Virus record (IMG/VR): IMGVR_UViG_3300017719_000004
Span: 18,644 to 82,643 of that record
Direction: 5' to 3' (one strand)
Source: a virus
DNA length: 64,000 nucleotides
Part shown: positions 1 to 64,000 of the stretch, piece by piece
Layout: every line of letters begins with the position of its first letter
Position numbering within the stretch: the first letter of the stretch is position 1
The notes under the pieces: model-generated
What the model saw: the letters and a program-made list of their open reading frames with translations, nothing else
Told to the model about the DNA's origin: nothing
The model's database searches: none
Program-made: the position numbers and the translations under genes

Positions 1-458
1 GCATATCCAGGGCTGAAAGATGATTTACTATGGATAAACTCAAGCATGCCAGCAGCAAATGTATTAGTTTTATCAACCCACTGTTCCCGCTCTTTATCGA
101 TCTCCTCAGGAACATCAATGAATGCTACCACACTCAGATTACCATCATGAATGTGTAAAGGATTAAACTCATGCTGTTTCATGTAATTAATCCAAGGACC
201 ATTACCTAGATTATAAGTGAAATTGCCACCACCATGCCGAACCAGAGTACAGAATTCTATGATGTGGTATTCAACAAAACGGTTGAACGCAGGTTTGTCG
301 TCTACAATTGCCTCATTTTGAATTTGGATATTGCCAGCAAGATCATAACCGACAGATTCACTATCTGTAGATTTGCTAGCAATATCTTTGAGCATTGAAA
401 GATGTTCCTCCGACATAGCAGTGTGATAAATCGGAGGACCAAAAAAGTTAAGAATCAT
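1..458 (-). CDS. 2OG-Fe(II) oxygenase-like protein, 3' end cut by window
   Basis: The frame is open from an ATG at 458 to the window edge, giving 152 complete codons; an in-frame ATG at 470 is the alternative start. The protein begins MILNFFGPPI and contains the segment FNPLHIHDGNLSVVAFIDVP at about residues 98-117. This H-x-H-D-x3-S pattern followed by a hydrophobic strand and Pro is typical of the putative 2OG-Fe(II) oxygenase family common in cyanophages; the distal His and Arg would lie beyond the window. The start overlaps the stop of the CobS-like gene (450-448) by 11 bases, so the two are probably co-translated. The substrate is unknown. The family call is from motif recognition only. 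Confidence 0.7.
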   Translation of the reverse strand, partial: MILNFFGPPIYHTAMSEEHLSMLKDIASKSTDSESVGYDLAGNIQIQNEAIVDDKPAFNRFVEYHIIEFCTLVRHGGGNFTYNLGNGPWINYMKQHEFNPLHIHDGNLSVVAFIDVPEEIDKEREQWVDKTNTFAAGMLEFIHSKSSFSPGY

Positions 459-1518
459 TTTCTTCAGCATTAAGAGTAAAATCTACATCAGCGTCAACTT
501 TGTCATAGAGTTCTAGGAACGCCTGTTTTGTCTCATCATCAAAACGATTCACACAAACTTCAATAGCTTTCTGCTTATCGTTCCAAATGGAATAAGCACG
601 AGCAATGTGAACCAAACGGCGGGTAGAAATAACCTCCTCAATACCACCATCGTAGAAGGTCTTACGGATAATGTCTGCCCAGTCACAGAGACGCTTACAG
701 AAGTCCTTATCACTACAGAGTGCTGTAAGAATCTTCTGCTCTACTGTGGATGGGGGATAAGACTGCTCAAAGGTTACAGGGAACCTCTCAAGAAATGCTT
801 CATTCAATACATTAGTACCAATAAAACGACCATCTTCAGATCCCTTACCTTTAGTATTGGCAGTAGCTATTACATTGAATCCTTTTACGGGTTGAACATA
901 CTTACCAATCTTCTTCAAAAACACACCCTTGCCTTCAAGGATGGATTGGAGACAGAGGATTTTGTTAGATGCAAGATCAACTTCATCTAGAAGCAACACA
1001 GCTCCCCGTGAAAGAGCCTCCACGACGGGTCCATTATGCCAGACAGTTTCGCCATTAACAAGACGAAACCCACCAATAAGATCATCTTCGTCAGTCTCAA
1101 TTGTGATGTTAACACGAATGAGTTCTCTATTTAGAGAAGCACATGCTTGTTCGACAGAGAGTGTCTTACCATTACCAGAGAGTCCTGTGATAAAGCAAGG
1201 ATAGAATTCACCTGATTTGATAATTTTTTTCACATCGGAAAAGTTACCAAAGGGAACATATTGAGGATCTTTGGGGGGAATAAGATTTTGAATTTCCAAA
1301 GAAGGAATGGCTGATGGTGCAGTGTAATTTTCTTCAAGCTTTTCTTGAATAGTCAAGTCCCATTTTCCACGAGAAACTTTAAACTGATCCAATCTCTTAG
1401 TAACTGTTTGATAGTTAGTTTCATTCAAAGCACACCATGCACGAATATCAGAACCAGTTACATTATCACCATAAAGTGCTTGGAGAGAAGTGCGGATGTA
1501 ATCAGAAGATAGCGCCAT
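448..1518 (-). CDS. cobS: CobS-like / MoxR-type AAA+ ATPase
   Basis: A 356-residue AAA+ ATPase. With the chosen start (MALSSDYIRT) the Walker A GLSGNGKT is at about 112-119, Walker B LLLDEVD at 175-181, sensor-1 Asn in ATANTKGKG near 221, and an Arg-finger region FLERF near 242-246. Cyanophage homologues are annotated as CobS, the ATPase subunit of aerobic cobaltochelatase; the wider family is MoxR chaperone-like ATPases that work with VWA proteins. A VWA partner lies just upstream (1729-3843), which fits an ATPase/VWA pair, but no CobN chelatase is visible in this window. The frame is open up to ATGs at 1587 and 1599. I prefer 1518 because GAAAGA lies just before it and the extra N-terminal region coincides with a promoter-like element and short CTCTGCCCC repeats. 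Confidence 0.85.
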   Translation of the reverse strand: MALSSDYIRTSLQALYGDNVTGSDIRAWCALNETNYQTVTKRLDQFKVSRGKWDLTIQEKLEENYTAPSAIPSLEIQNLIPPKDPQYVPFGNFSDVKKIIKSGEFYPCFITGLSGNGKTLSVEQACASLNRELIRVNITIETDEDDLIGGFRLVNGETVWHNGPVVEALSRGAVLLLDEVDLASNKILCLQSILEGKGVFLKKIGKYVQPVKGFNVIATANTKGKGSEDGRFIGTNVLNEAFLERFPVTFEQSYPPSTVEQKILTALCSDKDFCKRLCDWADIIRKTFYDGGIEEVISTRRLVHIARAYSIWNDKQKAIEVCVNRFDDETKQAFLELYDKVDADVDFTLNAEENDS

Positions 1519-1540
1519 GGTGTCTTTCGTTGATGTAGTT

Positions 1541-1568
1541 ATTATAGGGCAGAGTGGGGCAGAGTCAG
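1541..1568 (-). promoter_or_regulatory. Sigma70-like promoter before the CobS-like gene
   Basis: On the minus strand CTGACT (1568-1563, 4 of 6 to TTGACA) is followed after 16 bases by a perfect TATAAT (1546-1541), and the preferred start ATG lies 22 bases further on. The spacer contains imperfect direct repeats of CTCTGCCCC. This resembles a host-sigma early promoter; it is not the late-type octamer seen before the structural genes. Confidence 0.45.
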
Positions 1569-1579
1569 GGGCAGAGTGG

Positions 1580-1732
1580 TCAGTCATCAAATCGTCCATA
1601 CTTGTACTTCATTGCTTGAAGAAACCAAGCATCGGTAAGAGACTTAGGACCATGTATTAATATTTGCACTTGTCTTTCTTTGAGAGATGGATCTGCCAGA
1701 GCTCTCTTTTTCCATTCCTGAATGTCTTTCAT
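1580..1732 (-). CDS. 50-residue hypothetical protein between the CobT-like and CobS-like genes
   Basis: A short ORF beginning MKDIQEWKKRALADPSLKER and ending in YGRFDD. Its ATG (1732-1730) overlaps the TGA of the CobT-like gene (1731-1729) in an ATGA arrangement, the translational-coupling pattern used throughout this genome, which is the main reason to believe it. It is charged, has no membrane segment, and looks mostly helical. Its stop overlaps the longer possible N-terminus of the CobS-like gene. I do not recognise a family. Its place between an ATPase and its VWA partner suggests a role with them, which is inference. Confidence 0.6.
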   Translation of the reverse strand: MKDIQEWKKRALADPSLKERQVQILIHGPKSLTDAWFLQAMKYKYGRFDD

Positions 1733-3843
1733 GCTACCAAAGAAATAAATTCATTTAAAATTCTCTTGTTCATTTTTTTACTAGACAAGGATCTTTTAAA
1801 AGCATTTTTTATAGTTGCCTTTGATGCTCCAGTGTTAACAGCAAACTCAGTACTATTAGAAAGAGATGAATTACCCACAACAAAGTAGGAATCATATCCA
1901 GCATTTTTAATAGTAAAGGTTTTTTCTTTCCTCCAACTACGGATTGCTTTCTCTTGATCTTCCCATCTATCAATGTATTGACGGATCATTGCCGAGTAAG
2001 ACCCTCCGTGTTCCAAAATACGAAATCCAATAAAGTTTGTATTAGGGAAAGTTTCTTTTAAGTCAGTCAACATACACTTAGTAAACTGAGAGTAGATCCA
2101 AGAGAGAGGACGAACCGTTCCAGTTTTAAGATTTCTAAGAATAGTACTGTCACCAATCCTACGATTACGAACACTATAATCACATTCCCAACTACGCTTC
2201 ATCATGACAGTCCGAGAGGGAACTTGTGCTTCACCATCGGTAAGAATAACACAATTTATTTTCTGCACTCCATTCCTTTTTTTAAAGTCAGGAATAATAT
2301 AATGAAGAGTTATGATAGCTTCATTTAAAGGAGTACCTGATAAGTATAGACGAGCAGGACAAAGCCCAGAATGATCTGTAAAGGAGCTAGCAAGTCTCCA
2401 AATATTCATCATTTGACGATTAGCACTAGCATTATTTACATTACTAGTCAAAAGATTGAGCATGGAAAACTCATCACTAACAGATATCGTACCTTCTTTC
2501 TTTTCAATATTAGAGAAACGACCCGCTTTATAATTCCATTCAGAAGTAAATGCATATACATCATAAGGAATACCTACCTTACGACAGAACCAGATCAAAT
2601 TATAGAGTTGTTTAATAGTTGGGATGAGAGAATTTGCCATAGATCCAGACCAATCCAAAACAAAAATTAATCCATGGTTCTTACCATCTGGAGTAGTAGT
2701 AACTTTTTTAAAAAGATCTTCATTATATTTGTAGGTATGCAGCTTAGAGCAATCCAAAACTCCAGTACGACTAGTTGTTGCACGAGCATAAGAATCTGCA
2801 GACTTCTTACATTCAAATTCTTTAATCAAATAATTAACTTCTTTGTTTGAATCTTTCTTAAATTTTTTAAATTCATCATCTTGACGAGCTAGCATATCAG
2901 TATAGTATGAGTGATATTCTTTACGCTCCTCAAACCACCTTTGCCATTCTTCCTCAGCATATTCGTGAATTTCTTTAGCAGAAATAACAGTATGATTCAA
3001 ATCGATCTTAGGAATTGTCACATAATTATTTTCATGAACTTCCATATCAGCAAGATTCTTTAGATGATTCTCAAATGCCTCAGCAGTTTTAGACTCTTGT
3101 TCATCAACGGTCTCATCATCTTCACTTCCAGTTTCATCAGACTCGCTCGGTACTTGCTCGGTAACTTGCTCGGTCTCTCTATTCTCTTCCTCCCTTTTCG
3201 CTGCTTCTTCCAGCATCTCTTCATGCGTCATACCTTCTTGCTCAACTTCACTAGTAGTATTTCCCACTTGTGGTTGGATTTCTGGAGTGGAAGGTTCGTC
3301 ATTCACAAAATCATTTAAAAGCTTTGCTGCCATCAAAGCGTCATCAAAAGTCTCAGCATTTTCAACGGCATCAACAACTACCATCTCTTTCTCAGAGAAT
3401 TCAATATTGACATGAGTGCCCAGTTTAAAATGCAAATTTATCCTATCAGCAAAAGAAAACTTATCTAAATCCTCACCTTCAATATCGAAGAAGTCACTAT
3501 CATTAAGGTCAGAATATCCACGATAAAATGTCTTACAAAGACCAGCATACCTACGCTTCATCAACTTTTCAATGCGAGCATCTTCAGTAATGTTCACAAA
3601 AGTTTGAGGTACATCACTCCATTCTAATTCTACAGACCAATTCCTAGGGTCTGTGAATAGAGCATGACCAACCTCATGAGATACCAAGAGATCATATACA
3701 TCAACCGAAGATATCTTCCAATTAGGTAGAGTTAGTACACGACGAACTACATCAAACTGAGCAGTCTCAACAGCACGATGCTCAACAATTAGATTCTCAG
3801 TAGCGAGCAATCGTGCCAGTTTGCCTTTGATCTCGTGGAACAT
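1729..3843 (-). CDS. cobT: CobT-like protein: HExxH region, acidic linker, VWA domain
   Basis: A 704-residue protein. The N-terminal part has HEVGH at 56-60 followed by TEDARIE at 86-92, an arrangement like a zinc metallopeptidase. Residues about 190-255 are a very acidic Glu/Asp/Ser/Thr linker. The C-terminal half is a von Willebrand A domain with a MIDAS motif DWSGS at 397-401 and a later ILTDGEAQ. This architecture matches CobT, partner of CobS in aerobic cobaltochelatase, and more broadly the VWA partners of MoxR ATPases. The ATG at 3843 follows AGAGAGGTAG, an acceptable Shine-Dalgarno. The CobS-like ATPase lies downstream. The true task, metal insertion or ATP-driven remodelling or proteolysis, cannot be decided from sequence. 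Confidence 0.8.
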   Translation of the reverse strand: MFHEIKGKLARLLATENLIVEHRAVETAQFDVVRRVLTLPNWKISSVDVYDLLVSHEVGHALFTDPRNWSVELEWSDVPQTFVNITEDARIEKLMKRRYAGLCKTFYRGYSDLNDSDFFDIEGEDLDKFSFADRINLHFKLGTHVNIEFSEKEMVVVDAVENAETFDDALMAAKLLNDFVNDEPSTPEIQPQVGNTTSEVEQEGMTHEEMLEEAAKREEENRETEQVTEQVPSESDETGSEDDETVDEQESKTAEAFENHLKNLADMEVHENNYVTIPKIDLNHTVISAKEIHEYAEEEWQRWFEERKEYHSYYTDMLARQDDEFKKFKKDSNKEVNYLIKEFECKKSADSYARATTSRTGVLDCSKLHTYKYNEDLFKKVTTTPDGKNHGLIFVLDWSGSMANSLIPTIKQLYNLIWFCRKVGIPYDVYAFTSEWNYKAGRFSNIEKKEGTISVSDEFSMLNLLTSNVNNASANRQMMNIWRLASSFTDHSGLCPARLYLSGTPLNEAIITLHYIIPDFKKRNGVQKINCVILTDGEAQVPSRTVMMKRSWECDYSVRNRRIGDSTILRNLKTGTVRPLSWIYSQFTKCMLTDLKETFPNTNFIGFRILEHGGSYSAMIRQYIDRWEDQEKAIRSWRKEKTFTIKNAGYDSYFVVGNSSLSNSTEFAVNTGASKATIKNAFKRSLSSKKMNKRILNEFISLVA

Positions 3844-3870
3844 GCTACCTCTCTCGTATGTACCTATTAT

Positions 3871-3894
3871 AAAACCCCTGACAGTAGTCAGAGG
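3871..3894 (-). terminator. Hairpin terminator candidate after the oxygenase gene
   Basis: On the minus strand an 8-bp stem (one G-T pair) CCTCTGAC/GTCAGGGG with loop TACT is followed by TTTT. It lies 27 bases past the oxygenase stop and upstream of the CobT-like start. The U-run is short, so efficiency is uncertain. A TATAAT follows at 3871-3866 but without a convincing -35. Confidence 0.5.
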
Positions 3895-3920
3895 TCTTTA
3901 GTGGACAGTTTGTAATGCGT

Positions 3921-4454
3921 CTACCTACCCATCATACAAGCAACACTAACTCTCCAGAAAGGAGTATCTACTTTGATAGGAAGAGCATCATGAAGTTCGT
4001 TTGATCTAAAGACAACAAAATCTCCAGGCTCAAAAGTATAAGTACGATCCTCTATTTGTAGTTCACCTCCCCATGAGGGGTCCCATTGAGGAGTAAGAAA
4101 TCCAACAACGCTCCAAATGTATTTACCTTTAGCATCACCGTCTGTATGGAAGACAGAAATATTTCCTTTTCTTTGTGCGTTGAATCCAATCGCACCTAGT
4201 GATCCAACTGGTAAAGTAAACCCATACTCTTCTTGTATTCTATCACGAAGAACACTCATCAAACAAATAAAGTATCCAGATAAGAAAGGACTGTGCATAC
4301 CATTAGCATCCATAGCCACTGTTCTTGGATAATGCGTAAGTGGATCATCAATACCGCCATAAGCGCCACCAATTTTCCAAGTCGCTTCTCCCATCAAGTG
4401 CCCATATACTTGTTCGACATCAGCTTTAGATAAAAGATTTTTTACAATGTACAT
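3921..4454 (-). CDS. 2OG-Fe(II) oxygenase (prolyl 4-hydroxylase-like)
   Basis: A 177-residue protein with the full double-stranded beta-helix signature: iron-binding HTD at 103-105 in SVFHTDGD, distal His at 155 in SNELHDALPI, and the 2-oxoglutarate-binding Arg near 168 in FWRVSV. WGGELQIEDR and FEPGDFVVFRS between them are the strands expected in this superfamily. Such proteins are frequent in cyanomyoviruses; substrates (protein residues or nucleic acid) are not established. It follows gp46 with a 3-base gap and precedes a terminator-like hairpin, so it probably ends the gp47-gp46 transcription unit. Confidence 0.85.
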   Translation of the reverse strand: MYIVKNLLSKADVEQVYGHLMGEATWKIGGAYGGIDDPLTHYPRTVAMDANGMHSPFLSGYFICLMSVLRDRIQEEYGFTLPVGSLGAIGFNAQRKGNISVFHTDGDAKGKYIWSVVGFLTPQWDPSWGGELQIEDRTYTFEPGDFVVFRSNELHDALPIKVDTPFWRVSVACMMGR

Positions 4455-4457
4455 AAT

Positions 4458-6188
4458 CTATCCTTCAACGGATGTTTTTTCACTCATGTAAGAGAACCCA
4501 CCTTTCTTACTGAATTCTACCACATTATTAAATTTGTCCAGCATGTCTGCTTTGTGAGAAATCACAAAGGTATTTGCATCTTGAATAACGAATCTAATAA
4601 TCTTAGTAAACTCATCCGTACCTACAGTATCTAGAGAGCTATCAAATACTTCATCTAGAATTAAGAGATTTGTATTAGCAGAGTTTTTAAACCTGGCAAC
4701 TTCTCTCCAAGCAAAGAGAAGTGCCAAGTCAATTCTCATTTTCTCCCCCTCAGAAAACGAGGAATAAGTGAACTTATCATGGACCGGGCTTTGAATCGTC
4801 TCTCCAAATTCTTCGTCAAGATGTAAGTTGACATAAAAGTCCATCATCTGAAGATATCGGTTAACTTGCTTATTAATAAGGGGAAGATACTTTTTGATTA
4901 TCTTTGTCTTTACTCCGCCATCTTTGAGCATAGAGTAAGCAAAATCATTGTATTTGACTTCCTCGTTTTTATCGGCAAGTTTCCCAAATACTACTTGAAG
5001 ATCGTCCTTAAACCCATCTAACTTCTCATGTTCAGAATTTCTGTTTTGTAGCTGACTGGTAAGAGTTTGAATTTCCGATTGTAAATCTCTGACTTGGCGT
5101 TGAAATCCAGAAATCCTAACATTATTCTGAGAAATGTCATGTGTGAGTTCAGTAATCTCCGTTGATAATTTTTTGAAGTGACGCTCTTTATCTTCTTCTA
5201 TCCGTATCGACTCCTCCAGTTTTAAGAAACCTTCTTGGAGTTCCTTTGCTTTAAATTGAGCGTCACTGATTTTATTTATTCTAAAATCTTCTTCGATAGA
5301 TTGGGTACATGTAGGGCATACCGTATTCTCTGTGAAAAACTTATGCTCTTTAGTAATAGTCGCTACCTTATTAGATATCTTTCCTTTTAATCCACCAAGC
5401 TCACGAAGTTTTTTAGTTGCATTGTTATAATTACCTAACTCATTCTGCAGAGATTCTACCTGTAACGAAAGTTTTTTATTATTTTCGTCTGCTTCCAAAG
5501 CATCCTGAATGAGTCTCTCTACCTTTGTTTCGTTCTTATCAATATTATCTTTGTGCCTGGTCTCTAGATCTTCAATGAAAGATGATTGCATTGAAATCTT
5601 ATCTTTAATATTAGACTTCTTTAGGGTAAGACTTTTAATAACCTCTCTAGACTGCCGAATATCCTCCTTCAGCAGGTTGTTCATAGCTGAGAAGATACGA
5701 ATGTCAAGAAGGTCCTCAATCACCTCTCTACGGTGCGACTGAGACAACTGCATGAAGGGCACGAAGTTACTACTACCCAATATAACAATCTGAGTAAAAG
5801 ATTTATAGTTTAGTTTAAGAATCTGATCTTCTACAATCTTTTGATTTGCTCTGTCATCAGCTTCTTTATTTTTCATTTCACCATCAACAAGAACATCAAA
5901 CACATTTGGTTTGATGCCCCTACGAACCATATACTTTTTAGGTCCTACAGAAAACTCAACCTCAACTAAGCATCCCTTTTCATTGGAACTATTAACTAGT
6001 TGTGGTTTGTTAATCTTACGATATGGTTTATTGAATAGTGCAAAACATAATGCATCAAGCATTGTAGATTTTCCAGCACCGTTTGTACCTATAACCAATG
6101 TAGTGGAACTCTTATTGAGTTGAATTTCTGTCCACTGATCTCCAGTAGATAAAAAATTCTTCCATCTAATTTTTTCAAATGTTATCAT
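4458..6188 (-). CDS. 46: gp46 recombination endonuclease subunit (SbcC/Rad50-like)
   Basis: A 576-residue SMC-like ATPase. Walker A GTNGAGKST lies at 34-42; long heptad-rich coiled coils flank a zinc hook C-P-T-C at 291-294; the ABC signature FSEGEKMRIDLAL is near 478; Walker B NLLILDEVFD is near 506. In T4, gp46 with gp47 processes DNA ends for recombination-dependent replication and degrades host DNA. Its start overlaps the small upstream gene by 14 bases, and gp47 lies directly upstream. Length is close to T4 gp46 (560). Confidence 0.95.
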   Translation of the reverse strand: MITFEKIRWKNFLSTGDQWTEIQLNKSSTTLVIGTNGAGKSTMLDALCFALFNKPYRKINKPQLVNSSNEKGCLVEVEFSVGPKKYMVRRGIKPNVFDVLVDGEMKNKEADDRANQKIVEDQILKLNYKSFTQIVILGSSNFVPFMQLSQSHRREVIEDLLDIRIFSAMNNLLKEDIRQSREVIKSLTLKKSNIKDKISMQSSFIEDLETRHKDNIDKNETKVERLIQDALEADENNKKLSLQVESLQNELGNYNNATKKLRELGGLKGKISNKVATITKEHKFFTENTVCPTCTQSIEEDFRINKISDAQFKAKELQEGFLKLEESIRIEEDKERHFKKLSTEITELTHDISQNNVRISGFQRQVRDLQSEIQTLTSQLQNRNSEHEKLDGFKDDLQVVFGKLADKNEEVKYNDFAYSMLKDGGVKTKIIKKYLPLINKQVNRYLQMMDFYVNLHLDEEFGETIQSPVHDKFTYSSFSEGEKMRIDLALLFAWREVARFKNSANTNLLILDEVFDSSLDTVGTDEFTKIIRFVIQDANTFVISHKADMLDKFNNVVEFSKKGGFSYMSEKTSVEG

Positions 6189-6444
6189 CTTGTGAAGGTG
6201 GAATTACGATGTCTTGGGAGGTAATCACTGAATACTTATAATTATACAGCTCACAGGCTTTTATTGCAAGGTCTTCTTCAATCTCAATCGTTGACATTTC
6301 AACTCCATGATCTTCTTCAAGTTGCTGTGCATATCTAACTGCATCGTCTTCTTCCTCAAAGATAAAAAGGACCTTGTTTCCTCTACGATCTTTTACGGCA
6401 TATGCCCCTTCTTCCTTTTTATCTTTCTCAGTCAATAAAAACAT
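6175..6444 (-). CDS. DUF3110-like small protein between gp47 and gp46
   Basis: An 89-residue acidic protein beginning MFLLTEKDKK. The pattern of a short strand, VLFIFEEEDDAVRYAQQLEE, then an acidic strand STIEIEEDLAIKAC resembles DUF3110 proteins of cyanobacteria and cyanophages. The function is unknown. Its ATG overlaps the gp47 stop by one base and its 3' end overlaps gp46 by 14 bases, so it is translated with the recombination nuclease and may adjust it; that is inference. The DUF match is from memory. Confidence 0.7.
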   Translation of the reverse strand: MFLLTEKDKKEEGAYAVKDRRGNKVLFIFEEEDDAVRYAQQLEEDHGVEMSTIEIEEDLAIKACELYNYKYSVITSQDIVIPPSQDDNI

Positions 6445-7496
6445 TATTCAACTTCACAAGCTTTTGAGTATAAAGAACCGAATAGGGTTTTAATTCTAGA
6501 CTTATCAATATCTGTTTCAGTATCTTCAATACATCTATTTAAAATAGACATCGTATTCTCTTCTTCACTAATATCTAAATCTTCTCCATGTAACCATCCT
6601 TGATTATAATCAAAGTTTTCAATAACTTTGAGTTCTTCTACACCAACAGTATACAGTTTATCAATAAACTTTTCAAAGTCTTTTGGTTTTGTTTTTTTAC
6701 GAACAATAACTTTAACGATTTTACCGGCATATTCTGAAGCATTAAACATCTGATGAGGAGTATCTTCATAATAGATGTTGTAGAACATATGATTGGGATT
6801 ATCAACCTGTTCTAAATCGTATGTCTCAGTATCAAAGAGATGGAAGCCTCTAGGGTCGTTAACATCGTTCCAATACAATTCATAAGGATTTCCCAAATAA
6901 AAGACTTGACCATCGTTACTACGAGTGTGATAGTGTCCAGTAAATACACGATCAAATTTCCTCAAATACTCTGCTTCATATCCACGGTCTTGCATGAACC
7001 CACGATAAGCAGCAAACCCGTTAAGTTCTAAATGCCCAACAGCAATTTTTGCAGTGCTCTTATTAATAAGGTTTAGAGTTTGCTGTTCATTCTCTTTATT
7101 AATCCAAGAGATAAATGCAAATTTTGTACCACCAATCAAGTGCTCTGCATAATCAGTGATAGGGATGATGTTATCATACTCTCGTAATAATAAATCGATT
7201 GTATTAATTGAGTTATTATTTTTGTAATAGGCAGTATGATTACCCACAACAGTGTATACAGTGATCCCCATATCACGGAGACGATCGTAGTAATTCTCTT
7301 TAGCCCATTTGAGAGACCAGAAGTCAATGCTCCGACGATTGTCGAAAGTATCTCCCATATCGATAATAGTTGTGATACCCTCAGCAAGAAGAGTAGGAAA
7401 AAAGGTTTCATCATAAAATTTTAAAAAATAATCATGAAACAATTTACTGCCCTTACGAGCACCAAAGTGCTGATCAGTTATGATTCCAATTTTCAT
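6444..7496 (-). CDS. 47: gp47 recombination endonuclease subunit (SbcD/Mre11-like)
   Basis: A 350-residue metallophosphoesterase. The binuclear-metal motifs are visible: D8-x-H10 at the N-terminus, GDTFD at 48-52, GNHT at 85-88, then VGHLELNG and TGHYHTRSND. It pairs with gp46 as the nuclease of the T4 Mre11-Rad50-like complex. Length is near T4 gp47 (339). The ATG at 7496 overlaps the stop of the upstream 72-residue gene by 4 bases (ATGA). Confidence 0.95.
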   Translation of the reverse strand: MKIGIITDQHFGARKGSKLFHDYFLKFYDETFFPTLLAEGITTIIDMGDTFDNRRSIDFWSLKWAKENYYDRLRDMGITVYTVVGNHTAYYKNNNSINTIDLLLREYDNIIPITDYAEHLIGGTKFAFISWINKENEQQTLNLINKSTAKIAVGHLELNGFAAYRGFMQDRGYEAEYLRKFDRVFTGHYHTRSNDGQVFYLGNPYELYWNDVNDPRGFHLFDTETYDLEQVDNPNHMFYNIYYEDTPHQMFNASEYAGKIVKVIVRKKTKPKDFEKFIDKLYTVGVEELKVIENFDYNQGWLHGEDLDISEEENTMSILNRCIEDTETDIDKSRIKTLFGSLYSKACEVE

Positions 7497-7711
7497 TTCA
7501 AATGATGTGGTTTGTGTTCTCTATCCATAGGTAAGGATGAAATTACTGGAGATTTAGTTTTGTTTTTAATGACAATAAATTTATCTGCAGCAAATGTACC
7601 AGCTATCTCAATCGCAATTTCATCACCATCATCCCATACTGGATCACCGTTCTTTTTACGCATGTCCATGGCACATGCTATTTCATCAATTAGATTTTGA
7701 GTCAGTTTCAT
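7493..7711 (-). CDS. 72-residue hypothetical protein
   Basis: A small soluble protein beginning MKLTQNLIDEIACAMDMRKK with an acidic middle (DPVWDDGDEIAIEIAGTFAA) and a basic, His-containing tail. AAGGTAAAGTAA precedes the ATG as a usable ribosome site. It overlaps gp47 by 4 bases and lies in the gp55-gp47 interval, where cyanophages carry small genes of unknown function. No domain is recognised. Confidence 0.7.
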   Translation of the reverse strand: MKLTQNLIDEIACAMDMRKKNGDPVWDDGDEIAIEIAGTFAADKFIVIKNKTKSPVISSLPMDREHKPHHLK

Positions 7712-7826
7712 TTACTTTACCTTGTTCTAGATCACGAAGTCTTTTACGCCAATACCCCCTATCAGAATTATCTCGACATGGGTCTGATTCTTTTACTTGC
7801 TTAGTAAGACGCTCTCTGTCGTTCAT
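7686..7826 (-). CDS. 46-residue hypothetical protein after gp55
   Basis: The ORF begins MNDRERLTKQVKESDPCRDN and is strongly charged. The ATG (7826-7824) overlaps the gp55 stop (7825-7823) as ATGA, which supports translation by re-initiation. The 3' end overlaps the next gene by 26 bases. The segment CRDNSDRGYWRKRLRDLEQG is hydrophilic and probably helical. No family is recognised. Confidence 0.6.
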   Translation of the reverse strand: MNDRERLTKQVKESDPCRDNSDRGYWRKRLRDLEQGKVNETDSKSN

Positions 7827-8296
7827 CTTGATGTCCTGTATTGAATGTTATCTTTGATGGTGTTGTAGTCGCTTGTAGACCCGTTAGCTCCATCTTCAAT
7901 AACCATTACTTGATCATATCCAGTTCTTTCAATAATTTTTGTTTTAATTTCTAATTGCTTTTTTTCTTTCTGAATTCTACGAAGAAATGCGTAGTAAATA
8001 ATCTGAGTAAAATATGCAAAAGGATTTGTTGATTTCTCTGGATTGAAGTTATGAATATATTGTACACAATTCTCAATACCATCACCAATCATATCCTCTC
8101 GGAACATATAGTTCACGAAGTTAGGTTTGTATGAAAGGTGCGTAGCAATCTTAAGAAAACAGTCACCCAAATAATTACTAATAGGTGGAGGAGTATCTCC
8201 ATTCTCTTTAGCAAGTCTTGATTTGATGCGATATTCAACCATCGCATCTAACAATTCTTTATTATTTACATAATGTTCAGATCTTTTTTTAGGCAT
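7823..8296 (-). CDS. 55: gp55 sigma factor for late transcription
   Basis: A 157-residue protein with the features of T4-type gp55: an N-terminal basic start MPKKRSEHYV, a central conserved block containing FREDMIGDGIENCVQYI and FNPEKSTNPFAYFTQIIYYA that resembles sigma region 2, and a basic FLRRIQKEKK. gp55 replaces the host sigma on RNA polymerase and recognises the TATAAATA-type late promoter; matching octamers are found before many structural genes in this window. An extended -10 promoter lies 23 bases upstream. Length is slightly less than T4 gp55 (185). Confidence 0.92.
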   Translation of the reverse strand: MPKKRSEHYVNNKELLDAMVEYRIKSRLAKENGDTPPPISNYLGDCFLKIATHLSYKPNFVNYMFREDMIGDGIENCVQYIHNFNPEKSTNPFAYFTQIIYYAFLRRIQKEKKQLEIKTKIIERTGYDQVMVIEDGANGSTSDYNTIKDNIQYRTSR

Positions 8297-8319
8297 ATCT
8301 GCTGTAGGTTCATGTTTAT

Positions 8320-8328
8320 ATTATAGCA
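8320..8328 (-). promoter_or_regulatory. Extended -10 promoter before gp55
   Basis: The minus strand reads TGCTATAAT, a perfect TATAAT with the TGn extension, ending 23 bases upstream of the gp55 ATG. No good -35 hexamer is seen at 16-18 bases, as expected for extended -10 promoters. It sits in the 108-base gap between gp55 and the upstream gene and would let host polymerase make the late sigma factor before late transcription begins. Confidence 0.55.
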
Positions 8329-8404
8329 CAACTTGACAAACTATGCTTTTCTCTGTAGAATAACTTTGTCGAAGTTCAGAAGCACTGTATCTTAGCTTTG
8401 AAGC

Positions 8405-8836
8405 TTAAGCATGAGTTGCAATGCCTGCTCTAGGATCACACTCTAACTGTAGAAGCTGTTCTAGTTTTTCTTTTGCAGACTTAACGCTTCCTCTGTATCC
8501 CATTTTTTCAGATGGTTTTACTTTGCCGCTAGATCTAGTGTTGATTCCCATTCTATCTTCAGCAGCGTCAATTATATAATTTGTATAATAATCAATCATT
8601 TCATTATCACTCTCAACTTCTGTCATTGTAATAATTTGTCTCTTGTCAATAAAATAAAATTGATCATTAGGAACATGCATCCATGGTTCAACTCTTATAA
8701 AAGAGCCTCTTGGTCCATGTATTGTTTCAATACAGACAGGATCTTGTAAAATTAAAGTGTCGTCTTCTGAAGAAGTAATGGCAAAAATTTCTTCACCAGA
8801 TACTAATTTGATACTCGCGTAAAAGTCATCGTTCAT
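8405..8836 (-). CDS. Conserved hypothetical protein between uvsW and gp55
   Basis: A 143-residue protein. The N-terminal 75 residues alternate short strands (ASIKLVSGEEIFAITS, TLILQDPVCIETI, FIRVEPWM) and resemble a small Sm-like barrel; the C-terminal half is helical and charged, ending in SVKSAKEKLEQLLQLECD. T4-like cyanophages commonly carry a gene like this here. No catalytic motif is seen. It overlaps the uvsW stop by 11 bases. The Sm-like suggestion is weak. Confidence 0.65.
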   Translation of the reverse strand: MNDDFYASIKLVSGEEIFAITSSEDDTLILQDPVCIETIHGPRGSFIRVEPWMHVPNDQFYFIDKRQIITMTEVESDNEMIDYYTNYIIDAAEDRMGINTRSSGKVKPSEKMGYRGSVKSAKEKLEQLLQLECDPRAGIATHA

Positions 8837-10301
8837 GCTTTTCCCTCAGGTTGATAGTTACCATATCATAATTAAATTTTTCTTCTTTGTAAATTTTAAT
8901 TCTTTCAATGAGATGGTTTAATGTGTAATTTCTTTTGGAACGAAAAGTACAATCATCAGCAATATCATAAAGTGTTGCGCTAAATTTGTTAGTGCCTTTT
9001 CTAAGAACTCTACCAATCGATTGTAAATTTCTAATTCTTGATTTAGATGGAGATGCAAATATTACATTATGTAGATTTTTAATATTAATTCCAGTAGAAA
9101 AAGTTCCGTAAGAAGCAACAATGATTGAGTTGGTTTCAGTTTCAATAATGGAACGGGCTAGTTCTCTATCCTCAACATCTACTCCACCATGGATAAAGAA
9201 GACTTTCCGATTTTCTTCTATGTTTTTATTTATCATATCAAAAAGAACCCTTCCATGATCCTCAACTCTTGCAAAGAGTACTAGAGTATTTCCTTTTAAG
9301 TCTAAGCTTAAATTTTTAATAAATTTATTTCTTTTGTCGTGAGAAATTAAGTAATCAATTTCTTCTAAGTATGAATCAAATACTCTCTCATCATGTTTTA
9401 ACAAAAGAATCTTAGCATTTAGTTTTGCCAGATACCCTTTGTTCATTAGTTCCTCGGTACGAACTAACTTGTAAGATGGTCCAAACAATCCCTCTAGCAC
9501 CCACTTATGAGTTTGTGTTCCGTCTAGTGTGCCAGTAAAACCAAAACGATATTTTGCTTGATGTAACTTAGTCATGATATTAGTAAGAGACTTTGCCTTA
9601 AACAAATGAGCCTCATCGCCAATCACGACATTGAATCGTTCAAAATAACTTTTCTCCAACTTATAGATAGATTGCCAGGTTGTTATTACGACAGGTGATT
9701 TTGCCTCTCGTTCCTTACCTGCATAAATTTTTTGACAATATGAAGAAGCATCCCATCCATACTCCTCAAAGTCCTTATGCATCTGCTCTACCAGAGATGT
9801 CGTTGGAACAACTAGGAGGATATTTTGTTTGCGCTCTGTATAGTACCTCACGATTGAGTAAATCATCAAAGATTTGCCGGAGGCTGTTGGGCTTATCACT
9901 AACCTTCTATTGTGTCTTAGAGCATCGTATACTCCCTCTACTTGATAGTCACGAGGTTGACGATTACAAATAGTCAGCATATAATCTTTGATTCCTTCTT
10001 TAGAGATAAATTCATTCTCTTCGTAAGGTGTACCATAGAATTTATTATCGCAAAATTCATATTCATATCCTTGTCTTTTACAAAAGGATACCAACTTATC
10101 TAATAATCCAACATACAACTCTCTAGTATGTGTTGAGAATAATCTAATTTTTCCATCCCAGTATCTTTTACGATACTGATTCATGTACTTAGCACCTTCA
10201 ATATCAAATGAAAAGTGATCAGATAATTCTTGATATACATGAGGCTCAGATTCAATCTTTAAAAAGACTTCATTCTTCTTGGACACGACTAACTTAGTCA
10301 T
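8826..10301 (-). CDS. uvsW: UvsW RNA-DNA and DNA-DNA helicase
   Basis: A 491-residue superfamily 2 helicase. Counting from the chosen Met, the Walker A region SPTASGKS is at 137-144, the DEAH box at 229-232 in VVIGDEAHLF, motif III-like FTGTLD at 255-260, and motif VI-like QSIGRVLRKG in the C-terminal half. UvsW unwinds branched recombination intermediates and R-loops and moves T4 from origin-dependent to recombination-dependent replication. An ATG 27 bases further upstream (10328) is possible, but MTKLVVSKKN follows GGGGTAACG and starts just after the uvsY stop. Confidence 0.93.
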   Translation of the reverse strand: MTKLVVSKKNEVFLKIESEPHVYQELSDHFSFDIEGAKYMNQYRKRYWDGKIRLFSTHTRELYVGLLDKLVSFCKRQGYEYEFCDNKFYGTPYEENEFISKEGIKDYMLTICNRQPRDYQVEGVYDALRHNRRLVISPTASGKSLMIYSIVRYYTERKQNILLVVPTTSLVEQMHKDFEEYGWDASSYCQKIYAGKEREAKSPVVITTWQSIYKLEKSYFERFNVVIGDEAHLFKAKSLTNIMTKLHQAKYRFGFTGTLDGTQTHKWVLEGLFGPSYKLVRTEELMNKGYLAKLNAKILLLKHDERVFDSYLEEIDYLISHDKRNKFIKNLSLDLKGNTLVLFARVEDHGRVLFDMINKNIEENRKVFFIHGGVDVEDRELARSIIETETNSIIVASYGTFSTGINIKNLHNVIFASPSKSRIRNLQSIGRVLRKGTNKFSATLYDIADDCTFRSKRNYTLNHLIERIKIYKEEKFNYDMVTINLREKHER

Positions 10302-10303
10302 CG

Positions 10304-10729
10304 TTACCCCGCACGAAAATTGTGCCAATCGATAATATTTTTAATCAGATATCCCCTGTTGCTTACCTGTTTGATAATATCTTCCAGGTATGTCAACATG
10401 ACATCGTAGTATTTAATTTTTAAAGATGCTGTCTGAACTTTTTCATCAGCTAGCATATATCTTTGTACTGCATCTTTCTCCCTAACTTTGTAAGGAAAAG
10501 GATCGGTCTCATAAACCTTGGGATCTGATTTACCCGTATAATACAAGTGTCTTTCTAACTTAATCTTATTCTCTAAAGTTGTTGCTCTTTCTCTTAACAA
10601 CTTTATATTGTTGTAGATATCAAAATATTTTGCATGAAGAGATGGAATCTTCGCTGCCTCATCATGTAAGTTGTCTTGATCAATCTGTGAGTCTTTCTCC
10701 CACATACTTTGTATAGTCTCAAGATCCAT
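10304..10729 (-). CDS. uvsY: UvsY recombination mediator
   Basis: A 141-residue helical protein close in size to T4 UvsY (137). It begins MDLETIQSMWEKDSQID, the typical UvsY start, and carries the conserved ERHLYYTGKSDP and a helical C-terminus ending near IIDWHNFRAG. UvsY loads the UvsX recombinase onto gp32-coated single-stranded DNA. It sits directly upstream of uvsW, the usual cyanophage order. Confidence 0.92.
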   Translation of the reverse strand: MDLETIQSMWEKDSQIDQDNLHDEAAKIPSLHAKYFDIYNNIKLLRERATTLENKIKLERHLYYTGKSDPKVYETDPFPYKVREKDAVQRYMLADEKVQTASLKIKYYDVMLTYLEDIIKQVSNRGYLIKNIIDWHNFRAG

Positions 10730-10732
10730 AAG

Positions 10733-11263
10733 TTAAGTCGCAGCTTCAATAGTGTAGAACAGATACTTAAATGTCACTGTTGCTGTAAAGTATGTATAAT
10801 CAGTTTCGGTGGCAGTAAATTCGAGAGAACTCAGTGATACTGGGAACAAATCTCTAAATTTAACCCTAGCACTTACATTGAAATTGCTATTTAAAATAGC
10901 TAGAGTTCCATCACTAAACTGCTCTTTAGTATCTTTAGACCCGTCTGCAGCTGTAATTAAAGTCTTAAAGTCATCCACACTCTCAGGATATCCAAGACCA
11001 TAGATCCAGTTATGAATTTCTAGATAATTTTCTAAATCTTCATCTACAATAAACTGTAGAGTGAGATCTTCAAATTGAATATTGTCACCAGGAAGGTCAA
11101 TAGACTTCAAGTAGTTTCCAACCTTTACATTTCCTAATTGGATACCAGGAATCTTTGCACTGTTAGAAAAGAAATCTACTTTGGGAGTTTTTACAATATT
11201 GAATTTAAATCCCGTAGGAGACAGATAATTTTTGTTTTCTATCTGCTTGCCGAGGAAGGACAT
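10733..11263 (-). CDS. 3: Tail-tube-fold protein in the gp3 (tail completion) position
   Basis: A 176-residue protein between gp23 and uvsY, where T4-like cyanophages carry the gene annotated gp3 (tail completion and sheath stabiliser); T4 gp3 is also 176 residues. The N-terminus (GFKFNIVKTPKVDFFSNSAK, then IPGI) and strands such as DNIQFEDLTLQFIVDEDLEN look like the tube fold shared by gp19, gp54 and related proteins. A TCTAAATA element ends only 9 bases before the ATG and no Shine-Dalgarno is visible. Assignment to gp3 rather than another tube-fold tail protein rests on position and length. Confidence 0.6.
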   Translation of the reverse strand: MSFLGKQIENKNYLSPTGFKFNIVKTPKVDFFSNSAKIPGIQLGNVKVGNYLKSIDLPGDNIQFEDLTLQFIVDEDLENYLEIHNWIYGLGYPESVDDFKTLITAADGSKDTKEQFSDGTLAILNSNFNVSARVKFRDLFPVSLSSLEFTATETDYTYFTATVTFKYLFYTIEAAT

Positions 11264-11272
11264 TTTTATTTT

Positions 11273-11280
11273 TATTTAGA
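11273..11280 (-). promoter_or_regulatory. Late-promoter-like TCTAAATA before gp3-like gene
   Basis: A minus-strand TCTAAATA lies directly after the terminator of the preceding gene and 9 bases before the gp3-like ATG. If used as in T4, the transcript would begin almost at the start codon and have little or no leader, consistent with the missing Shine-Dalgarno. Confidence 0.4.
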
Positions 11281-11307
11281 CAAAAAAAGAGACCCTTTCG
11301 GGTCTCT
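11281..11307 (-). terminator. Strong intrinsic terminator after the 58-residue gene
   Basis: On the minus strand GAGACCC-GAAA-GGGTCTC forms a perfect 7-bp stem (8 with the flanking pair) with a GAAA tetraloop, followed by seven T. This is a textbook rho-independent terminator for transcripts coming from the 58-residue gene. Confidence 0.92.
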
Positions 11308-11336
11308 CACTTCCTTCACACGGAATCTCTATTCTA

Positions 11337-11513
11337 TCATAAAAGCACCTCTTTGCATATCCTCTTACATTCCGGCGCACTTAACGAATCGCATTCTATC
11401 AAACATTCATAATAGTCATTCTCCCTTTGTTGCTGCTCTACAGCAAAGTCATCAGCAGTCTGTTCAAAATTTCTCCACTCATCTAATTGAGCTCGAGACA
11501 GTAAGTTATGCAT
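11337..11513 (-). CDS. 58-residue hypothetical protein after gp23
   Basis: The ORF begins MHNLLSRAQLDEWRNFEQTA and has three Cys near the C-terminus (CLIECDSLSAPECKRICKEV contains four). AAGGTGG lies 6 bases before the ATG, an excellent Shine-Dalgarno. It has its own late-promoter-like element upstream and its own terminator downstream, so it seems to be an isolated late cistron between gp23 and the gp3-like gene. The protein is acidic and helical; the clustered Cys could bind metal or form disulphides. No family is recognised. Confidence 0.65.
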   Translation of the reverse strand: MHNLLSRAQLDEWRNFEQTADDFAVEQQQRENDYYECLIECDSLSAPECKRICKEVLL

Positions 11514-11582
11514 TTGTCCACCTTAAGTTTAGAAATATAATATAAAGGGTTTTCAGATCATGGTAGTATCTAATTCTATTAC

Positions 11583-11590
11583 TATTTAGT
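11583..11590 (-). promoter_or_regulatory. Late-promoter-like ACTAAATA before the 58-residue gene
   Basis: A minus-strand ACTAAATA lies 69 bases before the ATG of the 58-residue gene and just past the gp23 terminator. A second AT-rich stretch (CTTTATATTATATTTC) lies closer to the start. Confidence 0.4.
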
Positions 11591-11629
11591 CAGCGTATGC
11601 TAACTTAATGAAGTAAACTAAAAATTCAT

Positions 11630-11656
11630 AAAAAAAAGGACCTCCGAAGAGGTCCC
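11630..11656 (-). terminator. Strong intrinsic terminator after gp23
   Basis: The minus strand reads GGACCTC-TTCG-GAGGTCC followed by eight T: a perfect 7-bp stem with the very stable UUCG-type tetraloop. It lies 25 bases past the gp23 stop and ends the capsid transcript. Confidence 0.93.
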
Positions 11657-11680
11657 AGTGTTAAGTATGTGAGATATAAA

Positions 11681-13126
11681 TCACATGAGGTTCTTAACAA
11701 CAGTACGCTGATAGTAGCGGTTGCTGTTAGAGGTGATGCGACCCAAACCTTGAGCGGTGCCTTCAGCGAAGGGGTTGGAGACAAGACCGTAGCGGGTCTT
11801 GAAGCCAATTTTGGGCTGGAAGCTGTTCTCACCAACGGCGCGAACCATTTGGAGGGGAACATAAGGACAGTAGAAGAGACCAGCGTCATAAGGGCTAGTA
11901 CCCTTATAGCCAACAACATAGTACTGATTAGCAGCAGAGTTAGCAGCGAAGGGGTCGATGTAGACTCTGTACTTACCGTTGATAGTACCAGCGAAGGTGT
12001 TGCCGGTGTCGTCAACCTGAAGGTTAGCGTTAAGGGCAGGGGTGTAATCAAGTACACCAGCCATCGTCAGAGCGGAAGCAACATCAGCAGATGTCATGAT
12101 GATGTTACCCTTCCCTCTACGAGTTCTTTGGGCGATTCTGTTAGCATCTCTTTCGATGTTAAACAGAAGACCTTTGAACTTCTCAACAGACCAGCGACCG
12201 TTGGAGTCAACATCGAGGTCGAAGAAACCAGCGTTGGCAACATTTGCCTGTGAACCAGCTTCAGCAGTTTTGTAGATGGTACGAATAACTTCGCGGTTGA
12301 TTTCAGCAAGGATTTCGCTAGACAGGATGTTAGCGAGTTCTGCTTCAGCGTTAAGACCGTGGATAGCACGAAGGTCTTGTGCCAATTCCATGCTGTACTC
12401 TGCTTTCAGAGCACGGGACTTAGCGGTAACAGTGACTTTCTCGATCGAGAATGCCATCTCGTTGAAGTCGCCATTGCTGCCGTCTCCGAGTGCCTCAGAG
12501 TCGCCAGTAGCCATACCTTGACCCAGTGAATACTGAGATTGTACAGCGTCGGAAGCAGTGCCTTCGAGGATTGCGGGGTTAGTACCACGCTGAACGCCAG
12601 TAGAACCGAAACCAACAGTACCGTCGTCATCAACAGCAGAGGTGTAATCACCTTGTGTTGCCTGACCGATGTTTGTACCTGCCTTGTTGGCAGAGAATGC
12701 GGAATCTGGCTCGTCGAAGAACGACTCAGTACCAGCCTGATTGGTGTAGCGTGAACGCATTGCGAAGATCAGTCCTGTAGGACCGTTCATCGGCTGAACG
12801 CCAGCGAGTTCATAAGCAACCAGATTCGGCATCGAGCGGCGAATCAGGCTGATCAGAACGGGATCGAAACCGGCGGTAGGACCAGCAGCAGCAGAACCGC
12901 CACTGAAAGCACCAGAAGCACCTACAGCGTTGCCGCTGTTAGTAGGAGCAGCTTCTGAGAGCATACCATTGCCGCTTTCAAAAGCAGATTGCTCTTTGAG
13001 GAAACGCTCTTGGTTCTCAAGGAGAACAGCAGTTGTAGAACGACGGTGCGCGTCCTTAATAGGATCAACGCCTTCGGCGTCGAGAAGTGGACCCCACTTC
13101 TCCATTAATGATTCTTGATTGTACAT
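11681..13126 (-). CDS. 23: gp23 major capsid protein precursor
   Basis: A 481-residue HK97-fold major capsid precursor. The mature N-terminal region contains the conserved LISLIRRSMPNLVAYELAGV and QPMNGPTGLIFAMRSRY. In T4 the gp21 protease cuts after a (I/L)-x-E site; here LSE at 56-58 followed by AAPTNSG is the likely maturation site, removing about 58 residues. The gene looks more GC-rich than most of the window, as is usual for a highly expressed gene. No clear Shine-Dalgarno precedes the ATG (AACACTAAATCTAATG). A strong terminator follows. Confidence 0.96.
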   Translation of the reverse strand: MYNQESLMEKWGPLLDAEGVDPIKDAHRRSTTAVLLENQERFLKEQSAFESGNGMLSEAAPTNSGNAVGASGAFSGGSAAAGPTAGFDPVLISLIRRSMPNLVAYELAGVQPMNGPTGLIFAMRSRYTNQAGTESFFDEPDSAFSANKAGTNIGQATQGDYTSAVDDDGTVGFGSTGVQRGTNPAILEGTASDAVQSQYSLGQGMATGDSEALGDGSNGDFNEMAFSIEKVTVTAKSRALKAEYSMELAQDLRAIHGLNAEAELANILSSEILAEINREVIRTIYKTAEAGSQANVANAGFFDLDVDSNGRWSVEKFKGLLFNIERDANRIAQRTRRGKGNIIMTSADVASALTMAGVLDYTPALNANLQVDDTGNTFAGTINGKYRVYIDPFAANSAANQYYVVGYKGTSPYDAGLFYCPYVPLQMVRAVGENSFQPKIGFKTRYGLVSNPFAEGTAQGLGRITSNSNRYYQRTVVKNLM

Positions 13127-13156
13127 TAGATTTAGTGTTTAAATTTGCGGAGTTTT

Positions 13157-14203
13157 TTACTTCATCCCAAGGGCTTTCAAATACTGGGTCATTGAAGCAG
13201 ATGCCTCAACACCAGTCTCTGAGGTCACGCCCTCAGACAGTGTTTCCACTTTGTTAGAAACTGACTTTTGCTCACCGGGAAAATACGATTCCTTCAGTGT
13301 AACCAGCTTCTCACGATAAGATTCTTCACCCTCAAACTCAACACCTTCAGACAATGCGATTAGTTTCTCTCTTTGTGTTACAGCAAGACCCTCGGTTACT
13401 TCACGGAAAATTCCATCAGCTGTAGATTCGCCAAGGCGCTTGTTAAGAGAAATGTTAGCTTCGATCTGTTCGTTAAGTCTGCCTTCCATTTCATCAAGTT
13501 TGGAGACCATACTCTCCAAGACATCATATTTCTCATCAGGGATGTGTACATAATGATCTTCAAATAGACCTCTCATTCCTTGCAGGAACGATTCGGTCAT
13601 TTCGGTCTTGAGACCGTGCTCAACTTCAATCTTGTTCTCGGAGATCCACTCTTCAGAAACATACTCAAGGTATGCATCGACGCGCTCTACGAGTTCTGAC
13701 TTAACAGACTCAAGATGTTCGGTAAGTTGCTCTTCGTATTGTGCAGCCATCTCTTCTTGGACTTCGGTTACTTTAGCAGTAACTACAGCCTCAAAGATTG
13801 TGCGGGCTTTTAATTGAAACTCTTCGGAAAGTTCTTCGCCGCCAAAAAGGGCAGAAAGATCTTCTTCAATATCAACAGAAGGAGTTGCCTCCTCTTGCGT
13901 GGACTCATCTTCAGCTACAACTTCTTGCTCGCCTTCTACTTCGACGGTATCGCCAGCAGAAAGACTTTGCATTGGTTCGGCAGCTTTAGCGCCACGATTT
14001 ACGACATCTTTAACAGTTTTAACTTTGGGTTCTGCGAGTTTCGCTGAATCATCGTCGGCTTTGTAGTTCTCGGGGGTAGGCCCACCAAGATCTTGTACAG
14101 CAGCCAAACCAGTTCCAGGATCAGAAAGCTTAGGCATAGCCTCAGCTCCTTTCGCACCCCTTGTTACGGGATTTTCCATTTCTTGTAATTCCTTAGCGGA
14201 CAT
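13157..14203 (-). CDS. 22: gp22 prohead core scaffold protein
   Basis: A 348-residue acidic protein between gp21 and gp23, the fixed T4 position of the main scaffolding core protein. Most of residues 95-330 are charged helix with coiled-coil character (for example EVQEEMAAQYEEQLTEHLES and KYDVLESMVSKLDEMEGRLN). The N-terminal 85 residues are disordered-looking and contain a duplicated motif, RGAKGAEAMPKLS at 15-27 and RGAKAAEPMQSLS at 70-82. T4 gp22 (269 residues) is destroyed by gp21 during maturation; this one is longer. GGAGAG precedes the ATG, and a TATAAATA late promoter lies 45 bases upstream. Confidence 0.92.
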   Translation of the reverse strand: MSAKELQEMENPVTRGAKGAEAMPKLSDPGTGLAAVQDLGGPTPENYKADDDSAKLAEPKVKTVKDVVNRGAKAAEPMQSLSAGDTVEVEGEQEVVAEDESTQEEATPSVDIEEDLSALFGGEELSEEFQLKARTIFEAVVTAKVTEVQEEMAAQYEEQLTEHLESVKSELVERVDAYLEYVSEEWISENKIEVEHGLKTEMTESFLQGMRGLFEDHYVHIPDEKYDVLESMVSKLDEMEGRLNEQIEANISLNKRLGESTADGIFREVTEGLAVTQREKLIALSEGVEFEGEESYREKLVTLKESYFPGEQKSVSNKVETLSEGVTSETGVEASASMTQYLKALGMK

Positions 14204-14248
14204 TGGTGAACTCTCCGATTAGATCGTTATCTAGATATAATCTATATT

Positions 14249-14256
14249 TATTTATA
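14249..14256 (-). promoter_or_regulatory. Late promoter TATAAATA before gp22-gp23
   Basis: An exact minus-strand TATAAATA lies 45 bases before the gp22 ATG, just after the gp21 stop. It would drive gp22 and gp23 separately from the upstream head genes. Confidence 0.65.
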
Positions 14257-14258
14257 AA

Positions 14259-14909
14259 TTAGAGACTTGACAGGAACTTGTTGAATAATGCCAACTTGTT
14301 CTCCTGCAATGCTCTTTCATCAACTAGGGTATTAATTTGCTTGTATGTCTTCTCCACGAGTTTTTCGCGGACAATACTACCATCCATTACCCAGTCTTTT
14401 CCTTCCATGATTCCCGATACAAATGCATCAGGTGCGGAGGGGTCTGCTACAATATCAGCAGCAGTTGCAAGCATAAAATCGTTAGAAACGATCTTAATAC
14501 CATTCTCATTTACCGCTAAAGTTCCAAGACCACGGGAAGAAACTCCCAACTTGACACCTTCATCAATAAGATTTTGTGCAATCTTACCCATGGGGGTGTT
14601 GAGAATTTTAGCTTTACCTACAAAATTAGTTCCCTCTTCTCTGAGAGATGTAATTTTATGAGATACGCGATCCAGGTTGAGGGTAGGTCCTTCAGGATGT
14701 CCAAGTTCTCCAAGAGCTCTGCCTTTACCGACAAAACTTTCGTTGTAACGACTGACTTCCCTACGGAGAGTATCCATAGGATACATCCGACCATTGCGGT
14801 TCTGGATGTCACCCTGTAGGAAAACTCCCTCAATATACATTGATTTCACGCCTTTGCGTTCTTCAACGATAACTTCAACCTGTTCGATTTCTTCCGTGAT
14901 AAGTTTCAT
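14259..14909 (-). CDS. 21: gp21 prohead core protease
   Basis: A 216-residue serine protease of the prohead-protease family (T4 gp21, 212 residues). The catalytic His is probably H71 in LGELGHPEGP and the Ser is in LGVSSRGLG at 124-125, matching the His and Ser spacing of T4 gp21. FLQGDIQNRNGRMYP near 31-44 is the conserved N-terminal block. It cleaves gp23, gp22 and other core proteins after (I/L)-x-E sites during head maturation. The gene sits between small core genes and gp22 as in T4. Confidence 0.95.
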   Translation of the reverse strand: MKLITEEIEQVEVIVEERKGVKSMYIEGVFLQGDIQNRNGRMYPMDTLRREVSRYNESFVGKGRALGELGHPEGPTLNLDRVSHKITSLREEGTNFVGKAKILNTPMGKIAQNLIDEGVKLGVSSRGLGTLAVNENGIKIVSNDFMLATAADIVADPSAPDAFVSGIMEGKDWVMDGSIVREKLVEKTYKQINTLVDERALQENKLALFNKFLSSL

Positions 14910-14914
14910 TGTTT

Positions 14915-15184
14915 TTATGCGGTAAATCCTACTTTTGCACCTTTTACTGTTGTGGCACTAGCAAACACACATTGCGTTGGTTGTTTTTCCAAAAATTCAA
15001 CCGAACCTGCTGCCATCGTCATAGAACCAATAGCAGTTCCACTTTGAGTTTCAACAAGACTTACGACTGCCGTAGCTGCTGCAGTATTTACTAAACGAAC
15101 AACTGTTGCTTGAGTAAAACTAGTTGCGGCACCAGTTGTTGTCGGACAAGCAATTTCTGCTCCCTTTAATAAGGTTCTTGCCAT
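14915..15184 (-). CDS. 89-residue hypothetical, probable minor virion protein
   Basis: A small Ala/Thr/Val-rich, beta-strand-rich protein (MARTLLKGAEIACPTTTG, then strands such as TQATVVRLVNTAAATAVVSL). Its composition is like small decoration or head proteins, and it lies between portal and protease genes, so a head role is plausible. Its ATG overlaps the stop of the upstream core-protein gene by one base (TAATG). No defined domain is recognised. Confidence 0.65.
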   Translation of the reverse strand: MARTLLKGAEIACPTTTGAATSFTQATVVRLVNTAAATAVVSLVETQSGTAIGSMTMAAGSVEFLEKQPTQCVFASATTVKGAKVGFTA

Positions 15185-15354
15185 TATTCTTGGTCCTCGG
15201 TTTCTTGAGATGGTTCACCAAATAAATTAGCTGCAGATGGTTGACGCAAAGCGTCTACTTTAGAGGCAGCTTTTTGGTAAAGGAGATCTTTAATTTGGTC
15301 ACTAATATTCACAGCAGACGAATCCGTCGCAATCATATTTACTAGTTCTTCCAT
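15184..15354 (-). CDS. gp67-like small prohead core protein
   Basis: A 56-residue acidic protein (MEELVNMIATDSSAVNISDQ) ending in GEPSQETEDQE. It lies directly after gp20 and upstream of gp21, where T4 encodes the small acidic core proteins gp67 and gp68. Size, helix-rich start and acidic tail fit a gp67-type core component, but similarity is positional and compositional rather than a clear motif match. A GATAAATA element lies 23 bases before the ATG. Confidence 0.6.
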   Translation of the reverse strand: MEELVNMIATDSSAVNISDQIKDLLYQKAASKVDALRQPSAANLFGEPSQETEDQE

Positions 15355-15377
15355 GGATATAAGTCAGATATATAACT

Positions 15378-15385
15378 TATTTATC
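15378..15385 (-). promoter_or_regulatory. Late-promoter-like GATAAATA before the gp67-like gene
   Basis: A minus-strand GATAAATA overlaps the gp20 stop codon and lies 23 bases before the gp67-like ATG, within the 18-45 base spacing typical of this set. Confidence 0.5.
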
Positions 15386-17039
15386 AGATTTCCCCTTCTG
15401 ATGCTTTTGGTAATTGGGGTTGCGGAGATTGACCTGGCAATGCATTAGGGTCTTCTTGTCCCTGTAGCATTGGGTCTCCTGCTTCCATCTCAAGCATTTG
15501 TTGATTTGGATCTGGGAGAACTCCAGACGCAATTTCTTCTTCAATTTGTTGATCAATCTCAACAATTTCTTGATCTCTTTGGCGCAGAACTTGACGCCGA
15601 ATATACTCGGTAGAGTAATAGCGTCCTGCATAAGGTTCAATCATTGCAAGAAGTCCTAAACGACCTTCAAGTAATTCTTTATCTTTAAGCTCTGCAAAGT
15701 GATTATCATATAAGAAGTCAAACTGAATGTGCTCAGACATCACTTCCCAATCTGAGGGAGTAACAACATTCTTAAGGAGTAGTTGTGTCTTGAGCATATC
15801 CATAAACATTGCACTAAAACGCTTACGGAGACGACCAACAAACTTAGAGAACTTTAGTTCATCTCTTAAAATTTCAGAAGAACGACCGAGATTGAAACCA
15901 TCACCAGAACCAGCGATTCTAGATTCAGGCACACCTAAAGATCTATAGAGTTTGGATTGGAAGTATTCAATATCAGCAAGTTCGCCAAGATTTTGACCAC
16001 CAGGAAGTGTGGTAATTTCTGTGCCACGACCACCCTCACGGCGAGGAAGCCAGAAGTCTTCCAGCATACTCATCATTTTTTTGTCGTCACGAATCTCACC
16101 GCTGTTGGAATCATACACCAACTTATTACGGTAGCGCATCATTACTTCACGAAGGTATTGCTCTGCTTTTACCTTAGGAAGATTGCCAACATCAATGTAG
16201 AAAATACGGCGCTCTGGTGCGCGTGACAATCTATAGATGACAAGAGAATCTTCAATCATTCTAAGTTGATTGAGAGACTTGATTGCCTTGTGAAGATATG
16301 AAAGACCTGATCCTTTATTTCTATCTACAAGACCAGAAGTGCAATATGTAATAGCATCTTTTGAAATCTTAATTCCCTTCATAGCAGTGCTACCACCAGG
16401 GGAAGCAATGTTTGTTGGGTATTGGGGTTTGGGAGTATACATGAAATACTCCTCAATTTCTGGGAAGTATACTTTTTGTTCTTCTCTTACACCACCGCTA
16501 TTGAAAATATCATTCCGATCATCTTTTTTCTTTTCTTTACGCACATAGCGCATTTTGAGAGGGTCAATATATCTAAGCTCTTGAATACCTTCTTTTGGAT
16601 TTTGAATGTCAATTACTTTATTGTAGTATAGTCTACCATCGACATACCAATTTCTAAAAATCTCATGAGACTTGAGATCAAAGTCTAAAAGATCTTTAAT
16701 GTGCTTAAATTCTTTGCGGATGATATTTTTAATACCATCACTCGCATTAAGATTTTCTAGATCAATCTCTACTGGAGAATCATTTTGATCCGAAACAATA
16801 GCTTCATTTACAACATCTTCGATCGCATTATCCACCTCTGGGTGGAGAGACATCTCTCTATATCTTCTGATCAGTTCATGCTCTGATTTGTAGATACCTT
16901 CAATATCTACAACTTGACTAGAAAAACCCCCTTGGATATAGTAATCAGCCCCACCCTCACCTGTAGTGGGAATGGGACTGACTACACCCTTGGGGGTCTT
17001 TTCATTATCTTCAATAGAAAATCCGAAGAGTTTCGACAT
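15384..17039 (-). CDS. 20: gp20 portal vertex protein
   Basis: A 551-residue portal protein, near T4 gp20 (524). Conserved blocks include the N-terminal ELIRRYREMSLHPEVDNAIE, EDSLVIYRLSRAPERRIFYID, and the region used for cyanophage gp20 typing around LWLPRREGGRGTEITTLPGG-like sequence (here DFWLPRREGGRGTEI). The dodecameric portal is the DNA entry point and docks gp17. The Gln/Pro-rich C-terminal 60 residues are probably flexible. There is no Shine-Dalgarno; the leader contains an 18-bp palindrome and a GATAAATA element. Confidence 0.96.
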   Translation of the reverse strand: MSKLFGFSIEDNEKTPKGVVSPIPTTGEGGADYYIQGGFSSQVVDIEGIYKSEHELIRRYREMSLHPEVDNAIEDVVNEAIVSDQNDSPVEIDLENLNASDGIKNIIRKEFKHIKDLLDFDLKSHEIFRNWYVDGRLYYNKVIDIQNPKEGIQELRYIDPLKMRYVRKEKKKDDRNDIFNSGGVREEQKVYFPEIEEYFMYTPKPQYPTNIASPGGSTAMKGIKISKDAITYCTSGLVDRNKGSGLSYLHKAIKSLNQLRMIEDSLVIYRLSRAPERRIFYIDVGNLPKVKAEQYLREVMMRYRNKLVYDSNSGEIRDDKKMMSMLEDFWLPRREGGRGTEITTLPGGQNLGELADIEYFQSKLYRSLGVPESRIAGSGDGFNLGRSSEILRDELKFSKFVGRLRKRFSAMFMDMLKTQLLLKNVVTPSDWEVMSEHIQFDFLYDNHFAELKDKELLEGRLGLLAMIEPYAGRYYSTEYIRRQVLRQRDQEIVEIDQQIEEEIASGVLPDPNQQMLEMEAGDPMLQGQEDPNALPGQSPQPQLPKASEGEI

Positions 17040-17051
17040 TTTAAATATTTT

Positions 17052-17069
17052 GTCTTTGATATCAAAGAC
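17052..17069 (-). promoter_or_regulatory. 18-bp perfect palindrome in the gp20 leader
   Basis: GTCTTTGAT directly followed by ATCAAAGAC forms an exact 18-bp dyad with no spacer. It lies between the GATAAATA element (17077-17070) and the gp20 ATG (17039), with 12 bases between dyad and start codon. It could be a protein-binding operator or an mRNA dimerisation or hairpin element; no function is known to me. Confidence 0.5.
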
Positions 17070-17077
17070 TATTTATC
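17070..17077 (-). promoter_or_regulatory. Late-promoter-like GATAAATA before gp20
   Basis: A minus-strand GATAAATA overlaps the end of gp19 and lies 30 bases before the gp20 ATG, directly abutting the 18-bp palindrome. Confidence 0.55.
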
Positions 17078-17696
17078 AAGCGACATCTCCACCATTTCCG
17101 GCAGATTCCCACCACTGTACTTGAAGAGTAACTGTGAACTCTTCAACAGCGTCTGCAGAATCGTAAGATAGGTCTAACTGTGAGATGTTAGTTGGGAAGA
17201 CACTATAGAATTTATAGGTTCTAAGAACGGGAAGATTTTGATCCGATTCCTGAGAATTAGGTGCAACCGCAGATCTGCCTAATTGATAAACATATGCATC
17301 TTTGGTGTAGCTTTCAGGATTAGTAGTACCCGAATTATCAGATACTTTCGACATAGAATTCATCCATCTCTCAAAAGAAGAGCGGATTGCAAAGTCCGTG
17401 TCGTTAATAACTGTAATAGTCCATTCGTCAAAGGTTCTGTCACCAGCGATCTTAAGAGTACGACCTCTAAAAGGAACACTAATTGGTGCAATGTTTGACG
17501 CGGGAAGAGCAGCTGCCTTCACAAGAAATCTTGCTTTTGCATCAAGATCATTTACTGAGGAATCTACTACTCCATCTGGAAATGCCAAGACCACCTCAAA
17601 GAGGTTAGGTCTTGCAATACCACCAGACAGTCTTGACTTAAACTTGTCAATTGTCCTGTCTGAAGTCTTTGGGGGATTTTGTTGGTTGATAGCCAT
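17076..17696 (-). CDS. 19: gp19 tail tube protein
   Basis: A 206-residue tail tube monomer (T4 gp19 is 163). It has the expected N-terminus (RTIDKFKSRLSGGIARPNLF) and core strands including FRGRTLKIAGDRTFDEWTIT and FYSVFPTNISQLDLSYDSAD. It polymerises inside the gp18 sheath on the baseplate hub. AGGAGAA precedes the ATG. It lies between gp18 and gp20 as in T4. Confidence 0.95.
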   Translation of the reverse strand: MAINQQNPPKTSDRTIDKFKSRLSGGIARPNLFEVVLAFPDGVVDSSVNDLDAKARFLVKAAALPASNIAPISVPFRGRTLKIAGDRTFDEWTITVINDTDFAIRSSFERWMNSMSKVSDNSGTTNPESYTKDAYVYQLGRSAVAPNSQESDQNLPVLRTYKFYSVFPTNISQLDLSYDSADAVEEFTVTLQVQWWESAGNGGDVA

Positions 17697-17731
17697 TGTT
17701 TGGGTTCTCCTATGAGTTTAGTATAAGGCGA

Positions 17732-20098
17732 TCAAACTCGACCAATAACTTCTTCAAAACTGACTCCGGTGCGGGTAGCAACGAATGTCAGACCGATGAA
17801 GTTAATCGACCTAGCAGGTTTGATAAAGATGTCAGCAACAAATTCGTTGTTGTCAATTACCGCAGCAGTGTTATTTGTCTCATCGCAAATTACTACGAAA
17901 TCGGTAACACCTCTCTTAGATTGTACATCGCGAAGGAAAGGTTCAACAATATTCAAGAAGTTGAGTCTCGTAATCTCATCGTTGAACTCAAAGAGTTGAT
18001 CTCTTGCAGCGGCTGAGATTGCTTTCTCTAAGTAAATAAACAGACGACGGACATTGATTCTGTCGAATGCTGAGGATTTACCAAGAGCTGTCTTATCACC
18101 GAAGAGGACAATACCAGCACCGGGCGAGAAGATTACAGGGTTAACTCTTGCGGAGTATAACTTATCTCTTTCAGCTTGTGAGGGGGTGTACGCTAATTTT
18201 ACAGCGTTGAGGATTGCGCCTCTTGTAGTTCCACCCGGCGAGAACCAGGGGAAGTTATTGATATCATTCCTAGCACAAAGGCCAGCAATATCACCATTAA
18301 GGGGTACATAACGGAACGCTTTACTAAAGCGATCATACATGTACTTATAACCACTATCAAGAATAGCGTAAGAAGATGAGGATACTGAAGAGTAGAATGC
18401 AGTTACAGCGGAAGTAACAGTATCGGAACTTAGCGTTAGGTCTTCTCCATCTCCAGATGTAGCAAGGAATGCTTGTCTATGGGGAGAGATGCATGCAACA
18501 CAATCTTTTCTAAGTTCTGCGACTGCAATTAGTTTATTTGCAAGAGCTTGTGATGCCTCTCTACCGTGAGCAGCAGATCCCATCATCAGGAAATCTAACT
18601 CGTATGCATCTTTATTTGCAAGAAGATCATAACCACTAGAAAGGTCTCCTACGCTTACGCTAAGAGCACCTGTACTATTGATTCCAGATTTGCCGCCGTA
18701 GTTAAGACCATTAGCAAATGATGCTTGATAGTTTCCGATGGAAGCGAAAGAAACATTCTCAGTGTCTTGATCCCATGCAACATCAGTCTTAGGATCAAAG
18801 TCTGCATCCAGGTCTGTTGTTACAATACCTGCAGGAGCTCCACCACCAAATGCATACTGACTAGCAACTTCAAGAAGTTTTCTCCAGTAAGAAGAAGAAC
18901 CAGCAGAGTATACGGAATCTTTTGCTTTAGATGCTGAGATATACTTCTCAAGAAGTGTACCAGCGTTACCGGTAATTTTACCAGCATCGTCAATTAGGGC
19001 AACATGAACTTCATCGTTCTTGGCGTTTCTAGCTGCAGCGAATGAAGAAGTACCGGGTCTATCTGCAAGGGAGTTCCAAGCAATTGTAGATCCGTTGCTA
19101 AGAGTGATGGTTTGACTATCGAACCAATCGGTAGCACCAGTGTAATCAATGTCTCCGTCATATGCTGCAGCTGCAGTCCAACGAGCATCTCCACTAGTAA
19201 TACCTGCACCAGTCAGAGCTGTGAAGAAATCACTGGATGCGAAACTAGAACCGTAAGCAACTGTTCCTGATACCCAACCATTTTTAGAAGCACCTACACT
19301 GGACTGAACATGCAGTGAGAATGAACCAGTGTTCTGGAATTCGTAAACTCCACCAGGAGTATACTCAACAGAAGTTTCTGTTCCAGCAGAACTGACATGT
19401 GATACAAGCTTGACTGAAACTTGACCCGAACCAACTTCTGTGATTACACCCTTAAGGTATCCATCAAGCAGTGAGGTAGCGCCAACACCAGCAACAACTG
19501 TTCCAGCAGGTACTGCCTGAGTGACACCCAGACCTACAGTCAGATCAATATCTGAAATACCGTTTTCGTATCCGGCAACAGCAGCAAGACCGCCATTAGC
19601 AGTAGAAGAAAATCCAAGAACAGCACTAGTGTCAACACCAGTGATGACTTGATCTGCAAGACCGTCTAGAACGGCAACCTTAATTCCATTTGCCCAGGAA
19701 CCAGGGTTTCTAGCAGCAAGAACAACATTACTAATGTTGTTTTCAGAATATCCTTTATTGATATAATCGTCTACGCTTTTAATCGTGACGCTGCTAGCAG
19801 TACCAACAAAGGAGTTCTTGAGCTCTGTATCGTTAGATCTAACAACGCGAAGTACGCCGCCATATGCTAGGTACGATGAAGCTGTCAACCAATATTCGTA
19901 GTGGTTGCTGTCTTTGTATGGTGAACCGAAGGTCTCTAGAAGATCCGCCTCGGTTTCGATAAGTGTGGGTTTCTCGACTGGTCCTTTTGCAAAGGGAGCT
20001 ACGATACCTGCAGCTAGAGTAGAAGTGGGGTCTACTCTACCTTGGGTTAGGTCAACTTCCTTTACGACAATTCCAGGAGATGCTAGGTTGAGCGGCAT
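17732..20098 (-). CDS. 18: gp18 contractile tail sheath protein
   Basis: A 788-residue tail sheath protein, longer than T4 gp18 (659). The N-terminus SPGIVVKEVDLTQG and the C-terminal domain with FRYVPLNGDIAGLCARND, INVRRLFIYLEKAISAAARD and FEFNDEITRLNFLNIVEPFL are the conserved sheath signatures. The extra length is a variable surface-exposed middle region rich in Ser, Gly and Ala (about 160-400). GGGAGTTAAAG precedes the ATG and a TCTAAATA element lies 36 bases upstream. Confidence 0.96.
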   Translation of the reverse strand: MPLNLASPGIVVKEVDLTQGRVDPTSTLAAGIVAPFAKGPVEKPTLIETEADLLETFGSPYKDSNHYEYWLTASSYLAYGGVLRVVRSNDTELKNSFVGTASSVTIKSVDDYINKGYSENNISNVVLAARNPGSWANGIKVAVLDGLADQVITGVDTSAVLGFSSTANGGLAAVAGYENGISDIDLTVGLGVTQAVPAGTVVAGVGATSLLDGYLKGVITEVGSGQVSVKLVSHVSSAGTETSVEYTPGGVYEFQNTGSFSLHVQSSVGASKNGWVSGTVAYGSSFASSDFFTALTGAGITSGDARWTAAAAYDGDIDYTGATDWFDSQTITLSNGSTIAWNSLADRPGTSSFAAARNAKNDEVHVALIDDAGKITGNAGTLLEKYISASKAKDSVYSAGSSSYWRKLLEVASQYAFGGGAPAGIVTTDLDADFDPKTDVAWDQDTENVSFASIGNYQASFANGLNYGGKSGINSTGALSVSVGDLSSGYDLLANKDAYELDFLMMGSAAHGREASQALANKLIAVAELRKDCVACISPHRQAFLATSGDGEDLTLSSDTVTSAVTAFYSSVSSSSYAILDSGYKYMYDRFSKAFRYVPLNGDIAGLCARNDINNFPWFSPGGTTRGAILNAVKLAYTPSQAERDKLYSARVNPVIFSPGAGIVLFGDKTALGKSSAFDRINVRRLFIYLEKAISAAARDQLFEFNDEITRLNFLNIVEPFLRDVQSKRGVTDFVVICDETNNTAAVIDNNEFVADIFIKPARSINFIGLTFVATRTGVSFEEVIGRV

Positions 20099-20134
20099 CT
20101 TTAACTCCCAATAGAATCCAATTTTGTCTACTAA

Positions 20135-20142
20135 TATTTAGA
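20135..20142 (-). promoter_or_regulatory. Late-promoter-like TCTAAATA before gp18
   Basis: A minus-strand TCTAAATA lies 36 bases before the gp18 ATG in the short gap after the 81-residue zinc-motif gene. Confidence 0.45.
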
Positions 20143-20180
20143 GTTTAGACCTTTTTGAGTGGGGAAACCATACATGAACA

Positions 20181-20426
20181 CTACCAATCTGGATAGCACC
20201 AATACAATAATCTATCTTTTTGTTTCCTTGTCATAACTACTCTTTCTTTAGTGCATGACTTGCATTCATATGAATATGCTGATGGAGAATCACCTCTATC
20301 TTTATGAGTTCTATAAAAATCATTCATCAAATCTTTCATCTTATTGCAAGTCCTACATTTCCTTTCAGAAAGATATAGATGACCTAACTCAAATTCATCA
20401 TCTAGTTCCATCAATTGTAATCCCAC
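20181..20426 (-). CDS. 81-residue protein with paired CxxC motifs
   Basis: A small basic protein with C-x2-C at 24-27 (RKCRTCNKMK) and C-x2-C at 55-58 (YECKSCTKERV), about 27 residues apart; this looks like a zinc ribbon or treble-clef finger. The block between resembles small HNH-nuclease-like zinc domains of phages, but no HNH catalytic residues are visible. The gene overlaps the gp17 3' end by 16 bases and lies before gp18. It may bind nucleic acid; the function is unknown. Confidence 0.65.
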   Translation of the reverse strand: MGLQLMELDDEFELGHLYLSERKCRTCNKMKDLMNDFYRTHKDRGDSPSAYSYECKSCTKERVVMTRKQKDRLLYWCYPDW

Positions 20427-22075
20427 ATATAAGACATGTCACCATATGTTGATGACATCTCCTTATCTACAGTCCACCTATCTCCACCTTCAACAAATGA
20501 CTCATCATCTAATCCATCACTGATAAATCCAAAAGGTGCCATATCTTGTTCGATCTGATCTTTCTGATCTTCATAGATTCTCTTGCGGACATCATTGTCC
20601 GTCATCTCTCTGAAGTAATCTTGAGCCACTAACCATGCAAAAATAACCAAACACATTGCAAGGTCATCGTGACATCCATCTTCCGCTTCCCACGATTGTT
20701 TTTTCTGAATAAATGTTGTCAATTCTGCAATGATATCATAATCACTGGTTACTAGCTTATCTTCTTCTATTAATGCCTTTAGATTTGAACAACCAGTCTT
20801 CTTTACAGCAGCAGTCATTCGGACACCCAGTTGGGTTTTCTTACCACTGAAACCTGTACCTACTTGTTGACCTGCTCTACCTCTCATAGAGCACATCAGC
20901 ATATTCTCATATTCTAGATCGTATTGTAAAATTGATGAAACCTGTTCTCCAATATCATTAACCTCAACCAATACATAAGCATTGTTATAAGCTTTCGCCA
21001 TATCCAAAATAATATTTGGGAATAGCATGGGCTTAATTTCATTATTCTTATATCTTGCTACAGTTTTATATGGGAACTCTGAAATATCAAAAATTACAAA
21101 TGCCGAATAGTCATGATCAATGCCACGCGCAGTGTCAACAGTTACGATATAATCACGATCCTTCTGTGGTTTTTCATATACCACGAGTCCCTTTCCATTA
21201 TTCTGTATTGGATCGTCAAAAACAAGGTTTCTTAATTTAGCAACACTAATCAAAGTGTCAACAGATCCAAGGAATTCACACTCAAACTCAACTTTGAACT
21301 GCTGATCTGAGGTGTTGGCAATGGTCTGTGCTTTCCATTTAGCATCCCTACCAGGGACTTCAGACCAGTGAACTTCTGTAGCCGTATATTCGTTCTTCCC
21401 TCTCTGTGCATCGTGCCAGTATCTGTAAAAATGGTTCATGCCGTGAGGCGTTGAAACCATGATTACCTTTGTGCTTTTACCAGAAGTAATAGTAGGATAA
21501 ACAGAGGCAAAGAACGACTCTGCAATATGATTTGGAACGAACGCAAACTCATCGAGGAAGATGATATTAAACGACATACCTCGGACAGCACTTGCAGATG
21601 TAGATGCTGCCAATATCTTACTGCCATTTTCTAGCTCCATGCTGCCTTTATTCCAGGATAGAATACCCTGTTGCATCCACTTTGGCAAGTTCTCGTATGC
21701 AGTTTGTAACCTACTTAAAAGCTCTCTTGCTGTTGCTGCTTTGTTGGCAAGTATACCGACATTGACACTATCGTTAAAAACAATGAAATGTAAAAGATAA
21801 GATACGCAAGTTGTAGACTTACCAGTCTGTCTTGGCATCTTACAGATATTAAATCGTTTCTCATGGAAGTTGCGGATTAATTTTTCTTGAAATCCCCACA
21901 TCTTAAAAGGTACAAGACCTTCATCCAGAGAAACAATTTTTACATAGTTCTTTGCAAAATATACTGGGTCATCTTTACATTTTAAATATTCTTTGACATC
22001 TTCTTTGGAAAATTCTACAGAAGTATTTGCTTTTTTTAGGTTAGGATTACCTAAGTAAATTTCATTTGAAGACAT
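20411..22075 (-). CDS. 17: gp17 terminase large subunit (packaging ATPase-nuclease)
   Basis: A 554-residue packaging motor. The ATPase domain has Walker A PRQTGKS at 81-87 and Walker B IIFLDEFAF near 171-179 with the catalytic Glu after the Asp. The RNase H-like nuclease domain has a metal-binding Asp at 313 in VTVDTARGIDHDYSA, an acidic EVNDIGEQ block, and a final DGCHDDLAM. gp17 pumps DNA through the gp20 portal and cuts headful ends. Its ATG overlaps the TAA of a 27-residue ORF by one base. It is separated from gp16 by about 5.5 kb of accessory genes. Confidence 0.96.
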   Translation of the reverse strand: MSSNEIYLGNPNLKKANTSVEFSKEDVKEYLKCKDDPVYFAKNYVKIVSLDEGLVPFKMWGFQEKLIRNFHEKRFNICKMPRQTGKSTTCVSYLLHFIVFNDSVNVGILANKAATARELLSRLQTAYENLPKWMQQGILSWNKGSMELENGSKILAASTSASAVRGMSFNIIFLDEFAFVPNHIAESFFASVYPTITSGKSTKVIMVSTPHGMNHFYRYWHDAQRGKNEYTATEVHWSEVPGRDAKWKAQTIANTSDQQFKVEFECEFLGSVDTLISVAKLRNLVFDDPIQNNGKGLVVYEKPQKDRDYIVTVDTARGIDHDYSAFVIFDISEFPYKTVARYKNNEIKPMLFPNIILDMAKAYNNAYVLVEVNDIGEQVSSILQYDLEYENMLMCSMRGRAGQQVGTGFSGKKTQLGVRMTAAVKKTGCSNLKALIEEDKLVTSDYDIIAELTTFIQKKQSWEAEDGCHDDLAMCLVIFAWLVAQDYFREMTDNDVRKRIYEDQKDQIEQDMAPFGFISDGLDDESFVEGGDRWTVDKEMSSTYGDMSYMWDYN

Positions 22076-22158
22076 TATTTTCTATAAGGTAGTGGCCAAG
22101 TAATATGCATTGCAAAGCATAGCAATGAGACAAAAGAAAATACAAATATTACACTCAT
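22075..22158 (-). CDS. 27-residue putative membrane micro-protein before gp17
   Basis: The ORF begins MSVIFVFSFVSLLCFAMHIT and ends WPLPYRK, almost entirely one hydrophobic segment with a basic tail. The ATG overlaps the stop of the preceding 50-residue ORF (ATGA at 22158-22155), and its TAA shares a base with the gp17 ATG. The regular overlaps support translation, but at 27 residues it could equally be a leader that couples gp17 translation. Confidence 0.4.
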   Translation of the reverse strand: MSVIFVFSFVSLLCFAMHITWPLPYRK

Positions 22159-22307
22159 GATCTTAATTTTATATCGCAGGTTAGTTCGCAGTTTTCGCCT
22201 TGAAACTCAGAGTCTGGGATAAAGGGAGCAGATCCACAGACAGCACTTCTACACCACCGTGTTATGTCACTTTCATATTTCTTTTCAGTATTATTTTGCT
22301 CACCCAT
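22155..22307 (-). CDS. 50-residue Cys-containing hypothetical protein
   Basis: The ORF begins MGEQNNTEKKYESDITRWCR and has four Cys (RWCRSAVC, then ENCELTC) in two pairs with spacing C-x4-C and C-x3-C, suggesting metal binding or disulphides. It overlaps the preceding membrane micro-protein by 8 bases and the following one by 4 (ATGA). No family is recognised. It is supported by the overlap chain and the plausible composition. Confidence 0.5.
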   Translation of the reverse strand: MGEQNNTEKKYESDITRWCRSAVCGSAPFIPDSEFQGENCELTCDIKLRS

Positions 22308-22440
22308 TCGATTCTCTTTCATCAACTCCTAGTATATAGTAGATACAATAGAATGCCCCTGCGAGAGCAAGTGCTACCATAAAGATCACTGACCATACAG
22401 GATCGTTTACATTAGTATGTGGTTGTAATAGTAAATTCAT
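22300..22440 (-). CDS. 46-residue single-span membrane protein
   Basis: The ORF begins MNLLLQPHTNVNDPVW and has one clear transmembrane segment, about residues 16-37 (SVIFMVALALAGAFYCIYYI), and an acidic tail. The ATG overlaps the stop of the 679-residue virion protein gene (ATGA at 22440-22437). The function is unknown. It is the first of three overlapping small ORFs that lead into gp17. Confidence 0.55.
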   Translation of the reverse strand: MNLLLQPHTNVNDPVWSVIFMVALALAGAFYCIYYILGVDERESNG

Positions 22441-24476
22441 GATTTTAACCACCTAAGTCTAGAAGTATCTTTCCGTTTTTCTTTCATTAGAAATCTATTA
22501 AAAGACTTCCCACCATGCTCCTTAATTTTAACACGCTTATTCTTATGATCACCACCAAATAATTTACCATAGGTAATCACTGGTTTAGGATCTTTAAATG
22601 TTTTGGGGTCAGACAGTTCAAGATTTCTCTTCAAAAGTTTTTTAACTCTTGAAGTCTGCTCTACATTTTCTGGGAATTGATTATCAACATACGCATCATG
22701 ATAAACATTAGTAGCTCGATTTTTTATTTCTTGCTCTTTATATTTCTTTTGATCTGGGGGTAGTGCTGCAATTTCTAAAGCAGAAGTAACCTCAAATAAC
22801 AATACTCTTTTGATTGGTTTGGGAAGTGCTTCTAAAACTTTAGATATAGATTCCATATTATTTTGATTCGTGGGTTTTTTATTTTTACTTTTCCACTTTT
22901 CAATCAGAGTAGATTCTTTGACATTGAAGTTTGATCCCATCTTTTTTGCACCACCTTTGATAACTGTCTCAAAGTGAACTACCGGAGCTTTTCTTCCTGG
23001 GAGACTGGCGGTTTGACCACCTGATGCTACCCCAGACGCAAGAGCTCCAACAGGACCTAACTGATCGAAAATTGTTTGTACCTCTTTACTCCATTCTGAT
23101 CCATTACCACCTAGAGCATTTACAAGCATTTCAGTTGCACCAGCAACTTGTTTAACTATTGGTTTATTGGCAATGTCTGCACTATCTCCAAATCCATAGG
23201 TATCTTGAAGTACGATATCATCTCCACGAATTACAGCACTTTGAATATTATTATGGGTTCCTTTTAAACCAAGATTACTACTGCTTGATGTAGACTTATT
23301 AATGTAGTCTTTTAAGCTCCCATCAACTGTGGGATTGTAATTGTTTACAGCATCTTGAAGTGCATTCATAGAACTAGGTGATAACTTAGTTTGAATTGGA
23401 TTAGATGCAGAACCAGAAGCTCCATCCGCTATAGTTGCACGAACCTCACCGGATTTAGCTGGTATAATATTTCCTTCTGCTGCATTTTTCTGCAATACCT
23501 CTTGGGTCTGACCAAGCAATCCAATCCCATCAATAATTCCACTCACTGCATCTGCAATAGGTCCAGAAACATCTGATATACCTGAGGATTCTAAAGCATC
23601 TCCAATTGCATTTTCCATATCACTAAGAGTATTTACAATATTCATACCAATATCACCAACTGCGGATTTTAGAGACTCAAACATCCCCTTAATTGCCCCA
23701 GGATAATAACTTGGATCGCCAATACCATCCCGACTTATAACCGAAGCGACTCTTTTTGATTGCGATCTTACACCTACATCAGTCATTACTGGATGTCCTT
23801 TGGGAATCCCACTCCCATCAACTGGAATCAATAATGAATACGCATATAAAACTCTTGATGCATGGGGTGCAACATTACTTGTACCAGGTGGGTAATATGC
23901 GGCACCACCTCTGCACTGACCAAGCAAACAATCTATACCCGACCACATGTAAATTGTTTTTTGTGTAAAATTTCCTTCTGAGTAAGCTTGAGCAAATTTT
24001 CTAGCAAACTCATTATAACTTACACCAAAAACATTACTCAATTGATATACATGGTTATACCCATTCTCATTAATATACCCAAGAGAAGTTCCAGTCAATG
24101 CCATACTACCAGAAAATGCCATAGCATATGGTGTTCCATTATAGTTACTGCCATCACTGGTTTCAATTTGAGGCATTTCTAATCTAGGTTGGGTAACCCC
24201 ATTAATATCTGTAGTCTGCAATTGACTAAGATTTGGAAGAACACCCGGAGTACCATCTCCTTGAGCTGCACTATCCCATACAAAAGAACTTAGGTCAGAA
24301 AAATCACCAAGAGGTGCTGGCTCAAATGTTGGTCCAACCTCAAGCACTTCGGGGGATGTATCCACTACAGAATACATACCGCCTGTTACCATCTTCTCTT
24401 TAAGAAAAGCAATCTTCTCATCAATTTTAACAAGTGGTTTTGTGTATCGTATTGCTTTTTGATATCTATTCATCAC
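22437..24476 (-). CDS. 679-residue probable virion structural protein
   Basis: A large protein between the accessory island and gp17. The N-terminal half is Gly/Ser/Tyr-rich with a compact block (NEFARKFAQAYSEGNFTQKT, DCLLGQCRGGAAYYPPG) and a helical Gly/Ala/Ser stretch (GMFESLKSAVGDIGMNIVNT) near 265-330. The C-terminal 150 residues are basic and helical (ending RKDTSRLRWLKS). No enzyme motif is recognised; cyanomyoviruses often have a structural protein of this type here. A TCTAAATA element 18 bases upstream of the ATG suggests late expression, which fits a virion component. Confidence 0.55.
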   Translation of the reverse strand: MMNRYQKAIRYTKPLVKIDEKIAFLKEKMVTGGMYSVVDTSPEVLEVGPTFEPAPLGDFSDLSSFVWDSAAQGDGTPGVLPNLSQLQTTDINGVTQPRLEMPQIETSDGSNYNGTPYAMAFSGSMALTGTSLGYINENGYNHVYQLSNVFGVSYNEFARKFAQAYSEGNFTQKTIYMWSGIDCLLGQCRGGAAYYPPGTSNVAPHASRVLYAYSLLIPVDGSGIPKGHPVMTDVGVRSQSKRVASVISRDGIGDPSYYPGAIKGMFESLKSAVGDIGMNIVNTLSDMENAIGDALESSGISDVSGPIADAVSGIIDGIGLLGQTQEVLQKNAAEGNIIPAKSGEVRATIADGASGSASNPIQTKLSPSSMNALQDAVNNYNPTVDGSLKDYINKSTSSSSNLGLKGTHNNIQSAVIRGDDIVLQDTYGFGDSADIANKPIVKQVAGATEMLVNALGGNGSEWSKEVQTIFDQLGPVGALASGVASGGQTASLPGRKAPVVHFETVIKGGAKKMGSNFNVKESTLIEKWKSKNKKPTNQNNMESISKVLEALPKPIKRVLLFEVTSALEIAALPPDQKKYKEQEIKNRATNVYHDAYVDNQFPENVEQTSRVKKLLKRNLELSDPKTFKDPKPVITYGKLFGGDHKNKRVKIKEHGGKSFNRFLMKEKRKDTSRLRWLKS

Positions 24477-24493
24477 AACAAGTGACTTTATAA

Positions 24494-24673
24494 TTATTTA
24501 GATACCCTTCTAGGTTTATTAAATGGTTCCCAGTGCTGCCATCCATATCTATGTACTAAATCCATCCCTACAATAGGTACAATAATTAGTAAAAGACTTA
24601 ATGCTCCAATTCCAAAAGGATTGTTAAGTGTGGCAGCAGCAAAATGTGCTGCCTTGAGTGCTGCACTGGTCAT
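24494..24673 (-). CDS. 59-residue single-span membrane protein
   Basis: The ORF begins MTSAALKAAHFAAATLNNPF and has one hydrophobic segment, GIGALSLLLIIVPIVGMDLV, at about 21-40, then a Trp/His-containing tail (HRYGWQHWEPFNKPRRVSK). GGGGAGGGTAT precedes the ATG. The ATG overlaps the stop of the upstream gene (ATGA at 24673-24670). The N-terminus is Ala-rich and weakly amphipathic. The function is unknown. Confidence 0.6.
   Translation of the reverse strand: MTSAALKAAHFAAATLNNPFGIGALSLLLIIVPIVGMDLVHRYGWQHWEPFNKPRRVSK
24495..24502 (-). promoter_or_regulatory. Late-promoter-like TCTAAATA before the 679-residue gene
   Basis: A minus-strand TCTAAATA overlaps the stop of the 59-residue membrane protein and lies 18 bases before the next ATG. 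Confidence 0.45.
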
Positions 24674-24903
24674 ACATACCCTCCCCAGGTTTTCCAGAAG
24701 TCTAAAAAGTAAAAGTTAATCTCACTTATAGTTCCATTAGGTGCTTCTTCATTCTCAGTCTCAGACCACTTTTTACAGAATCTAGAAATATCATCTGAAG
24801 CCATTACATGATTTACGCCAAACATTCTAGAGAATGCACTCATAGCAAAATCATAACGCAGTTTAATGTGCCGTTCCATTTCCATCATAATCATCGCTTT
24901 CAT
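24670..24903 (-). CDS. 77-residue hypothetical helical protein
   Basis: From the chosen ATG at 24903 the protein begins MKAMIMMEMERHIKLRYDFA and continues MSAFSRMFGVNHVMASDDIS, ending FWKTWGGYV. The frame is open to an ATG at 24996, but that extension exactly covers a 45-residue membrane protein in another frame and looks like its shadow. GGGGAGAAA lies upstream of 24903. Several nearby in-frame Met codons make the exact start uncertain. The protein looks amphipathic and soluble. No family is recognised. Confidence 0.5.
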   Translation of the reverse strand: MKAMIMMEMERHIKLRYDFAMSAFSRMFGVNHVMASDDISRFCKKWSETENEEAPNGTISEINFYFLDFWKTWGGYV

Positions 24904-25000
24904 AATAAAAATTTTCTCCCCGATACAATGCGAAGAATACTGTCGATAATACAAATGGGATTGAAATCCACAGTAATATGTGTCCGAATAATCCACTCAT
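24863..25000 (-). CDS. 45-residue single-span membrane protein
   Basis: The ORF begins MSGLFGHILLWISIPFVLST and has one hydrophobic segment, about residues 5-27, then an acidic tail YYESDDYDGNGTAH. The ATG overlaps the stop of the 63-residue gene (ATGA at 25000-24997), the same coupling as its neighbours. Size and layout recall small thylakoid or cell-envelope subunits, but I cannot match it to a known one. Confidence 0.55.
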   Translation of the reverse strand: MSGLFGHILLWISIPFVLSTVFFALYRGENFYYESDDYDGNGTAH

Positions 25001-25188
25001 AGCTTTAATTCTAACCAAGGTAATAGTGGTGGTATTATGCCTATAAGTCTAAGGAGACCCTCAGCAAATAAAGCGAGAACAACCCAACCAACACACATAG
25101 AAATAATTGAAGCATTACGGTTGTGTCTACGAATTGCGTCATCGATCATCCCCTGACATTGTTCTTTTGTTATGTAACTTTTGGACAT
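24997..25188 (-). CDS. 63-residue membrane protein after plastocyanin
   Basis: The protein has a charged N-terminal helix (MSKSYITKEQCQGMIDDAIR) followed by a hydrophobic stretch from about 28 to 60 (ISMCVGWVVLALFAEGLLRL, IGIIPPLLPWL) that may make one long or two short spans. It starts directly after the plastocyanin stop without a gap, so the two are probably co-transcribed. The function is unknown. Confidence 0.6.
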   Translation of the reverse strand: MSKSYITKEQCQGMIDDAIRRHNRNASIISMCVGWVVLALFAEGLLRLIGIIPPLLPWLELKL

Positions 25189-25512
25189 TTACTCCACATG
25201 AATTACGCCTGTCATGCCTGCACCTTGGTGAGGACCACAGAAGAAATTATAGTCACCTTTATCGGCAAATACAACATCTTGTGATTCGCCAGGAGCAAAC
25301 AGTAGTGCTTCTCTTGAAAGATCCGCACGACCTTCGACAATAATGTTATGAGGAGGTAGAGCCTCATTAACAAAATGAACTGTGTCACCTGCAGAGATTG
25401 TGATCTCATTCGGTTCAAATACTAAGTTTCCACCAGCACCCATAGAGACATCAACTGCCCATGCAGGAATAGCAAAAAAGAATGTAACTAGAAAGAAACA
25501 AATAGCTCTCAT
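25189..25512 (-). CDS. petE: Plastocyanin
   Basis: A 107-residue type I copper protein. A signal peptide (MRAICFFLVTFFFAIPAWA, probable cleavage after residue 19) would send it to the thylakoid lumen or periplasm. All four copper ligands are present: H55 in ALPPHNIIVE, C92 and H95 in FCGPHQ, and M100 in GAGMTG. Plastocyanin carries electrons from cytochrome b6f to photosystem I or a terminal oxidase; cyanophage versions are thought to keep host electron flow going during infection. It lies in an island of small membrane proteins between gp16 and gp17. No strong Shine-Dalgarno precedes the ATG. Confidence 0.94.
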   Translation of the reverse strand: MRAICFFLVTFFFAIPAWAVDVSMGAGGNLVFEPNEITISAGDTVHFVNEALPPHNIIVEGRADLSREALLFAPGESQDVVFADKGDYNFFCGPHQGAGMTGVIHVE

Positions 25513-25583
25513 TGAGTATTATGCAACTGTACTATCTAGCACATTCTTAGTAGTTTATTCCTAAAATTATTAGGGTTTCAGAA

Positions 25584-25883
25584 CTAAAAACCCATCTCCT
25601 CTCCGAAGTCTCTCATCTTCTCCATAGACTCTCTTTTCTCTTTAATTGCACCAGCAATAAATCCCGCTCTATATTCCCAAGTAGTTCCACCTTCTATTCC
25701 TTTCGATGGATTGATACAAGTGCCATCACCTAGTTTATTGCAAACAAGACCAGCAAGATCTAATTCACTGCCTTCGTTAGCAGTTCCTCTCCAGATATGA
25801 TTTCCATTGATCCAAGTAGCACCACATTTAGGACATTCTTTTCTCTCAAGTTTTAGATTTGACAGCTCCTTATTATCAGACAT
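25584..25883 (-). CDS. 99-residue hypothetical with CPKCG motif
   Basis: A soluble protein with one C-P-K-C-G knuckle at about 17-21 and two further Cys (LVCNKLGDGTCINPS) that could complete a zinc site. The middle contains WRGTANEGSELDLAGLVCNK and the C-terminus is a charged helix. Similar proteins occur in cyanophages near plastocyanin-type genes; no function is known to me. It overlaps the upstream membrane-protein gene by 8 bases. Confidence 0.6.
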   Translation of the reverse strand: MSDNKELSNLKLERKECPKCGATWINGNHIWRGTANEGSELDLAGLVCNKLGDGTCINPSKGIEGGTTWEYRAGFIAGAIKEKRESMEKMRDFGEEMGF

Positions 25884-26070
25884 TGTTGTCCCTCCGGGTA
25901 AAAAATCCCAATTCTTTTTCTAACTTTCTTTTCATAAAATATAGTCTTACTTTTATAAATGCATATCTGATAGTAAGATCAATATAATGGATTAGCTTCA
26001 TCGTTTCCTCTATGCCCCCATAGGCAATGAGTAAAACGAAACATGCTACTAGTAGATAAAATCCTATCAT
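25876..26070 (-). CDS. 64-residue single-span membrane protein
   Basis: The protein begins MIGFYLLVACFVLLIAYGGI, an N-terminal transmembrane segment or uncleaved signal anchor, followed by a strongly basic helix (IKVRLYFMKRKLEKELGFFT). The layout of an N-terminal anchor plus basic cytoplasmic tail suggests inner- or thylakoid-membrane attachment. A TCTAAATA element lies 32 bases upstream. The function is unknown. Confidence 0.6.
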   Translation of the reverse strand: MIGFYLLVACFVLLIAYGGIEETMKLIHYIDLTIRYAFIKVRLYFMKRKLEKELGFFTRRDNNV

Positions 26071-26102
26071 AAGAAAGTATCAATACTATACCATTATACG
26101 GT

Positions 26103-26110
26103 TATTTAGA
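26103..26110 (-). promoter_or_regulatory. Late-promoter-like TCTAAATA before the 64-residue gene
   Basis: A minus-strand TCTAAATA lies 32 bases before the ATG of the 64-residue membrane protein and could serve the unit that includes plastocyanin. A GTATAAT also occurs between them (near 26090). Confidence 0.4.
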
Positions 26111-26139
26111 GGCACTTGTCCATACATCAAAAGTTTTTA

Positions 26140-27027
26140 TCAGCATTTCCACTTTCTTAGTGCTAGAGCTTTACGAGTAGGTTCACCGTTAGGTTTCTTC
26201 ATTGCACCTTTCATGCCGCCCATACGAGCGCAGAAGGATCTTTTTCTAGGACCACCTTCAGGTTGAGGTGCTTTGAGATCACTGCCAGGATTCTCACGCT
26301 CATAAGACTTACGGCCCTTTTCATTCAGACCACCTTTTTTATTCTTACCTTCACTGCGTTGCCATGCAGCAGACTTTTCTTCAATATTCTCACCTTCATG
26401 CTCGACAGATTGATTGAGCATTTGATTAGTCATCTTATCAATTCTCATCTTTCTATCACCAAGCTTGCCAGCAAGTCCTTGATTGCCAGTGGGACCCTTA
26501 ACTTGTTTCTTAGCAAGTGGGTTTTTAATATCTAGATTTGGGTGACCAATATATCCGTCTCCAGGTTTTCCACCAACAAATTCATTAACAAGACCCTCTT
26601 CTACTTTCTGAGAGACATTCTTAATAGCAAATGCATCCCAATAATCAGGACCATAAGCACACTCTTCTCTAACTTCCATCTTCTCACACTTAGGACAGAA
26701 TCTCATATCTGTCTCCTCAATCAACTCACCTTCCGGTTGATATCCAGCCATTTGTGTGGATGGTTTCTTTTGAGCTAAAGGAAGTTGTGGTCCAGATTTC
26801 TTTAAGAACGCATCCCTTTCATTGGGATTAGTTGTACTCTTTCCTTTATTATAAATCTTACTACCTTTCATAGCACCTTTGTGCCCTGGTCCGATAGTAA
26901 AACTTCCCTCTGTAATTTTTACAGAAGAATCGTCAACTTTAGGAGATTCAAAATCCCCTGTAGTTGACGGTTTCTTTTTCTTTGCTTCTGTTAGAAAGTT
27001 AGAAATATCGGAATATGACAGTGACAT
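26140..27027 (-). CDS. DUF6321-like protein
   Basis: A 295-residue basic protein. The C-terminal 70 residues (SAAWQRSEGKNKKGGLNEKG, ERENPGSDLKAPQPEGGPRK, RSFCARMGGMKGAMKKPNGE, TRKALALRKWKC) match the DUF6321 pattern found in many marine phages. A CPKCEKMEVREEC block near 110-122 may bind zinc. The rest is low-complexity Lys/Gly/Pro-rich sequence, probably disordered. The function is not established. A CCTAAATA element lies 28 bases upstream of the ATG. Confidence 0.7.
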   Translation of the reverse strand: MSLSYSDISNFLTEAKKKKPSTTGDFESPKVDDSSVKITEGSFTIGPGHKGAMKGSKIYNKGKSTTNPNERDAFLKKSGPQLPLAQKKPSTQMAGYQPEGELIEETDMRFCPKCEKMEVREECAYGPDYWDAFAIKNVSQKVEEGLVNEFVGGKPGDGYIGHPNLDIKNPLAKKQVKGPTGNQGLAGKLGDRKMRIDKMTNQMLNQSVEHEGENIEEKSAAWQRSEGKNKKGGLNEKGRKSYERENPGSDLKAPQPEGGPRKRSFCARMGGMKGAMKKPNGEPTRKALALRKWKC

Positions 27028-27054
27028 GCCTAAAACTATAGAACCATGATTCTA

Positions 27055-27339
27055 TTATTTAGGTTTATCCTCTGTCTTATCCAATGTAGGTGCTTGTTTT
27101 GATTCTTCCTTCTTCTTAGAAGGCATGACACCGAAAGTCGCTAGCGTTCCTGTGAAGACGCTGGCGATAAAAGTCGGATCGATATTTTTCTGAGGAACAC
27201 CAGGAACAGTTACATAATTAAGAGTCAGAATTGCTGCTGACCATCCAAGAATAATAACTCGGACGAGAGTTGATACACCCTCATCCGCCCACTCAAATTT
27301 GTTTTCCTTTTTGGCTTCCTCTTTCTTTGGGGTTTCCAT
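27055..27339 (-). CDS. 94-residue membrane protein, possible holin
   Basis: A protein with charged Lys/Glu-rich termini and two hydrophobic segments, about 24-45 (LVRVIILGWSAAILTLNYVT) and 55-72 (PTFIASVFTGTLATFGVM). Two short spans with charged ends fit a small holin, and the neighbouring genes are late, but there is no lysis gene next to it to support that. It is otherwise of unknown function. An AATAAATA element lies 21 bases before the ATG. Confidence 0.6.
   Translation of the reverse strand: METPKKEEAKKENKFEWADEGVSTLVRVIILGWSAAILTLNYVTVPGVPQKNIDPTFIASVFTGTLATFGVMPSKKKEESKQAPTLDKTEDKPK
27056..27063 (-). promoter_or_regulatory. Late-promoter-like CCTAAATA before the DUF6321-like gene
   Basis: A minus-strand CCTAAATA covers the stop codon of the 94-residue gene and lies 28 bases before the next ATG. 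Confidence 0.4.
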
Positions 27340-27359
27340 AAGTAAAGAGTTAGGCTCTT

Positions 27360-27566
27360 TTATTTATTTTCAGAAAAGTTATATTCCATTAGCATAGCAA
27401 AATATTTTTCTTTCATTTCCCAAAGAAATTCTTGCTCCTCTATCGGTCTGGCAGGAGATCCTGGCCACATCTTTATAGAGTAATCTAAATGATTATACAT
27501 CATACGAACTTCATCAATACCAATATTGACACTGCAATACCACTCGTCAGGATCTAATCCTCTCAC
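27360..27566 (-). CDS. 68-residue hypothetical protein after gp16
   Basis: A soluble protein (MRGLDPDEWYCSVNIGIDEV, later WPGSPARPIEEQEFLWEMKE) with a helical C-terminus. The ATG overlaps the gp16 stop by 4 bases (ATGA), so it is translated with the small terminase. It occupies the place where gp17 follows in T4. No family is recognised. Confidence 0.6.
   Translation of the reverse strand: MRGLDPDEWYCSVNIGIDEVRMMYNHLDYSIKMWPGSPARPIEEQEFLWEMKEKYFAMLMEYNFSENK
27361..27368 (-). promoter_or_regulatory. Late-promoter-like AATAAATA before the 94-residue gene
   Basis: A minus-strand AATAAATA lies 21 bases before the ATG of the 94-residue membrane protein, at the end of the 68-residue gene. Confidence 0.35.
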
Positions 27567-27970
27567 TTGCTTTTATTCATTTCTTTTAACATTTTTTGTA
27601 GTTCCGCAGTACTACCTACAAACATAGCATTGTTTGTGACATTGGTTGTACCCTTTACTTCTTCTTTTACTTCCTTAATATCTTTCTGAAGCTTCATTAA
27701 TTTGTCAGTATTATCTGCCACATTTTTGAGTAATTGCCCTGCAACCTCATATGCCCTAGGAGACTGAGTTTCTTCAGCAAGCTCCATAATACCATTCAAT
27801 GCTTCTTGACCCTTTTCTATCAAAGAGTATAAGTTTGCTCTGGTGTAGTCATAATCTTTATCAGTATCGCTTTTTGTTAAACGATCTGGTTTCTCCTTTT
27901 TACTAGGAGTTACATCAATAGTTTCACTAGTTGTATTTAATGATGCATCTATCTCGCTAAAATTATTCAT
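27563..27970 (-). CDS. 16: gp16 terminase small subunit
   Basis: A 135-residue protein (T4 gp16 is 164). The disordered N-terminus leads into the characteristic YTRANLYSLIEKGQEALNGI and AYEVAGQLLKNVADNTDKLM helices of T4-type small terminases. gp16 recognises concatemer DNA and regulates the gp17 ATPase and nuclease. It lies directly after gp15 with an ATGA overlap, as part of the neck/packaging chain; gp17 is not next to it. Confidence 0.88.
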   Translation of the reverse strand: MNNFSEIDASLNTTSETIDVTPSKKEKPDRLTKSDTDKDYDYTRANLYSLIEKGQEALNGIMELAEETQSPRAYEVAGQLLKNVADNTDKLMKLQKDIKEVKEEVKGTTNVTNNAMFVGSTAELQKMLKEMNKSK

Positions 27971-28767
27971 ACATCCTCTTGTCTAGTAGGACTGTATACT
28001 TTACCATCATCAAAGAAAGTAGTAGTCTCATTGAATCCAAAATCATCATCTGCATCCGCATCAATTGGATCAGGAGTGACAGTATACCTTACCTCGCGCT
28101 TGGCAGTTTGTGTATCAGTATCAGAGTAGTAATCCAATTGTACTTTCTTGATAAGTCCGTCTGTACTTTCTGCAATAGGACCGAATAGATATGTCTTAGC
28201 ACTAAAGTTTAGTGTATAAATCAGAACTCTTCTTGTAGAAAAATCCCCCTCATACTCATCAGTAAATGAAATATTTTCTAATATAATAGGGATATCTCTT
28301 TTTTCTCCAATTGAATTGATCAAGTCTACAGTAATATTAAATGATGGTTGGAAGAATGGAAGAATCTGCTCTACAATTTGTAAAGCATCGTCATTCAACT
28401 TTGTCATAATATTCAGTTCAAACCCAACATTATATGGAACTGGTAAAAATACTTTCTTTACCCGATCTTGATTATCAATAGCTTTAAATGTCTTTGTTAC
28501 GGAAGTTTTCCTACTCGGGTCATAAGAAAGACTTGACATCTCAAAAGACATTCTGGGTAGAGTAATAGCAGTTGCTTTTGCTAACTCTTGTTGTTGCTGT
28601 AACTTAGCAAGAAATTTAGACCTAGGACCATATCCTAAAGGAACTTTAATATCGCTAATAGTATTTCCGCCTTTGTCTTCTTTTTGAATGTGAATGTCGT
28701 TAAATAATGTTCCGAAAGACACAACTGTCTTGCGGAGAATTTCGTGATAAAAATAAGTGCCTAACAT
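27967..28767 (-). CDS. 15: gp15 tail completion and sheath stabiliser
   Basis: A 266-residue protein matching T4 gp15 (272). It has the conserved N-terminus MLGTYFYHEILRKTVVSFGT, FNDIHIQKEDKGG, the Arg/Ser block LGYGPRSKFLAKL, and ENISFTDEYEGDFSTRRVLI. gp15 caps the tail and docks it to the neck. Its ATG shares one base with the gp14 stop. Confidence 0.94.
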   Translation of the reverse strand: MLGTYFYHEILRKTVVSFGTLFNDIHIQKEDKGGNTISDIKVPLGYGPRSKFLAKLQQQQELAKATAITLPRMSFEMSSLSYDPSRKTSVTKTFKAIDNQDRVKKVFLPVPYNVGFELNIMTKLNDDALQIVEQILPFFQPSFNITVDLINSIGEKRDIPIILENISFTDEYEGDFSTRRVLIYTLNFSAKTYLFGPIAESTDGLIKKVQLDYYSDTDTQTAKREVRYTVTPDPIDADADDDFGFNETTTFFDDGKVYSPTRQEDV

Positions 28768-30197
28768 CAGAAGTTGCCAAAGGGATTACGCTCAGTGAAG
28801 TCAAGGATACCATCTGCTTCACTTTCAATTTCGTCATTGAAAGTAAATGTGCTTGTAGTATCAATTCCAGTATGATTTAGAATTTGATATCTAGCAGACG
28901 ATGCAGTTCCTGTAATAAACTCACCAGGGTAGAACACACCATTATTTATTGAGATTTCTAACTTTCGGTCAGTTACATTAAATGCTCTCACATATCCTTC
29001 AGTTCCAGACTCGGATCCGACTACTCTTTCGTTGAAGAAATATGTTCCAACTCCAAGAGAAAGAGGATCTCCAATCGTAATTAATGGAGCTTGTTCGTAC
29101 CCAGATCCAGCATTTGTTAGGAAGATTCTACTTAGACTATCCCCGTCTAAAATTGAGATAGCAGTAGCTTGTACCTGACCGGGTTTACTACCAACGGTTG
29201 CACCAGTAGTTCCGATAGCAACATTTGCCGGATGTTGAATACTAATTAACGGTGGACTTACATAATTTGTTCCAAGATCTGTAATACGGATTGAGGTAAT
29301 ACCGCTGTTTGTAAGAGATGCTGTTGCAGCTGCACCTACACCAGGACCACCAAATGTAAATGCCGGTGATTCTGTATATGCAAATCCGGGGTTTTGTAGG
29401 ACTACCTGATCAATAGAATATAAACCGGACCTTTCGGTTGTGAATGCAAAGGCACCTGCTCTAGATGAAGTAACACCAGCAGGAGAGGGTTCGATAGTGA
29501 CACTGGGTGCGCTAGTATAACCGTATCCATCATCGTTCAGGAAAATTTGTCCTAATGCTCCTTGACTAGCGAAGGAATCAACAACCGCTATGGCTGTTGA
29601 ACCAATGCCTGCCAAAACGACAGTACTGGTCTCACCTTCTTCCATCGCTCTCTCATCAAGACTAGATATTCCGGTATCAACATACTCATCTTCATAGCGA
29701 AACAGTTCGCATTGAAGTTCGTAGATATAATTTTTGCCTAGTTGATAGAATGGGTTTTCAAATTCTACATGTTTAATTTCAAATATTCTTTCTCCCAAAG
29801 GGAAATAAATTAAATCTCCTTCTTTAGGTCTCTCACCAAAAATAATATCTGTGCCAGCATTTTTGGCATTATGGGTTACAACAAATGGAGCAATAAAATC
29901 TTCATATCTTTCTCTGGAAACTGTGAGAGTAATTTCGTTTTGAAGATTAATGCCAAACTTGGACATGATATCACTACCTTTTGCATATCCCTCATAGTTA
30001 TTGAGATAAGCTTCTAAAATATATGCGTCATTAAATTTAGATGACTGAACTTCTCCGAGCACATCATCAGTGATAATCATTTTTCTTGGAATGTAATAAC
30101 AATCCAATCCGAACATTTTTAAGTGTTCATCAATAAGTTGTTGAACAAGGCTCTGCTCGTTTGGAGATCCTTGAAGAAAAAACGGATTTAGTGCCAT
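28767..30197 (-). CDS. 14: gp14 neck protein with C-terminal repeat insertion
   Basis: A 476-residue neck protein, much longer than T4 gp14 (256). Residues 1-190 are the gp14 core (MALNPFFLQGSPNEQSLVQQ, GLDCYYIPRKMI, then the GERPKEGDLIYFPLGERIFE block). Residues about 215-376 hold four Gly-Tyr repeats of the form G-x-G-Y-x3-5-P followed by alternating hydrophobics: DGYGYTSAPSVTI, PGFAYTESPAF, LGTNYVSPPLISI and AGSGYEQAPLITI. Residues about 377-476 (from GVGTYFFNERVVGSESGTEG to FTERNPFGNF) look like the end of the core. The repeat block therefore seems inserted. gp14 with gp13 forms the connector between portal and tail. Confidence 0.93.
   Translation of the reverse strand: MALNPFFLQGSPNEQSLVQQLIDEHLKMFGLDCYYIPRKMIITDDVLGEVQSSKFNDAYILEAYLNNYEGYAKGSDIMSKFGINLQNEITLTVSRERYEDFIAPFVVTHNAKNAGTDIIFGERPKEGDLIYFPLGERIFEIKHVEFENPFYQLGKNYIYELQCELFRYEDEYVDTGISSLDERAMEEGETSTVVLAGIGSTAIAVVDSFASQGALGQIFLNDDGYGYTSAPSVTIEPSPAGVTSSRAGAFAFTTERSGLYSIDQVVLQNPGFAYTESPAFTFGGPGVGAAATASLTNSGITSIRITDLGTNYVSPPLISIQHPANVAIGTTGATVGSKPGQVQATAISILDGDSLSRIFLTNAGSGYEQAPLITIGDPLSLGVGTYFFNERVVGSESGTEGYVRAFNVTDRKLEISINNGVFYPGEFITGTASSARYQILNHTGIDTTSTFTFNDEIESEADGILDFTERNPFGNF
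29070..29555 (-). repeat. Four Gly-Tyr repeats inside gp14
   Basis: Translated repeats begin at residues near 223, 269, 308 and 363 of gp14, spaced 39-55 residues apart. The shared core is Gly-x-Gly/Ala-Tyr-x3-5-Pro then a short strand. The same motif recurs in the 4046-, 2440- and 2260-residue proteins and in gp8. Confidence 0.6.
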
Positions 30198-31018
30198 TAC
30201 CCAATCAAATCAAGGGGTGGAAGTTCGTAGGTAGACAACATTCTATCTTCAATACGCTGCAATTCCATTACAGCATCTTCGTAAATTTGTCTGCCATTTA
30301 ATTCAATACCTCCAGGGAGTTTAACTCCTTGGAATTTAGTTAAGTTTGTACCCCACTGTTTCTTAACCAGTTGAGTAAAATACTTCTTTAAAAAAGAATC
30401 ATTGTATACGCCAGCATAATTTGCTGGGTCCATAATTCTTTGGCAGTCAATGATTATGTATGTACCTTCTGATACTGATCCCCAATCAACATCGAGATAC
30501 AAACGATTATTTCTTTTGTTATATCTAATCTGCTTGTTTGTTGAAAGTAAGAAATCAATATCTTCAATATATGTTTTAGTCATCGCATAACTGAGAAGAC
30601 CACTATATCCCAAATTAAAAGCTACATCATTTAAAAACAACTGATATTTAAAACTAAACATGTTGTTTGAGATAAAGCTAGAATCAAACAAAAATACTTT
30701 CTCAACTCCAAGGACCGAATCAGGTACACTCAGATAATTTGTGTTTTCCTCAAAGTCTCCAGATGTTGTAGTAGAAGTAGTAATACCAAGAGATTCGCCA
30801 GCACCTCTTGCTCTGCCTCTTTTGATGTCATCTTCTGAGACCTTATATTTGAGATAAACTCTTTCGACGCCATCAAAGTGACGCTCATAAAAAAGTTGCA
30901 GAGCATCATCTAATGCATCATCTACTTGCTCATCAGCTACATTTATTTCTAAGACGGGATATCCAAGTTGCCTTAAAGCGTAATCTTTTAGTCCGTCTCT
31001 AGTGGTTGGTTTTGCCAT
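30197..31018 (-). CDS. 13: gp13 neck protein
   Basis: A 273-residue head-completion/neck protein (T4 gp13 is 309). The N-terminus RDGLKDYALRQLGYPVLEIN, the acidic QVDDALDDALQLFYERHFDG and the C-terminal SFLKKYFTQLVKKQWGTNLT are the typical gp13 blocks. It binds the portal together with gp14. The ATG shares a base with the stop of the fibre-like gene. Confidence 0.94.
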   Translation of the reverse strand: MAKPTTRDGLKDYALRQLGYPVLEINVADEQVDDALDDALQLFYERHFDGVERVYLKYKVSEDDIKRGRARGAGESLGITTSTTTSGDFEENTNYLSVPDSVLGVEKVFLFDSSFISNNMFSFKYQLFLNDVAFNLGYSGLLSYAMTKTYIEDIDFLLSTNKQIRYNKRNNRLYLDVDWGSVSEGTYIIIDCQRIMDPANYAGVYNDSFLKKYFTQLVKKQWGTNLTKFQGVKLPGGIELNGRQIYEDAVMELQRIEDRMLSTYELPPLDLIG

Positions 31019-34000
31019 CAGAATGTACCTCCATCAACACTGTTAGACCAAATTGGAATGTTATTCTCATCTGTGGTTAGCATGTAATTGGAGGTTGTTA
31101 AGAATCCTACAGTGCTAAGACCACTAACCAGTCTTCCATCTGCTTCAAAGAACGCAACACCGTTAGGTCCGCTATATCCAATACCAGTTAATCCACCTTG
31201 ATCTGATCTGTAATAGAGACCGTCGCGGAATGTACCGTAACCGATTATGCTTAGATTATCTTGGACAGTTACCTGACCAGCAGCAGAATCAAGAACAAGT
31301 TCTCCAGTATTGGTATTTATTTTGGTTGAGGAAGAACCAGCACCAATTGTGACATCAGAGATCGTTGTTACACCAGTAACTCTAAAGTTGTTAGTGGTGA
31401 GAATGCCAGAGACATTGATGTTGATTGCTTCAATACCAGCAGAGCTGGTTACAATTCCTGTAAGAATTGTTCCTTGATCTACTGTCAGAGTGGAGTGGAT
31501 GTTTGCATTAGTAGCAACATCGATTGTTCCAGTCTGAGTTACGCCACGAATACTAGCACCAATTGCTAGTGTCTCGATCTTAATGCCGTTGTTATAGTAT
31601 AGAGTAACAGCACCATCAGCAGTAAAGTTGGCAAGAGTTTCGCCAGTGTACTTCTGAAGTTCTACCTGATTAGAACGGATTGCAAGGGTGCCAGTTCCAG
31701 AATCATCAATGTATGAATTGTCGCCATCATGATAGATGGAGAGATCATCATTATCACCGAAGTGTGCCTTTACATCATCCTTGAAGGAAACAATTCCAGT
31801 GAATACTGCGTTTGTGACAGCAATACCAGTAAGTTTTGCATCAAATGCATCAAGAGCTTCAGTATCAATTGTGGTAATCGTTGCAGCAGTACCGACAGTA
31901 TCTGTTACAGCAAGACCAGTAATGTTGACATCTTTAGCATCTAATGTCTCAATGTCAACCGTAGTGATGGTTGCGTAAGTACCGACCAGTGAAGTTACAA
32001 CACCAGCAGTGATCTTAGCGTCAACTGCGTCGATACTAAGATTGAAGTCAACTCTCTCAGCAAATGTAGATACGCCAGTTACATCGAGTCTCTCAAACTT
32101 AGCAGTGTCGAGGACATCAAGTCTCTGTCTAGGTGCAGCAGTGCCGATACCCAGCTTCTGATTAGCGTCAAGGCGCATGCCCTCAACATTATCAGTATTG
32201 AATCTGATAGTGCCGTTAGCACCTGAGTCATCCAGAGCGATAGAAGTATCGTTCTTCTGGAAAGAGTCAAGTTGGATAGTTGTCGCAGTCAGGATACCCA
32301 GGACATTGACATCACCAGTGATGTTGATTGAACCTGCACCAGCTGGATCAATATTAATATCACCAGATGTAGATTCAATATTATTTCCAGCAATCTGGAT
32401 GTTACCGAATGTACCACTTGTAGGAGTAACAGTGCTGCTGTTAGTTCCGTCAGTAATCTGAAGTGAAGAAAGTGCTTGGAGGCTAGTTACTTGTTGCGAG
32501 AACGATACTGTACCGTTTTCTTGATCAACGAAGAATGCATCTCCAACTCTGAAGTCTCCTCTCTGGTCAATACTGACGAATGATACATCACCGTTATTAA
32601 TTTCGGTAACTTCATTAGCTTGAATTGCTAAGTTAGGATCGTTAGAGAAGTCACCACCAGCACCAACATGATTGAAGTTGAGAGCAAACAGTCTCAGAGA
32701 TACGCCATCGCCATCAGCAATGACACCCTTCTGACCATACTCAATAGCACAACCAACGGAGCGCATGTCTGCACCAAACTGACTGTAATCAGCAAGGATA
32801 ACCTTGGTTGCAGTCCCGATACCACCACCCGCTTGAGTGATACGAATATCTTGATTGCGGATTACATTATCAGTGGTTGTAGTTACTCCACTAGCACCAT
32901 CAAAGTCAAGTAAAAGAACAGTGTCCTTGTCACCAGTGTGTGCAGCAGTAGGGGCAGTAAAGTTGGCAGTATATTTGGCAACTCCTCTTTCAATTCTGAA
33001 ATCGTCGATCCAACCAGTAACATTTTGACTTGCACCGTCGAAGTCGGCACCAATTACGATACCTTTAGATGCGCCATAGTTGGTGGTGTCAGAAGTCTTA
33101 ATGCCTCTCTGAGTACCATCAACAAACAATCTGGTGTCTGTACCGTCTCTAGCAAGTGCATAGTGCTTCCAGACTCCTGTAGCGATGCCTGCGCCAGATC
33201 CAGTAATAGCGGTGGTAGTACCAACCCGCATATCAACTTCACCAGCTGCCCGATACGCAAGACTAATACCTTCAGCATCTGTGCCATTATCTCTTAAATC
33301 AAAGAGAGTTGCGCTAGTCAGACCAGTTGTATTTGAATACGCCCAGAATTCAATTGTGAAATCTGTATTGGTGCCAAAACCAAGATCGCCGCTAGAAGGA
33401 GCACTGATAGAATCATTTGTTCCGTCAAGTGCTAAAGATGCAGTACCAAATTTCTTGACTGTAGTGTCTAGTTGAGCACCATCATTAAATGTAATAGCTT
33501 TAGCAGTTCTAGCTCCGAGAATTTCAAAACCAGTTTGCTTGCCAGTTACATTAAGATATGTTCCGTCGTAATCAGCAACAATAGCAGTTGCAATACCAGT
33601 TGTTCCGTCAGTATCAAAAACGGTAATTGTATTACCAACACCAACAGTTGTAATACCCGTCAGTCTCAGTCTAGTTTCACCAGCAGAAGATAAACCAACA
33701 GATCCAGATATGCCCTTAATACCTTCAGCAGCGAAGTATGAGAAGCAGTTCAGGTACTCAGAACGAGCACCGTTGGTCATGATCAGACCTTTACTGTTCG
33801 GTACAATGAAAGTAACTTCATTGAACAGGAATGCTGCCTCAAGTGATCCAACAGCTGCTTCAGAACCATCAATGTAAGCACCACCACCAGCTTTATATGA
33901 GGAAGGTGCAGAATCTGCAGAATTATAACCGTATGGGTCAGCAGTAGAAGTATTACTACCTTTGTTGAATACTGTTACGCGCTGAACATAAGGAGATCTG

Positions 34001-37000
34001 CTTGTAATCGCAATACCAGGAGCAAACTTAAACGCATAACCCTGATTGCCAGCAGTGTCAAAGAACATATCACCAATCGTGACATCTTCGACGACTGATC
34101 TGTCATTCATCAAGAAGCAGTCTTTCTGCTTAGTAGCAACGGTAGGACAAATCTTGGTAGCACGGAGACCAGCACCCTTAACTGTCAAACCAGCTGGAAC
34201 AGTTAGTGGAAAGACCTCTTCATAAACACCAGCAGCGATGAGAAGAATATCATTAGTACCAATGTTGGAGATCTGAGACAGAGCGTATGCAATCGTTCTG
34301 TATGGCCTTTCTTCAGTGCGTCCACGAGATGCATCACCGTCGTCAACACCGTTAGTAGAAACATACCATGTATCAAGCTTAGCATTGATTGTGGCAATAC
34401 CAATCTGTGCAGGTTCACGCCAGGTGATCGTGCCATCTGGATTGGTACTCAGCATGTGCTGAGTGTTCAGACCAACAACACCAGTGGAGTCATACAGAGA
34501 GGTAATGAAACCTGCCTGAACAAATGCAGAGGTTGCAATACCAACCGAGACAGTTGCATTCAGAATGTCCGCAACTTCAAAGTCAACTGTAGTGATAGTT
34601 GCGGCAGTACCAACAATATCAGTGACTGCTAATCCAGTAATATTTGTCTGTCTTGCATCCAGGGTCTCGATATCGACCGTGGTGATCGTAGCGTAGGTGC
34701 CAACCAGAGAGGTTACGATACCGGCAGTGATCTTAGCGTTAACGATATCACCTTCTGTGGCGTCAATCGTCGTAATAGTAGCAGCAGTACCGACAATATC
34801 GGTAACAGCTAAACCAGTAATATTTGTCTGTCTTGCATCGAGTACATCGATATCGACAGTTGTAATTGTCGCGTATGTACCAACTGTCGAATCAACAATC
34901 AGATCATCAACACGAGCAACGCCGTCGATGTAGATATCTCGCCACTCTTTAGTAGCACTACCAAGATCGAAGGTGTCATCATCGTCAGGAACGATGTCAG
35001 AGTCAACTTCACCAGTAAAGATGATGTTGTCTGTAGTAGAGTCACCAAGACCGATTGTGCCACCGTTAAAGGTTACATTACCAGTAAAGGTTGTAGCTCC
35101 ACCAACTCTGAGATCACCAGTAACCTCAACATCACCAATGGTGGCAGCAGTGCCAACCAAGCTTGTGATGATACCGGCAGTAATCTTGGCATTAACGATA
35201 TCACCTTCTGTTGCATCAATCGTTGTGATTGTTGCAGCAGTGCCGACAATATCAGTAACGGCAAGACCAGTGATGTTTACATCTTTGGCATCAAGAGTCT
35301 CAATGTCAACCGTTGTGATAGTTGCATAAGTACCAACCTGACTAGTAATAATACCAGCAGTGATCTTAGCATCGAGGATGTCAGCAGCATCAAGATGTGC
35401 TGTGCCATCAACATAAATGTCTTTCCACTCTCTATCAGTAGTACCAAGATCCAGAGTGTCATCGGCACTAGGAATAAATTTGAGGTTAGATTCCCAACCC
35501 TCTCTTGCCTGATCGTATATGAATTCTTTGTCAGTTGTTCCCTTAAGGATGATACCGCCGTTATCGGCTGTAGCATCAGCATGTCCACCAGTAGAACTGA
35601 ATCCAAGTTCAATGTTCTTGTCGGTAATCTGAACAACCGTACTCTGAACAAAACTTGTAGTTCCGTTGACTGTCAGATCACCAACAACAGTAAGAGCTCC
35701 ACCAACACGAACATCGTCTTGGAAGTTAGCATCTTGGAAGGTTACATATGTACCTGTCAGTGAGGTGATGATGCCTGTAGTAATCTTGGCATCAAGTGCA
35801 TCAAGATTAGCAAAATCGCCAACAGTGTATGTTAAACCATAACCAACAATAGATGTTACAACACCAGCAACAGTTTTAAGGGTGTTGATATCACCTTCAT
35901 TAGAGTCGAAGGTTGTGATCGTGGCATAGGTGCCAACCAGAGATGTGACTAAACCTGTGGTTACTTTAATATCTCTGAGATCAGCAATCTCAGTATCAAA
36001 GGTTGTAATCGTGGCATAGGTGCCGACCATACTGGTAACAACACCAGCAGTAATCTTAGCTGCCTCAATATCAGCATCAACAAAATCAACTCTAGTGATT
36101 GTTGCTGCAGTACCAACAGTGTCGGTAATAATACCTGACTGAATCTTAGCGTTGGTAATTGCAAAATCAGTTGCTAAACCAGCAGTGACTTTAATATCCT
36201 CAACACCGATATCATTAGCATCGATTTGCGGAACAGATGTTACGCCAGCGATTACTGTGTTACCAGTGCCTTTATCAACAATTACTACACCACCAACATC
36301 CAACAACCCAAAGGGTCGTGTGGTGCCGATACCGACATAACCAAGTTGGTTACCGTCGATCCAATTAATATTTTGATTACCAATTACGAGCTGGTTATCA
36401 CTATCTCCGATAGCAACATTTCGCTCATAACCGATGATGACATTGCCACTACCAAGAGTATCGTTACCAGCAGAGTAACCAATGGCAATGTTCTTACTAC
36501 CGTCTACACTGAAGAGAGTGTAAGGACCAATAGCAATGTTTCTTTGCTGCTGTCTGGTTCCTGTACCACCACTCAGGAAGCGACCATTCCTGCTGGTTAC
36601 GCTACCTGTAAGAGTCTGGAAACCAAACGGCATGGTGAATGTATCACCAACTTCGTAACCATCGCCAGGGGCCATGATTTCGATGTTAGTAATAAGACCA
36701 GTATTACCAGTCTGTAATCTAACTAAGAGTCCAACACCAGATCCACTGGTCTCGGTTACATCTTCTGTCTGATCATAATTTGCAACAGCAGTTTGATCAC
36801 CAACATTTACGCTGAGAGATACCCCATCAACAACAGGGAAAGTCTCACCATACATCGACTGGTTACCCAGAGCAATGTTCTCATCGTTGCCGCTAGAAGA
36901 TAAGGCAAAACCTACCTTATCACCAATCATCAAGTTCTTAGTACCTTGCAAGCGATAGCCTGCAAAGTTACCCATGACGATGTTAGATTCTAACTCGTCA

Positions 37001-37800
37001 CTGCTGGAAAGAATACCAGCATATTGCATTGCACTGGCACCAATCGCAATATTGCGACGGTTAAGGACAGTTTGTCCAATACCAGCACCAGCAAAGTCAC
37101 CAATAAAGATTGAAGAGTCAGCACTGCTAAGACCTACAGCAGCATCACGACCAACTCTAATAATATCATTGGAGAATGTAATATTACTGAAGGATGATAC
37201 CCCAGTAATTTCTACATTATTTGCAGTAAGTGCATGTCCTACATTTACTTCGTAGTAGTCAGCACTTGTACCACTAAGAGTGGTTACAACACCCGCAACT
37301 GCACGGAAATCAGTTACACCTAGGGTAGAGAATCCAGCAGCACCAACATCTAATGTGGCAGCAGTTGCAATACCAGATACATTCCAGTTTCTAGCATTAG
37401 CCTCATCATAAACGAGGTCTCCTGTTACATTAAGGTTTCCGCCAACACTAAAGTTGCCAGCAACTGTACCAACACCAGAAGTATAAAAGTCATCTACGAC
37501 TGTCCAACTAGCTACTCTTCCAGAAGAGTCTAGGATAACAACTTTTGAAGCTTCGGGTGTACCGAAAGATGCTGGGTTTTCTGGGAATAGGCTGGTGTAA
37601 TATTCACCACCAATCGGAATAGGAGCTGCAGTTGGACCTGAAGGGTTGCCAATATATAATTTCTTGTATGACTTACCAGCACCTACATTACTGGTATCGT
37701 ATGCGTATACTAGTTCACCGAACGATACGCCAGTACCAACGGGAGCAATGTTTGGTGGGGAAGTCCCAAGTGTCCTTTTTAAGAGAATCGTTGCGGACAT
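31018..37800 (-). CDS. 2260-residue modular tail-fibre-like virion protein
   Basis: A mosaic protein upstream of gp13. Modules in order: an N-terminal block (1-240); six repeats of the YadA-head type (NIAIGASAM, NIVMGNFAG, NLMIGDKVG, NIALGNQSM, NIAIGPYTL, NIAIGYSAG) at about 245-455; long tracts of a VGTYATITT / VGTAATITT repeat (about 560-1110 and again 1900-1980); a beta-helix module starting TWYVSTNGVDDGDASRGRTE (about 1140-1340); a LamG-like lectin module (about 1448-1637, with FTIEFWAYSN and WKHYALARDG); and an IYHDGDNSYI motif common in marine phage fibres near 2020. It ends VDGGTF. It probably binds host surface sugars. Placement in the particle is inferred. Confidence 0.8.
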   Translation of the reverse strand: MSATILLKRTLGTSPPNIAPVGTGVSFGELVYAYDTSNVGAGKSYKKLYIGNPSGPTAAPIPIGGEYYTSLFPENPASFGTPEASKVVILDSSGRVASWTVVDDFYTSGVGTVAGNFSVGGNLNVTGDLVYDEANARNWNVSGIATAATLDVGAAGFSTLGVTDFRAVAGVVTTLSGTSADYYEVNVGHALTANNVEITGVSSFSNITFSNDIIRVGRDAAVGLSSADSSIFIGDFAGAGIGQTVLNRRNIAIGASAMQYAGILSSSDELESNIVMGNFAGYRLQGTKNLMIGDKVGFALSSSGNDENIALGNQSMYGETFPVVDGVSLSVNVGDQTAVANYDQTEDVTETSGSGVGLLVRLQTGNTGLITNIEIMAPGDGYEVGDTFTMPFGFQTLTGSVTSRNGRFLSGGTGTRQQQRNIAIGPYTLFSVDGSKNIAIGYSAGNDTLGSGNVIIGYERNVAIGDSDNQLVIGNQNINWIDGNQLGYVGIGTTRPFGLLDVGGVVIVDKGTGNTVIAGVTSVPQIDANDIGVEDIKVTAGLATDFAITNAKIQSGIITDTVGTAATITRVDFVDADIEAAKITAGVVTSMVGTYATITTFDTEIADLRDIKVTTGLVTSLVGTYATITTFDSNEGDINTLKTVAGVVTSIVGYGLTYTVGDFANLDALDAKITTGIITSLTGTYVTFQDANFQDDVRVGGALTVVGDLTVNGTTSFVQSTVVQITDKNIELGFSSTGGHADATADNGGIILKGTTDKEFIYDQAREGWESNLKFIPSADDTLDLGTTDREWKDIYVDGTAHLDAADILDAKITAGIITSQVGTYATITTVDIETLDAKDVNITGLAVTDIVGTAATITTIDATEGDIVNAKITAGIITSLVGTAATIGDVEVTGDLRVGGATTFTGNVTFNGGTIGLGDSTTDNIIFTGEVDSDIVPDDDDTFDLGSATKEWRDIYIDGVARVDDLIVDSTVGTYATITTVDIDVLDARQTNITGLAVTDIVGTAATITTIDATEGDIVNAKITAGIVTSLVGTYATITTVDIETLDARQTNITGLAVTDIVGTAATITTVDFEVADILNATVSVGIATSAFVQAGFITSLYDSTGVVGLNTQHMLSTNPDGTITWREPAQIGIATINAKLDTWYVSTNGVDDGDASRGRTEERPYRTIAYALSQISNIGTNDILLIAAGVYEEVFPLTVPAGLTVKGAGLRATKICPTVATKQKDCFLMNDRSVVEDVTIGDMFFDTAGNQGYAFKFAPGIAITSRSPYVQRVTVFNKGSNTSTADPYGYNSADSAPSSYKAGGGAYIDGSEAAVGSLEAAFLFNEVTFIVPNSKGLIMTNGARSEYLNCFSYFAAEGIKGISGSVGLSSAGETRLRLTGITTVGVGNTITVFDTDGTTGIATAIVADYDGTYLNVTGKQTGFEILGARTAKAITFNDGAQLDTTVKKFGTASLALDGTNDSISAPSSGDLGFGTNTDFTIEFWAYSNTTGLTSATLFDLRDNGTDAEGISLAYRAAGEVDMRVGTTTAITGSGAGIATGVWKHYALARDGTDTRLFVDGTQRGIKTSDTTNYGASKGIVIGADFDGASQNVTGWIDDFRIERGVAKYTANFTAPTAAHTGDKDTVLLLDFDGASGVTTTTDNVIRNQDIRITQAGGGIGTATKVILADYSQFGADMRSVGCAIEYGQKGVIADGDGVSLRLFALNFNHVGAGGDFSNDPNLAIQANEVTEINNGDVSFVSIDQRGDFRVGDAFFVDQENGTVSFSQQVTSLQALSSLQITDGTNSSTVTPTSGTFGNIQIAGNNIESTSGDINIDPAGAGSINITGDVNVLGILTATTIQLDSFQKNDTSIALDDSGANGTIRFNTDNVEGMRLDANQKLGIGTAAPRQRLDVLDTAKFERLDVTGVSTFAERVDFNLSIDAVDAKITAGVVTSLVGTYATITTVDIETLDAKDVNITGLAVTDTVGTAATITTIDTEALDAFDAKLTGIAVTNAVFTGIVSFKDDVKAHFGDNDDLSIYHDGDNSYIDDSGTGTLAIRSNQVELQKYTGETLANFTADGAVTLYYNNGIKIETLAIGASIRGVTQTGTIDVATNANIHSTLTVDQGTILTGIVTSSAGIEAININVSGILTTNNFRVTGVTTISDVTIGAGSSSTKINTNTGELVLDSAAGQVTVQDNLSIIGYGTFRDGLYYRSDQGGLTGIGYSGPNGVAFFEADGRLVSGLSTVGFLTTSNYMLTTDENNIPIWSNSVDGGTF
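31850..36110 (-). repeat. Degenerate repeats within the fibre-like gene
   Basis: The unit encoding ITAGxVTSLVGTYATITT, then VDIETLDAxxxNITGLAVTD and IVGTAATITT, recurs many times, clearly at about 31850-32030, 34580-34880, 35130-35350, 35740-35960 and 35990-36110. Copies are near-identical in protein and strongly similar in DNA. This is an in-frame coding repeat, open to recombination that would change fibre length. Confidence 0.75.
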
Positions 37801-38012
37801 TAGAAGACACCTCCGTCAATGATGGCAGCAGGGAAATTTTTTGTTGTTATAAACGAGTTGGAAGAAGATTCGTAAACTAGAATGCTTCCATCCTGTAGAT
37901 TTGATGCATCAACATCGGCAAGTAAAGTTAATCTTCCGCCAGAGCCGCCGCCGAGGGCACCGCTGGCAATAACTTTTACTTGATTCGATGTGCCGATTCG
38001 TAATGATGGCAT
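37800..38012 (-). CDS. 70-residue fibre-associated hypothetical protein
   Basis: A Gly/Ser/Ala-rich small protein (MPSLRIGTSNQVKVIASGAL) ending IIDGGVF. The C-terminal six residues closely match the end of the 2260-residue fibre-like protein (VDGGTF), whose ATG shares one base with this gene's stop. It may be a small tip or assembly partner. No domain is recognised. Confidence 0.6.
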   Translation of the reverse strand: MPSLRIGTSNQVKVIASGALGGGSGGRLTLLADVDASNLQDGSILVYESSSNSFITTKNFPAAIIDGGVF

Positions 38013-38350
38013 TACCTTGTTACTCCTGCTCTGACTAGGACCATTCCTTCGACGACCTTATATTTAAATCCGCCAGAGTCTTCAAGTGTCACATCATAAA
38101 CATATCGCCCTGGTTTAATGTCAACTGTTTCTGTTGAACCCAGTGAAATTTGGATTTGACCAACTTCGGGGTCAGTAACAGTAGACGCAAAAGATACAGC
38201 AGTAGAACTACCAGCCCACTTCCTCATTTGAGAAGTCGCTGTATAGTTCGTTAGGTTCAAATAAGTGCCTGTGTCGTTATCTCCTAGACTGAAACCGTGT
38301 TGAAAATCAACTCCAGAATCAACTTGAAGGTTAGCAATGTAAACTGCCAT
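38012..38350 (-). CDS. 112-residue hypothetical beta-rich virion protein
   Basis: A beta-rich protein (MAVYIANLQVDSGVDFQHGF, DTGTYLNLTNYTATSQMRKW, then GQIQISLGSTETVDIKPGRY and YDVTLEDSGGFKYKVVEGMV). The pattern resembles the small Ig-like or baseplate-upper-protein N-terminal domains found beside phage fibre genes. It overlaps the next gene by one base. An ACTAAATA element lies 28 bases upstream. Function is inferred from position only. Confidence 0.6.
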   Translation of the reverse strand: MAVYIANLQVDSGVDFQHGFSLGDNDTGTYLNLTNYTATSQMRKWAGSSTAVSFASTVTDPEVGQIQISLGSTETVDIKPGRYVYDVTLEDSGGFKYKVVEGMVLVRAGVTR

Positions 38351-38373
38351 TCTTTACATCACGGATTATCCTA

Positions 38374-38538
38374 TTAGGTATTTAGTTTCCTTAATTCCTG
38401 TAATACCTGATTGAGCGTGAATTTAATTTCTGCAACATCAGCTTTTAGCATATCAATGTCTGAGTGATGCATATCTTGAGTATCATGAGTCTCAAATCCA
38501 TGATACTTTAAAAATTCAGTGTGGGGATTTCTACTCAT
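38374..38538 (-). CDS. 54-residue hypothetical protein with C-terminal coiled coil
   Basis: The ORF begins MSRNPHTEFLKYHGFETHDT and has a heptad-like C-terminus (DIDMLKADVAEIKFTLNQVL). Its ATG overlaps the stop of the 67-residue gene as ATGA (38538-38535), which supports it. It has a His-rich centre (DMHHSD). It is probably a paralogue-like companion of the upstream coiled-coil protein. The function is unknown. Confidence 0.6.
   Translation of the reverse strand: MSRNPHTEFLKYHGFETHDTQDMHHSDIDMLKADVAEIKFTLNQVLQELRKLNT
38379..38386 (-). promoter_or_regulatory. Late-promoter-like ACTAAATA before the 112-residue gene
   Basis: A minus-strand ACTAAATA within the last codons of the 54-residue gene, 28 bases before the next ATG. 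It could start the unit leading into the fibre-like protein and the neck genes. Confidence 0.4.
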
Positions 38539-38738
38539 AACTTATCAACAATTTTAGACAACATATTTTTAATATCATCAATATCTTTTTTCATTGAGTC
38601 GAGCTCTTCTCTCTCATTTTTCTTTGCAGACTTTTCTCTTAAGTATGAATGATACCCAGAGTCATCGCCATTGACGATGGCTCCAGTATCAGAATCTCTC
38701 CAAAGATTAGAATGTCCTTCTACAGGAATCAAACTCAT
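38535..38738 (-). CDS. 67-residue hypothetical protein with C-terminal coiled coil
   Basis: The protein has an N-terminal block MSLIPVEGHSNLWRDSDTGA followed by a charged helix with heptad spacing (LDSMKKDIDDIKNMLSKIVD). The N-terminal motif H-S-N-L-x-R-D-x2-T-G-A-I-V-N is common to small proteins of T4-like cyanophages. It overlaps the 2440-residue gene by 4 bases. It may be an oligomeric tail or assembly factor; that is inference. Confidence 0.6.
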   Translation of the reverse strand: MSLIPVEGHSNLWRDSDTGAIVNGDDSGYHSYLREKSAKKNEREELDSMKKDIDDIKNMLSKIVDKL

Positions 38739-41700
38739 GCTACCGCGATTGCTCTCAAATTCTTAATTACCGGATGTTTTGCTTGATTAGTTCCAGTGAA
38801 TACAATTTTGATTTGTAATCCATTGAAACTTGGCAAATCATCTACAGAGTATGTATACTCTCTGTATTGAGTATCATCAGCACTCACAAAGGAATCCGAC
38901 ATACCATCATTTTGGGTTGGGTCAATTACTTGATCACCAATACCATCTCCATCAGTATCAAGAAGATTTCTAAATCCGGGGAATAATTCAAAATCAGGTG
39001 TTACTTCACTAGAGTCTGTTTTCATAATACTGTAGAGAACTCTAAACTCACATTCAATTGGTCTGCGAGCTTCAAATATAACTTTAATTGAAGTTGCGGG
39101 ATTCTTAGTATAGATCGGTTGGGACATATAATAAGAAGCATGTGGATCATTAAATCTAGACTTAACTCTAGGATCCGTTCTATAATCAGAAATAGGATTA
39201 TTCAATCTGTTTTCATAGAAGAGTGCATTTGCCCCTTCAAGATTTACAGTAGGTGAGTTAAAGCTATCTCCACTGTTTGCGAGTTCAACAGTAAACGAGA
39301 AAGATTTATTTCTAGGTAAAGAACCAAGTCTAGCAGACTCATTGGTTCTAGAAGCAAGAATTCTCGTAGTCTCAAGAGTGTTGATTCTATTGAGGTTAAG
39401 ATCTTCAAATCCATTATCGATGAATGAGGTCTCTGATCCATCAGGAGATGTACCTGTAACGCTTCTCATCTGCAGTGAGATGAAATCGGTAGGTCCAAAT
39501 GTTGCAGCGTCGAGGAGGGGTCTTACAGCGTCAAATTGGATATTTTTAGATGCGTATACATTTTGACCACCACCAGCAGCTTCTTCTTTGAAAGAAACCT
39601 GAGGAATATTATTTGATGTATCATCAACTGATCTACTTGATCCTCTATCAATTTTCAAGTAGTAATCATCAATACCTCTAAGAACACTGGAGACATCATG
39701 TTCAGCATTAACCCTTCTCAAAGAAATGCCGTTGTATTCATACTTTTGAATACTGTCATTTTTAAGATGATTCAATGCATTAGTTGAATCTACACCTCTT
39801 ACAACACCACCCAAACTAGAAATACCTACACTTGTGTAAGAAAGGATCTCACTATTAATAAATGCGTATCCAGTATTTGCTGCACTGACTACCGCACCCT
39901 CAAAGGTGTTGAATTGTGATGTTGATGCTACAGAAATAGCGGTTTCATTCGATAATATATCTACGGTTATTTCCGTAGGTACAACATCAGATTCTACATC
40001 AGAAAGAATGACCTTATTCAAAGAACTGTGCATACCATGATTACGATGAGATACTTTGAAGTACTCCCCAGTGTAAACACTTCCGGTCGCATCAAAACTT
40101 ACAATATCTAAACCGGTTGCAATTACACTACCAGCTGCGTGATTGTATGTAACTTCATTGCCTGCTGCAACATCAAAAGTTTGTGCTTGAACATCTGTCA
40201 AATATAGAGTGTCGATACCTCCAAGAGAGTTGATACCAATACGAACACCAGAACCAGATCCTCCAACATCTGCAGTAACAAGACCAACTACATCACCAAC
40301 TTTGTATCCTCTACCGGAAGATGCAATAGAAACTGCAGTAATAGCCGAGATGCCAGCTCCGACAGTTGCGTTTAATGTGAGTCCATCACCATCACCATTG
40401 ATGTTATATGTTGTTATGGGGTTAGATGGAGTACCATAGTTGCTACCGCCAGTAAGAATTCCGACAGTTCCTAAGACTGGACCACCTTTAGTTTCAATGT
40501 ATCCATGACGGAATGTAGATGTTTGCTCACTAACTTTTCTACCAGGAGTAAATACCGTACCAATTAATCCAGAATCAGATGTTGTAACAATGCCAAGCTT
40601 TCCTTTTTTAGGAACACCTACAATTGGATCAAATGCTAGTGGAGGAAGAAGACCATTATTGGGTTCGATCGGTGGGTTGAAGAATGTCAACAGACCTTGT
40701 TCGGCAGTATAATCTGCTCTATACAAAGTAAATGTAAGGTCTTCAAATTGCGTAGGTGTCCAAGTAGCACCGTTTTGTGACTTGAACAGAGAACCCATTG
40801 CGAATTGCTGGGAGTAAATCTTACCCTTAGCAGCTGGAAGAGCTTGAGCATTCAAAGCTTTTTGACCCATTTCGCCACAATATACCTCATACTCATCACT
40901 ATCTGACAAGATAACGATGGCATAAGATTCTTCTGGATCTAAGTAGAAAGGAGTGTCAAATTTAATGTTAGTTGCAACCGATCCATCGGCCGATGTTGTA
41001 ATATCCGAAGGGCGAATAGTTGCTTGAGCAGCTCTATCAATAACGAATAGAGTTGGAGTACCCAGTTCAACTGTTCTAACTTCAATCCTTACTGGAGTTG
41101 TTCCTTGATTCTTAGATGCAAAGAATAGATCAAGCGAGGTAATCCAAGCTCCTTCTGGTCCAGTCACAATTGTTTGTGCCAGAGGGTCTCTTCTTCTTAC
41201 ACGAACTCTACGAATTCTATTAATAACTCTAGTTCGGTTTCTAATAATTGTTCTAGTTCTATCAATAACTCTAGTATTATTGATGATTACTGGCGGTGGT
41301 GGTGGAGGAGGATTTGGAATTGTTCCTCTAATATCAATCGTAGAAAGATTGGTAATAGTTGTGGTTTCAAGAGTGGTGATTCTAATATCAGTTTGAACTA
41401 CTCTCGTTGTACCAGTCGCAGTATAGCGACCTGTCGCATGAGAGATTAAAGTAGATCCTGGTAATGGATTTGCATTAGTTTGACTAGAAGTTAATCTAAA
41501 GTCTCTATTACCCGATCTAACCCTAACCTGTGGTGTAGGTGTCTGATTGGGGTCTCTCAAGAAGATAGAACCAATAAGATCACCAAAGTCATCAGATACT
41601 AGTCTTACACCTGCTACAGTCGCTTGAGCACCGCTTGTAAGACCCCTCATTACCATTCCGGTAGGAGCAAATCCAAAGAAGGCACCTTGTGCCTGAGCAG

Positions 41701-44700
41701 CTAATGAAGTGGTGTCAATGTTTAAGACAGTTGACGCTTGAGAGTACCCATTTGGAAGAGTAGCTGCAGGACTGTATGGGTTAACTGTGAATGTTTCTGT
41801 AGGAGCATTGAATGGTCCTTTCTTATGGTTTGGAGCAGCTAATCTGAATTCAAAAACAGTAGCACCAATTGTTCCACGAATTGTTTCTCCAATTTGGAAG
41901 GAACCAGAAACACTACTGACTTCCAATAACTTAGGAATGATATCAACCCCACCCTGATTATCAAAGAAGGGATAGAAATTAGTAAATGGTTTTAAACCAA
42001 TAGCAGTGAATTCGATATTTCTAGAACGACAGAAAGGATCGAAAGTTTCTTCTGCAATAAAGGTGTTTTCAGACCTAATGTCATCTCTCTGTACAGTTCT
42101 ACCAGTTTCTCTAGTAGATACAGAAGCAGAACCACCAAGAGCACCACCTCTAGTCAAACTAAAGTTTGCAGCAACTTGATTATTGAATACTGTAATACCA
42201 ATAGTATTACGAATAACATTCTGAGTCTCTCTGGTATTAATCCAGTTATCTAATGAAGGATTAAGCTTTAGTTCACCTGTAAATGCAACAACATGGAATG
42301 GATTAATATTATTGACTTTGGTTGCAAATTCTTGCTTAATGTATTCCTTTTCTTGATACTTGAGTGATAACAGATTACCCGTCTTTTGGGTATTTCCATC
42401 ATCTAACAATAAGAAATTAGAGCTAAAGTCGATCTGGGATACTGGAATATCATCTTTAGGTGCAACCTGAAGTGCCGAAGAATCAAATTCTCTAAGTGGT
42501 CTTAGTTCGCCAAGATCTCTATCAATCTCACATGGTGAGCTTGGGTGCATGAAATCAAAAGTCTTAAAGTTATCAACAAAGAATCCAGATTTGAATCTTG
42601 TAAGACCTTGGGCATCTCTAATTTGTAAAGACTCTGCACTCTTCTCTAATAAATTAAGACTAGTGACAACTTCTAGATTTTCTACTCTGTCGGCAAGATC
42701 ACCGATATCTCTCATCGTATAACGACGATTATCTTTTAGATAAATTCTTGCTTCCTGAGTATCTCTAAGATATGCTGGAAGAAGGACTGTCCCAACTTCC
42801 ATCCCTTTACCAGATACTACTGGGGGAATTGGTTGTCTAGCCGGTTTGCCTTTGATAAGATCAAAGTTTCCATCTTGAAGTAATACTAACTTATCAATTC
42901 TAGGAAGATAGAAGTCATAGTCAAAAGTCATTGACTCGTTAGGAGTCAAAATTCTATCTGGCTTTCCTACAAAATCTCTAGATGTATAGAAGAATGGAGA
43001 TTCTGATGCTGAAGCCGGATTATATGATGCAACTCTAGGTCTAAAATCTAGAACATCATGTGCTTCAATTCGAGAAGGTCCAATTTGGGGAATATCTTTT
43101 TTATATCTTTCTTCATCATAACTATTAACTGTGAATACATCTCCAGTGTCTCCACTAGGAACATCATATCTGTTGTAGATAATGTTAAGTTGTCTGTGAG
43201 GAATATATGCTCCTCTATTTCTTACGACTCTAGAATAATCGTAATATTGATTTCTTTGTCCCTTGTCTAGTAAGTAGCTAGAAGTAACATCTCTATATTT
43301 GCCAGGAGAAATCCCTTGCAGTACAGCTGTAGTGTTAGACTCTTCAAAACTTAAAGGTTCTAATGTTGCAAACCTATCTTTAGTTAGATATACAACACTG
43401 ATTTGATTATTGCCACCATCAATAGAAATTACCTTCGCAATTGCATTAGTTGAAGTGCCAAAAATATTTTCGCCAATAATAGCACTAGTAAATACATCAT
43501 CTGTAGATGTGAAATTTAACTTGTCTAAAATAGGAGCAGATGTATCCAGTGATTCATAGATAGCTATGATATCGGTAGCATCTGGTTCATTGAGAGAGAT
43601 ATCTCTATCTTGAACTCTCAGTCCATAAAGCTCACTATGATTGAGTCCATCATTAACACTCGTATTTGGGTCACTTCCAGATCTTCTATTGGTTGATCTA
43701 GTTACAGCTACTTGCTGACATCGTTTGAATTCTTTTACTTTATTTTTAATATTTGACTTAATGACCGTGGCATTAACAGTCATTCCACTTTGTGAAGCAT
43801 TTAATCCAGTAATAGTTACCTGAGTTGAAGTAACTGTTACTTGATCCTCCTCAATCACAGCAATAGTTCCATTGGAATATTGAACTTGATATCTTTCCTC
43901 ATCAAAAGCGGCAAATGATGTGTCGTCAAGATCAACCGAAGAAATAGGAAGAACTAATTGACCAAGGGAATTTGTAGACTCATTCTGAACCTGTGCAGAA
44001 AGCAGCAATGATGATCCAGTAAAATCAACACTAGCAACATTGAGATCTGGTAGAACAGTAATTAAAGATGCATTTTCATTGCTATTATCTTGAAATCCAA
44101 GTGAAATTTCACCAACATACCCATTAACACCACCATCAAACAAATTTGCAACTGTTGTCATAGCTCCAACAGTCATTGACTGAAGATCTGAAGCAATCGA
44201 AGTTACAACATTTTGAAACTGAGTCTGTGTGCCGTTCTTAGTGTCGGTATACCTAATAATATCACCGGGTTTGAATCTTTGGAAACTATCGATTCTAGGA
44301 GCAGTTACTGTTGCCCCAGCACCAGATATTGCAATGGTTACCTGACCAGCTCCCAATCTAGGAGGAATTCTATCGTTGAGCTTCTTGTTAGCTGTAAAAC
44401 TATTACCACTCTGAGCAAACGAGAAAACATCGTTAATACCATAACTAGTGATTGACTCAATAGTTCTAGGAAGGTCTTCAGAACCATTAATTAAGATTGG
44501 TTCGCCTACTCTAAAAGAACCAGATGTTTGGGTAACTTGGATTGAACTAGAACCAGCACCTGCAGCAACTGCAAATGCATTAGCCCCACTTTCTTTACCA
44601 ACAATAAATGCCGATTTAATTAGTTCTGTGGCGCTTACATTATCACTGAGTTTTAAGTTCGTATATGTTTGAACATCGTACAAATACAGATCAAATTCTG

Positions 44701-46057
44701 TAGATGCGTCTTCATACTTCTGATCTCTTAATCCAAAATTGTATACCTTAGCATCACCAATTTTATTAGAAGTTCCTGCTACAAGTCTTGTGGAACTCTC
44801 AAATGGACCACTAAACAGATCAATTCTGTTGGTAAAAGTTGTAATACCAGTTGTATTATTTACAACAAACTTATTTCCCATCTCAAATGGGAATGATTTG
44901 CCTTTTACTTCTTCAGTTTCTCTAGGCTTGAAGAAATCAAGTACTGTAGGACCATCAGTTGATACATCATATCCGTTAACATATGCCTTACCAGCACTGA
45001 TTTTTAAACACGCAAGATCTTCATCTGGTGTGTTGCCATCAAAAGTAGATTGGTTTGAAAAATAGACTCCATCATTACCCTGTCTATCGTTAAGACATTC
45101 GGTAACATCTAACAGGAACTTATTGACAGTATAGTTACCAGACTCATCAAAAGTTCTTCCTGCGAGATAATCTCTAATTTTTGAATATTCTGTCTCTTTT
45201 TTAATGACTAATACTTCGCCATTACTGACACGAACAACCTCTACAAAATCAGTGTCATTAAAATCTGTAATATTTTTCTTAGTAAGAACTAGAGTAATTC
45301 TTAATCTATCGGCACCAGGTGCAGCAAAGTTAGAAAATCCCTTGGCATTATCATAAAGAGACTCGTCTCCTTTTGCAGATACTGGCGTTTCAATTACACT
45401 AAGACCAACTCTGAAAGTGGGTTGAGAGTTGTACTGATCTAAAATAATAGTCTGTTTTTGTACTCTTACAAAATTACCTCTAACAAAGATAATTCCTTCA
45501 TCAATAGAAACAGAAGATCCAATAGTGCAGGAATTTAGATCAATCGTAGATCCAAAAGTACCACCAACATTAATTGTAGTGTTACCATATGTAAAAGAAT
45601 CTTCTGTGACTAAAATCTCAGCGTCATTGAAGAAATTAAAATCTCCCGTAAGTGAAGAGTTAATATATTTTACAAAGAATGTATCATAGTCATTATCAGA
45701 CTCGGAAGCACTAATGAAATTAATTACTTTTGCAGTAACACCAGTGGTTTGACCCCTAATAGTCTTACCAATAATCTTACTAGCATATACTCCAATATCA
45801 ACACCGAGGTGAGTTGGATTTACTTGGACAGCATAGTACTGCCCATCAAATGTCACAGACCCAGGAACGACAGTTGATCCTTCCTTGAAGATATGACTAC
45901 CAAATTTTTCTACTTGATTTTGTAGAATAGATTGTAAGGTAGTGAGCTCTCTAGCTTGTACAGGGAATCCTGGCTTAAACAGGACACGATGATAACCCTT
46001 TTCAGGATCAAAATCATCATAATATGGACTTACATTGAGATTAGTCTGTGTTGGCAT
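38735..46057 (-). CDS. 2440-residue baseplate/tail structural protein (DUF4815-like N-terminus)
   Basis: A giant virion protein after gp8. The N-terminus (NLNVSPYYDDFDPEKGYHRV, LFKPGFPVQARELTTLQSIL, then FGSHIFKEGSTVVPGSV) matches the DUF4815 tail-protein family. A striking hinge follows at about residues 1580-1623: seven Pro in a row, then an Arg-rich stretch (RVIDRTRTIIRNRTRVINRI) leading to RRRDPLAQT and a conserved SLDLFFASKNQGTTPVRIEV domain. Later parts carry Gly-Tyr repeats (TGGSNYGTPSNP, SSGRGYKVGD, near 40290-40460) and a C-terminal domain (ARRPIECEFRVLYSIMKTDS). Exact position in the baseplate is inferred from synteny with gp8. AAGAAG precedes the ATG. Confidence 0.8.
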   Translation of the reverse strand: MPTQTNLNVSPYYDDFDPEKGYHRVLFKPGFPVQARELTTLQSILQNQVEKFGSHIFKEGSTVVPGSVTFDGQYYAVQVNPTHLGVDIGVYASKIIGKTIRGQTTGVTAKVINFISASESDNDYDTFFVKYINSSLTGDFNFFNDAEILVTEDSFTYGNTTINVGGTFGSTIDLNSCTIGSSVSIDEGIIFVRGNFVRVQKQTIILDQYNSQPTFRVGLSVIETPVSAKGDESLYDNAKGFSNFAAPGADRLRITLVLTKKNITDFNDTDFVEVVRVSNGEVLVIKKETEYSKIRDYLAGRTFDESGNYTVNKFLLDVTECLNDRQGNDGVYFSNQSTFDGNTPDEDLACLKISAGKAYVNGYDVSTDGPTVLDFFKPRETEEVKGKSFPFEMGNKFVVNNTTGITTFTNRIDLFSGPFESSTRLVAGTSNKIGDAKVYNFGLRDQKYEDASTEFDLYLYDVQTYTNLKLSDNVSATELIKSAFIVGKESGANAFAVAAGAGSSSIQVTQTSGSFRVGEPILINGSEDLPRTIESITSYGINDVFSFAQSGNSFTANKKLNDRIPPRLGAGQVTIAISGAGATVTAPRIDSFQRFKPGDIIRYTDTKNGTQTQFQNVVTSIASDLQSMTVGAMTTVANLFDGGVNGYVGEISLGFQDNSNENASLITVLPDLNVASVDFTGSSLLLSAQVQNESTNSLGQLVLPISSVDLDDTSFAAFDEERYQVQYSNGTIAVIEEDQVTVTSTQVTITGLNASQSGMTVNATVIKSNIKNKVKEFKRCQQVAVTRSTNRRSGSDPNTSVNDGLNHSELYGLRVQDRDISLNEPDATDIIAIYESLDTSAPILDKLNFTSTDDVFTSAIIGENIFGTSTNAIAKVISIDGGNNQISVVYLTKDRFATLEPLSFEESNTTAVLQGISPGKYRDVTSSYLLDKGQRNQYYDYSRVVRNRGAYIPHRQLNIIYNRYDVPSGDTGDVFTVNSYDEERYKKDIPQIGPSRIEAHDVLDFRPRVASYNPASASESPFFYTSRDFVGKPDRILTPNESMTFDYDFYLPRIDKLVLLQDGNFDLIKGKPARQPIPPVVSGKGMEVGTVLLPAYLRDTQEARIYLKDNRRYTMRDIGDLADRVENLEVVTSLNLLEKSAESLQIRDAQGLTRFKSGFFVDNFKTFDFMHPSSPCEIDRDLGELRPLREFDSSALQVAPKDDIPVSQIDFSSNFLLLDDGNTQKTGNLLSLKYQEKEYIKQEFATKVNNINPFHVVAFTGELKLNPSLDNWINTRETQNVIRNTIGITVFNNQVAANFSLTRGGALGGSASVSTRETGRTVQRDDIRSENTFIAEETFDPFCRSRNIEFTAIGLKPFTNFYPFFDNQGGVDIIPKLLEVSSVSGSFQIGETIRGTIGATVFEFRLAAPNHKKGPFNAPTETFTVNPYSPAATLPNGYSQASTVLNIDTTSLAAQAQGAFFGFAPTGMVMRGLTSGAQATVAGVRLVSDDFGDLIGSIFLRDPNQTPTPQVRVRSGNRDFRLTSSQTNANPLPGSTLISHATGRYTATGTTRVVQTDIRITTLETTTITNLSTIDIRGTIPNPPPPPPPVIINNTRVIDRTRTIIRNRTRVINRIRRVRVRRRDPLAQTIVTGPEGAWITSLDLFFASKNQGTTPVRIEVRTVELGTPTLFVIDRAAQATIRPSDITTSADGSVATNIKFDTPFYLDPEESYAIVILSDSDEYEVYCGEMGQKALNAQALPAAKGKIYSQQFAMGSLFKSQNGATWTPTQFEDLTFTLYRADYTAEQGLLTFFNPPIEPNNGLLPPLAFDPIVGVPKKGKLGIVTTSDSGLIGTVFTPGRKVSEQTSTFRHGYIETKGGPVLGTVGILTGGSNYGTPSNPITTYNINGDGDGLTLNATVGAGISAITAVSIASSGRGYKVGDVVGLVTADVGGSGSGVRIGINSLGGIDTLYLTDVQAQTFDVAAGNEVTYNHAAGSVIATGLDIVSFDATGSVYTGEYFKVSHRNHGMHSSLNKVILSDVESDVVPTEITVDILSNETAISVASTSQFNTFEGAVVSAANTGYAFINSEILSYTSVGISSLGGVVRGVDSTNALNHLKNDSIQKYEYNGISLRRVNAEHDVSSVLRGIDDYYLKIDRGSSRSVDDTSNNIPQVSFKEEAAGGGQNVYASKNIQFDAVRPLLDAATFGPTDFISLQMRSVTGTSPDGSETSFIDNGFEDLNLNRINTLETTRILASRTNESARLGSLPRNKSFSFTVELANSGDSFNSPTVNLEGANALFYENRLNNPISDYRTDPRVKSRFNDPHASYYMSQPIYTKNPATSIKVIFEARRPIECEFRVLYSIMKTDSSEVTPDFELFPGFRNLLDTDGDGIGDQVIDPTQNDGMSDSFVSADDTQYREYTYSVDDLPSFNGLQIKIVFTGTNQAKHPVIKNLRAIAVA

Positions 46058-46061
46058 CTTC

Positions 46062-47636
46062 TTAGAATTCTAAAACGATTTTAATGTCTTCTTTTTGACG
46101 CTCGTTCCTAGCAATAGATGGTCTATTGTCAAGATAAAGTATCTCACCAGTCCTTTTATTTATTTCCTCTGGAGCAAGACCATTTGTGAACTGTACTCCT
46201 AGGTCAATAACTTTACCTGATGGTGTAGTTGTTGAAATGCCAGTAAATCCAGAGTCTATGTTTACACTGAAACCACTTGGACCGGTAACAGCATTTCCTG
46301 TGGCAGAAAATGGAATTACATCAGCATCTCCACCAACACCTAAACTATCAGTTGCATCATATAGACTAGGGTTGAGATAGAGGTTTCTATCTTGGAAATA
46401 CTTAATTACTTTTGTACTTGTATCGTAAGAAGCAACATAAGCTTTTGCAGTACCAACGCCAGAAATATTCTGTGTAATTTCAGAGCCAATTGCAAGAGTT
46501 TGTACAGTATTACCAGTAAATTTGAGTGATTTAGTAGATGAAAACTCAGATGTATTGATAATCGCTGTAGATCCAGCACCAGCAGCGATTGGGTTCTTAA
46601 TTACCCCAAGTTGCGAAAATGTAGTATCGGAAATAAAGTCATAAGAAGAATTATCAAATCTAGAGTAGATAAGAACTTTATCTGTTCCTAATTCTTTATA
46701 CAAATCAAATCCATGTCCTCTTGATGGGGGGATAATCGGGGTCAGTTTAGCAAATTTTGTAGCTCCATTATTAATAGAAGAAAGATTGACTCTTCCAAAA
46801 CTATACCCTTGTCCACCAGTAGTTACAATTGCAGAAATAACTTGACCGTTTGTATTTGTTTGAACTCTGACTTTACCCCCACTTCCATCTCCTAGAATAT
46901 CTAATTCTACTGGAGACGATAAGAATGAGTATCCTTCACCCTGTTCGTCAATCGATACAACTTTAATTTGATTATTATTTAACTGAGAATCTCCATTATC
47001 TCTTACAACTTTAACTTCATTTTCCGTAGAAGTTGTCCATTCATTAGGAACAGCTACATATTCGGTTGAGTCGAACTTGACAATATCAGCGGGAGGAACA
47101 GTAAAGAGGTACTTCCATAGATACCCGTCACCACTCGTCCCAGCTGCGGATGGTTCCAAATCAGTAAATGTCGGTTCATCTAACGAAGCGTTTGCTGAGG
47201 ATGTAATTCCAGCAGAACCATTATTAATACAAATATAGACCCTAAAGTCTTTATTCATAATGTAATAGTTTGCAGAGTAAAGTCTGCTGGAGTTAGATAC
47301 TAATGATCTATTATTGGTATCATAATCATGTCGGTACATATCATAAGATGTACCTTTTGTCCACTGAACTTTACGAATCAATCTTCGCACATCACCAGGC
47401 AACACTTTTCTTCCGAAAAGCATGGTATCATAAACATGATTGACATAGCTAATATTATCAATCGGTGCTGGTGGTTGAACCGTAGTGCTATTCCAGGTAC
47501 TAGTTCTTCCATAACCCGCGATAGTCGGGTTTGCAAGACTCAAAAAGGTAAAATATGAATTAGTACCGCTAAGTATAGAGTCTACAAAGTTATTCGCATT
47601 AATGACCCTGAACTGGTCGGTGATAATGGCTGCCAT
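46062..47636 (-). CDS. 8: gp8 baseplate wedge protein
   Basis: A 524-residue protein, longer than T4 gp8 (334). The conserved gp8 blocks are visible: AIITDQFRVINANNFVDSIL at the start, then YGRTSTWNSTT with PPAPIDN, KVLPGDVRRLIRKVQWTKGT, and GDGYLWKYLFTVPPADIVKF followed by EYVAVP, which parallels T4 GDGYVWEYLFEIPPD. The C-terminal half adds sequence with two Gly-Tyr repeats (QGEGYSFLSSP, GGQGYSFGR). gp8 is part of the wedge with gp6, gp7 and gp25. A TATAAATA late promoter lies 33 bases upstream. Confidence 0.85.
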   Translation of the reverse strand: MAAIITDQFRVINANNFVDSILSGTNSYFTFLSLANPTIAGYGRTSTWNSTTVQPPAPIDNISYVNHVYDTMLFGRKVLPGDVRRLIRKVQWTKGTSYDMYRHDYDTNNRSLVSNSSRLYSANYYIMNKDFRVYICINNGSAGITSSANASLDEPTFTDLEPSAAGTSGDGYLWKYLFTVPPADIVKFDSTEYVAVPNEWTTSTENEVKVVRDNGDSQLNNNQIKVVSIDEQGEGYSFLSSPVELDILGDGSGGKVRVQTNTNGQVISAIVTTGGQGYSFGRVNLSSINNGATKFAKLTPIIPPSRGHGFDLYKELGTDKVLIYSRFDNSSYDFISDTTFSQLGVIKNPIAAGAGSTAIINTSEFSSTKSLKFTGNTVQTLAIGSEITQNISGVGTAKAYVASYDTSTKVIKYFQDRNLYLNPSLYDATDSLGVGGDADVIPFSATGNAVTGPSGFSVNIDSGFTGISTTTPSGKVIDLGVQFTNGLAPEEINKRTGEILYLDNRPSIARNERQKEDIKIVLEF

Positions 47637-47669
47637 TATTATGAACGGGCGGAAGGTCTAACTTTTCTG

Positions 47670-47677
47670 TATTTATA
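47670..47677 (-). promoter_or_regulatory. Late promoter TATAAATA before gp8
   Basis: An exact minus-strand TATAAATA overlaps the stop of the giant baseplate gene and lies 33 bases before the gp8 ATG. Confidence 0.65.
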
Positions 47678-50600
47678 ATATCTTCGGCAATCCTCCAGTT
47701 CCTCTCAATCCAACACCACGCCTTTGAACGATGGGATAGTTTGATAATTCTGGATCAAAATCAATACCTTTAATATTTGCATTGACTGGTTGTGTCTGAT
47801 CTCTACTAACATTACTAAACTTACCCCAAGTGAAATGAGCGTAAGGAACTGAGGTAGAACCAACTCCAACAAAATCACTTACATTAGTGTAAGATGCAAT
47901 ATTGGCAGTGATAACTCCCACACGACCACCATTTCGTGTAGATACTGCATGGACATAGTAAATGTTGTCACCATTGAATGTACTGATACCTACGATGTCA
48001 GTATCGTGCGTATCGATGCTAGTAACAGCAGCACTAACCGTGTTAATACCAGTTCCATAAAGCTTGAATGGTTGTCCAGTGCTTAATCCTGCAGTACTAT
48101 TACCATCATTCACATAATCTTGAGCATCAAATTGAATTAGAAGAGCCAAGTCAGTACCAATACCAGGACAAGTTCCGATGCCTGTCACAACACCGACAAA
48201 TCCCTGAACATTTGCAACTAGTGGTTCGATACCAGTAATATTTTCATAGTTTATTCCATAAACTGCGGTTGTACCGAATCCAACTTCTGCAATATATGCA
48301 AGACTAAAAGATCCTGTTAGTAGATTATCAGTATCTCTGAACAAAGCAGTAGAATCAACATATACAAAGGAATCGGTTGTAGTTAAGACTCCAATTACAT
48401 TTGCAATTGGAGAAATCTGTGCTTCAATAGAATCTCTAGCTTTTGATACTAGGGATCCGTCAATGATAATATCTTTTTTCTGCTTAATCCAATCCATTGG
48501 TTTGTAGTTATCATTGCTGATACCTACACCCTGATAGAATGCAGTTTCTACGGTAGCTGCACTGTCAATTCTCTTAACAATTCTATTAGCACTTTGGGCA
48601 AGATTTGCAGTGCTTTGATTGACTTGATTTAACTCAATCTGGGCGCTCTTTCTCAGTCTGAGATTATCACCGACTTTGATAACCTCATTTACATCAAATA
48701 AGAAGCTATCTTGCCCGATTGTTCCTCTGTAGAAGAAAATAACGACATTATCTTCAGTAGTAGGAGCACTCGTAAATTCAATAACGGAACCACCATCAAA
48801 TGTGTAGTTGATTCCGGGTTCTTGAATAACACCATTAATAAAGATGAGAAGAACTGCAGAAAGATCAATTTCTTTAGAATCTCGATCTCCTCTATCAATC
48901 TCAAAACTGACTAGCGATTGCTGATAGTAGAGAAGGAATCTCTTCTGATTACCATCTTGGAATTGTCGAATGTTATCGAGGTAATCAATGTTACCAAACT
49001 GCCAAGAAGAAACTTGGTCAGTAAATACATCAACAACTTCTAACTCAAATGGTCTGAACTTGTCCCCAGCATAAGGATCAGTGGAAAGACCAGTTACAGT
49101 AAACTTATCACCGCGTTTGAATCCATACCCCTTCTTGCTAAATTTGAATTCGGATACTTCAAACAATGTTGATCCAATTCCAGTTGCTGTACTTACCCCT
49201 GCAATTTGAACAGTTACTGAACAACCAACACCAGTTAGAGTTGTATTTCCAAGTCCAATTCTAGAAACACCAACAATTGGGAGGTTTTCTCCATTGGGTT
49301 CTGGAGTAATAACAGTAGAATTTGTTGTGTAATTTGTACCTGGTCCAGTAACACTGAATACCAGAGATCCACCAGCACCCACAACAGCAGTAACAGTAGC
49401 TCCTGTACCTGTAGCACAAGTAACTGCGATACCAATAGTACCAAGATTGCTATTATATCCAGATCCAAAAGTAAGTGGGAAGAACTGTGCAGCAGTACCA
49501 CCACTCACATAAGTGTGTGGGATTGTAGACGGACCAACTTGAACTTTGAATTGAGTAGCAGAAATAATACCAGCAACAGAGAATGGATCATTATGCTCTG
49601 GGAAAATAGTAGTCGTAACGCCAGCATGAGCTGCACCACAAGTAAATGCAATGCCAGTCAGTTTTACTTGATCTTCGATGAGAAGACCATGGTTCGCTGA
49701 AGTAGTAACGGTCATGATGCCCGTTCTCTTATCATAAACAGCGTTACTAAGAGATACAGAAGGACCTGTGGTGGAGATCCCGACAATACCAGTGATAGTA
49801 CCGCCAGCACCAACATCAAGACGGACATCAGCTCCTATAAACGGTGCATAACCATTTCCTGGAGTAGACGCAATAGAAACGATAACACCGCCTCTAGGGA
49901 GTTGGTTCTGGTTGATATCATCTATATCGATAATTAAATCGGTGAATCCAACTGATGTGATGCCACTAAATTGAACACTAGCAGCTGTAGAAACGGGATC
50001 TTCAATAATTTTAAAGTTAGAAACTCCTTCGTTATTTTCTCCAAATGGTGCTTGGAAAATACCGTTAATGAACAGAACGCCATTACCACCAGTAGAACCA
50101 ATACCAGTTACAGCAGCGCCAGTAGCAGTTAGTGGGAAGGTATTTTCAAGTCCATCAAACTTGTCCGAGAAATCATCAAATAGTTCATTAGTTCTGTAAT
50201 CATTTCTTAAATAAGTTCTGCCACCAAAAGATGCTCTAGGGTATGGTAAGTTCTGTGGGTCAATAACTCCTAGGTCACCACCAAGAGGAGCTTCTGTAAA
50301 GTGAATTTGACTATTAAGAATTTGGAAAGATCCTCTATGGATTCTTGCAATAGAACCAGCAGCATGATCAGTAGCTGCAGATCCAACAGCACCCCTTTCA
50401 ACCTCAACGATACTCCAAGTGCCGATCCCTGTAATAGGTCCAGTTGGTTGAGTAGCAAAACCAACAGTTCTTACAATTGAATACTCATCACCAAGTTTTA
50501 ACAAATCACCAGAAGTAATTGTGCTTAGTCCACTAAGTGCAAAAGAAGTAACAATACCGTTTACTGCAACATCAAGATCGTAAATGATTTGAGTGTACGA

Positions 50601-53600
50601 AATTGGTTTTTGAACAATTCCATTAAGAGCGATGACCGTTTTTTCATCTCTCTTATCCATAGTAAATCTATGCTTGTTCCCAGCAGCGGTTCCTGGTTGG
50701 AAAGTAACAGCTATGCCAGATCTTGCATCAGTAAGATTGGTTGAGATAAAGAATTGATCATTGTTATTTTTAATGACAAAGACTGTGGATGGGAGAGATG
50801 TATGTCCATATCCAGTAACATATTGAAGAGCACTAGCAGCAACACCAACAATATTAGAATCTGGTTCATATGTAACTGGTTCTGCATTAGAGAAGAAATG
50901 CTTGAAACTAATAAGACCTGTTCCAAAATCAATTTGATCTGGGTTTTGTGGGTTTAAATCTCTTTCATAAATTGGTGTTCCTTCATATTTCAGATCGAAT
51001 GATCTAATGTTTCTATTATTGATTCCTAAGTAAGTATTTTGAGTAACATTTTCAAATACCTTGCCATAGTCAAATGAACCGATACCTGCAAGTGTTCCGT
51101 TTGGATCTGCGTCTTTATACAGAACTTCGTTGTAAGAATAGATGCTTACAATTCCTGTTACTCCAGAGTCTGGATAGAATTCCAGATTTACATTGCTTCC
51201 ACTAAATTCTGCTCCAAATGTGCCGATACCAGTAGTAGTGCCAATAGCTGCGATTGGTTGCTGTGAAATATAAGTATCAGCTTTTTCTGGATCTGACAAT
51301 ACATAAATTTGATGTAGTGTCTGAGTTGATCCGTAAGAAACATGTACGGTTGATTTGAATGATAAGTTAGTAAAGCTACTGACACCAACAACTGTAGAAA
51401 TTCCAGTAGTAGCAGATGCACCAACAATAACTCTAGCTGTTCTCTCAGTACCTTCTGGAGTAAATTTGAGGTTGAGGTGTCTTATTGAAGTTGTACCAAG
51501 TCCAACATTCTCAAATGATACAAATTTACTTCTAACTGCAAGGGTAGAACTCTCATTGTGAATATAGTCAATTTTAACAACTCCACTTTCAATAGACGAA
51601 GTAAATGTGCCCATGAAGTTGGGACTTGAAATACCACCAAGACTTTGGCGAGTATTAAACGATGCAAGTTCTGTTAGGTAAGTATCTGTACCATCATGTT
51701 GGAGAGCTAACTCGACATAATCAATACTATTTGCAGCAGTATCTACTACAACAAAATGACCAATACCACCAACAAATGTAGTAGTACTAAATCCGATAAT
51801 TTGTTCGGTAGACCCAGATCCTACAAGAACATTAGCAGATGAGTTTACAACATTACCAGTATTGGTAGATCCGATTCCCACATCAGCAGAAAAACCTTGC
51901 TGGAATGTCTTAATATCGAAATCAGTATCAAAAGTTTCATAAGGTTTAATTCTTATTTCAGTAAGATCGTCATCAACATTGTAAAATGCGAAGAACTCTG
52001 CATATCCAGTCGAAAGACCAACATTGTTATTATTGTTGACATGTGACTTTTGTAAAAGATAAGTATTCTCATCAATTGTGACTAGAATAACCTCATTGAA
52101 TTGATATTGATTATTCAGAGGATTTTCTGCTTGATGAGTCGTTTGAATAAGATATCTTGAGAAATTTCTTCCAGCAACAACTCCAGCAATAGTTCTATCA
52201 TCACTTAAATCGTTAGATTCGTTACTAACGAAGTTTGGACTGATATCATCATGAATAAGAACTCTATTAGTTTTATTAAGAATGAAATCTGCAAGTCTTG
52301 TAGATTTAAGCTCTAGGAACTTAGATGTATTGTTGTTAGCATTAACATCTCTAGAGAGATCAAAATTATAAATTCCATCAACTCTCAATGGATCACTGAT
52401 AAAGTCGAGAACAAATCCACCAGCATCATCAGCAGGTTGTATTGATTCTCCAGCATCACCAACAGATAAAATTTGAGTATTTGCAAAATTCTTCATCCCA
52501 GATGGATGAACAATATCATTTACATAAGTAATAATTTCGTCAAATGTCTTATCACTTTCGATAGCATAAGACATATTCTGATAATAATCATTATCAGGCA
52601 AGAATTGATTACTATCACCAATTAATCCAATATTATCAGACCATCCAACATTAGTATCAATGGTGGAATCGATATCATAATATCCATCAAATACTGTAAC
52701 TGAGTCTACTACTGCACGATCACCGCTATTAGTACCTACAAGATTATCGTCAGCCTCTAAAGGTAAAGAACCTTCAATGACCATAATCCCAGTATTTGTA
52801 TCAATAGATCTTAAAATTAGATCAGTTTCATTATCGTTGTTTCTTCTTAAAGGTTCGTTCTTAGCAAATGGTGAGAAAGATATTGTAGTTGAGAATTTTG
52901 CAAGGTCACCTGCTTTAACAATTTGACCAAAACCAGGAACTACAGTTGCTCCAGTACCAACATTTGTAGTTAATCCAGTATACTTAAATGATACTTCTCG
53001 TGGATTTACTGCTGAGTTGTAGGTATCAATTGTAAAATTAGTGAACAAATAGTCGCCAGAGTTAAATCCATCTCCATCATTGTTAAATTCAATTCCTTCA
53101 AGATATACTTCTTCTCCTGGAACAAAAGGTTCTTGAACATATCCAAGAATTGGAGTAGTAATTTTACAGGTAACAACACCAACATCAGAGAAAGCTTCAA
53201 TAATAGAAATACCATTACTGTTTCTTAGTGGAGCAATGCCATAAGCATTTGCAGTCAAACCTCTAGGTTGAACAACAACCTCGGCACTGTTTACAGCGGA
53301 ATCACTAAGTTCACAAGTAATCAAACCATTATCAACAATAATTCCGGTAGTTTTATCATAAAGGACAAGGGAAGGTGCATTGATGTAAGATTTCCCACCA
53401 AAAGTAACCTCTACATCGAGTACTCTATTTGCGTTCTTAACCTGTACAGATCTGGGTAAGAATGCATCTGGTTTTAAAGTATTGTCTGAGGGATATCCAA
53501 AAACATCAGTGGGGACTGTTACATCTTTCAACAGATTGATGGTGGGTCCGATCAGATTAAGATTTCCACTAATTCCACTATTCCCAATAGATGCAACTGC

Positions 53601-56600
53601 AGGAATTTTATTGTATCCAAATCCATTATTAATGATGCGAACTTTTGCAATTCCACCAGTTGCTCCAATAGATGTTGTAGTGTAGTAAAGCTCTTCACAG
53701 TCTTCTGCTGAGTATTTTGTTTGCTCTGCTTCAGTTGCAAGGATCGCAGTAAAAGTAGTTGACCCTACACCGGTAATACTATATGATCCGGTATATGTAC
53801 TGTCAATAAAACTAATTTTAGTAAATCCAACAACCTCAGTATCAGAGGTTGACATATATCCACCCTTTTCAAATCCATAATATAACTCAGTTTTAATATT
53901 GTCATTATAATTAATTGTCAATTTGGACATATCTTCTGCAACTGTTGTTCCTAGACCAACAGTATTGACTCCAACAACTTCTAAACTAGAAGTATCTCCT
54001 GTTCCAACAAATTCATTAAAGAAGTTGCTGTCATAAAAAATCTTTAATTTACCGTCAAGTAAAGATGCGTCGTTTAAATTGAATACTATATTGTTATTTT
54101 TAGTTACTTTAATTGGTGGGTTGATTGGATTTATAGTTTGTCCAGTAGATCCAACACCAGTTACACTGACAACTTCAGGAGGATCGAGAAATAGTTGAGA
54201 TCTAGAATCTGATAATTGGAATGTATCATTATCAATTTTCAAGACAAAATATGTTCTTTGGAACAAATTGTCAGGAAGGCTATTTTCATCACCAAAAGGA
54301 CCATAAGCTAAAACTTTAAATCCAGTTTCAAGACCATGCTTATTAGCGGTAAAGATGCTAGTAACCGTATTGATTCCTGTTGTAGCAATTTCTATCGGAT
54401 TTAAAACTAAGTTTCCATCTAGTAGTTTTACTGTAACATCTTCTGCCTGGAGAATACCAGTTGTAATTCCGGGTTTTACTACAAGAGATACCCTATCGTT
54501 AATGCTTAAGTCATGAGGATTAGATGTCTCTACAGTTAACTCGCTTCTTTCAATATTAGCTATCTGTTGTGTGTAATTCGTTTGGAAATAATAGTTTGAG
54601 CTATCGTCTCCAGTCGTTGTAAAGAACAACTCAGAACCATCAGGAGAAGTTTTAAGACCAATTGTGTTGATAGTCTTGCGAACTACATAAAGACTTGCTG
54701 GAAGGGCACTGGGAGCAATGTATGGATCGATCGAAGCAGTTGCATTAATAACACTATTTCCATTTGTATCAAAGGTGACTAAATCATTGGTTTTTAGATC
54801 ATGCCCCTCAATAAAGATGGATTGAGAAAGAATTGATCTTGTTTTAGTTACTCCATTTAATGAAACATTAACAGATGTTGAAAAACCTACAGTAGTGCCA
54901 ACTCCAACTGATTCTTTTGGATTAAAATAGTATAAATCTTGGAATTTAGAATCAATAGTAAATGATTCTGAAAGTGGTAGAGTAAATTTACTTGTAAAAT
55001 AAGTAACGGCTGCTCCAACAGAAGCTGTAGCAAATCCAGCGGATCTTTCTACTCTAACAATTTTTTCAGATGGGAAAGCATTCAAAATACGAACAGTTTC
55101 TGTTCCAATACCAATAGAATCTCCAGCAGAAACATTTGGAGGAACAAGACTAACCTTCAAGTCTGTAATGATACCAGTGTACCCGTCTTGATCTAGGGTT
55201 GCGTTAAATGTTTGTACTGAAATTTTGTGATAAGTCTCAAGTCCTTTAACATAAGTGGAGATACCACTAACTCTAATAACATGATTGTCACTAAACTCGT
55301 GATATGGAGAAACTTTAAATTCTGCGGTTTCTCTACCTATTGTAAAAGGTACATTTAAGAAAGATACAGTATTACTACTTACCTGAGTGATATCAGATCC
55401 AAAAATTCTACTGACTTCCGCAGATAAACCACCCCCAGTTGTTTCACTATCGTCAAAAACGATATTATCATTGACACTGTAACCAGATCCTTTAAAATTG
55501 ATCTGTATATCAGTAATTGAACCTACTCCAAGATTGTCTGGAACAGATTCTTGATTATTTTCTTTATATGGTTGGAAAACATAATCATATGATTTGCCAT
55601 CGCCAAACATATTGTATGGAAAAGTATTTCTGACTAGTTTTGAAGATTCAAAGTCAAAATTGGTTTGATCGATGACCAATCCCCTAACTGTATTTTCGGG
55701 AATTGCAAAACTGCGGAAAGTGTCTCCAATAAAGTATGGAAATACTGGCTTATTATTAATATCTACGGTTGCAAAGTAAGCATAAACTCCTGCAGGAAAA
55801 TCTGGAGTTTTTGTGAACTTACCATTATGTTCATCTAAATCGCCAGATCCAATATAGGAATAATCTTCAACTAAAGATCCATATGGAAATTCTGATATTG
55901 GAGGTCTATTTGTAATGTTGGTTGAGACAATATCGTAACTAGATTCTTGCCTCTTAACATCAGACTGAATATTATTAGGGTCAGTTAATCCATATGGACC
56001 GTATATTGGGTTACCATCATACGCCCATCCAATAATTGAAGAATGACTGGAACCATCATCTCCAAAGAAGTCTCTAATAGAATTTCCGTATCCAATATAA
56101 TTTACAGCAACACCTCCCGTGAAGGGAGAGAGATAATCCAATTCAGTATCATTCAGACCAAATGCCTTATTAATTACCAAAGGTCTTAATTGAGCTTCAA
56201 GTTTAAGACTTGAACCTGGGTTAACGATACTGGTGGTTGTTGTACTAGCAGCGTATCCAACTCCACCGGAAATAACCTTTACTTCAGTAATAGATCCATT
56301 TTCTACTACTGATCTAAGAATAGCTCCATTTGCTTCTGAACTGGCACTAGAAACTACAATATCTGGTGGACCAGAATATCCAGATCCCCCAGATTGGACA
56401 AATGCTGAGATAATCCTACCATTGGAAAAAATGAGTCCAATTTGACCCAATTGACCGCTCTCAATTGAAATTGTTGGTGGGTTTCGGAAATCAACAACAG
56501 TAGATCCATAATTTCTACCTCTAGAATATAAAGGTGCGTCAACTACTTGACCTCTAACAATTGGAGTAGCTACAAGATCTTGTTCTTTCTGATCTTCTGT

Positions 56601-59600
56601 GAGTACTTTTACAGTACATTCAATTTTAGGATAAGTAAATCTTTGAAATCCTGATCCCTGAGAATCTAGGAATGCATGGATTTTTTTATTGTAATTATCA
56701 CCAGATGGTTTTGTATCCCCCTTATTGCCAACTTCTGCTAATCTGAATGCATCGTCACTGATTTTTAATACTTGATACTGCTTAGTAGAACTAAGTCCTG
56801 TAATAGTAGTAGTATCATATGAATAATTTACAACATCTCCATCCCTAAATCCATGATCTTCAAAGCTCACATAATCTCTAAAAGTATTAATACCTGTTGG
56901 ATTCACTAAAATATTTCTGCTGGCATATCCACTACCGGCATTTTCTATACTAATTCTACCGATAGTGGTTTTCTTTTCAAAAGTTCTGAAAATGTGTTGA
57001 CCAGTATTAGATCCAGCTGCGTTCTCAGAAATTGATATGGTATTAATACCAGTAACAGAATCTTGTTTTGTATAATGTAAGTAGATGGATCTATCACCAG
57101 AAGATCTTACATAGTAGTCTTGACCACTCATTAGGGTCAATTCTTCATTTGAAGCTCCGGTAGTTGCGATACCTAAATTATTGTTTCCATTGTTATTGTA
57201 AACAATTCTACTACCAGATACTAAGTTATGATCTGAAGTGAAAGTGAACCTATCGTTCACTGCTTCTACAGCACCACCAGAAAGGGTGCTGACGCCACTA
57301 AAAGATATCTCCCGGTATCTTTCCTCAAGTAGTGCTCTTCCGAATGCTCCAGTGCCATTACCGCCAAAGATCTCAACACTAACAACTTTATCAATATCGA
57401 ATTCTACAGGGTCAACATAGACAGAAGTGACTGTTCCAGCAAGACTGACAATAGATCCAGCAGTATTAGCTACACTGACTAATGCGTCGGAGATAGTAAC
57501 ATTAGGAGGATTTTGGACATCATATCCAACACCACCATTAAGAACATTGATTTGTTTTAATGGACCATAGTATATTTGATTTTCACCTTTGTAATTTAAT
57601 ACTTCAAGACCATTGACAAGCATACCTGTGTTGCCGTCAGCAGTAATTTCTGATGTAGTTGCTGATTCTTTACCACTTCTAAGTTCTTGTTCTAGAGTAA
57701 ATCTACGAATAGGTCTGGATGGGAAAATTTCCCGCTTACCCTGACTAGCAAGAATGAAATCATGTGTTCCAGCAATACCAGTAGGATTGAAATATTCTGG
57801 AAGATTTGCTTTGATGAAAGCTCTAGATGTATATAATTGAATCCTATTAGCAGGACTTAAAACTTTTACAAAATATCCCTTTTGCTCAAGACCAAGAATT
57901 CCGATAGTTCCTTCGGATGGAACATATACAACTTCTTCGCCAGTTTTAAATGGAACATTGTCTGTAAACGCTAGAACAGTATATGCATCTTCTGTGCTAT
58001 CATATCCATCAAAGTTTCCTAGACCAACGGTAGGGTTAACTAATGTAGATCTTACTTTATCTACAGTAATCAAATAACTAGGTAAAGAGCTAGATGCTAC
58101 ATAACCTTCTCTTTTACCAGTGCTAGACTCATTTTCCGTCTCAATATAAGTATTATTAATGTCCGATAGTAATTGGTTTTGACCACCTCTAATTGGTACA
58201 ATACTAGAATTTGCTTTTTTCTGTACTCTTCTTAAATCATAAGAAAGTGACGAATCTAAAGTAGGAATACTACCACTAAGAGTGACAGTATTTGTAGATG
58301 TATTTACAGACGATATAGTTAAAGATGTGGCAGCTACTAACTCAGAATTTCTGTTAACAATATCAACAATGTCACCCTTTCGGATACTACTCTTATCAAT
58401 GTTTCCATCTAATACAAAACCAGATCCAGAAAAGGCAGAAACTTCATATCTTGTAGATGTATTATAAATCCAAGAATTAAAGAAGATTTCTTCATATCCT
58501 CTATTAATCTCTGAGTTCTCAATCAATCTCCCCAGGTTTCTAATTCTAATAGAAGAGTCTTGATCTAGATTTTTAAGATCTGCGTTAGATAAGAACTTGC
58601 TAAGAACACCAGTAACCTTAAATTCTACTCTCTTAGAAGAATCGCCATTCTCAAACCCATAAACAATGTTAGGAGCAGAGATATCTGTGTTGTTTTTGAT
58701 CTCTGTCGATACTAATGGAGTAACATCAAAAAACTGATTAATACTTTTAGTATCGTAGTTGTATATGGTTGATCCAATCGATAAAGTTCCAACGCTAGAA
58801 AATCCAATTGTGGAGTCAACAGTAATTACAGATGCACCAATCCCAATATCACCAATATTACGAGTTTTACCAGGAACGACAAATGTGCCATCAGTTAATG
58901 ATCTCTCATCAAAACCAGTGAATAGAGAGATTTTGAAGTAATTATCTCTGAGGTTACTAACTTCTGAAATCGGACCAGAAGCTATATTAACTTTGTCATT
59001 TGTGGGATCATTATCTTGATATAATGTTTCGCCAACCAAATTTGCGGGATTACCGGAAATCAACTCAAGAGAAAGTGTTTTTCTTCTTACATAATTTGCA
59101 TATGATGGTTTGATCAGATACTTTTCAAGATCATTGATTTTTGGATCGATTCCAAATAAAGCTTTGAATAGAATCTTAAATGAATCTTCTGTACCCTTCG
59201 ATTCATAGAGACTTCTTGCCTCTTTGATAAAATTATTAATATCCAGCTGTGGTGATAGGTTTACTCCCTCTAATCCAGGAGTATACATCGCCTTCAATTT
59301 TTTATAGAACTCTTTTAAGAAAAGAGCACTAACATTTTGAACAATTGATCCTGCAGTATGTGAGGAAGCAACTGTTGATTCCCATACTAGATCTTCATTA
59401 TTATTAGGTGCAATATAGGAACTAATCCCGCTGAACCCTCTCGTACATCCAGTAAAACTAGTTTGAGTCTTGTCTGCATAAGTTATAATCTCACTATCAA
59501 TCTTAATAAGACCATGTTTTGCGGGATACCCATCCGTACTTGTTACCGAGATGGTATCATCACTATCTGAGATATCACTAGCAAGATTTGTACCTCCTTT

Positions 59601-59813
59601 GATGACATCTACAGTAAGATTATCAACCTTAATGTATGCGTCAATATTCTCAGCAATATCTGCCGGACCACCTTGATAGTCTTGGGAGATATAATACTGT
59701 TTTAGAAACTCGGCAAATTTTGGGTTTTCTGAGACCGCAAATTCGGGTATAGATTCAGAAACAATCTGATAAGTCTTTACTCTTGGGCTTAGCGGGGAGT
59801 TTGTCTCTATCAT
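47673..59813 (-). CDS. 4046-residue giant baseplate protein in the gp7 position
   Basis: One uninterrupted 12.1-kb frame between gp6 and gp8, where T4 has gp7 (1032 residues). The N-terminal 260 residues are wedge-like (PEFAVSENPKFAEFLKQYYI, SLYESKGTEDSFKILFKALF with GIDP). The remainder is a string of beta-rich modules: an IKIDSEIITYADKTQTSFTG-type domain, about ten Gly-Tyr repeats (NGGVGYDVQNPP, SGGSGYSGPPD, SGGVGYAAS and others), and a YHYH-like domain at about 1260-1360 (GWAYDGNPIYGPYG, then LDEHNGKFTKTPDFPAGVYA). The C-terminal 600 residues include LLIFINGVIQEPGINYTFDG. No Shine-Dalgarno stronger than GTAGG is seen. Call as baseplate protein is by synteny. Confidence 0.75.
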   Translation of the reverse strand: MIETNSPLSPRVKTYQIVSESIPEFAVSENPKFAEFLKQYYISQDYQGGPADIAENIDAYIKVDNLTVDVIKGGTNLASDISDSDDTISVTSTDGYPAKHGLIKIDSEIITYADKTQTSFTGCTRGFSGISSYIAPNNNEDLVWESTVASSHTAGSIVQNVSALFLKEFYKKLKAMYTPGLEGVNLSPQLDINNFIKEARSLYESKGTEDSFKILFKALFGIDPKINDLEKYLIKPSYANYVRRKTLSLELISGNPANLVGETLYQDNDPTNDKVNIASGPISEVSNLRDNYFKISLFTGFDERSLTDGTFVVPGKTRNIGDIGIGASVITVDSTIGFSSVGTLSIGSTIYNYDTKSINQFFDVTPLVSTEIKNNTDISAPNIVYGFENGDSSKRVEFKVTGVLSKFLSNADLKNLDQDSSIRIRNLGRLIENSEINRGYEEIFFNSWIYNTSTRYEVSAFSGSGFVLDGNIDKSSIRKGDIVDIVNRNSELVAATSLTISSVNTSTNTVTLSGSIPTLDSSLSYDLRRVQKKANSSIVPIRGGQNQLLSDINNTYIETENESSTGKREGYVASSSLPSYLITVDKVRSTLVNPTVGLGNFDGYDSTEDAYTVLAFTDNVPFKTGEEVVYVPSEGTIGILGLEQKGYFVKVLSPANRIQLYTSRAFIKANLPEYFNPTGIAGTHDFILASQGKREIFPSRPIRRFTLEQELRSGKESATTSEITADGNTGMLVNGLEVLNYKGENQIYYGPLKQINVLNGGVGYDVQNPPNVTISDALVSVANTAGSIVSLAGTVTSVYVDPVEFDIDKVVSVEIFGGNGTGAFGRALLEERYREISFSGVSTLSGGAVEAVNDRFTFTSDHNLVSGSRIVYNNNGNNNLGIATTGASNEELTLMSGQDYYVRSSGDRSIYLHYTKQDSVTGINTISISENAAGSNTGQHIFRTFEKKTTIGRISIENAGSGYASRNILVNPTGINTFRDYVSFEDHGFRDGDVVNYSYDTTTITGLSSTKQYQVLKISDDAFRLAEVGNKGDTKPSGDNYNKKIHAFLDSQGSGFQRFTYPKIECTVKVLTEDQKEQDLVATPIVRGQVVDAPLYSRGRNYGSTVVDFRNPPTISIESGQLGQIGLIFSNGRIISAFVQSGGSGYSGPPDIVVSSASSEANGAILRSVVENGSITEVKVISGGVGYAASTTTTSIVNPGSSLKLEAQLRPLVINKAFGLNDTELDYLSPFTGGVAVNYIGYGNSIRDFFGDDGSSHSSIIGWAYDGNPIYGPYGLTDPNNIQSDVKRQESSYDIVSTNITNRPPISEFPYGSLVEDYSYIGSGDLDEHNGKFTKTPDFPAGVYAYFATVDINNKPVFPYFIGDTFRSFAIPENTVRGLVIDQTNFDFESSKLVRNTFPYNMFGDGKSYDYVFQPYKENNQESVPDNLGVGSITDIQINFKGSGYSVNDNIVFDDSETTGGGLSAEVSRIFGSDITQVSSNTVSFLNVPFTIGRETAEFKVSPYHEFSDNHVIRVSGISTYVKGLETYHKISVQTFNATLDQDGYTGIITDLKVSLVPPNVSAGDSIGIGTETVRILNAFPSEKIVRVERSAGFATASVGAAVTYFTSKFTLPLSESFTIDSKFQDLYYFNPKESVGVGTTVGFSTSVNVSLNGVTKTRSILSQSIFIEGHDLKTNDLVTFDTNGNSVINATASIDPYIAPSALPASLYVVRKTINTIGLKTSPDGSELFFTTTGDDSSNYYFQTNYTQQIANIERSELTVETSNPHDLSINDRVSLVVKPGITTGILQAEDVTVKLLDGNLVLNPIEIATTGINTVTSIFTANKHGLETGFKVLAYGPFGDENSLPDNLFQRTYFVLKIDNDTFQLSDSRSQLFLDPPEVVSVTGVGSTGQTINPINPPIKVTKNNNIVFNLNDASLLDGKLKIFYDSNFFNEFVGTGDTSSLEVVGVNTVGLGTTVAEDMSKLTINYNDNIKTELYYGFEKGGYMSTSDTEVVGFTKISFIDSTYTGSYSITGVGSTTFTAILATEAEQTKYSAEDCEELYYTTTSIGATGGIAKVRIINNGFGYNKIPAVASIGNSGISGNLNLIGPTINLLKDVTVPTDVFGYPSDNTLKPDAFLPRSVQVKNANRVLDVEVTFGGKSYINAPSLVLYDKTTGIIVDNGLITCELSDSAVNSAEVVVQPRGLTANAYGIAPLRNSNGISIIEAFSDVGVVTCKITTPILGYVQEPFVPGEEVYLEGIEFNNDGDGFNSGDYLFTNFTIDTYNSAVNPREVSFKYTGLTTNVGTGATVVPGFGQIVKAGDLAKFSTTISFSPFAKNEPLRRNNDNETDLILRSIDTNTGIMVIEGSLPLEADDNLVGTNSGDRAVVDSVTVFDGYYDIDSTIDTNVGWSDNIGLIGDSNQFLPDNDYYQNMSYAIESDKTFDEIITYVNDIVHPSGMKNFANTQILSVGDAGESIQPADDAGGFVLDFISDPLRVDGIYNFDLSRDVNANNNTSKFLELKSTRLADFILNKTNRVLIHDDISPNFVSNESNDLSDDRTIAGVVAGRNFSRYLIQTTHQAENPLNNQYQFNEVILVTIDENTYLLQKSHVNNNNNVGLSTGYAEFFAFYNVDDDLTEIRIKPYETFDTDFDIKTFQQGFSADVGIGSTNTGNVVNSSANVLVGSGSTEQIIGFSTTTFVGGIGHFVVVDTAANSIDYVELALQHDGTDTYLTELASFNTRQSLGGISSPNFMGTFTSSIESGVVKIDYIHNESSTLAVRSKFVSFENVGLGTTSIRHLNLKFTPEGTERTARVIVGASATTGISTVVGVSSFTNLSFKSTVHVSYGSTQTLHQIYVLSDPEKADTYISQQPIAAIGTTTGIGTFGAEFSGSNVNLEFYPDSGVTGIVSIYSYNEVLYKDADPNGTLAGIGSFDYGKVFENVTQNTYLGINNRNIRSFDLKYEGTPIYERDLNPQNPDQIDFGTGLISFKHFFSNAEPVTYEPDSNIVGVAASALQYVTGYGHTSLPSTVFVIKNNNDQFFISTNLTDARSGIAVTFQPGTAAGNKHRFTMDKRDEKTVIALNGIVQKPISYTQIIYDLDVAVNGIVTSFALSGLSTITSGDLLKLGDEYSIVRTVGFATQPTGPITGIGTWSIVEVERGAVGSAATDHAAGSIARIHRGSFQILNSQIHFTEAPLGGDLGVIDPQNLPYPRASFGGRTYLRNDYRTNELFDDFSDKFDGLENTFPLTATGAAVTGIGSTGGNGVLFINGIFQAPFGENNEGVSNFKIIEDPVSTAASVQFSGITSVGFTDLIIDIDDINQNQLPRGGVIVSIASTPGNGYAPFIGADVRLDVGAGGTITGIVGISTTGPSVSLSNAVYDKRTGIMTVTTSANHGLLIEDQVKLTGIAFTCGAAHAGVTTTIFPEHNDPFSVAGIISATQFKVQVGPSTIPHTYVSGGTAAQFFPLTFGSGYNSNLGTIGIAVTCATGTGATVTAVVGAGGSLVFSVTGPGTNYTTNSTVITPEPNGENLPIVGVSRIGLGNTTLTGVGCSVTVQIAGVSTATGIGSTLFEVSEFKFSKKGYGFKRGDKFTVTGLSTDPYAGDKFRPFELEVVDVFTDQVSSWQFGNIDYLDNIRQFQDGNQKRFLLYYQQSLVSFEIDRGDRDSKEIDLSAVLLIFINGVIQEPGINYTFDGGSVIEFTSAPTTEDNVVIFFYRGTIGQDSFLFDVNEVIKVGDNLRLRKSAQIELNQVNQSTANLAQSANRIVKRIDSAATVETAFYQGVGISNDNYKPMDWIKQKKDIIIDGSLVSKARDSIEAQISPIANVIGVLTTTDSFVYVDSTALFRDTDNLLTGSFSLAYIAEVGFGTTAVYGINYENITGIEPLVANVQGFVGVVTGIGTCPGIGTDLALLIQFDAQDYVNDGNSTAGLSTGQPFKLYGTGINTVSAAVTSIDTHDTDIVGISTFNGDNIYYVHAVSTRNGGRVGVITANIASYTNVSDFVGVGSTSVPYAHFTWGKFSNVSRDQTQPVNANIKGIDFDPELSNYPIVQRRGVGLRGTGGLPKIL

Positions 59814-59814
59814 C

Positions 59815-61734
59815 CTACTGTCTGATTAGCGATCCGTTGGAGTAACTGGATGTGATTTGATATCCAATACCAGAAATTTGCTGGCCAGAGGAAATCGTGT
59901 CTCTCACGATATTTATCTCAGAATTTGAGAGATCTAGACTTAGATAGATATCCTTCAATCCGATAATATCGTTTGACTCAGGATATGCTTGAACTTCAAC
60001 AATATTGTCACCAATCGCTGTAGAGCTAATGGTAACTGCATTGAGTAAAATCTCACCTTTTAGGTAATCAACAGTACCTGCGGACTTAACTACAACTTCT
60101 GCAGACTCACCTTGTAGTTTTGCTGGTTTAAATATAGCGATATCCCCATATCTACCATCATCTCTAGGAATATCAGTCAAATATACAATTTCTGGGTCGC
60201 CTGAAATTGTAAATCCGGTCGATTTGATCGTACCGCCTCCAGATAGGATATTAAACTGGTTACCAAAGCATAATTCGTATTGAGCTGTAGCATCTTTAAT
60301 TACTTTTAAGTCTCTACGAATTGTAACTTTTGTAATATTAGATGTAATAGCAGAATTTGTCCTATCAATAATATTCTGAGATTCAGAATACTTAAATCTA
60401 CCACCAAATTTGTTCAAATTAGTAGATTTTCCGTAAGTTGTCAAAGATTCGGTAATTTGTGCTTTTAATTCGTTCGCATCATCAAAAACATTGTTGTTAT
60501 AATAAACAGAAGTGTCTAATTCAATATACAAAACTCTCAAATCTTCAATTCTTTGGTTAATACCAGCGATTGAGTAATTTTTTAGATCATTTAAAATATT
60601 TTGCTTAGTAAAGTCAGATAAAAATGTGCCATTTACAGGTTTAATACTTAAAACGACAGTTCCAAACTCTGGAGGGTCTAATTCTTCCCCACCAACAACA
60701 GAAACCGACTCTGTATTTGGATAAATCCTCTGAATAATAGATTCATAGTCCTTAGGTGTAACCGCTCTGTTTTGTGCGGAGTACATTCTAGGTGCAAAGT
60801 ATCGTATAGAGTCAATTGGCTCGATCTCAGAACCATTACGGGCGGGTTGAGAGGTACTAACGCTAATAACATTAGTGGATGTGATAGAATTATTAGCATC
60901 ATTTCTTATATCGCCGGAAAAAGTGAAATTTTTTCCTTCGTTACCAAATTTTCCGTCAGTAATAATGTAACTAATACTAATTTCATCACCCTGTTCTAAC
61001 TTTGTACCAAAAAGACCATCTCCAAATAGTAATTCATAAGTCTCATTAGGAGCTTCTTGAATTAAGTAGATATTTGAGTCCTTTGTAATGTCAATAATAT
61101 TGTCAACCTTTGAAAAAGATAATCCTGCAGTCGCACCAGACTTCTTAACATCTACTCTGAGAGTATCAATATCGACATTTGAGTTTTCAATGATAAATCT
61201 TTGGTCTGAGCTACCATTTACTCCCCAAGATTTTGTTAAAAGTGATCCTTGATAAACTTTTATGTTAGAAAAGGTTGCTGTCCTTGGAGGATTTGCTCCT
61301 ACAACACCACCAGCATCAATTGGACTGGATGCAATGATGTCTTCTGGGATAGAAAAGACATAAGAAGTATTATCAATACCACCAACTAATACTAAACCCT
61401 TCTTCAGAGTAACAGTTGTGCTATTTCCATCGAATTTAAACGGAAAGCTAATGATTGCTTCTGCTGCTTTTCGCGATCTAGGAACATATCCAATGTTTCT
61501 TGCAAGAGAAACTACATTTTCTCGTAGAGTTGCTGAATCCAAGAAGGATTCATTAGCAACCATATTACTATTGAATGCTGTAATATAAGTATTATACGCT
61601 AAAACATCAATCAGCAGCGAAATATTTGATCCGTCAAAGTCAAAATCAGAAAATTCTGAGTTAGATCTCAGATAATCCTTAATCGAATCTTTAATTTGAT
61701 CGAAATTTAGGTTGGTATACTTAAATGATGGCAT
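59815..61734 (-). CDS. 6: gp6 baseplate wedge protein
   Basis: A 639-residue protein (T4 gp6 is 660). The N-terminus FDQIKDSIKDYLRSNSEFSD, DVLAYNTYITAFNSNMVANE and RENVVSLARNIGYVPRSRKA are the typical gp6/J-like baseplate blocks; AVTPKDYESIIQRIYPNTES is the conserved central block. gp6 dimers build the inner ring of the baseplate wedge. It lies directly after gp25 and before the giant protein. Confidence 0.95.
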   Translation of the reverse strand: MPSFKYTNLNFDQIKDSIKDYLRSNSEFSDFDFDGSNISLLIDVLAYNTYITAFNSNMVANESFLDSATLRENVVSLARNIGYVPRSRKAAEAIISFPFKFDGNSTTVTLKKGLVLVGGIDNTSYVFSIPEDIIASSPIDAGGVVGANPPRTATFSNIKVYQGSLLTKSWGVNGSSDQRFIIENSNVDIDTLRVDVKKSGATAGLSFSKVDNIIDITKDSNIYLIQEAPNETYELLFGDGLFGTKLEQGDEISISYIITDGKFGNEGKNFTFSGDIRNDANNSITSTNVISVSTSQPARNGSEIEPIDSIRYFAPRMYSAQNRAVTPKDYESIIQRIYPNTESVSVVGGEELDPPEFGTVVLSIKPVNGTFLSDFTKQNILNDLKNYSIAGINQRIEDLRVLYIELDTSVYYNNNVFDDANELKAQITESLTTYGKSTNLNKFGGRFKYSESQNIIDRTNSAITSNITKVTIRRDLKVIKDATAQYELCFGNQFNILSGGGTIKSTGFTISGDPEIVYLTDIPRDDGRYGDIAIFKPAKLQGESAEVVVKSAGTVDYLKGEILLNAVTISSTAIGDNIVEVQAYPESNDIIGLKDIYLSLDLSNSEINIVRDTISSGQQISGIGYQITSSYSNGSLIRQ

Positions 61735-61738
61735 TTTC

Positions 61739-62137
61739 TTACCTAGTTGGCTCTAAAAGAAACTCAAATTCTTGTCTTGGGAAATCTTCACCAACAATAT
61801 CGTAGTTAATTATGATATCAAATGCATTTCCATCGGGATTTGGTGTTACCACAACCTTGATGTTTGCAATTCTACCTTCAAAATTTGATAGAACATCAAA
61901 AACTTGCTGAGAAATTAGATTTGCTGTACCAAAATCAACGAAATCGAACAGTGAACTACTAATATCAGTACCAACCGAAGACTGAAACGGTCTCTCTCCA
62001 GGAATTGTTTGGACTAAGTTCCTCACAGCACGCTTAATCGCGTCCTCATTCCTGAGAACTTGTATATCACCAGTAACAGGGTGTGCGTTAAAGGATAAAC
62101 TAATATCCTGAAATGCCCGTGAGTTGGTTTCAGCCAC
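61739..62137 (-). CDS. 25: gp25 baseplate wedge protein
   Basis: A 132-residue protein (T4 gp25 is 132). It has the conserved gp25/GPW fold sequence AFQDISLSFNAHPVTGDIQV, then EDAIKRAVRNLVQTIPGERP and FQSSVGTDISSSLFDFVD. gp25 forms the wedge core with gp6 and seeds sheath assembly. A perfect TATAAATA late promoter lies 23 bases upstream. Confidence 0.96.
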   Translation of the reverse strand: MAETNSRAFQDISLSFNAHPVTGDIQVLRNEDAIKRAVRNLVQTIPGERPFQSSVGTDISSSLFDFVDFGTANLISQQVFDVLSNFEGRIANIKVVVTPNPDGNAFDIIINYDIVGEDFPRQEFEFLLEPTR

Positions 62138-62160
62138 TAAATGACACTAAATATCAAGCT

Positions 62161-62168
62161 TATTTATA
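62161..62168 (-). promoter_or_regulatory. Late promoter TATAAATA before gp25
   Basis: An exact minus-strand TATAAATA lies 23 bases before the gp25 ATG, directly after the 49-residue gene. This is the clearest late promoter in the window and would drive the baseplate unit. Confidence 0.7.
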
Positions 62169-62169
62169 G

Positions 62170-62319
62170 TCACTCTTGAAGAAGATCTGGTTCAGTATCA
62201 TCATTTTTATAATCACCTGCTACTTCACGAAGAATTTTGTCTGATTTTTTACGATCAGTCTTAACTCCCCATGAACCACCAACGCCGCCGTCCATATTTA
62301 CAATGAGATCGTCATCCAT
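62170..62319 (-). CDS. 49-residue hypothetical acidic protein before gp25
   Basis: The ORF begins MDDDLIVNMDGGVGGSWGVK and continues TDRKKSDKILREVAGDYKND, ending DDTEPDLLQE. AAAGAAA precedes the ATG. The composition is that of a real small protein and it fills the gap between gp25 and the 217-residue gene, but no family is recognised. Confidence 0.55.
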   Translation of the reverse strand: MDDDLIVNMDGGVGGSWGVKTDRKKSDKILREVAGDYKNDDTEPDLLQE

Positions 62320-62347
62320 TTTCTTTATTATAATATTGTAAGATTAT

Positions 62348-63001
62348 TTATTCCGTCTTCTCTGATTCTGTTTCCCAGAAATATTCATCAGTATCTCCTA
62401 GTCTACCCCATCTAATACCATTCTCTACTTGGAAGTAATGTGTACTTACTTTGAAGTCTGGTATAAGTGGTTCTTCAGGTGTAATAGACAAGTCAAAGAT
62501 TCGTGTTCGGTTATTAGGATACAAACAAAATTGACCATTCTCAAGCTCAATACAGTTATGTGATTTATGTTCGTCAGGAATTTCGCTTACATTAGTATTT
62601 GTCGTATCTGTGTCTGGATGAAAGTTATCTAAGGTGAAGCAGTATTCGCCGTTAAGGGTGCCGAAGTTGCGTGTGCGTACTTGGAAGTCCATTGACCCGA
62701 TAAACTGCTTCTCAAGGCATCTAACCCCATAGTCCATACAGTTCCAGAACTGAAGGTTGGGTAGATCTAAATCTGGGTCGGGCGTTTCGGGGCGCGAGCA
62801 AAAGGCAGAAATTGGAAGCTTGTCAAACATTGCAGCATACTTCGGTAAGTATGTCTCAAAATAAAAAGCGCGTCCAGGTATCGACTTAACCGATACCCAA
62901 ACGCCCTCTACAAACTCACCAAATCCATCTTGGAAATCTCTAAGGTATTCTTTACGAACCCAGACTTTCTGCGGTGGAAGATTGATGATTAATTGACTCA
63001 T
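62348..63001 (-). CDS. 217-residue conserved cyanophage hypothetical protein
   Basis: A soluble Trp/Tyr/Phe-rich protein (MSQLIINLPPQKVWVRKEYL, VWVSVKSIPGRAFYFETYLP). FHPDTDTTNTNVSEIPDEHK is a hydrophilic loop and LENGQFCLYPNNRTRIFDLS a strand pair. It resembles proteins found near gp25 in several cyanophages; no catalytic motif is obvious. Its ATG overlaps the stop of the 48-residue basic gene by 4 bases (ATGA). Confidence 0.65.
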   Translation of the reverse strand: MSQLIINLPPQKVWVRKEYLRDFQDGFGEFVEGVWVSVKSIPGRAFYFETYLPKYAAMFDKLPISAFCSRPETPDPDLDLPNLQFWNCMDYGVRCLEKQFIGSMDFQVRTRNFGTLNGEYCFTLDNFHPDTDTTNTNVSEIPDEHKSHNCIELENGQFCLYPNNRTRIFDLSITPEEPLIPDFKVSTHYFQVENGIRWGRLGDTDEYFWETESEKTE

Positions 63002-63144
63002 TTGCCTTGTCCACGATAACGCTTCTTACGAGCGTTCGCGCTCGTCGCGCTAAGTTTTGTATGCTTACCCATCCCTTGACGAGTTTTTTTGGGGGTCGCT
63101 TCGATAAATGTATTACCGAGCAACGATTTTTTTACCTTAGCCAT
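62998..63144 (-). CDS. 48-residue very basic protein (KSLLGNTFIEATPKK type)
   Basis: The ORF begins MAKVKKSLLGNTFIEATPKK and ends ARKKRYRGQGK; about a third of its residues are Lys or Arg. This small protein type is widespread in T4-like cyanophages. Its charge suggests nucleic-acid binding. The ATG lies 8 bases inside the end of the upstream gene, and its stop overlaps the next start (ATGA). The function is unknown. Confidence 0.65.
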   Translation of the reverse strand: MAKVKKSLLGNTFIEATPKKTRQGMGKHTKLSATSANARKKRYRGQGK

Positions 63145-63307
63145 AATTAAGTTCCTTCATAATATGTGAAATTCTGTGAGGAGCAGGGGCACCTGTCTCA
63201 TAAAATGAGAGAGCATACCCCTCCATGATATACATGAACTCGTCTTCACTTACATCGGTGTGCCTCTCAGACCCATCAACATAGATTGTGTAGACTGTCC
63301 GTTCCAT
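63137..63307 (-). CDS. 56-residue hypothetical protein
   Basis: The protein begins MERTVYTIYVDGSERHTDVS and ends ISHIMKELNYG. The frame is open 17 codons further upstream (63358), but that would lie inside the glycosyltransferase-like gene; the ATG at 63307 shares one base with that gene's stop, matching the coupling used elsewhere. It is probably a small alpha/beta protein. No family is recognised. Confidence 0.6.
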   Translation of the reverse strand: MERTVYTIYVDGSERHTDVSEDEFMYIMEGYALSFYETGAPAPHRISHIMKELNYG

Positions 63308-63981
63308 CAGATGACACGCATCTTCTCGTGACCAACTCTGATACGAGGGTCGCACCAAATATCGAATCCAGCTTCAATTGCATCCAGACAGAAACTCACA
63401 TCCTCTCCACACATGTCCTGGACATCCCCAGACTCAAAGACTTGCATCTTGGGTGCAAACCATGGATACTTCATTTCAGCATGCTCAAAGACGCCGTGCT
63501 TGATGAGTACCCATCCGAAACCAGTGTAGTCTACCGTGAAAGGCTTCTTACGCTTTGTCATTGTTTCACCAGTCTCATGATTCATGACACCACCGTTGTT
63601 ACGGAAGTCTCCTTCATCCAACCAATGTGCAACAGATGTAGTACGACCATCTTCAGTCATGTACCAACCAGCAGCAATGTCCTGATCCATCAGAACAAGC
63701 TGTAGAAACTTCTCAGTGTTAAATGTAATATCTGAGTCGATCCACAACTGATAGTCATACTTCAGTTTACCATCCCAGGGAATCTGGTCCGGTCCACGCA
63801 ATACATTTGCTCCAAGACACTTACAACGAGCAAAGTTTACCATGCTGCTGTAGTCTTGTGAAATCTGAATACTCGCTCCCATCTGTACTAAGTCGAAACT
63901 TAGCTGCAGGAACGACTTCATGAATTGATATGAACAACCCCTACCAGGAAGACAGAATACAATTGCTTTACCCCTAAGCAT
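63307..63981 (-). CDS. Glycosyltransferase-like protein (GT-A type), possibly 5' partial
   Basis: A 224-residue protein with GT-A features: an N-terminal IVFCLPG strand-turn, a metal-binding D-S-D at 82-84 in LWIDSDITF, and a C-terminal CGEDVSFCLDAIEAGFDIWC block followed by VGHEK, typical of acceptor-site regions. It probably transfers a sugar from a nucleotide donor to phage or host molecules; such genes are frequent in cyanophages. The frame remains open from the Met at 63981 to the window edge (upstream codons encode Y-D-A-A-R-E), so the true start may lie outside, although MLRGKAIVFCLPG looks like a natural N-terminus. Confidence 0.75.
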   Translation of the reverse strand: MLRGKAIVFCLPGRGCSYQFMKSFLQLSFDLVQMGASIQISQDYSSMVNFARCKCLGANVLRGPDQIPWDGKLKYDYQLWIDSDITFNTEKFLQLVLMDQDIAAGWYMTEDGRTTSVAHWLDEGDFRNNGGVMNHETGETMTKRKKPFTVDYTGFGWVLIKHGVFEHAEMKYPWFAPKMQVFESGDVQDMCGEDVSFCLDAIEAGFDIWCDPRIRVGHEKMRVI

Positions 63982-64000
63982 CTCACGGGCAGCATCATAA

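Follow-up and report, generated by a model that had tools for sequence, protein, structure and literature searches.

T4-like phages of cyanobacteria have cobS in their core gene set, and the gene is usually listed among the auxiliary metabolic genes for vitamin B12. For the protein encoded beside it, Liu et al. 2021 (PMC8651126) concluded that the cyanophage “peptidase” is a mis-annotated CobT, and in their proposal viral CobST acts as a genuine cobaltochelatase motor, taking over the CobN of the host to raise cobalamin in infection. Iyer et al. 2021 (PMC7824862) described a MoxR-vWA pair in group 2.2 jumbo phages, with a metallopeptidase domain at the N terminus of the vWA protein, and proposed a role in virion assembly with processing; they placed cyanophages, together with Ochrobactrum phage OC, in group 2.1. 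In a third system, NorQD, a finger of the VWA domain is inserted in the pore of the hexamer, the N-terminal domain is bound to the ring, and the linker is stretched by ATP-driven rotation (PMC13036017).

The phage protein analyzed here is a further case of the kind already published by Iyer et al. As in their group 2.2 pair, a MoxR ATPase is accompanied by a vWA protein that starts with a metallopeptidase-like domain, in phages of the gp23 type; the cyanophages belong, however, to group 2.1 rather than 2.2, and the likeness is one of described domain architecture. The protein is also of the same family as the cyanophage “peptidase” T4-GC 146 (phrog_459), which is found beside cobS and in the same place between gp46 and gp45, but that label names no mechanism.

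The window, i.e., the whole stretch of 64,000 nucleotides that was analyzed, is part of an 82,643-base virus record (IMG/VR IMGVR_UViG_3300017719_000004). The gene is one open frame of 704 codons without internal stops (Table 1), and the whole 704-aa protein was modelled by AlphaFold2 with a mean pLDDT of 82. No match to a VWA, CobT, or peptidase entry reached significance in sequence searches of Pfam, NCBIfam, and the PDB with the protein or with its profiles. Sub-threshold zincin matches are scattered among family members (MPTase-PolyVal, 0.023; Zn_peptidase_2, 0.064) and were left out as proof.

Table 1. Features of the zincin-VWA locus, with positions in the window and the evidence for each
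Feature	Position	Strand	Evidence
CobT-like VWA protein with N-terminal zincin-like domain, 704 aa	1729..3843	-	phrog_459 “peptidase”, E 4.4e-254, end to end
N-terminal zincin-like domain, residues 1-186	3286..3843	-	AlphaFold of domain alone and Foldseek neighbours
HEVGH, residues 56-60, in predicted helix 47-63 (“active-site helix”)	3664..3678	-	
TEDARIE, residues 86-92, in predicted helix 80-98 (candidate “glutamate helix”)	3568..3588	-	
Acidic linker, residues 187-246, low confidence, pLDDT <50	3106..3285	-	Whole-protein model
VWA domain, about residues 390-660	1864..2676	-	Model; NorD match 9qhe_G, E 3.9e-4
MIDAS motif DWSGS, residues 397-401; T504 and D536 complete the set	2641..2655	-	All invariant
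Candidate VWA “finger”, four-stranded beta insertion, about residues 541-580, directly after MIDAS Asp	2104..2223	-	Model secondary structure
C-terminal helix, residues 675-703	1735..1821	-	Model
CobS-like MoxR AAA+ ATPase	448..1599	-	phrog_249 “porphyrin biosynthesis”, E 1.6e-137
Walker A GLSGNGKT of CobS-like ATPase	1162..1185	-	
Walker B VLLLDEV of CobS-like ATPase	979..999	-	
gp46/SbcC-like recombination nuclease subunit	4458..6188	-	phrog_77, E 3.2e-182
gp47/SbcD-like recombination nuclease subunit	6444..7496	-	phrog_100, E 2.2e-111
Head maturation protease, separate gene	14259..14909		phrog_207

A preliminary description of this DNA, made from the letters alone, had reported HEVGH at residues 56 to 60 and TEDARIE about 26 residues downstream; both motifs were found at these places, with 26 residues between H60 and E87. 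In 20,000 shuffles of the 704-aa protein, HExxH arose in 3.5% and HExxH-x15-40-EDxxxE in 0.045%: by chance, a lone HExxH is no great rarity in a protein of this composition, but one followed by EDxxxE is rare. Conservation is stronger evidence for the motif than the shuffles. In an alignment of 66 homologues that are 28 to 61% identical to the query, H56, E57, H60, N84, E87, D88, and R90 are each present in 66 of 66 members, the MIDAS residues D397, S399, S401, T504, and D536 are invariant, and HExxH is intact in all 120 phage loci that cover the N terminus. The glutamate of HExxH is the catalytic base in zincins and is not a metal ligand. The invariance of both histidines and of the non-ligand E57 therefore argues for chemistry in the phage family.

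This conservation bears against a pure remodeller, in which a pseudo-enzyme would use its zincin fold as a client- or ATPase-binding adaptor and the metal site would be structural at most. Such a protein would be in keeping with the N-terminal domain of NorD, a motor-binding domain for which no peptidase role is described (PMC13036017), with the host-range function of ArdC, which works without its protease site (PMC7213743), and with homologues that have a broken HExxH and retain the second motif; with HExxH complete in every phage locus covered, we consider it rather unlikely. The homologues concerned are an Acinetobacter plasmid protein (QEVAK), a protein of phage ANB28 (REVST), and CobT, all of which lack HExxH and keep EDxRxE (E-x-x-R-x-E). 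The retention of EDxRxE in such homologues indicates a second role for that helix, so that E87 is not assignable as a zinc ligand from conservation alone; it is a candidate third ligand. It also means that in some lineages the N-terminal domain can persist with no metal motif. A tree of the VWA region, used to ask how often HExxH was lost, has long branches and 56% support and requires one or two changes, which is too weak to settle the direction of change.

The N-terminal domain was folded separately because the whole-protein fold search was swamped by VWA domains (AlphaFold pLDDT 89.9, pTM 0.84). The predicted topology consists of a helix, three short strands (19-22, 29-31, and 36-39), helix 47-63 with HEVGH, helix 80-98 with EDARIE, and more helices; in the model HExxH and EDARIE are on consecutive helices behind a small beta-sheet. 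This predicted layout agrees with the published zincin core, in which an N-terminal helix is followed by a three-stranded sheet, the HExxH helix, and the Glu helix (PMC5512222). With its conserved HExxH on one helix, a conserved Glu on the next, and the small sheet, the domain resembles gluzincins in motif and predicted fold.

The top matches of the domain in a Foldseek search of the PDB were mostly zincins (ArdC, selecase, abylysin, M1 aminopeptidase, PprI/IrrE, and Wss1). Each is weak alone, with a best E of 0.08 and none reaching E 0.001, and support therefore comes from the class of matches and from no single one. In the viral library, unnamed and CobT-like/VWA proteins of other phages and archaeal viruses came first, and PolyVal, IrrE-like, and SprT-like peptidases followed further down. 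The best PDB match is to the ArdC/PolyVal zincin metallopeptidases, which are found on mobile elements and likewise have a compact zincin with an HExxH helix and a Glu helix. Between His and Glu there are 26 residues here and 23 in ArdC, a similar spacing, the value for ArdC being deduced from the residue numbers of E202 in HExxH and of the ligand E229 (PMC7213743). ArdC differs, however, in having an ssDNA-binding domain and no VWA domain (PMC7213743).

Bacterial CobT (PF06213/PF11775) resembles the phage protein in having a VWA domain, an N-terminal domain, a CobS partner, and a METARCE motif that corresponds to EDARIE. The preliminary description had called it degenerate in this region, and indeed none of 25 Rhodobacteraceae CobT proteins, taken from loci recovered by a genome search with the Pfam CobT model, has an HExxH before the METARCE-type motif. 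In a MAFFT alignment with two CobT proteins, AFALR and ALALR stand opposite HEVGH, and METARCE stands opposite TEDARIE. Direct comparisons with CobT were insignificant: hhalign in local mode between the phage N-terminal domain and CobT, and an HMM of Rhodobacteraceae CobT against the 704-aa protein, gave no significant match, and the protein has no Pfam PF06213 or PF11775 match, with PF06213 touched by 9 of 36 family members (best E 0.079). The CobT link therefore rests on a phage-plasmid intermediate that the Pfam CobT model recognizes. This bridge, a Klebsiella SSU5-type phage-plasmid homologue with HEVGH intact, scores 81.6 bits in PF06213 (cut-off, 26.1) and is also above the cut-off for CobT_C, and it is tied to the phage family through phrog_459 and through hhalign with the phage domain. 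Judged by these sequence comparisons, the 704-aa protein is a distant CobT relative. The evidence is in keeping with a protein whose architecture and VWA half are like those of CobT, and whose N-terminal half resembles a zincin. The views of Iyer et al. and Liu et al. oppose each other for the phage family, and the labels “peptidase” and CobT are each half right.

The absence of CobN had been claimed for the window, and it extends further: PF02514 gave no match in the 82.6-kb record, itself a fragment, or in 13 further related phage genomes or records (14 records in all), whereas CobN-family matches are present in a Synechococcus control genome. With the NCBIfam CobS model, the CobS-like protein scores 65.5 bits, far short of the equivalog cut-off of 558.55. 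Both results lower the viral CobST proposal (PMC8651126), in which a CobN of the host could still serve. The distant CobT kinship, the SSU5-type homologue that combines HEVGH with both CobT domains, and the CobN-family matches of the control genome favor a true cobaltochelatase motor. Set against the CobS score, the lack of a Pfam CobT match in the 704-aa protein, the insignificant hhalign comparison, the CobN searches, and an HExxH that is invariant here and missing from true CobT, they leave viral CobST very unlikely. The N-terminal motif, complete here and absent from bacterial CobT, makes a remodelling or cutting machine more likely than a B12 chelatase. If the partner of cobS is a zincin-bearing co-chaperone, the function assumed in many claims that marine viruses boost the cobalamin of their hosts is the wrong one.

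The MoxR-type ATPase that the preliminary description had placed next door has intact Walker A and B motifs, matches AAA_5 (E 2.9e-18), and scores above the cut-off for CbbQ_C. Its match to phrog_249 starts at residue 26, and the ORF begins about 25 codons earlier, so that Met28 may be the true start. A CobS-like gene is adjacent in 91 of 92 relatives (loci with at least 2.5 kb downstream; gene within 2.6 kb). The exception, L124, is the sole fetched relative with this much downstream sequence and no CobS-like gene, 5 kb having been checked. In whole-protein Foldseek the matches were VWA domains, among them that of NorD from the NorQD complex, and the complete MIDAS (DxSxS, T, D) in a VWA fold beside a Walker-intact neighbour is that of a MoxR AAA+/VWA pair.

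NorD likewise has an N-terminal domain, a flexible linker, a C-terminal MIDAS VWA domain, and a MoxR partner. Its client, however, is nitric oxide reductase, and a Sinorhizobium NorD-like protein encoded beside a NorQ-like gene, the one that was read, has no N-terminal HExxH. Likely counterparts of the NorQD parts are recognizable here: the MoxR motor, the MIDAS VWA domain with a possible finger, the acidic linker, and the N-terminal domain; the metallopeptidase-like site is extra. The beta insertion is a candidate for a VWA finger like that of NorD (PMC13036017), and the C-terminal helix is a candidate for an ATPase contact as in NorD.

We consider it probable that the pair is a NorQD-like AAA+/VWA remodelling machine with a gluzincin-type domain and with clients in DNA metabolism, not a machine for corrin chelation. 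The analysis shows the motif, its invariance, the predicted fold, the motor partner, the gene context, and the lack of a detected CobN; metal binding, catalysis, the client, and NorQD-like mechanics are what we infer. The CobS-like protein would be a hexameric motor, and the 704-aa protein would be a VWA co-chaperone that plugs the pore of the motor with its VWA domain. The flexible acidic linker would hold the N-terminal gluzincin-type zincin domain, with its intact HExxH and candidate downstream Glu. A client would be gripped by the N-terminal domain on one side and by the VWA/MIDAS face on the other, and it would be twisted or stretched as ATP is hydrolyzed, in the way proposed for NorQD. 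Zn2+ would be bound at the zincin site, where the client or one of its loops would most likely be cut, and the clients may be replisome, recombination, or DNA-bound proteins. The preliminary description had suggested an ATP-driven remodelling or proteolytic machine rather than, or besides, a chelatase. This suggestion is supported in part, with the intact gluzincin-like motif, the degenerate CobT, the MoxR partner, the lack of a CobN match, the mostly zincin-type neighbours of the predicted fold, and the NorD-like VWA domain in its favor; the retention of EDxRxE without HExxH speaks against reading it too simply.

The pair sits between gp46/47 and gp45/44. Before it are gp46, gp47, a late sigma factor, and a UvsW-like helicase; after it, beyond the edge of the window, are a gp45-like clamp, a gp44-like clamp loader, RegA, DNA polymerase, UvsX, and the replicative helicase. 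This neighbourhood hints at a role in DNA replication or recombination. Homologous pairs in other elements, phage-plasmids and IncC-type plasmids among them, adjoin dnaE and/or ligase genes, primase and helicase genes, or SSB, RecT/Bet, and exonuclease-type genes. The position of the pair and its repeated occurrence next to genes for replication and recombination point to clients in DNA metabolism. A PADLOC search gave no defence-system match. The 177-aa ORF between gp46 and the zincin-VWA gene (window 3921-4454) has the PHROG label DNA endonuclease V (E 6.8e-9), but the P-SSM2 gene after gp46 encodes a PF05721 dioxygenase-type protein, and the label looks doubtful. Elsewhere, the structural region contains three very long ORFs (window 31018-37800, 38735-46057, and 47673-59813; 2260, 2440, and 4046 aa), which presumably encode tail or baseplate proteins.

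The gene context also weighs on a function in virion assembly, in which the MoxR-vWA pair would aid assembly and the peptidase domain would process structural proteins, as proposed for the group 2.2 jumbo phages (Iyer et al. 2021). Related jumbo phages do have the same domain architecture (PMC7824862), and a peptidase-less MoxR-vWA pair is needed for tail assembly of an archaeal virus (cited in PMC7824862). Here, however, the pair is placed among replication and recombination genes, the head maturation protease is encoded by a separate gene (Table 1), and homologues with HExxH are found on conjugative IncC-type plasmids, which make no virions. An assembly protease and chaperone is thus quite improbable.

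An intact HExxH followed by ED-x-x-x-E was found in the phage-plasmid protein, in Sinorhizobium, Citrobacter, Vibrio, Methylomonas, and IncC plasmid proteins, and in Rhizobium phage RHEph10. A Vibrio plasmid protein directly matches a “putative peptidase” of Pelagibacter phage Mosig (E 2e-5), and near-identical copies of the IncC protein are present on hundreds of plasmids. That widespread plasmids of the IncC type have this architecture as well points to a function that mobile elements share. Such a function could be that of an ATP-driven zincin protease or remodeller of DNA-bound proteins, Spartan/Wss1-like and coupled to an unfoldase, present alike in T4-like marine phages, in phage-plasmids, and in conjugative plasmids of the IncC type; in bacterial CobT, a relative, the peptidase site would have died and the machine would have been redirected to cobalt chelation; this wider view is speculative and, as a whole, unlikely.

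Several plasmid loci, IncC and others (L156, L160, L161, L188, and L193), have a MoxR ATPase and an HExxH VWA protein in one region, some of them with SSB, Bet/RecT, or exonuclease-type genes. In L160, L161, and L193, a DUF3150 gene lies between the ATPase and VWA genes and may encode a third component, which is absent from the T4-like phage loci. The “CobT” proteins of Vibrio phage ICP2 and Gordonia phage Katyusha have an N-terminal HECYH and HEIGH, respectively, and no clear EDxRxE.

Homologues of the 704-aa protein were found in 463 phage records, mostly of Synechococcus and Prochlorococcus phages and usually annotated as “peptidase,” and they lie beside cobS in those phage records that were opened. 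A search of viral contigs with the Ochrobactrum phage protein gave no match. At least 598 stretches of IMG/VR were confirmed to have a homologue, and pelagiphage-type relatives were also found and added. To judge by the match and by the titles of the records, the hits in the genome collection look like contigs of phages that were binned into MAGs or were sequenced along with an isolate. The phage gene occurs on contigs binned as Euryarchaeota, Woesearchaeota, Planctomycetota, Chloroflexi, and others (L131 to L154), probably mis-binned phage contigs. In the assembly of Nonlabens xiamenensis 1Q3, the gene is on a 188-kb contig (L137) that may be a whole T4-like phage genome sequenced along with the isolate.

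Follow-up and report, generated by a model that had tools for sequence, protein, structure and literature searches.

What does a short Gly-x-Gly-Tyr motif that recurs in several virion proteins of one T4-like phage represent? The window, the whole 64,000-nucleotide stretch of viral DNA analysed here, was originally predicted to carry it as a mobile module, or as a shared assembly or carbohydrate-binding unit, spread over five proteins: gp14, gp8 and proteins of 4046, 2440 and 2260 residues. The regular expression G.[GNA]Y has 28 matches across these proteins, against a mean of 7.8 in shuffled sequences, and 0 of 500 shuffles scored as high; the surplus is confined to gp14, gp8 and the 4046-residue protein, with none in the other two. 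The best explanation places the motif at the core of a ~45-residue unit, consisting of a β-hairpin, a G-x-G-Y-x-x-x-P turn and a short strand. This repeat unit is common to gp14 (four copies), gp8 (two) and the 4046-residue protein, gp7 (seven by profile search). It marks a small protein domain that has no entry in the libraries searched: Pfam and NCBIfam hold no model matching the units, as had been anticipated, and 63 single units compared with Pfam matched four chance families, none of them Ig. A plasmid search with the gp14 array gave no match at E 0.01, and among the matches listed for open-access literature on cyanophage repeats, Ig-like domains and motif strings, no title names the module.

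The repeat is clearest in gp14, which has a PF11649 core and a position between gp13 and gp15 and can on these grounds be assigned as the T4-type neck protein; the flanking genes gave matches to phrog_211, a head-tail adaptor (Ad2), and to phrog_227, a tail sheath stabilizer.

28767-30197, minus strand: gp14, 476 amino acids
29679-30191, minus strand: T4-like neck core, residues 3-173 (Pfam PF11649, E=1.8e-32; T4 gp14 in PDB by phmmer, 1.3e-28)
29427-29567, minus strand: unit 1, residues 211-257 (unit HMM iE 6.8e-13)
29313-29417, minus strand: unit 2, residues 261-295 (unit HMM iE 2.2e-9)
29184-29312, minus strand: unit 3, residues 296-338 (unit HMM iE 1.5e-10)
29007-29138, minus strand: unit 4, residues 354-397 (unit HMM iE 1.6e-13)
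28866-29045, minus strand: predicted C-terminal part of a β-barrel, residues ~385-444 (AlphaFold2 model, VIA-align)

The T4 protein has 256 amino acids against 476 here, and the units, which span residues 211-397, account for 187 residues of this 220-residue difference, in agreement with the prediction that repeats make up most of the surplus. No unit was detected in T4 or HTVC008M gp14 at domain E-values up to 1, or at 0.05 in the stretches of these two genomes examined. A terminal stretch of T4 gp14 that resembles half a unit by eye received no score and is not claimed. The first strands of the predicted barrel fall at ~29598-29639, and in the model the unit array seems to interrupt it. VIA-align matches to the gp14 model run over residues ~187-444 with just 62-74 residues aligned (Z 4.8-6.2); they are translation-factor barrels and were taken merely as a hint of a barrel.

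The 4046-residue protein matches phrog_2885 (2904.7 bits, residues 10-3452), the gene at the same position is annotated gp7 in P-SSM2 and S-SM2, and its location between gp6 and gp8 likewise identifies it, by sequence and gene order, as a T4-like gp7 baseplate wedge protein. Copies in gp8 and gp7 are as follows.

46848-46979, minus strand: gp8 unit 1, residues 220-263 (unit HMM iE 9.8e-5)
46725-46853, minus strand: gp8 unit 2, residues 262-304 (unit HMM iE 3.6e-5)
57447-57566, minus strand: gp7 unit, residues 750-789 (unit HMM iE 8.6e-7)
56919-56966, minus strand: weak gp7 half unit, residues ~950-965 (E=0.0045; 2.3 with a larger HMM)
56430-56561, minus strand: divergent gp7 unit, residues ~1085-1128 (gp7 family alignment A3; hhalign of the gp14 array to gp7 1087-1193, 94.6%)
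56298-56426, minus strand: gp7 unit, residues 1130-1172 (unit HMM iE 5.9e-10)
56169-56300, minus strand: gp7 unit, residues 1172-1215 (unit HMM iE 4.8e-6)
55425-55523, minus strand: gp7 unit, residues ~1431-1463 (A4 profile E=1.3e-4; only 0.25 with a larger HMM)
53574-53660, minus strand: gp7 unit, residues ~2052-2080 (unit HMM iE 4.6e-4; E=5e-4 in the unit-profile search)
53355-53423, minus strand: weak gp7 unit, residues ~2131-2153 (E=0.010; within the hhalign stretch 2046-2156, 79.9%)
49119-49508, minus strand: candidate C-terminal gp7 units, residues 3436-3565 (hhalign 41.1% and 64.1%)

Seven gp7 copies were found by profile, the one at 56430-56561 by alignment, and those at 49119-49508 by profile-profile comparison while being missed by the unit HMM; no search supports the predicted copy near 49850.

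A pooled HMM retrieved ten copies in the window at 1.6e-13 to 4.6e-4, compared with 0.72 for the best reversed ORF and 0.12 for the best shuffled ORF (earlier model version). These E-values arise partly by construction because the models include the window's own copies: profile A4 holds nine window rows and the two-unit profile A6 three, which accounts for nine of the 13 A4 matches and the three best A6 matches. The tests independent of the pooled models are PHROGs and HMM-HMM comparison. By hhalign, the gp7 array was matched to gp14 at 97.7% and to gp8 at 96.6%, and the gp8 array to gp14 at 93.9%, with seven control proteins reaching at most 4.5%; in PHROGs, the gp14 array matched the gp7 family at 2.4e-7 and the gp8 family at 3.3e-5. 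The neck and baseplate proteins therefore share one homologous module on both independent tests. Homology-free convergence on a Gly-rich β-sequence would account for the composition, and it draws on the behaviour of models built from a single family, for which the true copies in other proteins were the top foreign matches yet scored only E 0.003-0.8; their best shuffled matches reached 0.008-0.037, so the foreign copies were no clearer, and the gp14-only model missed the gp8 units. We rejected single-protein seed HMMs as too weak a proof of cross-protein homology. We nevertheless consider convergence very improbable given the HMM-HMM scores with clean control proteins, the lack of significant matches in reversed controls, and the fact that units from unrelated proteins conserve the G, Y and P positions and are similar in length. 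The PHROG families in which units lie inside full-length phage proteins (460 for gp14, 2885 for gp7, 438 for gp8, and 701, 4406, 19630 and 708) are whole-protein clusters that do not describe the module itself.

Homology to the remaining two proteins is more distant.

40193-40486, minus strand: two divergent units in the 2440-residue protein, residues ~1858-1955 (hhalign; PHROGs E=2.7e-4)
36622-36777, minus strand: divergent unit in the 2260-residue protein, residues 342-393 (two-unit profile A6, E=0.0019)

Residues 1864-1923 of the 2440-residue protein were matched by the gp8 array at 77.9%, and the same site by the gp14 and gp7 arrays at 12.9% and 18.5%; the copies are backed by hhalign and PHROGs alone, with no excess in the regular-expression count. 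The copy in the 2260-residue protein was found with the two-unit profile, a match that does not arise by construction, but was missed by the unit profile and scored under 1% in hhalign. The spread over five proteins accordingly stands for gp14, gp8 and gp7, and profile comparison backs the other two more weakly.

The number of units in gp14 relatives points to a larger building block. Searches seeded with the window gp14 and its alignment and with the P-RSM4, Sf-CH1b and HTVC008M gp14 proteins, and drawing also on reference phages and the flanks of gp8 and gp7 loci, matched 407 ORFs, of which 397 were complete and 287, not independent of each other, unique. The count was even in 285 of these 287 (none in 98, two in 65, four in 116, six in 6), and five in the remaining two; the cut-off conceals weak units, as in ACG-2014f, which has two clear and two weak stretches. 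The S-CAM9 gp14, outside this set as its start is missing, has eight. P-RSM4 gp14 (310 aa, no units) and S-CAM8 gp14 (390 aa, two units) share 72% identity over 310 aligned residues and differ by ~80 residues and two units. The protein exists in empty and occupied forms, and the folding unit is likely the pair rather than the single motif. Residues 1085-1215 of gp7 hold three consecutive units, an odd count.

Predicted structures bear on the fold of such a pair. In the AlphaFold2 model of gp14, residues 191-440 (except 321-340) have a pLDDT of ~78-91 and the neck core is poor; in gp7, residues ~1120-1199 reach 85-95, and one of five models was confident (67.9 versus 43.4 or less). The strand order per unit is the same in both proteins. 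VIA-align matches to Ig folds reach Z 4.6 at most and may reflect just a common arrangement, and Foldseek returned nothing under E 0.9 for the gp7 model against the PDB. Matches in a viral structure library were to gp14 and to structural proteins of phages, at the low TM-scores expected of a model whose core is poor, and were dropped as fold evidence. We infer an Ig-like fold for these copies, with two consecutive units most likely forming one domain of ~80 residues.

Ig-like domains were reportedly noted on phage virions by Fraser and colleagues in 2006. Big_1, Big_2, I-set and FN3 domains on phage virions are, like the units, optional in tail, baseplate and capsid proteins and sometimes lie within a core (YSD1 tail tube) (PMC9022992). 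The units differ from these in having no Pfam Ig match, two similar halves and often a tandem arrangement. PDB sequence searches yielded chains of the T4 gp14 core and a weak match to Dpo31, with nothing nearer for the units. According to PMC13317679, Dpo31 (PDB 28lx, 28mg, 8ck1) is the tail-spike EPS depolymerase of Cobetia phage Carin1, and its domain D3* is Ig-like and protruding, with a glycan link on which the authors speculate from DALI matches of Z 2.8-2.9. Profiles A2, A3 and A6 matched Dpo31 within residues 440-512, inside D3* (434-536), at E-values of only 0.20, 0.21 and 0.079, and one search ranked an unrelated chain higher (0.17); the single-unit profile A4 returned chance-level rows without Dpo31. 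The reverse search with D3* retrieved cyanophage virion genes. Like the units, D3* has two G-x-G-Y stretches in ~100 residues, is inserted in a host fold and comes from a marine phage; unlike them, it sits in a β-helix depolymerase rather than a neck or wedge protein, and its sequence score is weak (E 0.08-0.21).

The unit is not phage-specific, being present in virion proteins of marine T4-like phages and in bacterial surface and phage-type tail proteins. All of at least 117 cellular loci found by the unit consensus carry it, at least one per locus by construction, as loci were selected by a consensus DNA pattern; reversed controls gave no significant matches. Counts were even in 102 of 124 unit-bearing ORFs from these loci (exactly two in 71) and odd in 22, and many ORFs are cut, with 40 of the 84 in the first 80 loci reaching the locus end. 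A Pfam survey scanned 46 of the 54 ORFs (among those 84) of 1050 aa or less, and in the single cases for which position was examined, pairs lie within phage tail-tube domains, SusD domains and other virion families. No Ig model was matched by any of four carriers examined, two of the tail-tube and two of the SusD type. Big_7 occurs in one carrier at 1293-1349, apart from its units (237-1181), and a Big_9 match in one carrier was recorded by presence alone.

Is the module still moving? A nearest-neighbour test covered the 46 gp14 proteins in which four units, neither more nor fewer, were detected. For 177 of the 184 copies the best match is the equivalent position of a different gp14, and a copy from the same protein was closer than the best positional counterpart in 0 of 184 cases; two gp8 proteins qualified, so the test says little about gp8. 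Because of this positional matching, the gp14 copies of the window phage are old and vertically inherited, which makes it improbable that the domain was recently mobile and still copies itself between this phage's virion genes. That reading draws on at least ten shifts in unit count on a gp14-core tree (77 rows; a quick tree with long branches flagged) and on one close relative (L061), whose gp14 has a 428-residue insert with nearest kin in baseplate-type proteins, including S-RIM8 gp7, while 440 of the 478 remaining positions are identical to another gp14 (L025). The predicted mobility between virion genes is therefore partly supported: the insert, the empty and occupied gp14 forms and the cellular tail-tube pairs indicate that over evolution the module entered different virion genes, but not that the window's gp14 copies did so recently. 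In relatives, pairs have been gained or lost, and larger unit-carrying blocks are common to gp14 and other virion genes. A broader proposal, which we put forward tentatively, is that the two-unit block is a general unnamed plug-in domain of surface and virion proteins in prokaryotes, inserted into loops of unrelated folds (neck, wedge, tail tube, sheath, SusD and tail spike), that in cyanophages marks the edges of larger cassettes exchanged between gp14, gp7 and a wedge protein, that of S-H9-2, which we read as gp53-like from its position and phrog_232.

As to function, we favour, with moderate confidence, an accessory Ig-like surface domain, built from pairs and added to virion proteins. It would join gp14, gp7, gp8 and, more divergently, the 2440- and 2260-residue proteins without replacing their cores. 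Its likely job would be display on the virion surface as an interaction domain, most plausibly one that aids adsorption by weakly binding glycans of the host surface or matrix; surface exposure and glycan binding are both putative. The carbohydrate-related context comprises the SusD proteins that carry units and the weakly matched EPS depolymerase. The units could instead act as a structural spacer or assembly element that enlarges and stabilises neck and baseplate or bridges virion proteins, with no outside binding, in line with their recurrence across several proteins that belong to a single tail machine, the strong conservation of key gp14 positions and the many copies in gp7. We regard this as rather unlikely, since 98 of 287 gp14 relatives do without units, P-RSM4 has none where S-CAM8 has two, and units occur in SusD and other non-virion proteins.

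If the accessory domain is as proposed, it would explain most of the extra length of gp14 over T4 and may partly explain that of other cyanophage structural proteins. It would also provide a nameable domain for annotating many unlabelled virion and surface proteins, and P-RSM4 and S-CAM8 gp14 offer a natural with-and-without comparison in which the function of an optional virion domain is directly testable.

Gene order and profile matches identify the virus as a T4-like myovirus, the window covering 64 kb of its 82.6-kb record. The virion genes encode gp6, gp7 (4046 residues), gp8, a 2440-residue DUF4815 protein, a 2260-residue baseplate wedge protein, gp13, gp14 and gp15, and the annotations of P-SSM2, S-SM2 and ACG-2014f give a comparable order and comparable sizes for gp6, gp7, gp8, gp13 and gp14. 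A gene that matches a phage ferredoxin family (62348-63001; phrog_3704, 8.1e-107) adjoins the baseplate genes, and a 679-residue ORF without a PHROG match at E 0.01 (22437-24476) lies between the terminase and neck genes.

An HMM for the G-x-G-Y repeat unit, begun from nine copies and iterated, settled at 45-46 positions with a consensus near SNGSITSIRITNGGSGYTSPPTVTISGPGGTGAGATAVA. Ten window copies in gp14, gp8 and gp7 scored 1.6e-13 to 4.6e-4, and the best reversed ORF 0.72. A thinned 63-copy profile, which itself includes nine of the 13 copies it matched, placed all its whole-contig matches at E up to 10 in the same three proteins. With single-family models, foreign copies stayed below significance. 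In profile-profile comparison the gp7 array matched gp14 at 97.7% and gp8 at 96.6%, while gp8 matched gp14 at 93.9% and the 2440-residue protein at 77.9%; seven control proteins reached at most 4.5%. The observation of a repeat dispersed over virion proteins stands. The copy in the 2260-residue protein (E=0.0019) was seen only with a later two-unit profile. Among PHROG profiles, the gp14 array further matches families whose annotation is tail fibre (7.1e-11) or baseplate hub/lysozyme (5e-6). A named family for the unit was not found in Pfam, where 63 units gave nothing beyond single chance rows, or in NCBIfam, where the unit-bearing regions gave only one row at E 0.2.

Several other domains and phrases were noted in these proteins. 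A YHYH domain (PF14240, 1.7e-23) occupies residues 1254-1353 of gp7 (47673-59813), soon after a three-unit stretch, and the 2260-residue protein (31018-37800) carries a LamG-like domain (PF13385, residues 1459-1603) and also, judged by eye, a VGTYATITT-like phrase in many copies. The phrase GE-x-I-x-G-x-x-S-S/G-A in the C-terminal region of gp14 (28866-29045) recurs by eye in the 2440-residue protein and may represent a second module common to the two.

Units tend to come in twos. Among the 287 unique gp14 ORFs that are complete, units are absent from 98; 65 have two, 116 four, six have six and two have five. Because gp7 has three consecutive units at residues 1085-1215, pairing is a strong tendency and not a law.

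The unit is not confined to phages. The exact consensus pattern, for which about one chance match was estimated at uniform base composition, was matched by 117 or more genome stretches from bacteria and archaea. Among the matches listed, the HMM found units in all 117 loci (460 units in 124 ORFs) and none in their reversed ORFs; in 113 loci a single ORF holds at least two units. Exactly two units occur in 71 of the 124 ORFs, and the number is even in 102. The median spacing in the first 80 loci is 39 residues. Pfam was run on 46 unit-bearing proteins from these 80 loci and returned SusD_RagB (11), lambda-like tail tube (3), T4 gp8 (3), DUF3383 (2), minor capsid protein (2), phage cement (2) and tail sheath (1), with others matching several enzyme and surface families. 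In two tail-tube proteins (L542 and L597) a 154-position domain is stretched over 241 and 235 residues with a pair inside it, and a SusD protein (L545) has a pair inside its SusD_RagB domain.

In AlphaFold2 models pLDDT is about 78-91 for gp14 residues 191-440 (except 321-340) and 85-95 for gp7 residues 1120-1199 or thereabouts, each unit being a hairpin followed by a short strand in unchanged order. The best VIA-align rows of the gp7 model are Ig-like, with Z of 4.6 at most. Dpo31, the tail-spike of Cobetia phage Carin1, was the sole PDB chain matched by more than one of four profiles tried: those of the gp14 family, the gp7 family and the mostly cellular pairs hit it at E 0.20, 0.21 and 0.079, each match falling inside residues 440-512; the single-unit profile did not retrieve it. 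The authors of its description assign residues 434-536 to D3*, an Ig-like domain protruding from a beta-helix (PMC13317679). The 129 phage records that the D3* stretch matched in the reverse search (E up to 10) comprise Carin1 itself, a second Cobetia phage and 127 others, named as Synechococcus, Prochlorococcus, cyano- or marine phages. The lowest E for a foreign record was 3e-3, and most of those listed lay at 4 to 6. An Ig-like fold for the units is likely rather than proven.

Presence of the module varies among gp14 relatives. No units were found in the gp14 of T4 (256 residues) or HTVC008M (290 residues). P-RSM4 gp14 (310 residues) also has none, and S-CAM8 gp14 (390 residues), 72% identical to it over 310 aligned residues, has two, both in its extra C-terminal stretch; relative to the shared C-terminal region, the four units of the window's gp14 sit elsewhere by eye. 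S-CAM9 gp14 has eight units and S-SSM7 gp14 six; the latter (L173 29704-31992, 762 residues) has a further long insert inside its array that looks lectin-like by eye. On a gp14-core tree of 77 rows the unit count changes at least 10 times (shuffled mean, 27). S-CAM8 and Sf-CH1b gp14 share only 38% identity in the core, versus 75% across the module and 65% beyond it, a sequence pattern that suggests exchange of the module-side half of the gene.

The original prediction also proposed a mobile domain copying between virion genes. Across 46 gp14 proteins with four units, 177 of the 184 copies had their best match at the same position in another gp14 and none matched better inside its own protein, which makes the gp14 copies of the window old; for gp7, another gp7 copy was the best match in 85 of 98. 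The gp14 proteins of two members of the window phage's own clade, L061 and L025, are equal at 440 of 478 aligned positions apart from a 428-residue L061 insert between units 3 and 4, which contains units and a further domain. The insert's closest matches are a 675-residue S-H9-2 baseplate wedge protein, gp53-like by our reading (55% over 316 residues), a 1411-residue S-SCSM1 virion protein (51%) and S-RIM8 gp7 (34%); in the S-H9-2 and S-SCSM1 proteins the similarity starts at a unit. The unit part alone scored about equally with S-CAM8 gp7 (1.5e-9) and gp14 proteins (5e-9), so neither is singled out as donor. The domain after the units (L061 5549-6832), of about 200 residues, is common to L061 gp14, the S-H9-2 and S-SCSM1 proteins and S-RIM8 gp7. 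Such kin in other virion genes make the module part of blocks common to different virion genes. The idea of mobility is borne out over evolutionary time, though it does not extend to a recent copying of the gp14 repeats in the window.

SusD proteins are among the carriers of units, as is an exopolysaccharide depolymerase, which makes glycan contact our first hypothesis. According to PMC9022992, phage tails carry known families of Ig-like domains as optional additions, and some phage mutants without one infect less efficiently. As an addition to proteins at the exterior of virions or cells, the compact pair would act as an accessory surface domain, and the module appears to be an uncatalogued variant of the Ig-like domains that occur promiscuously in virion and surface proteins.
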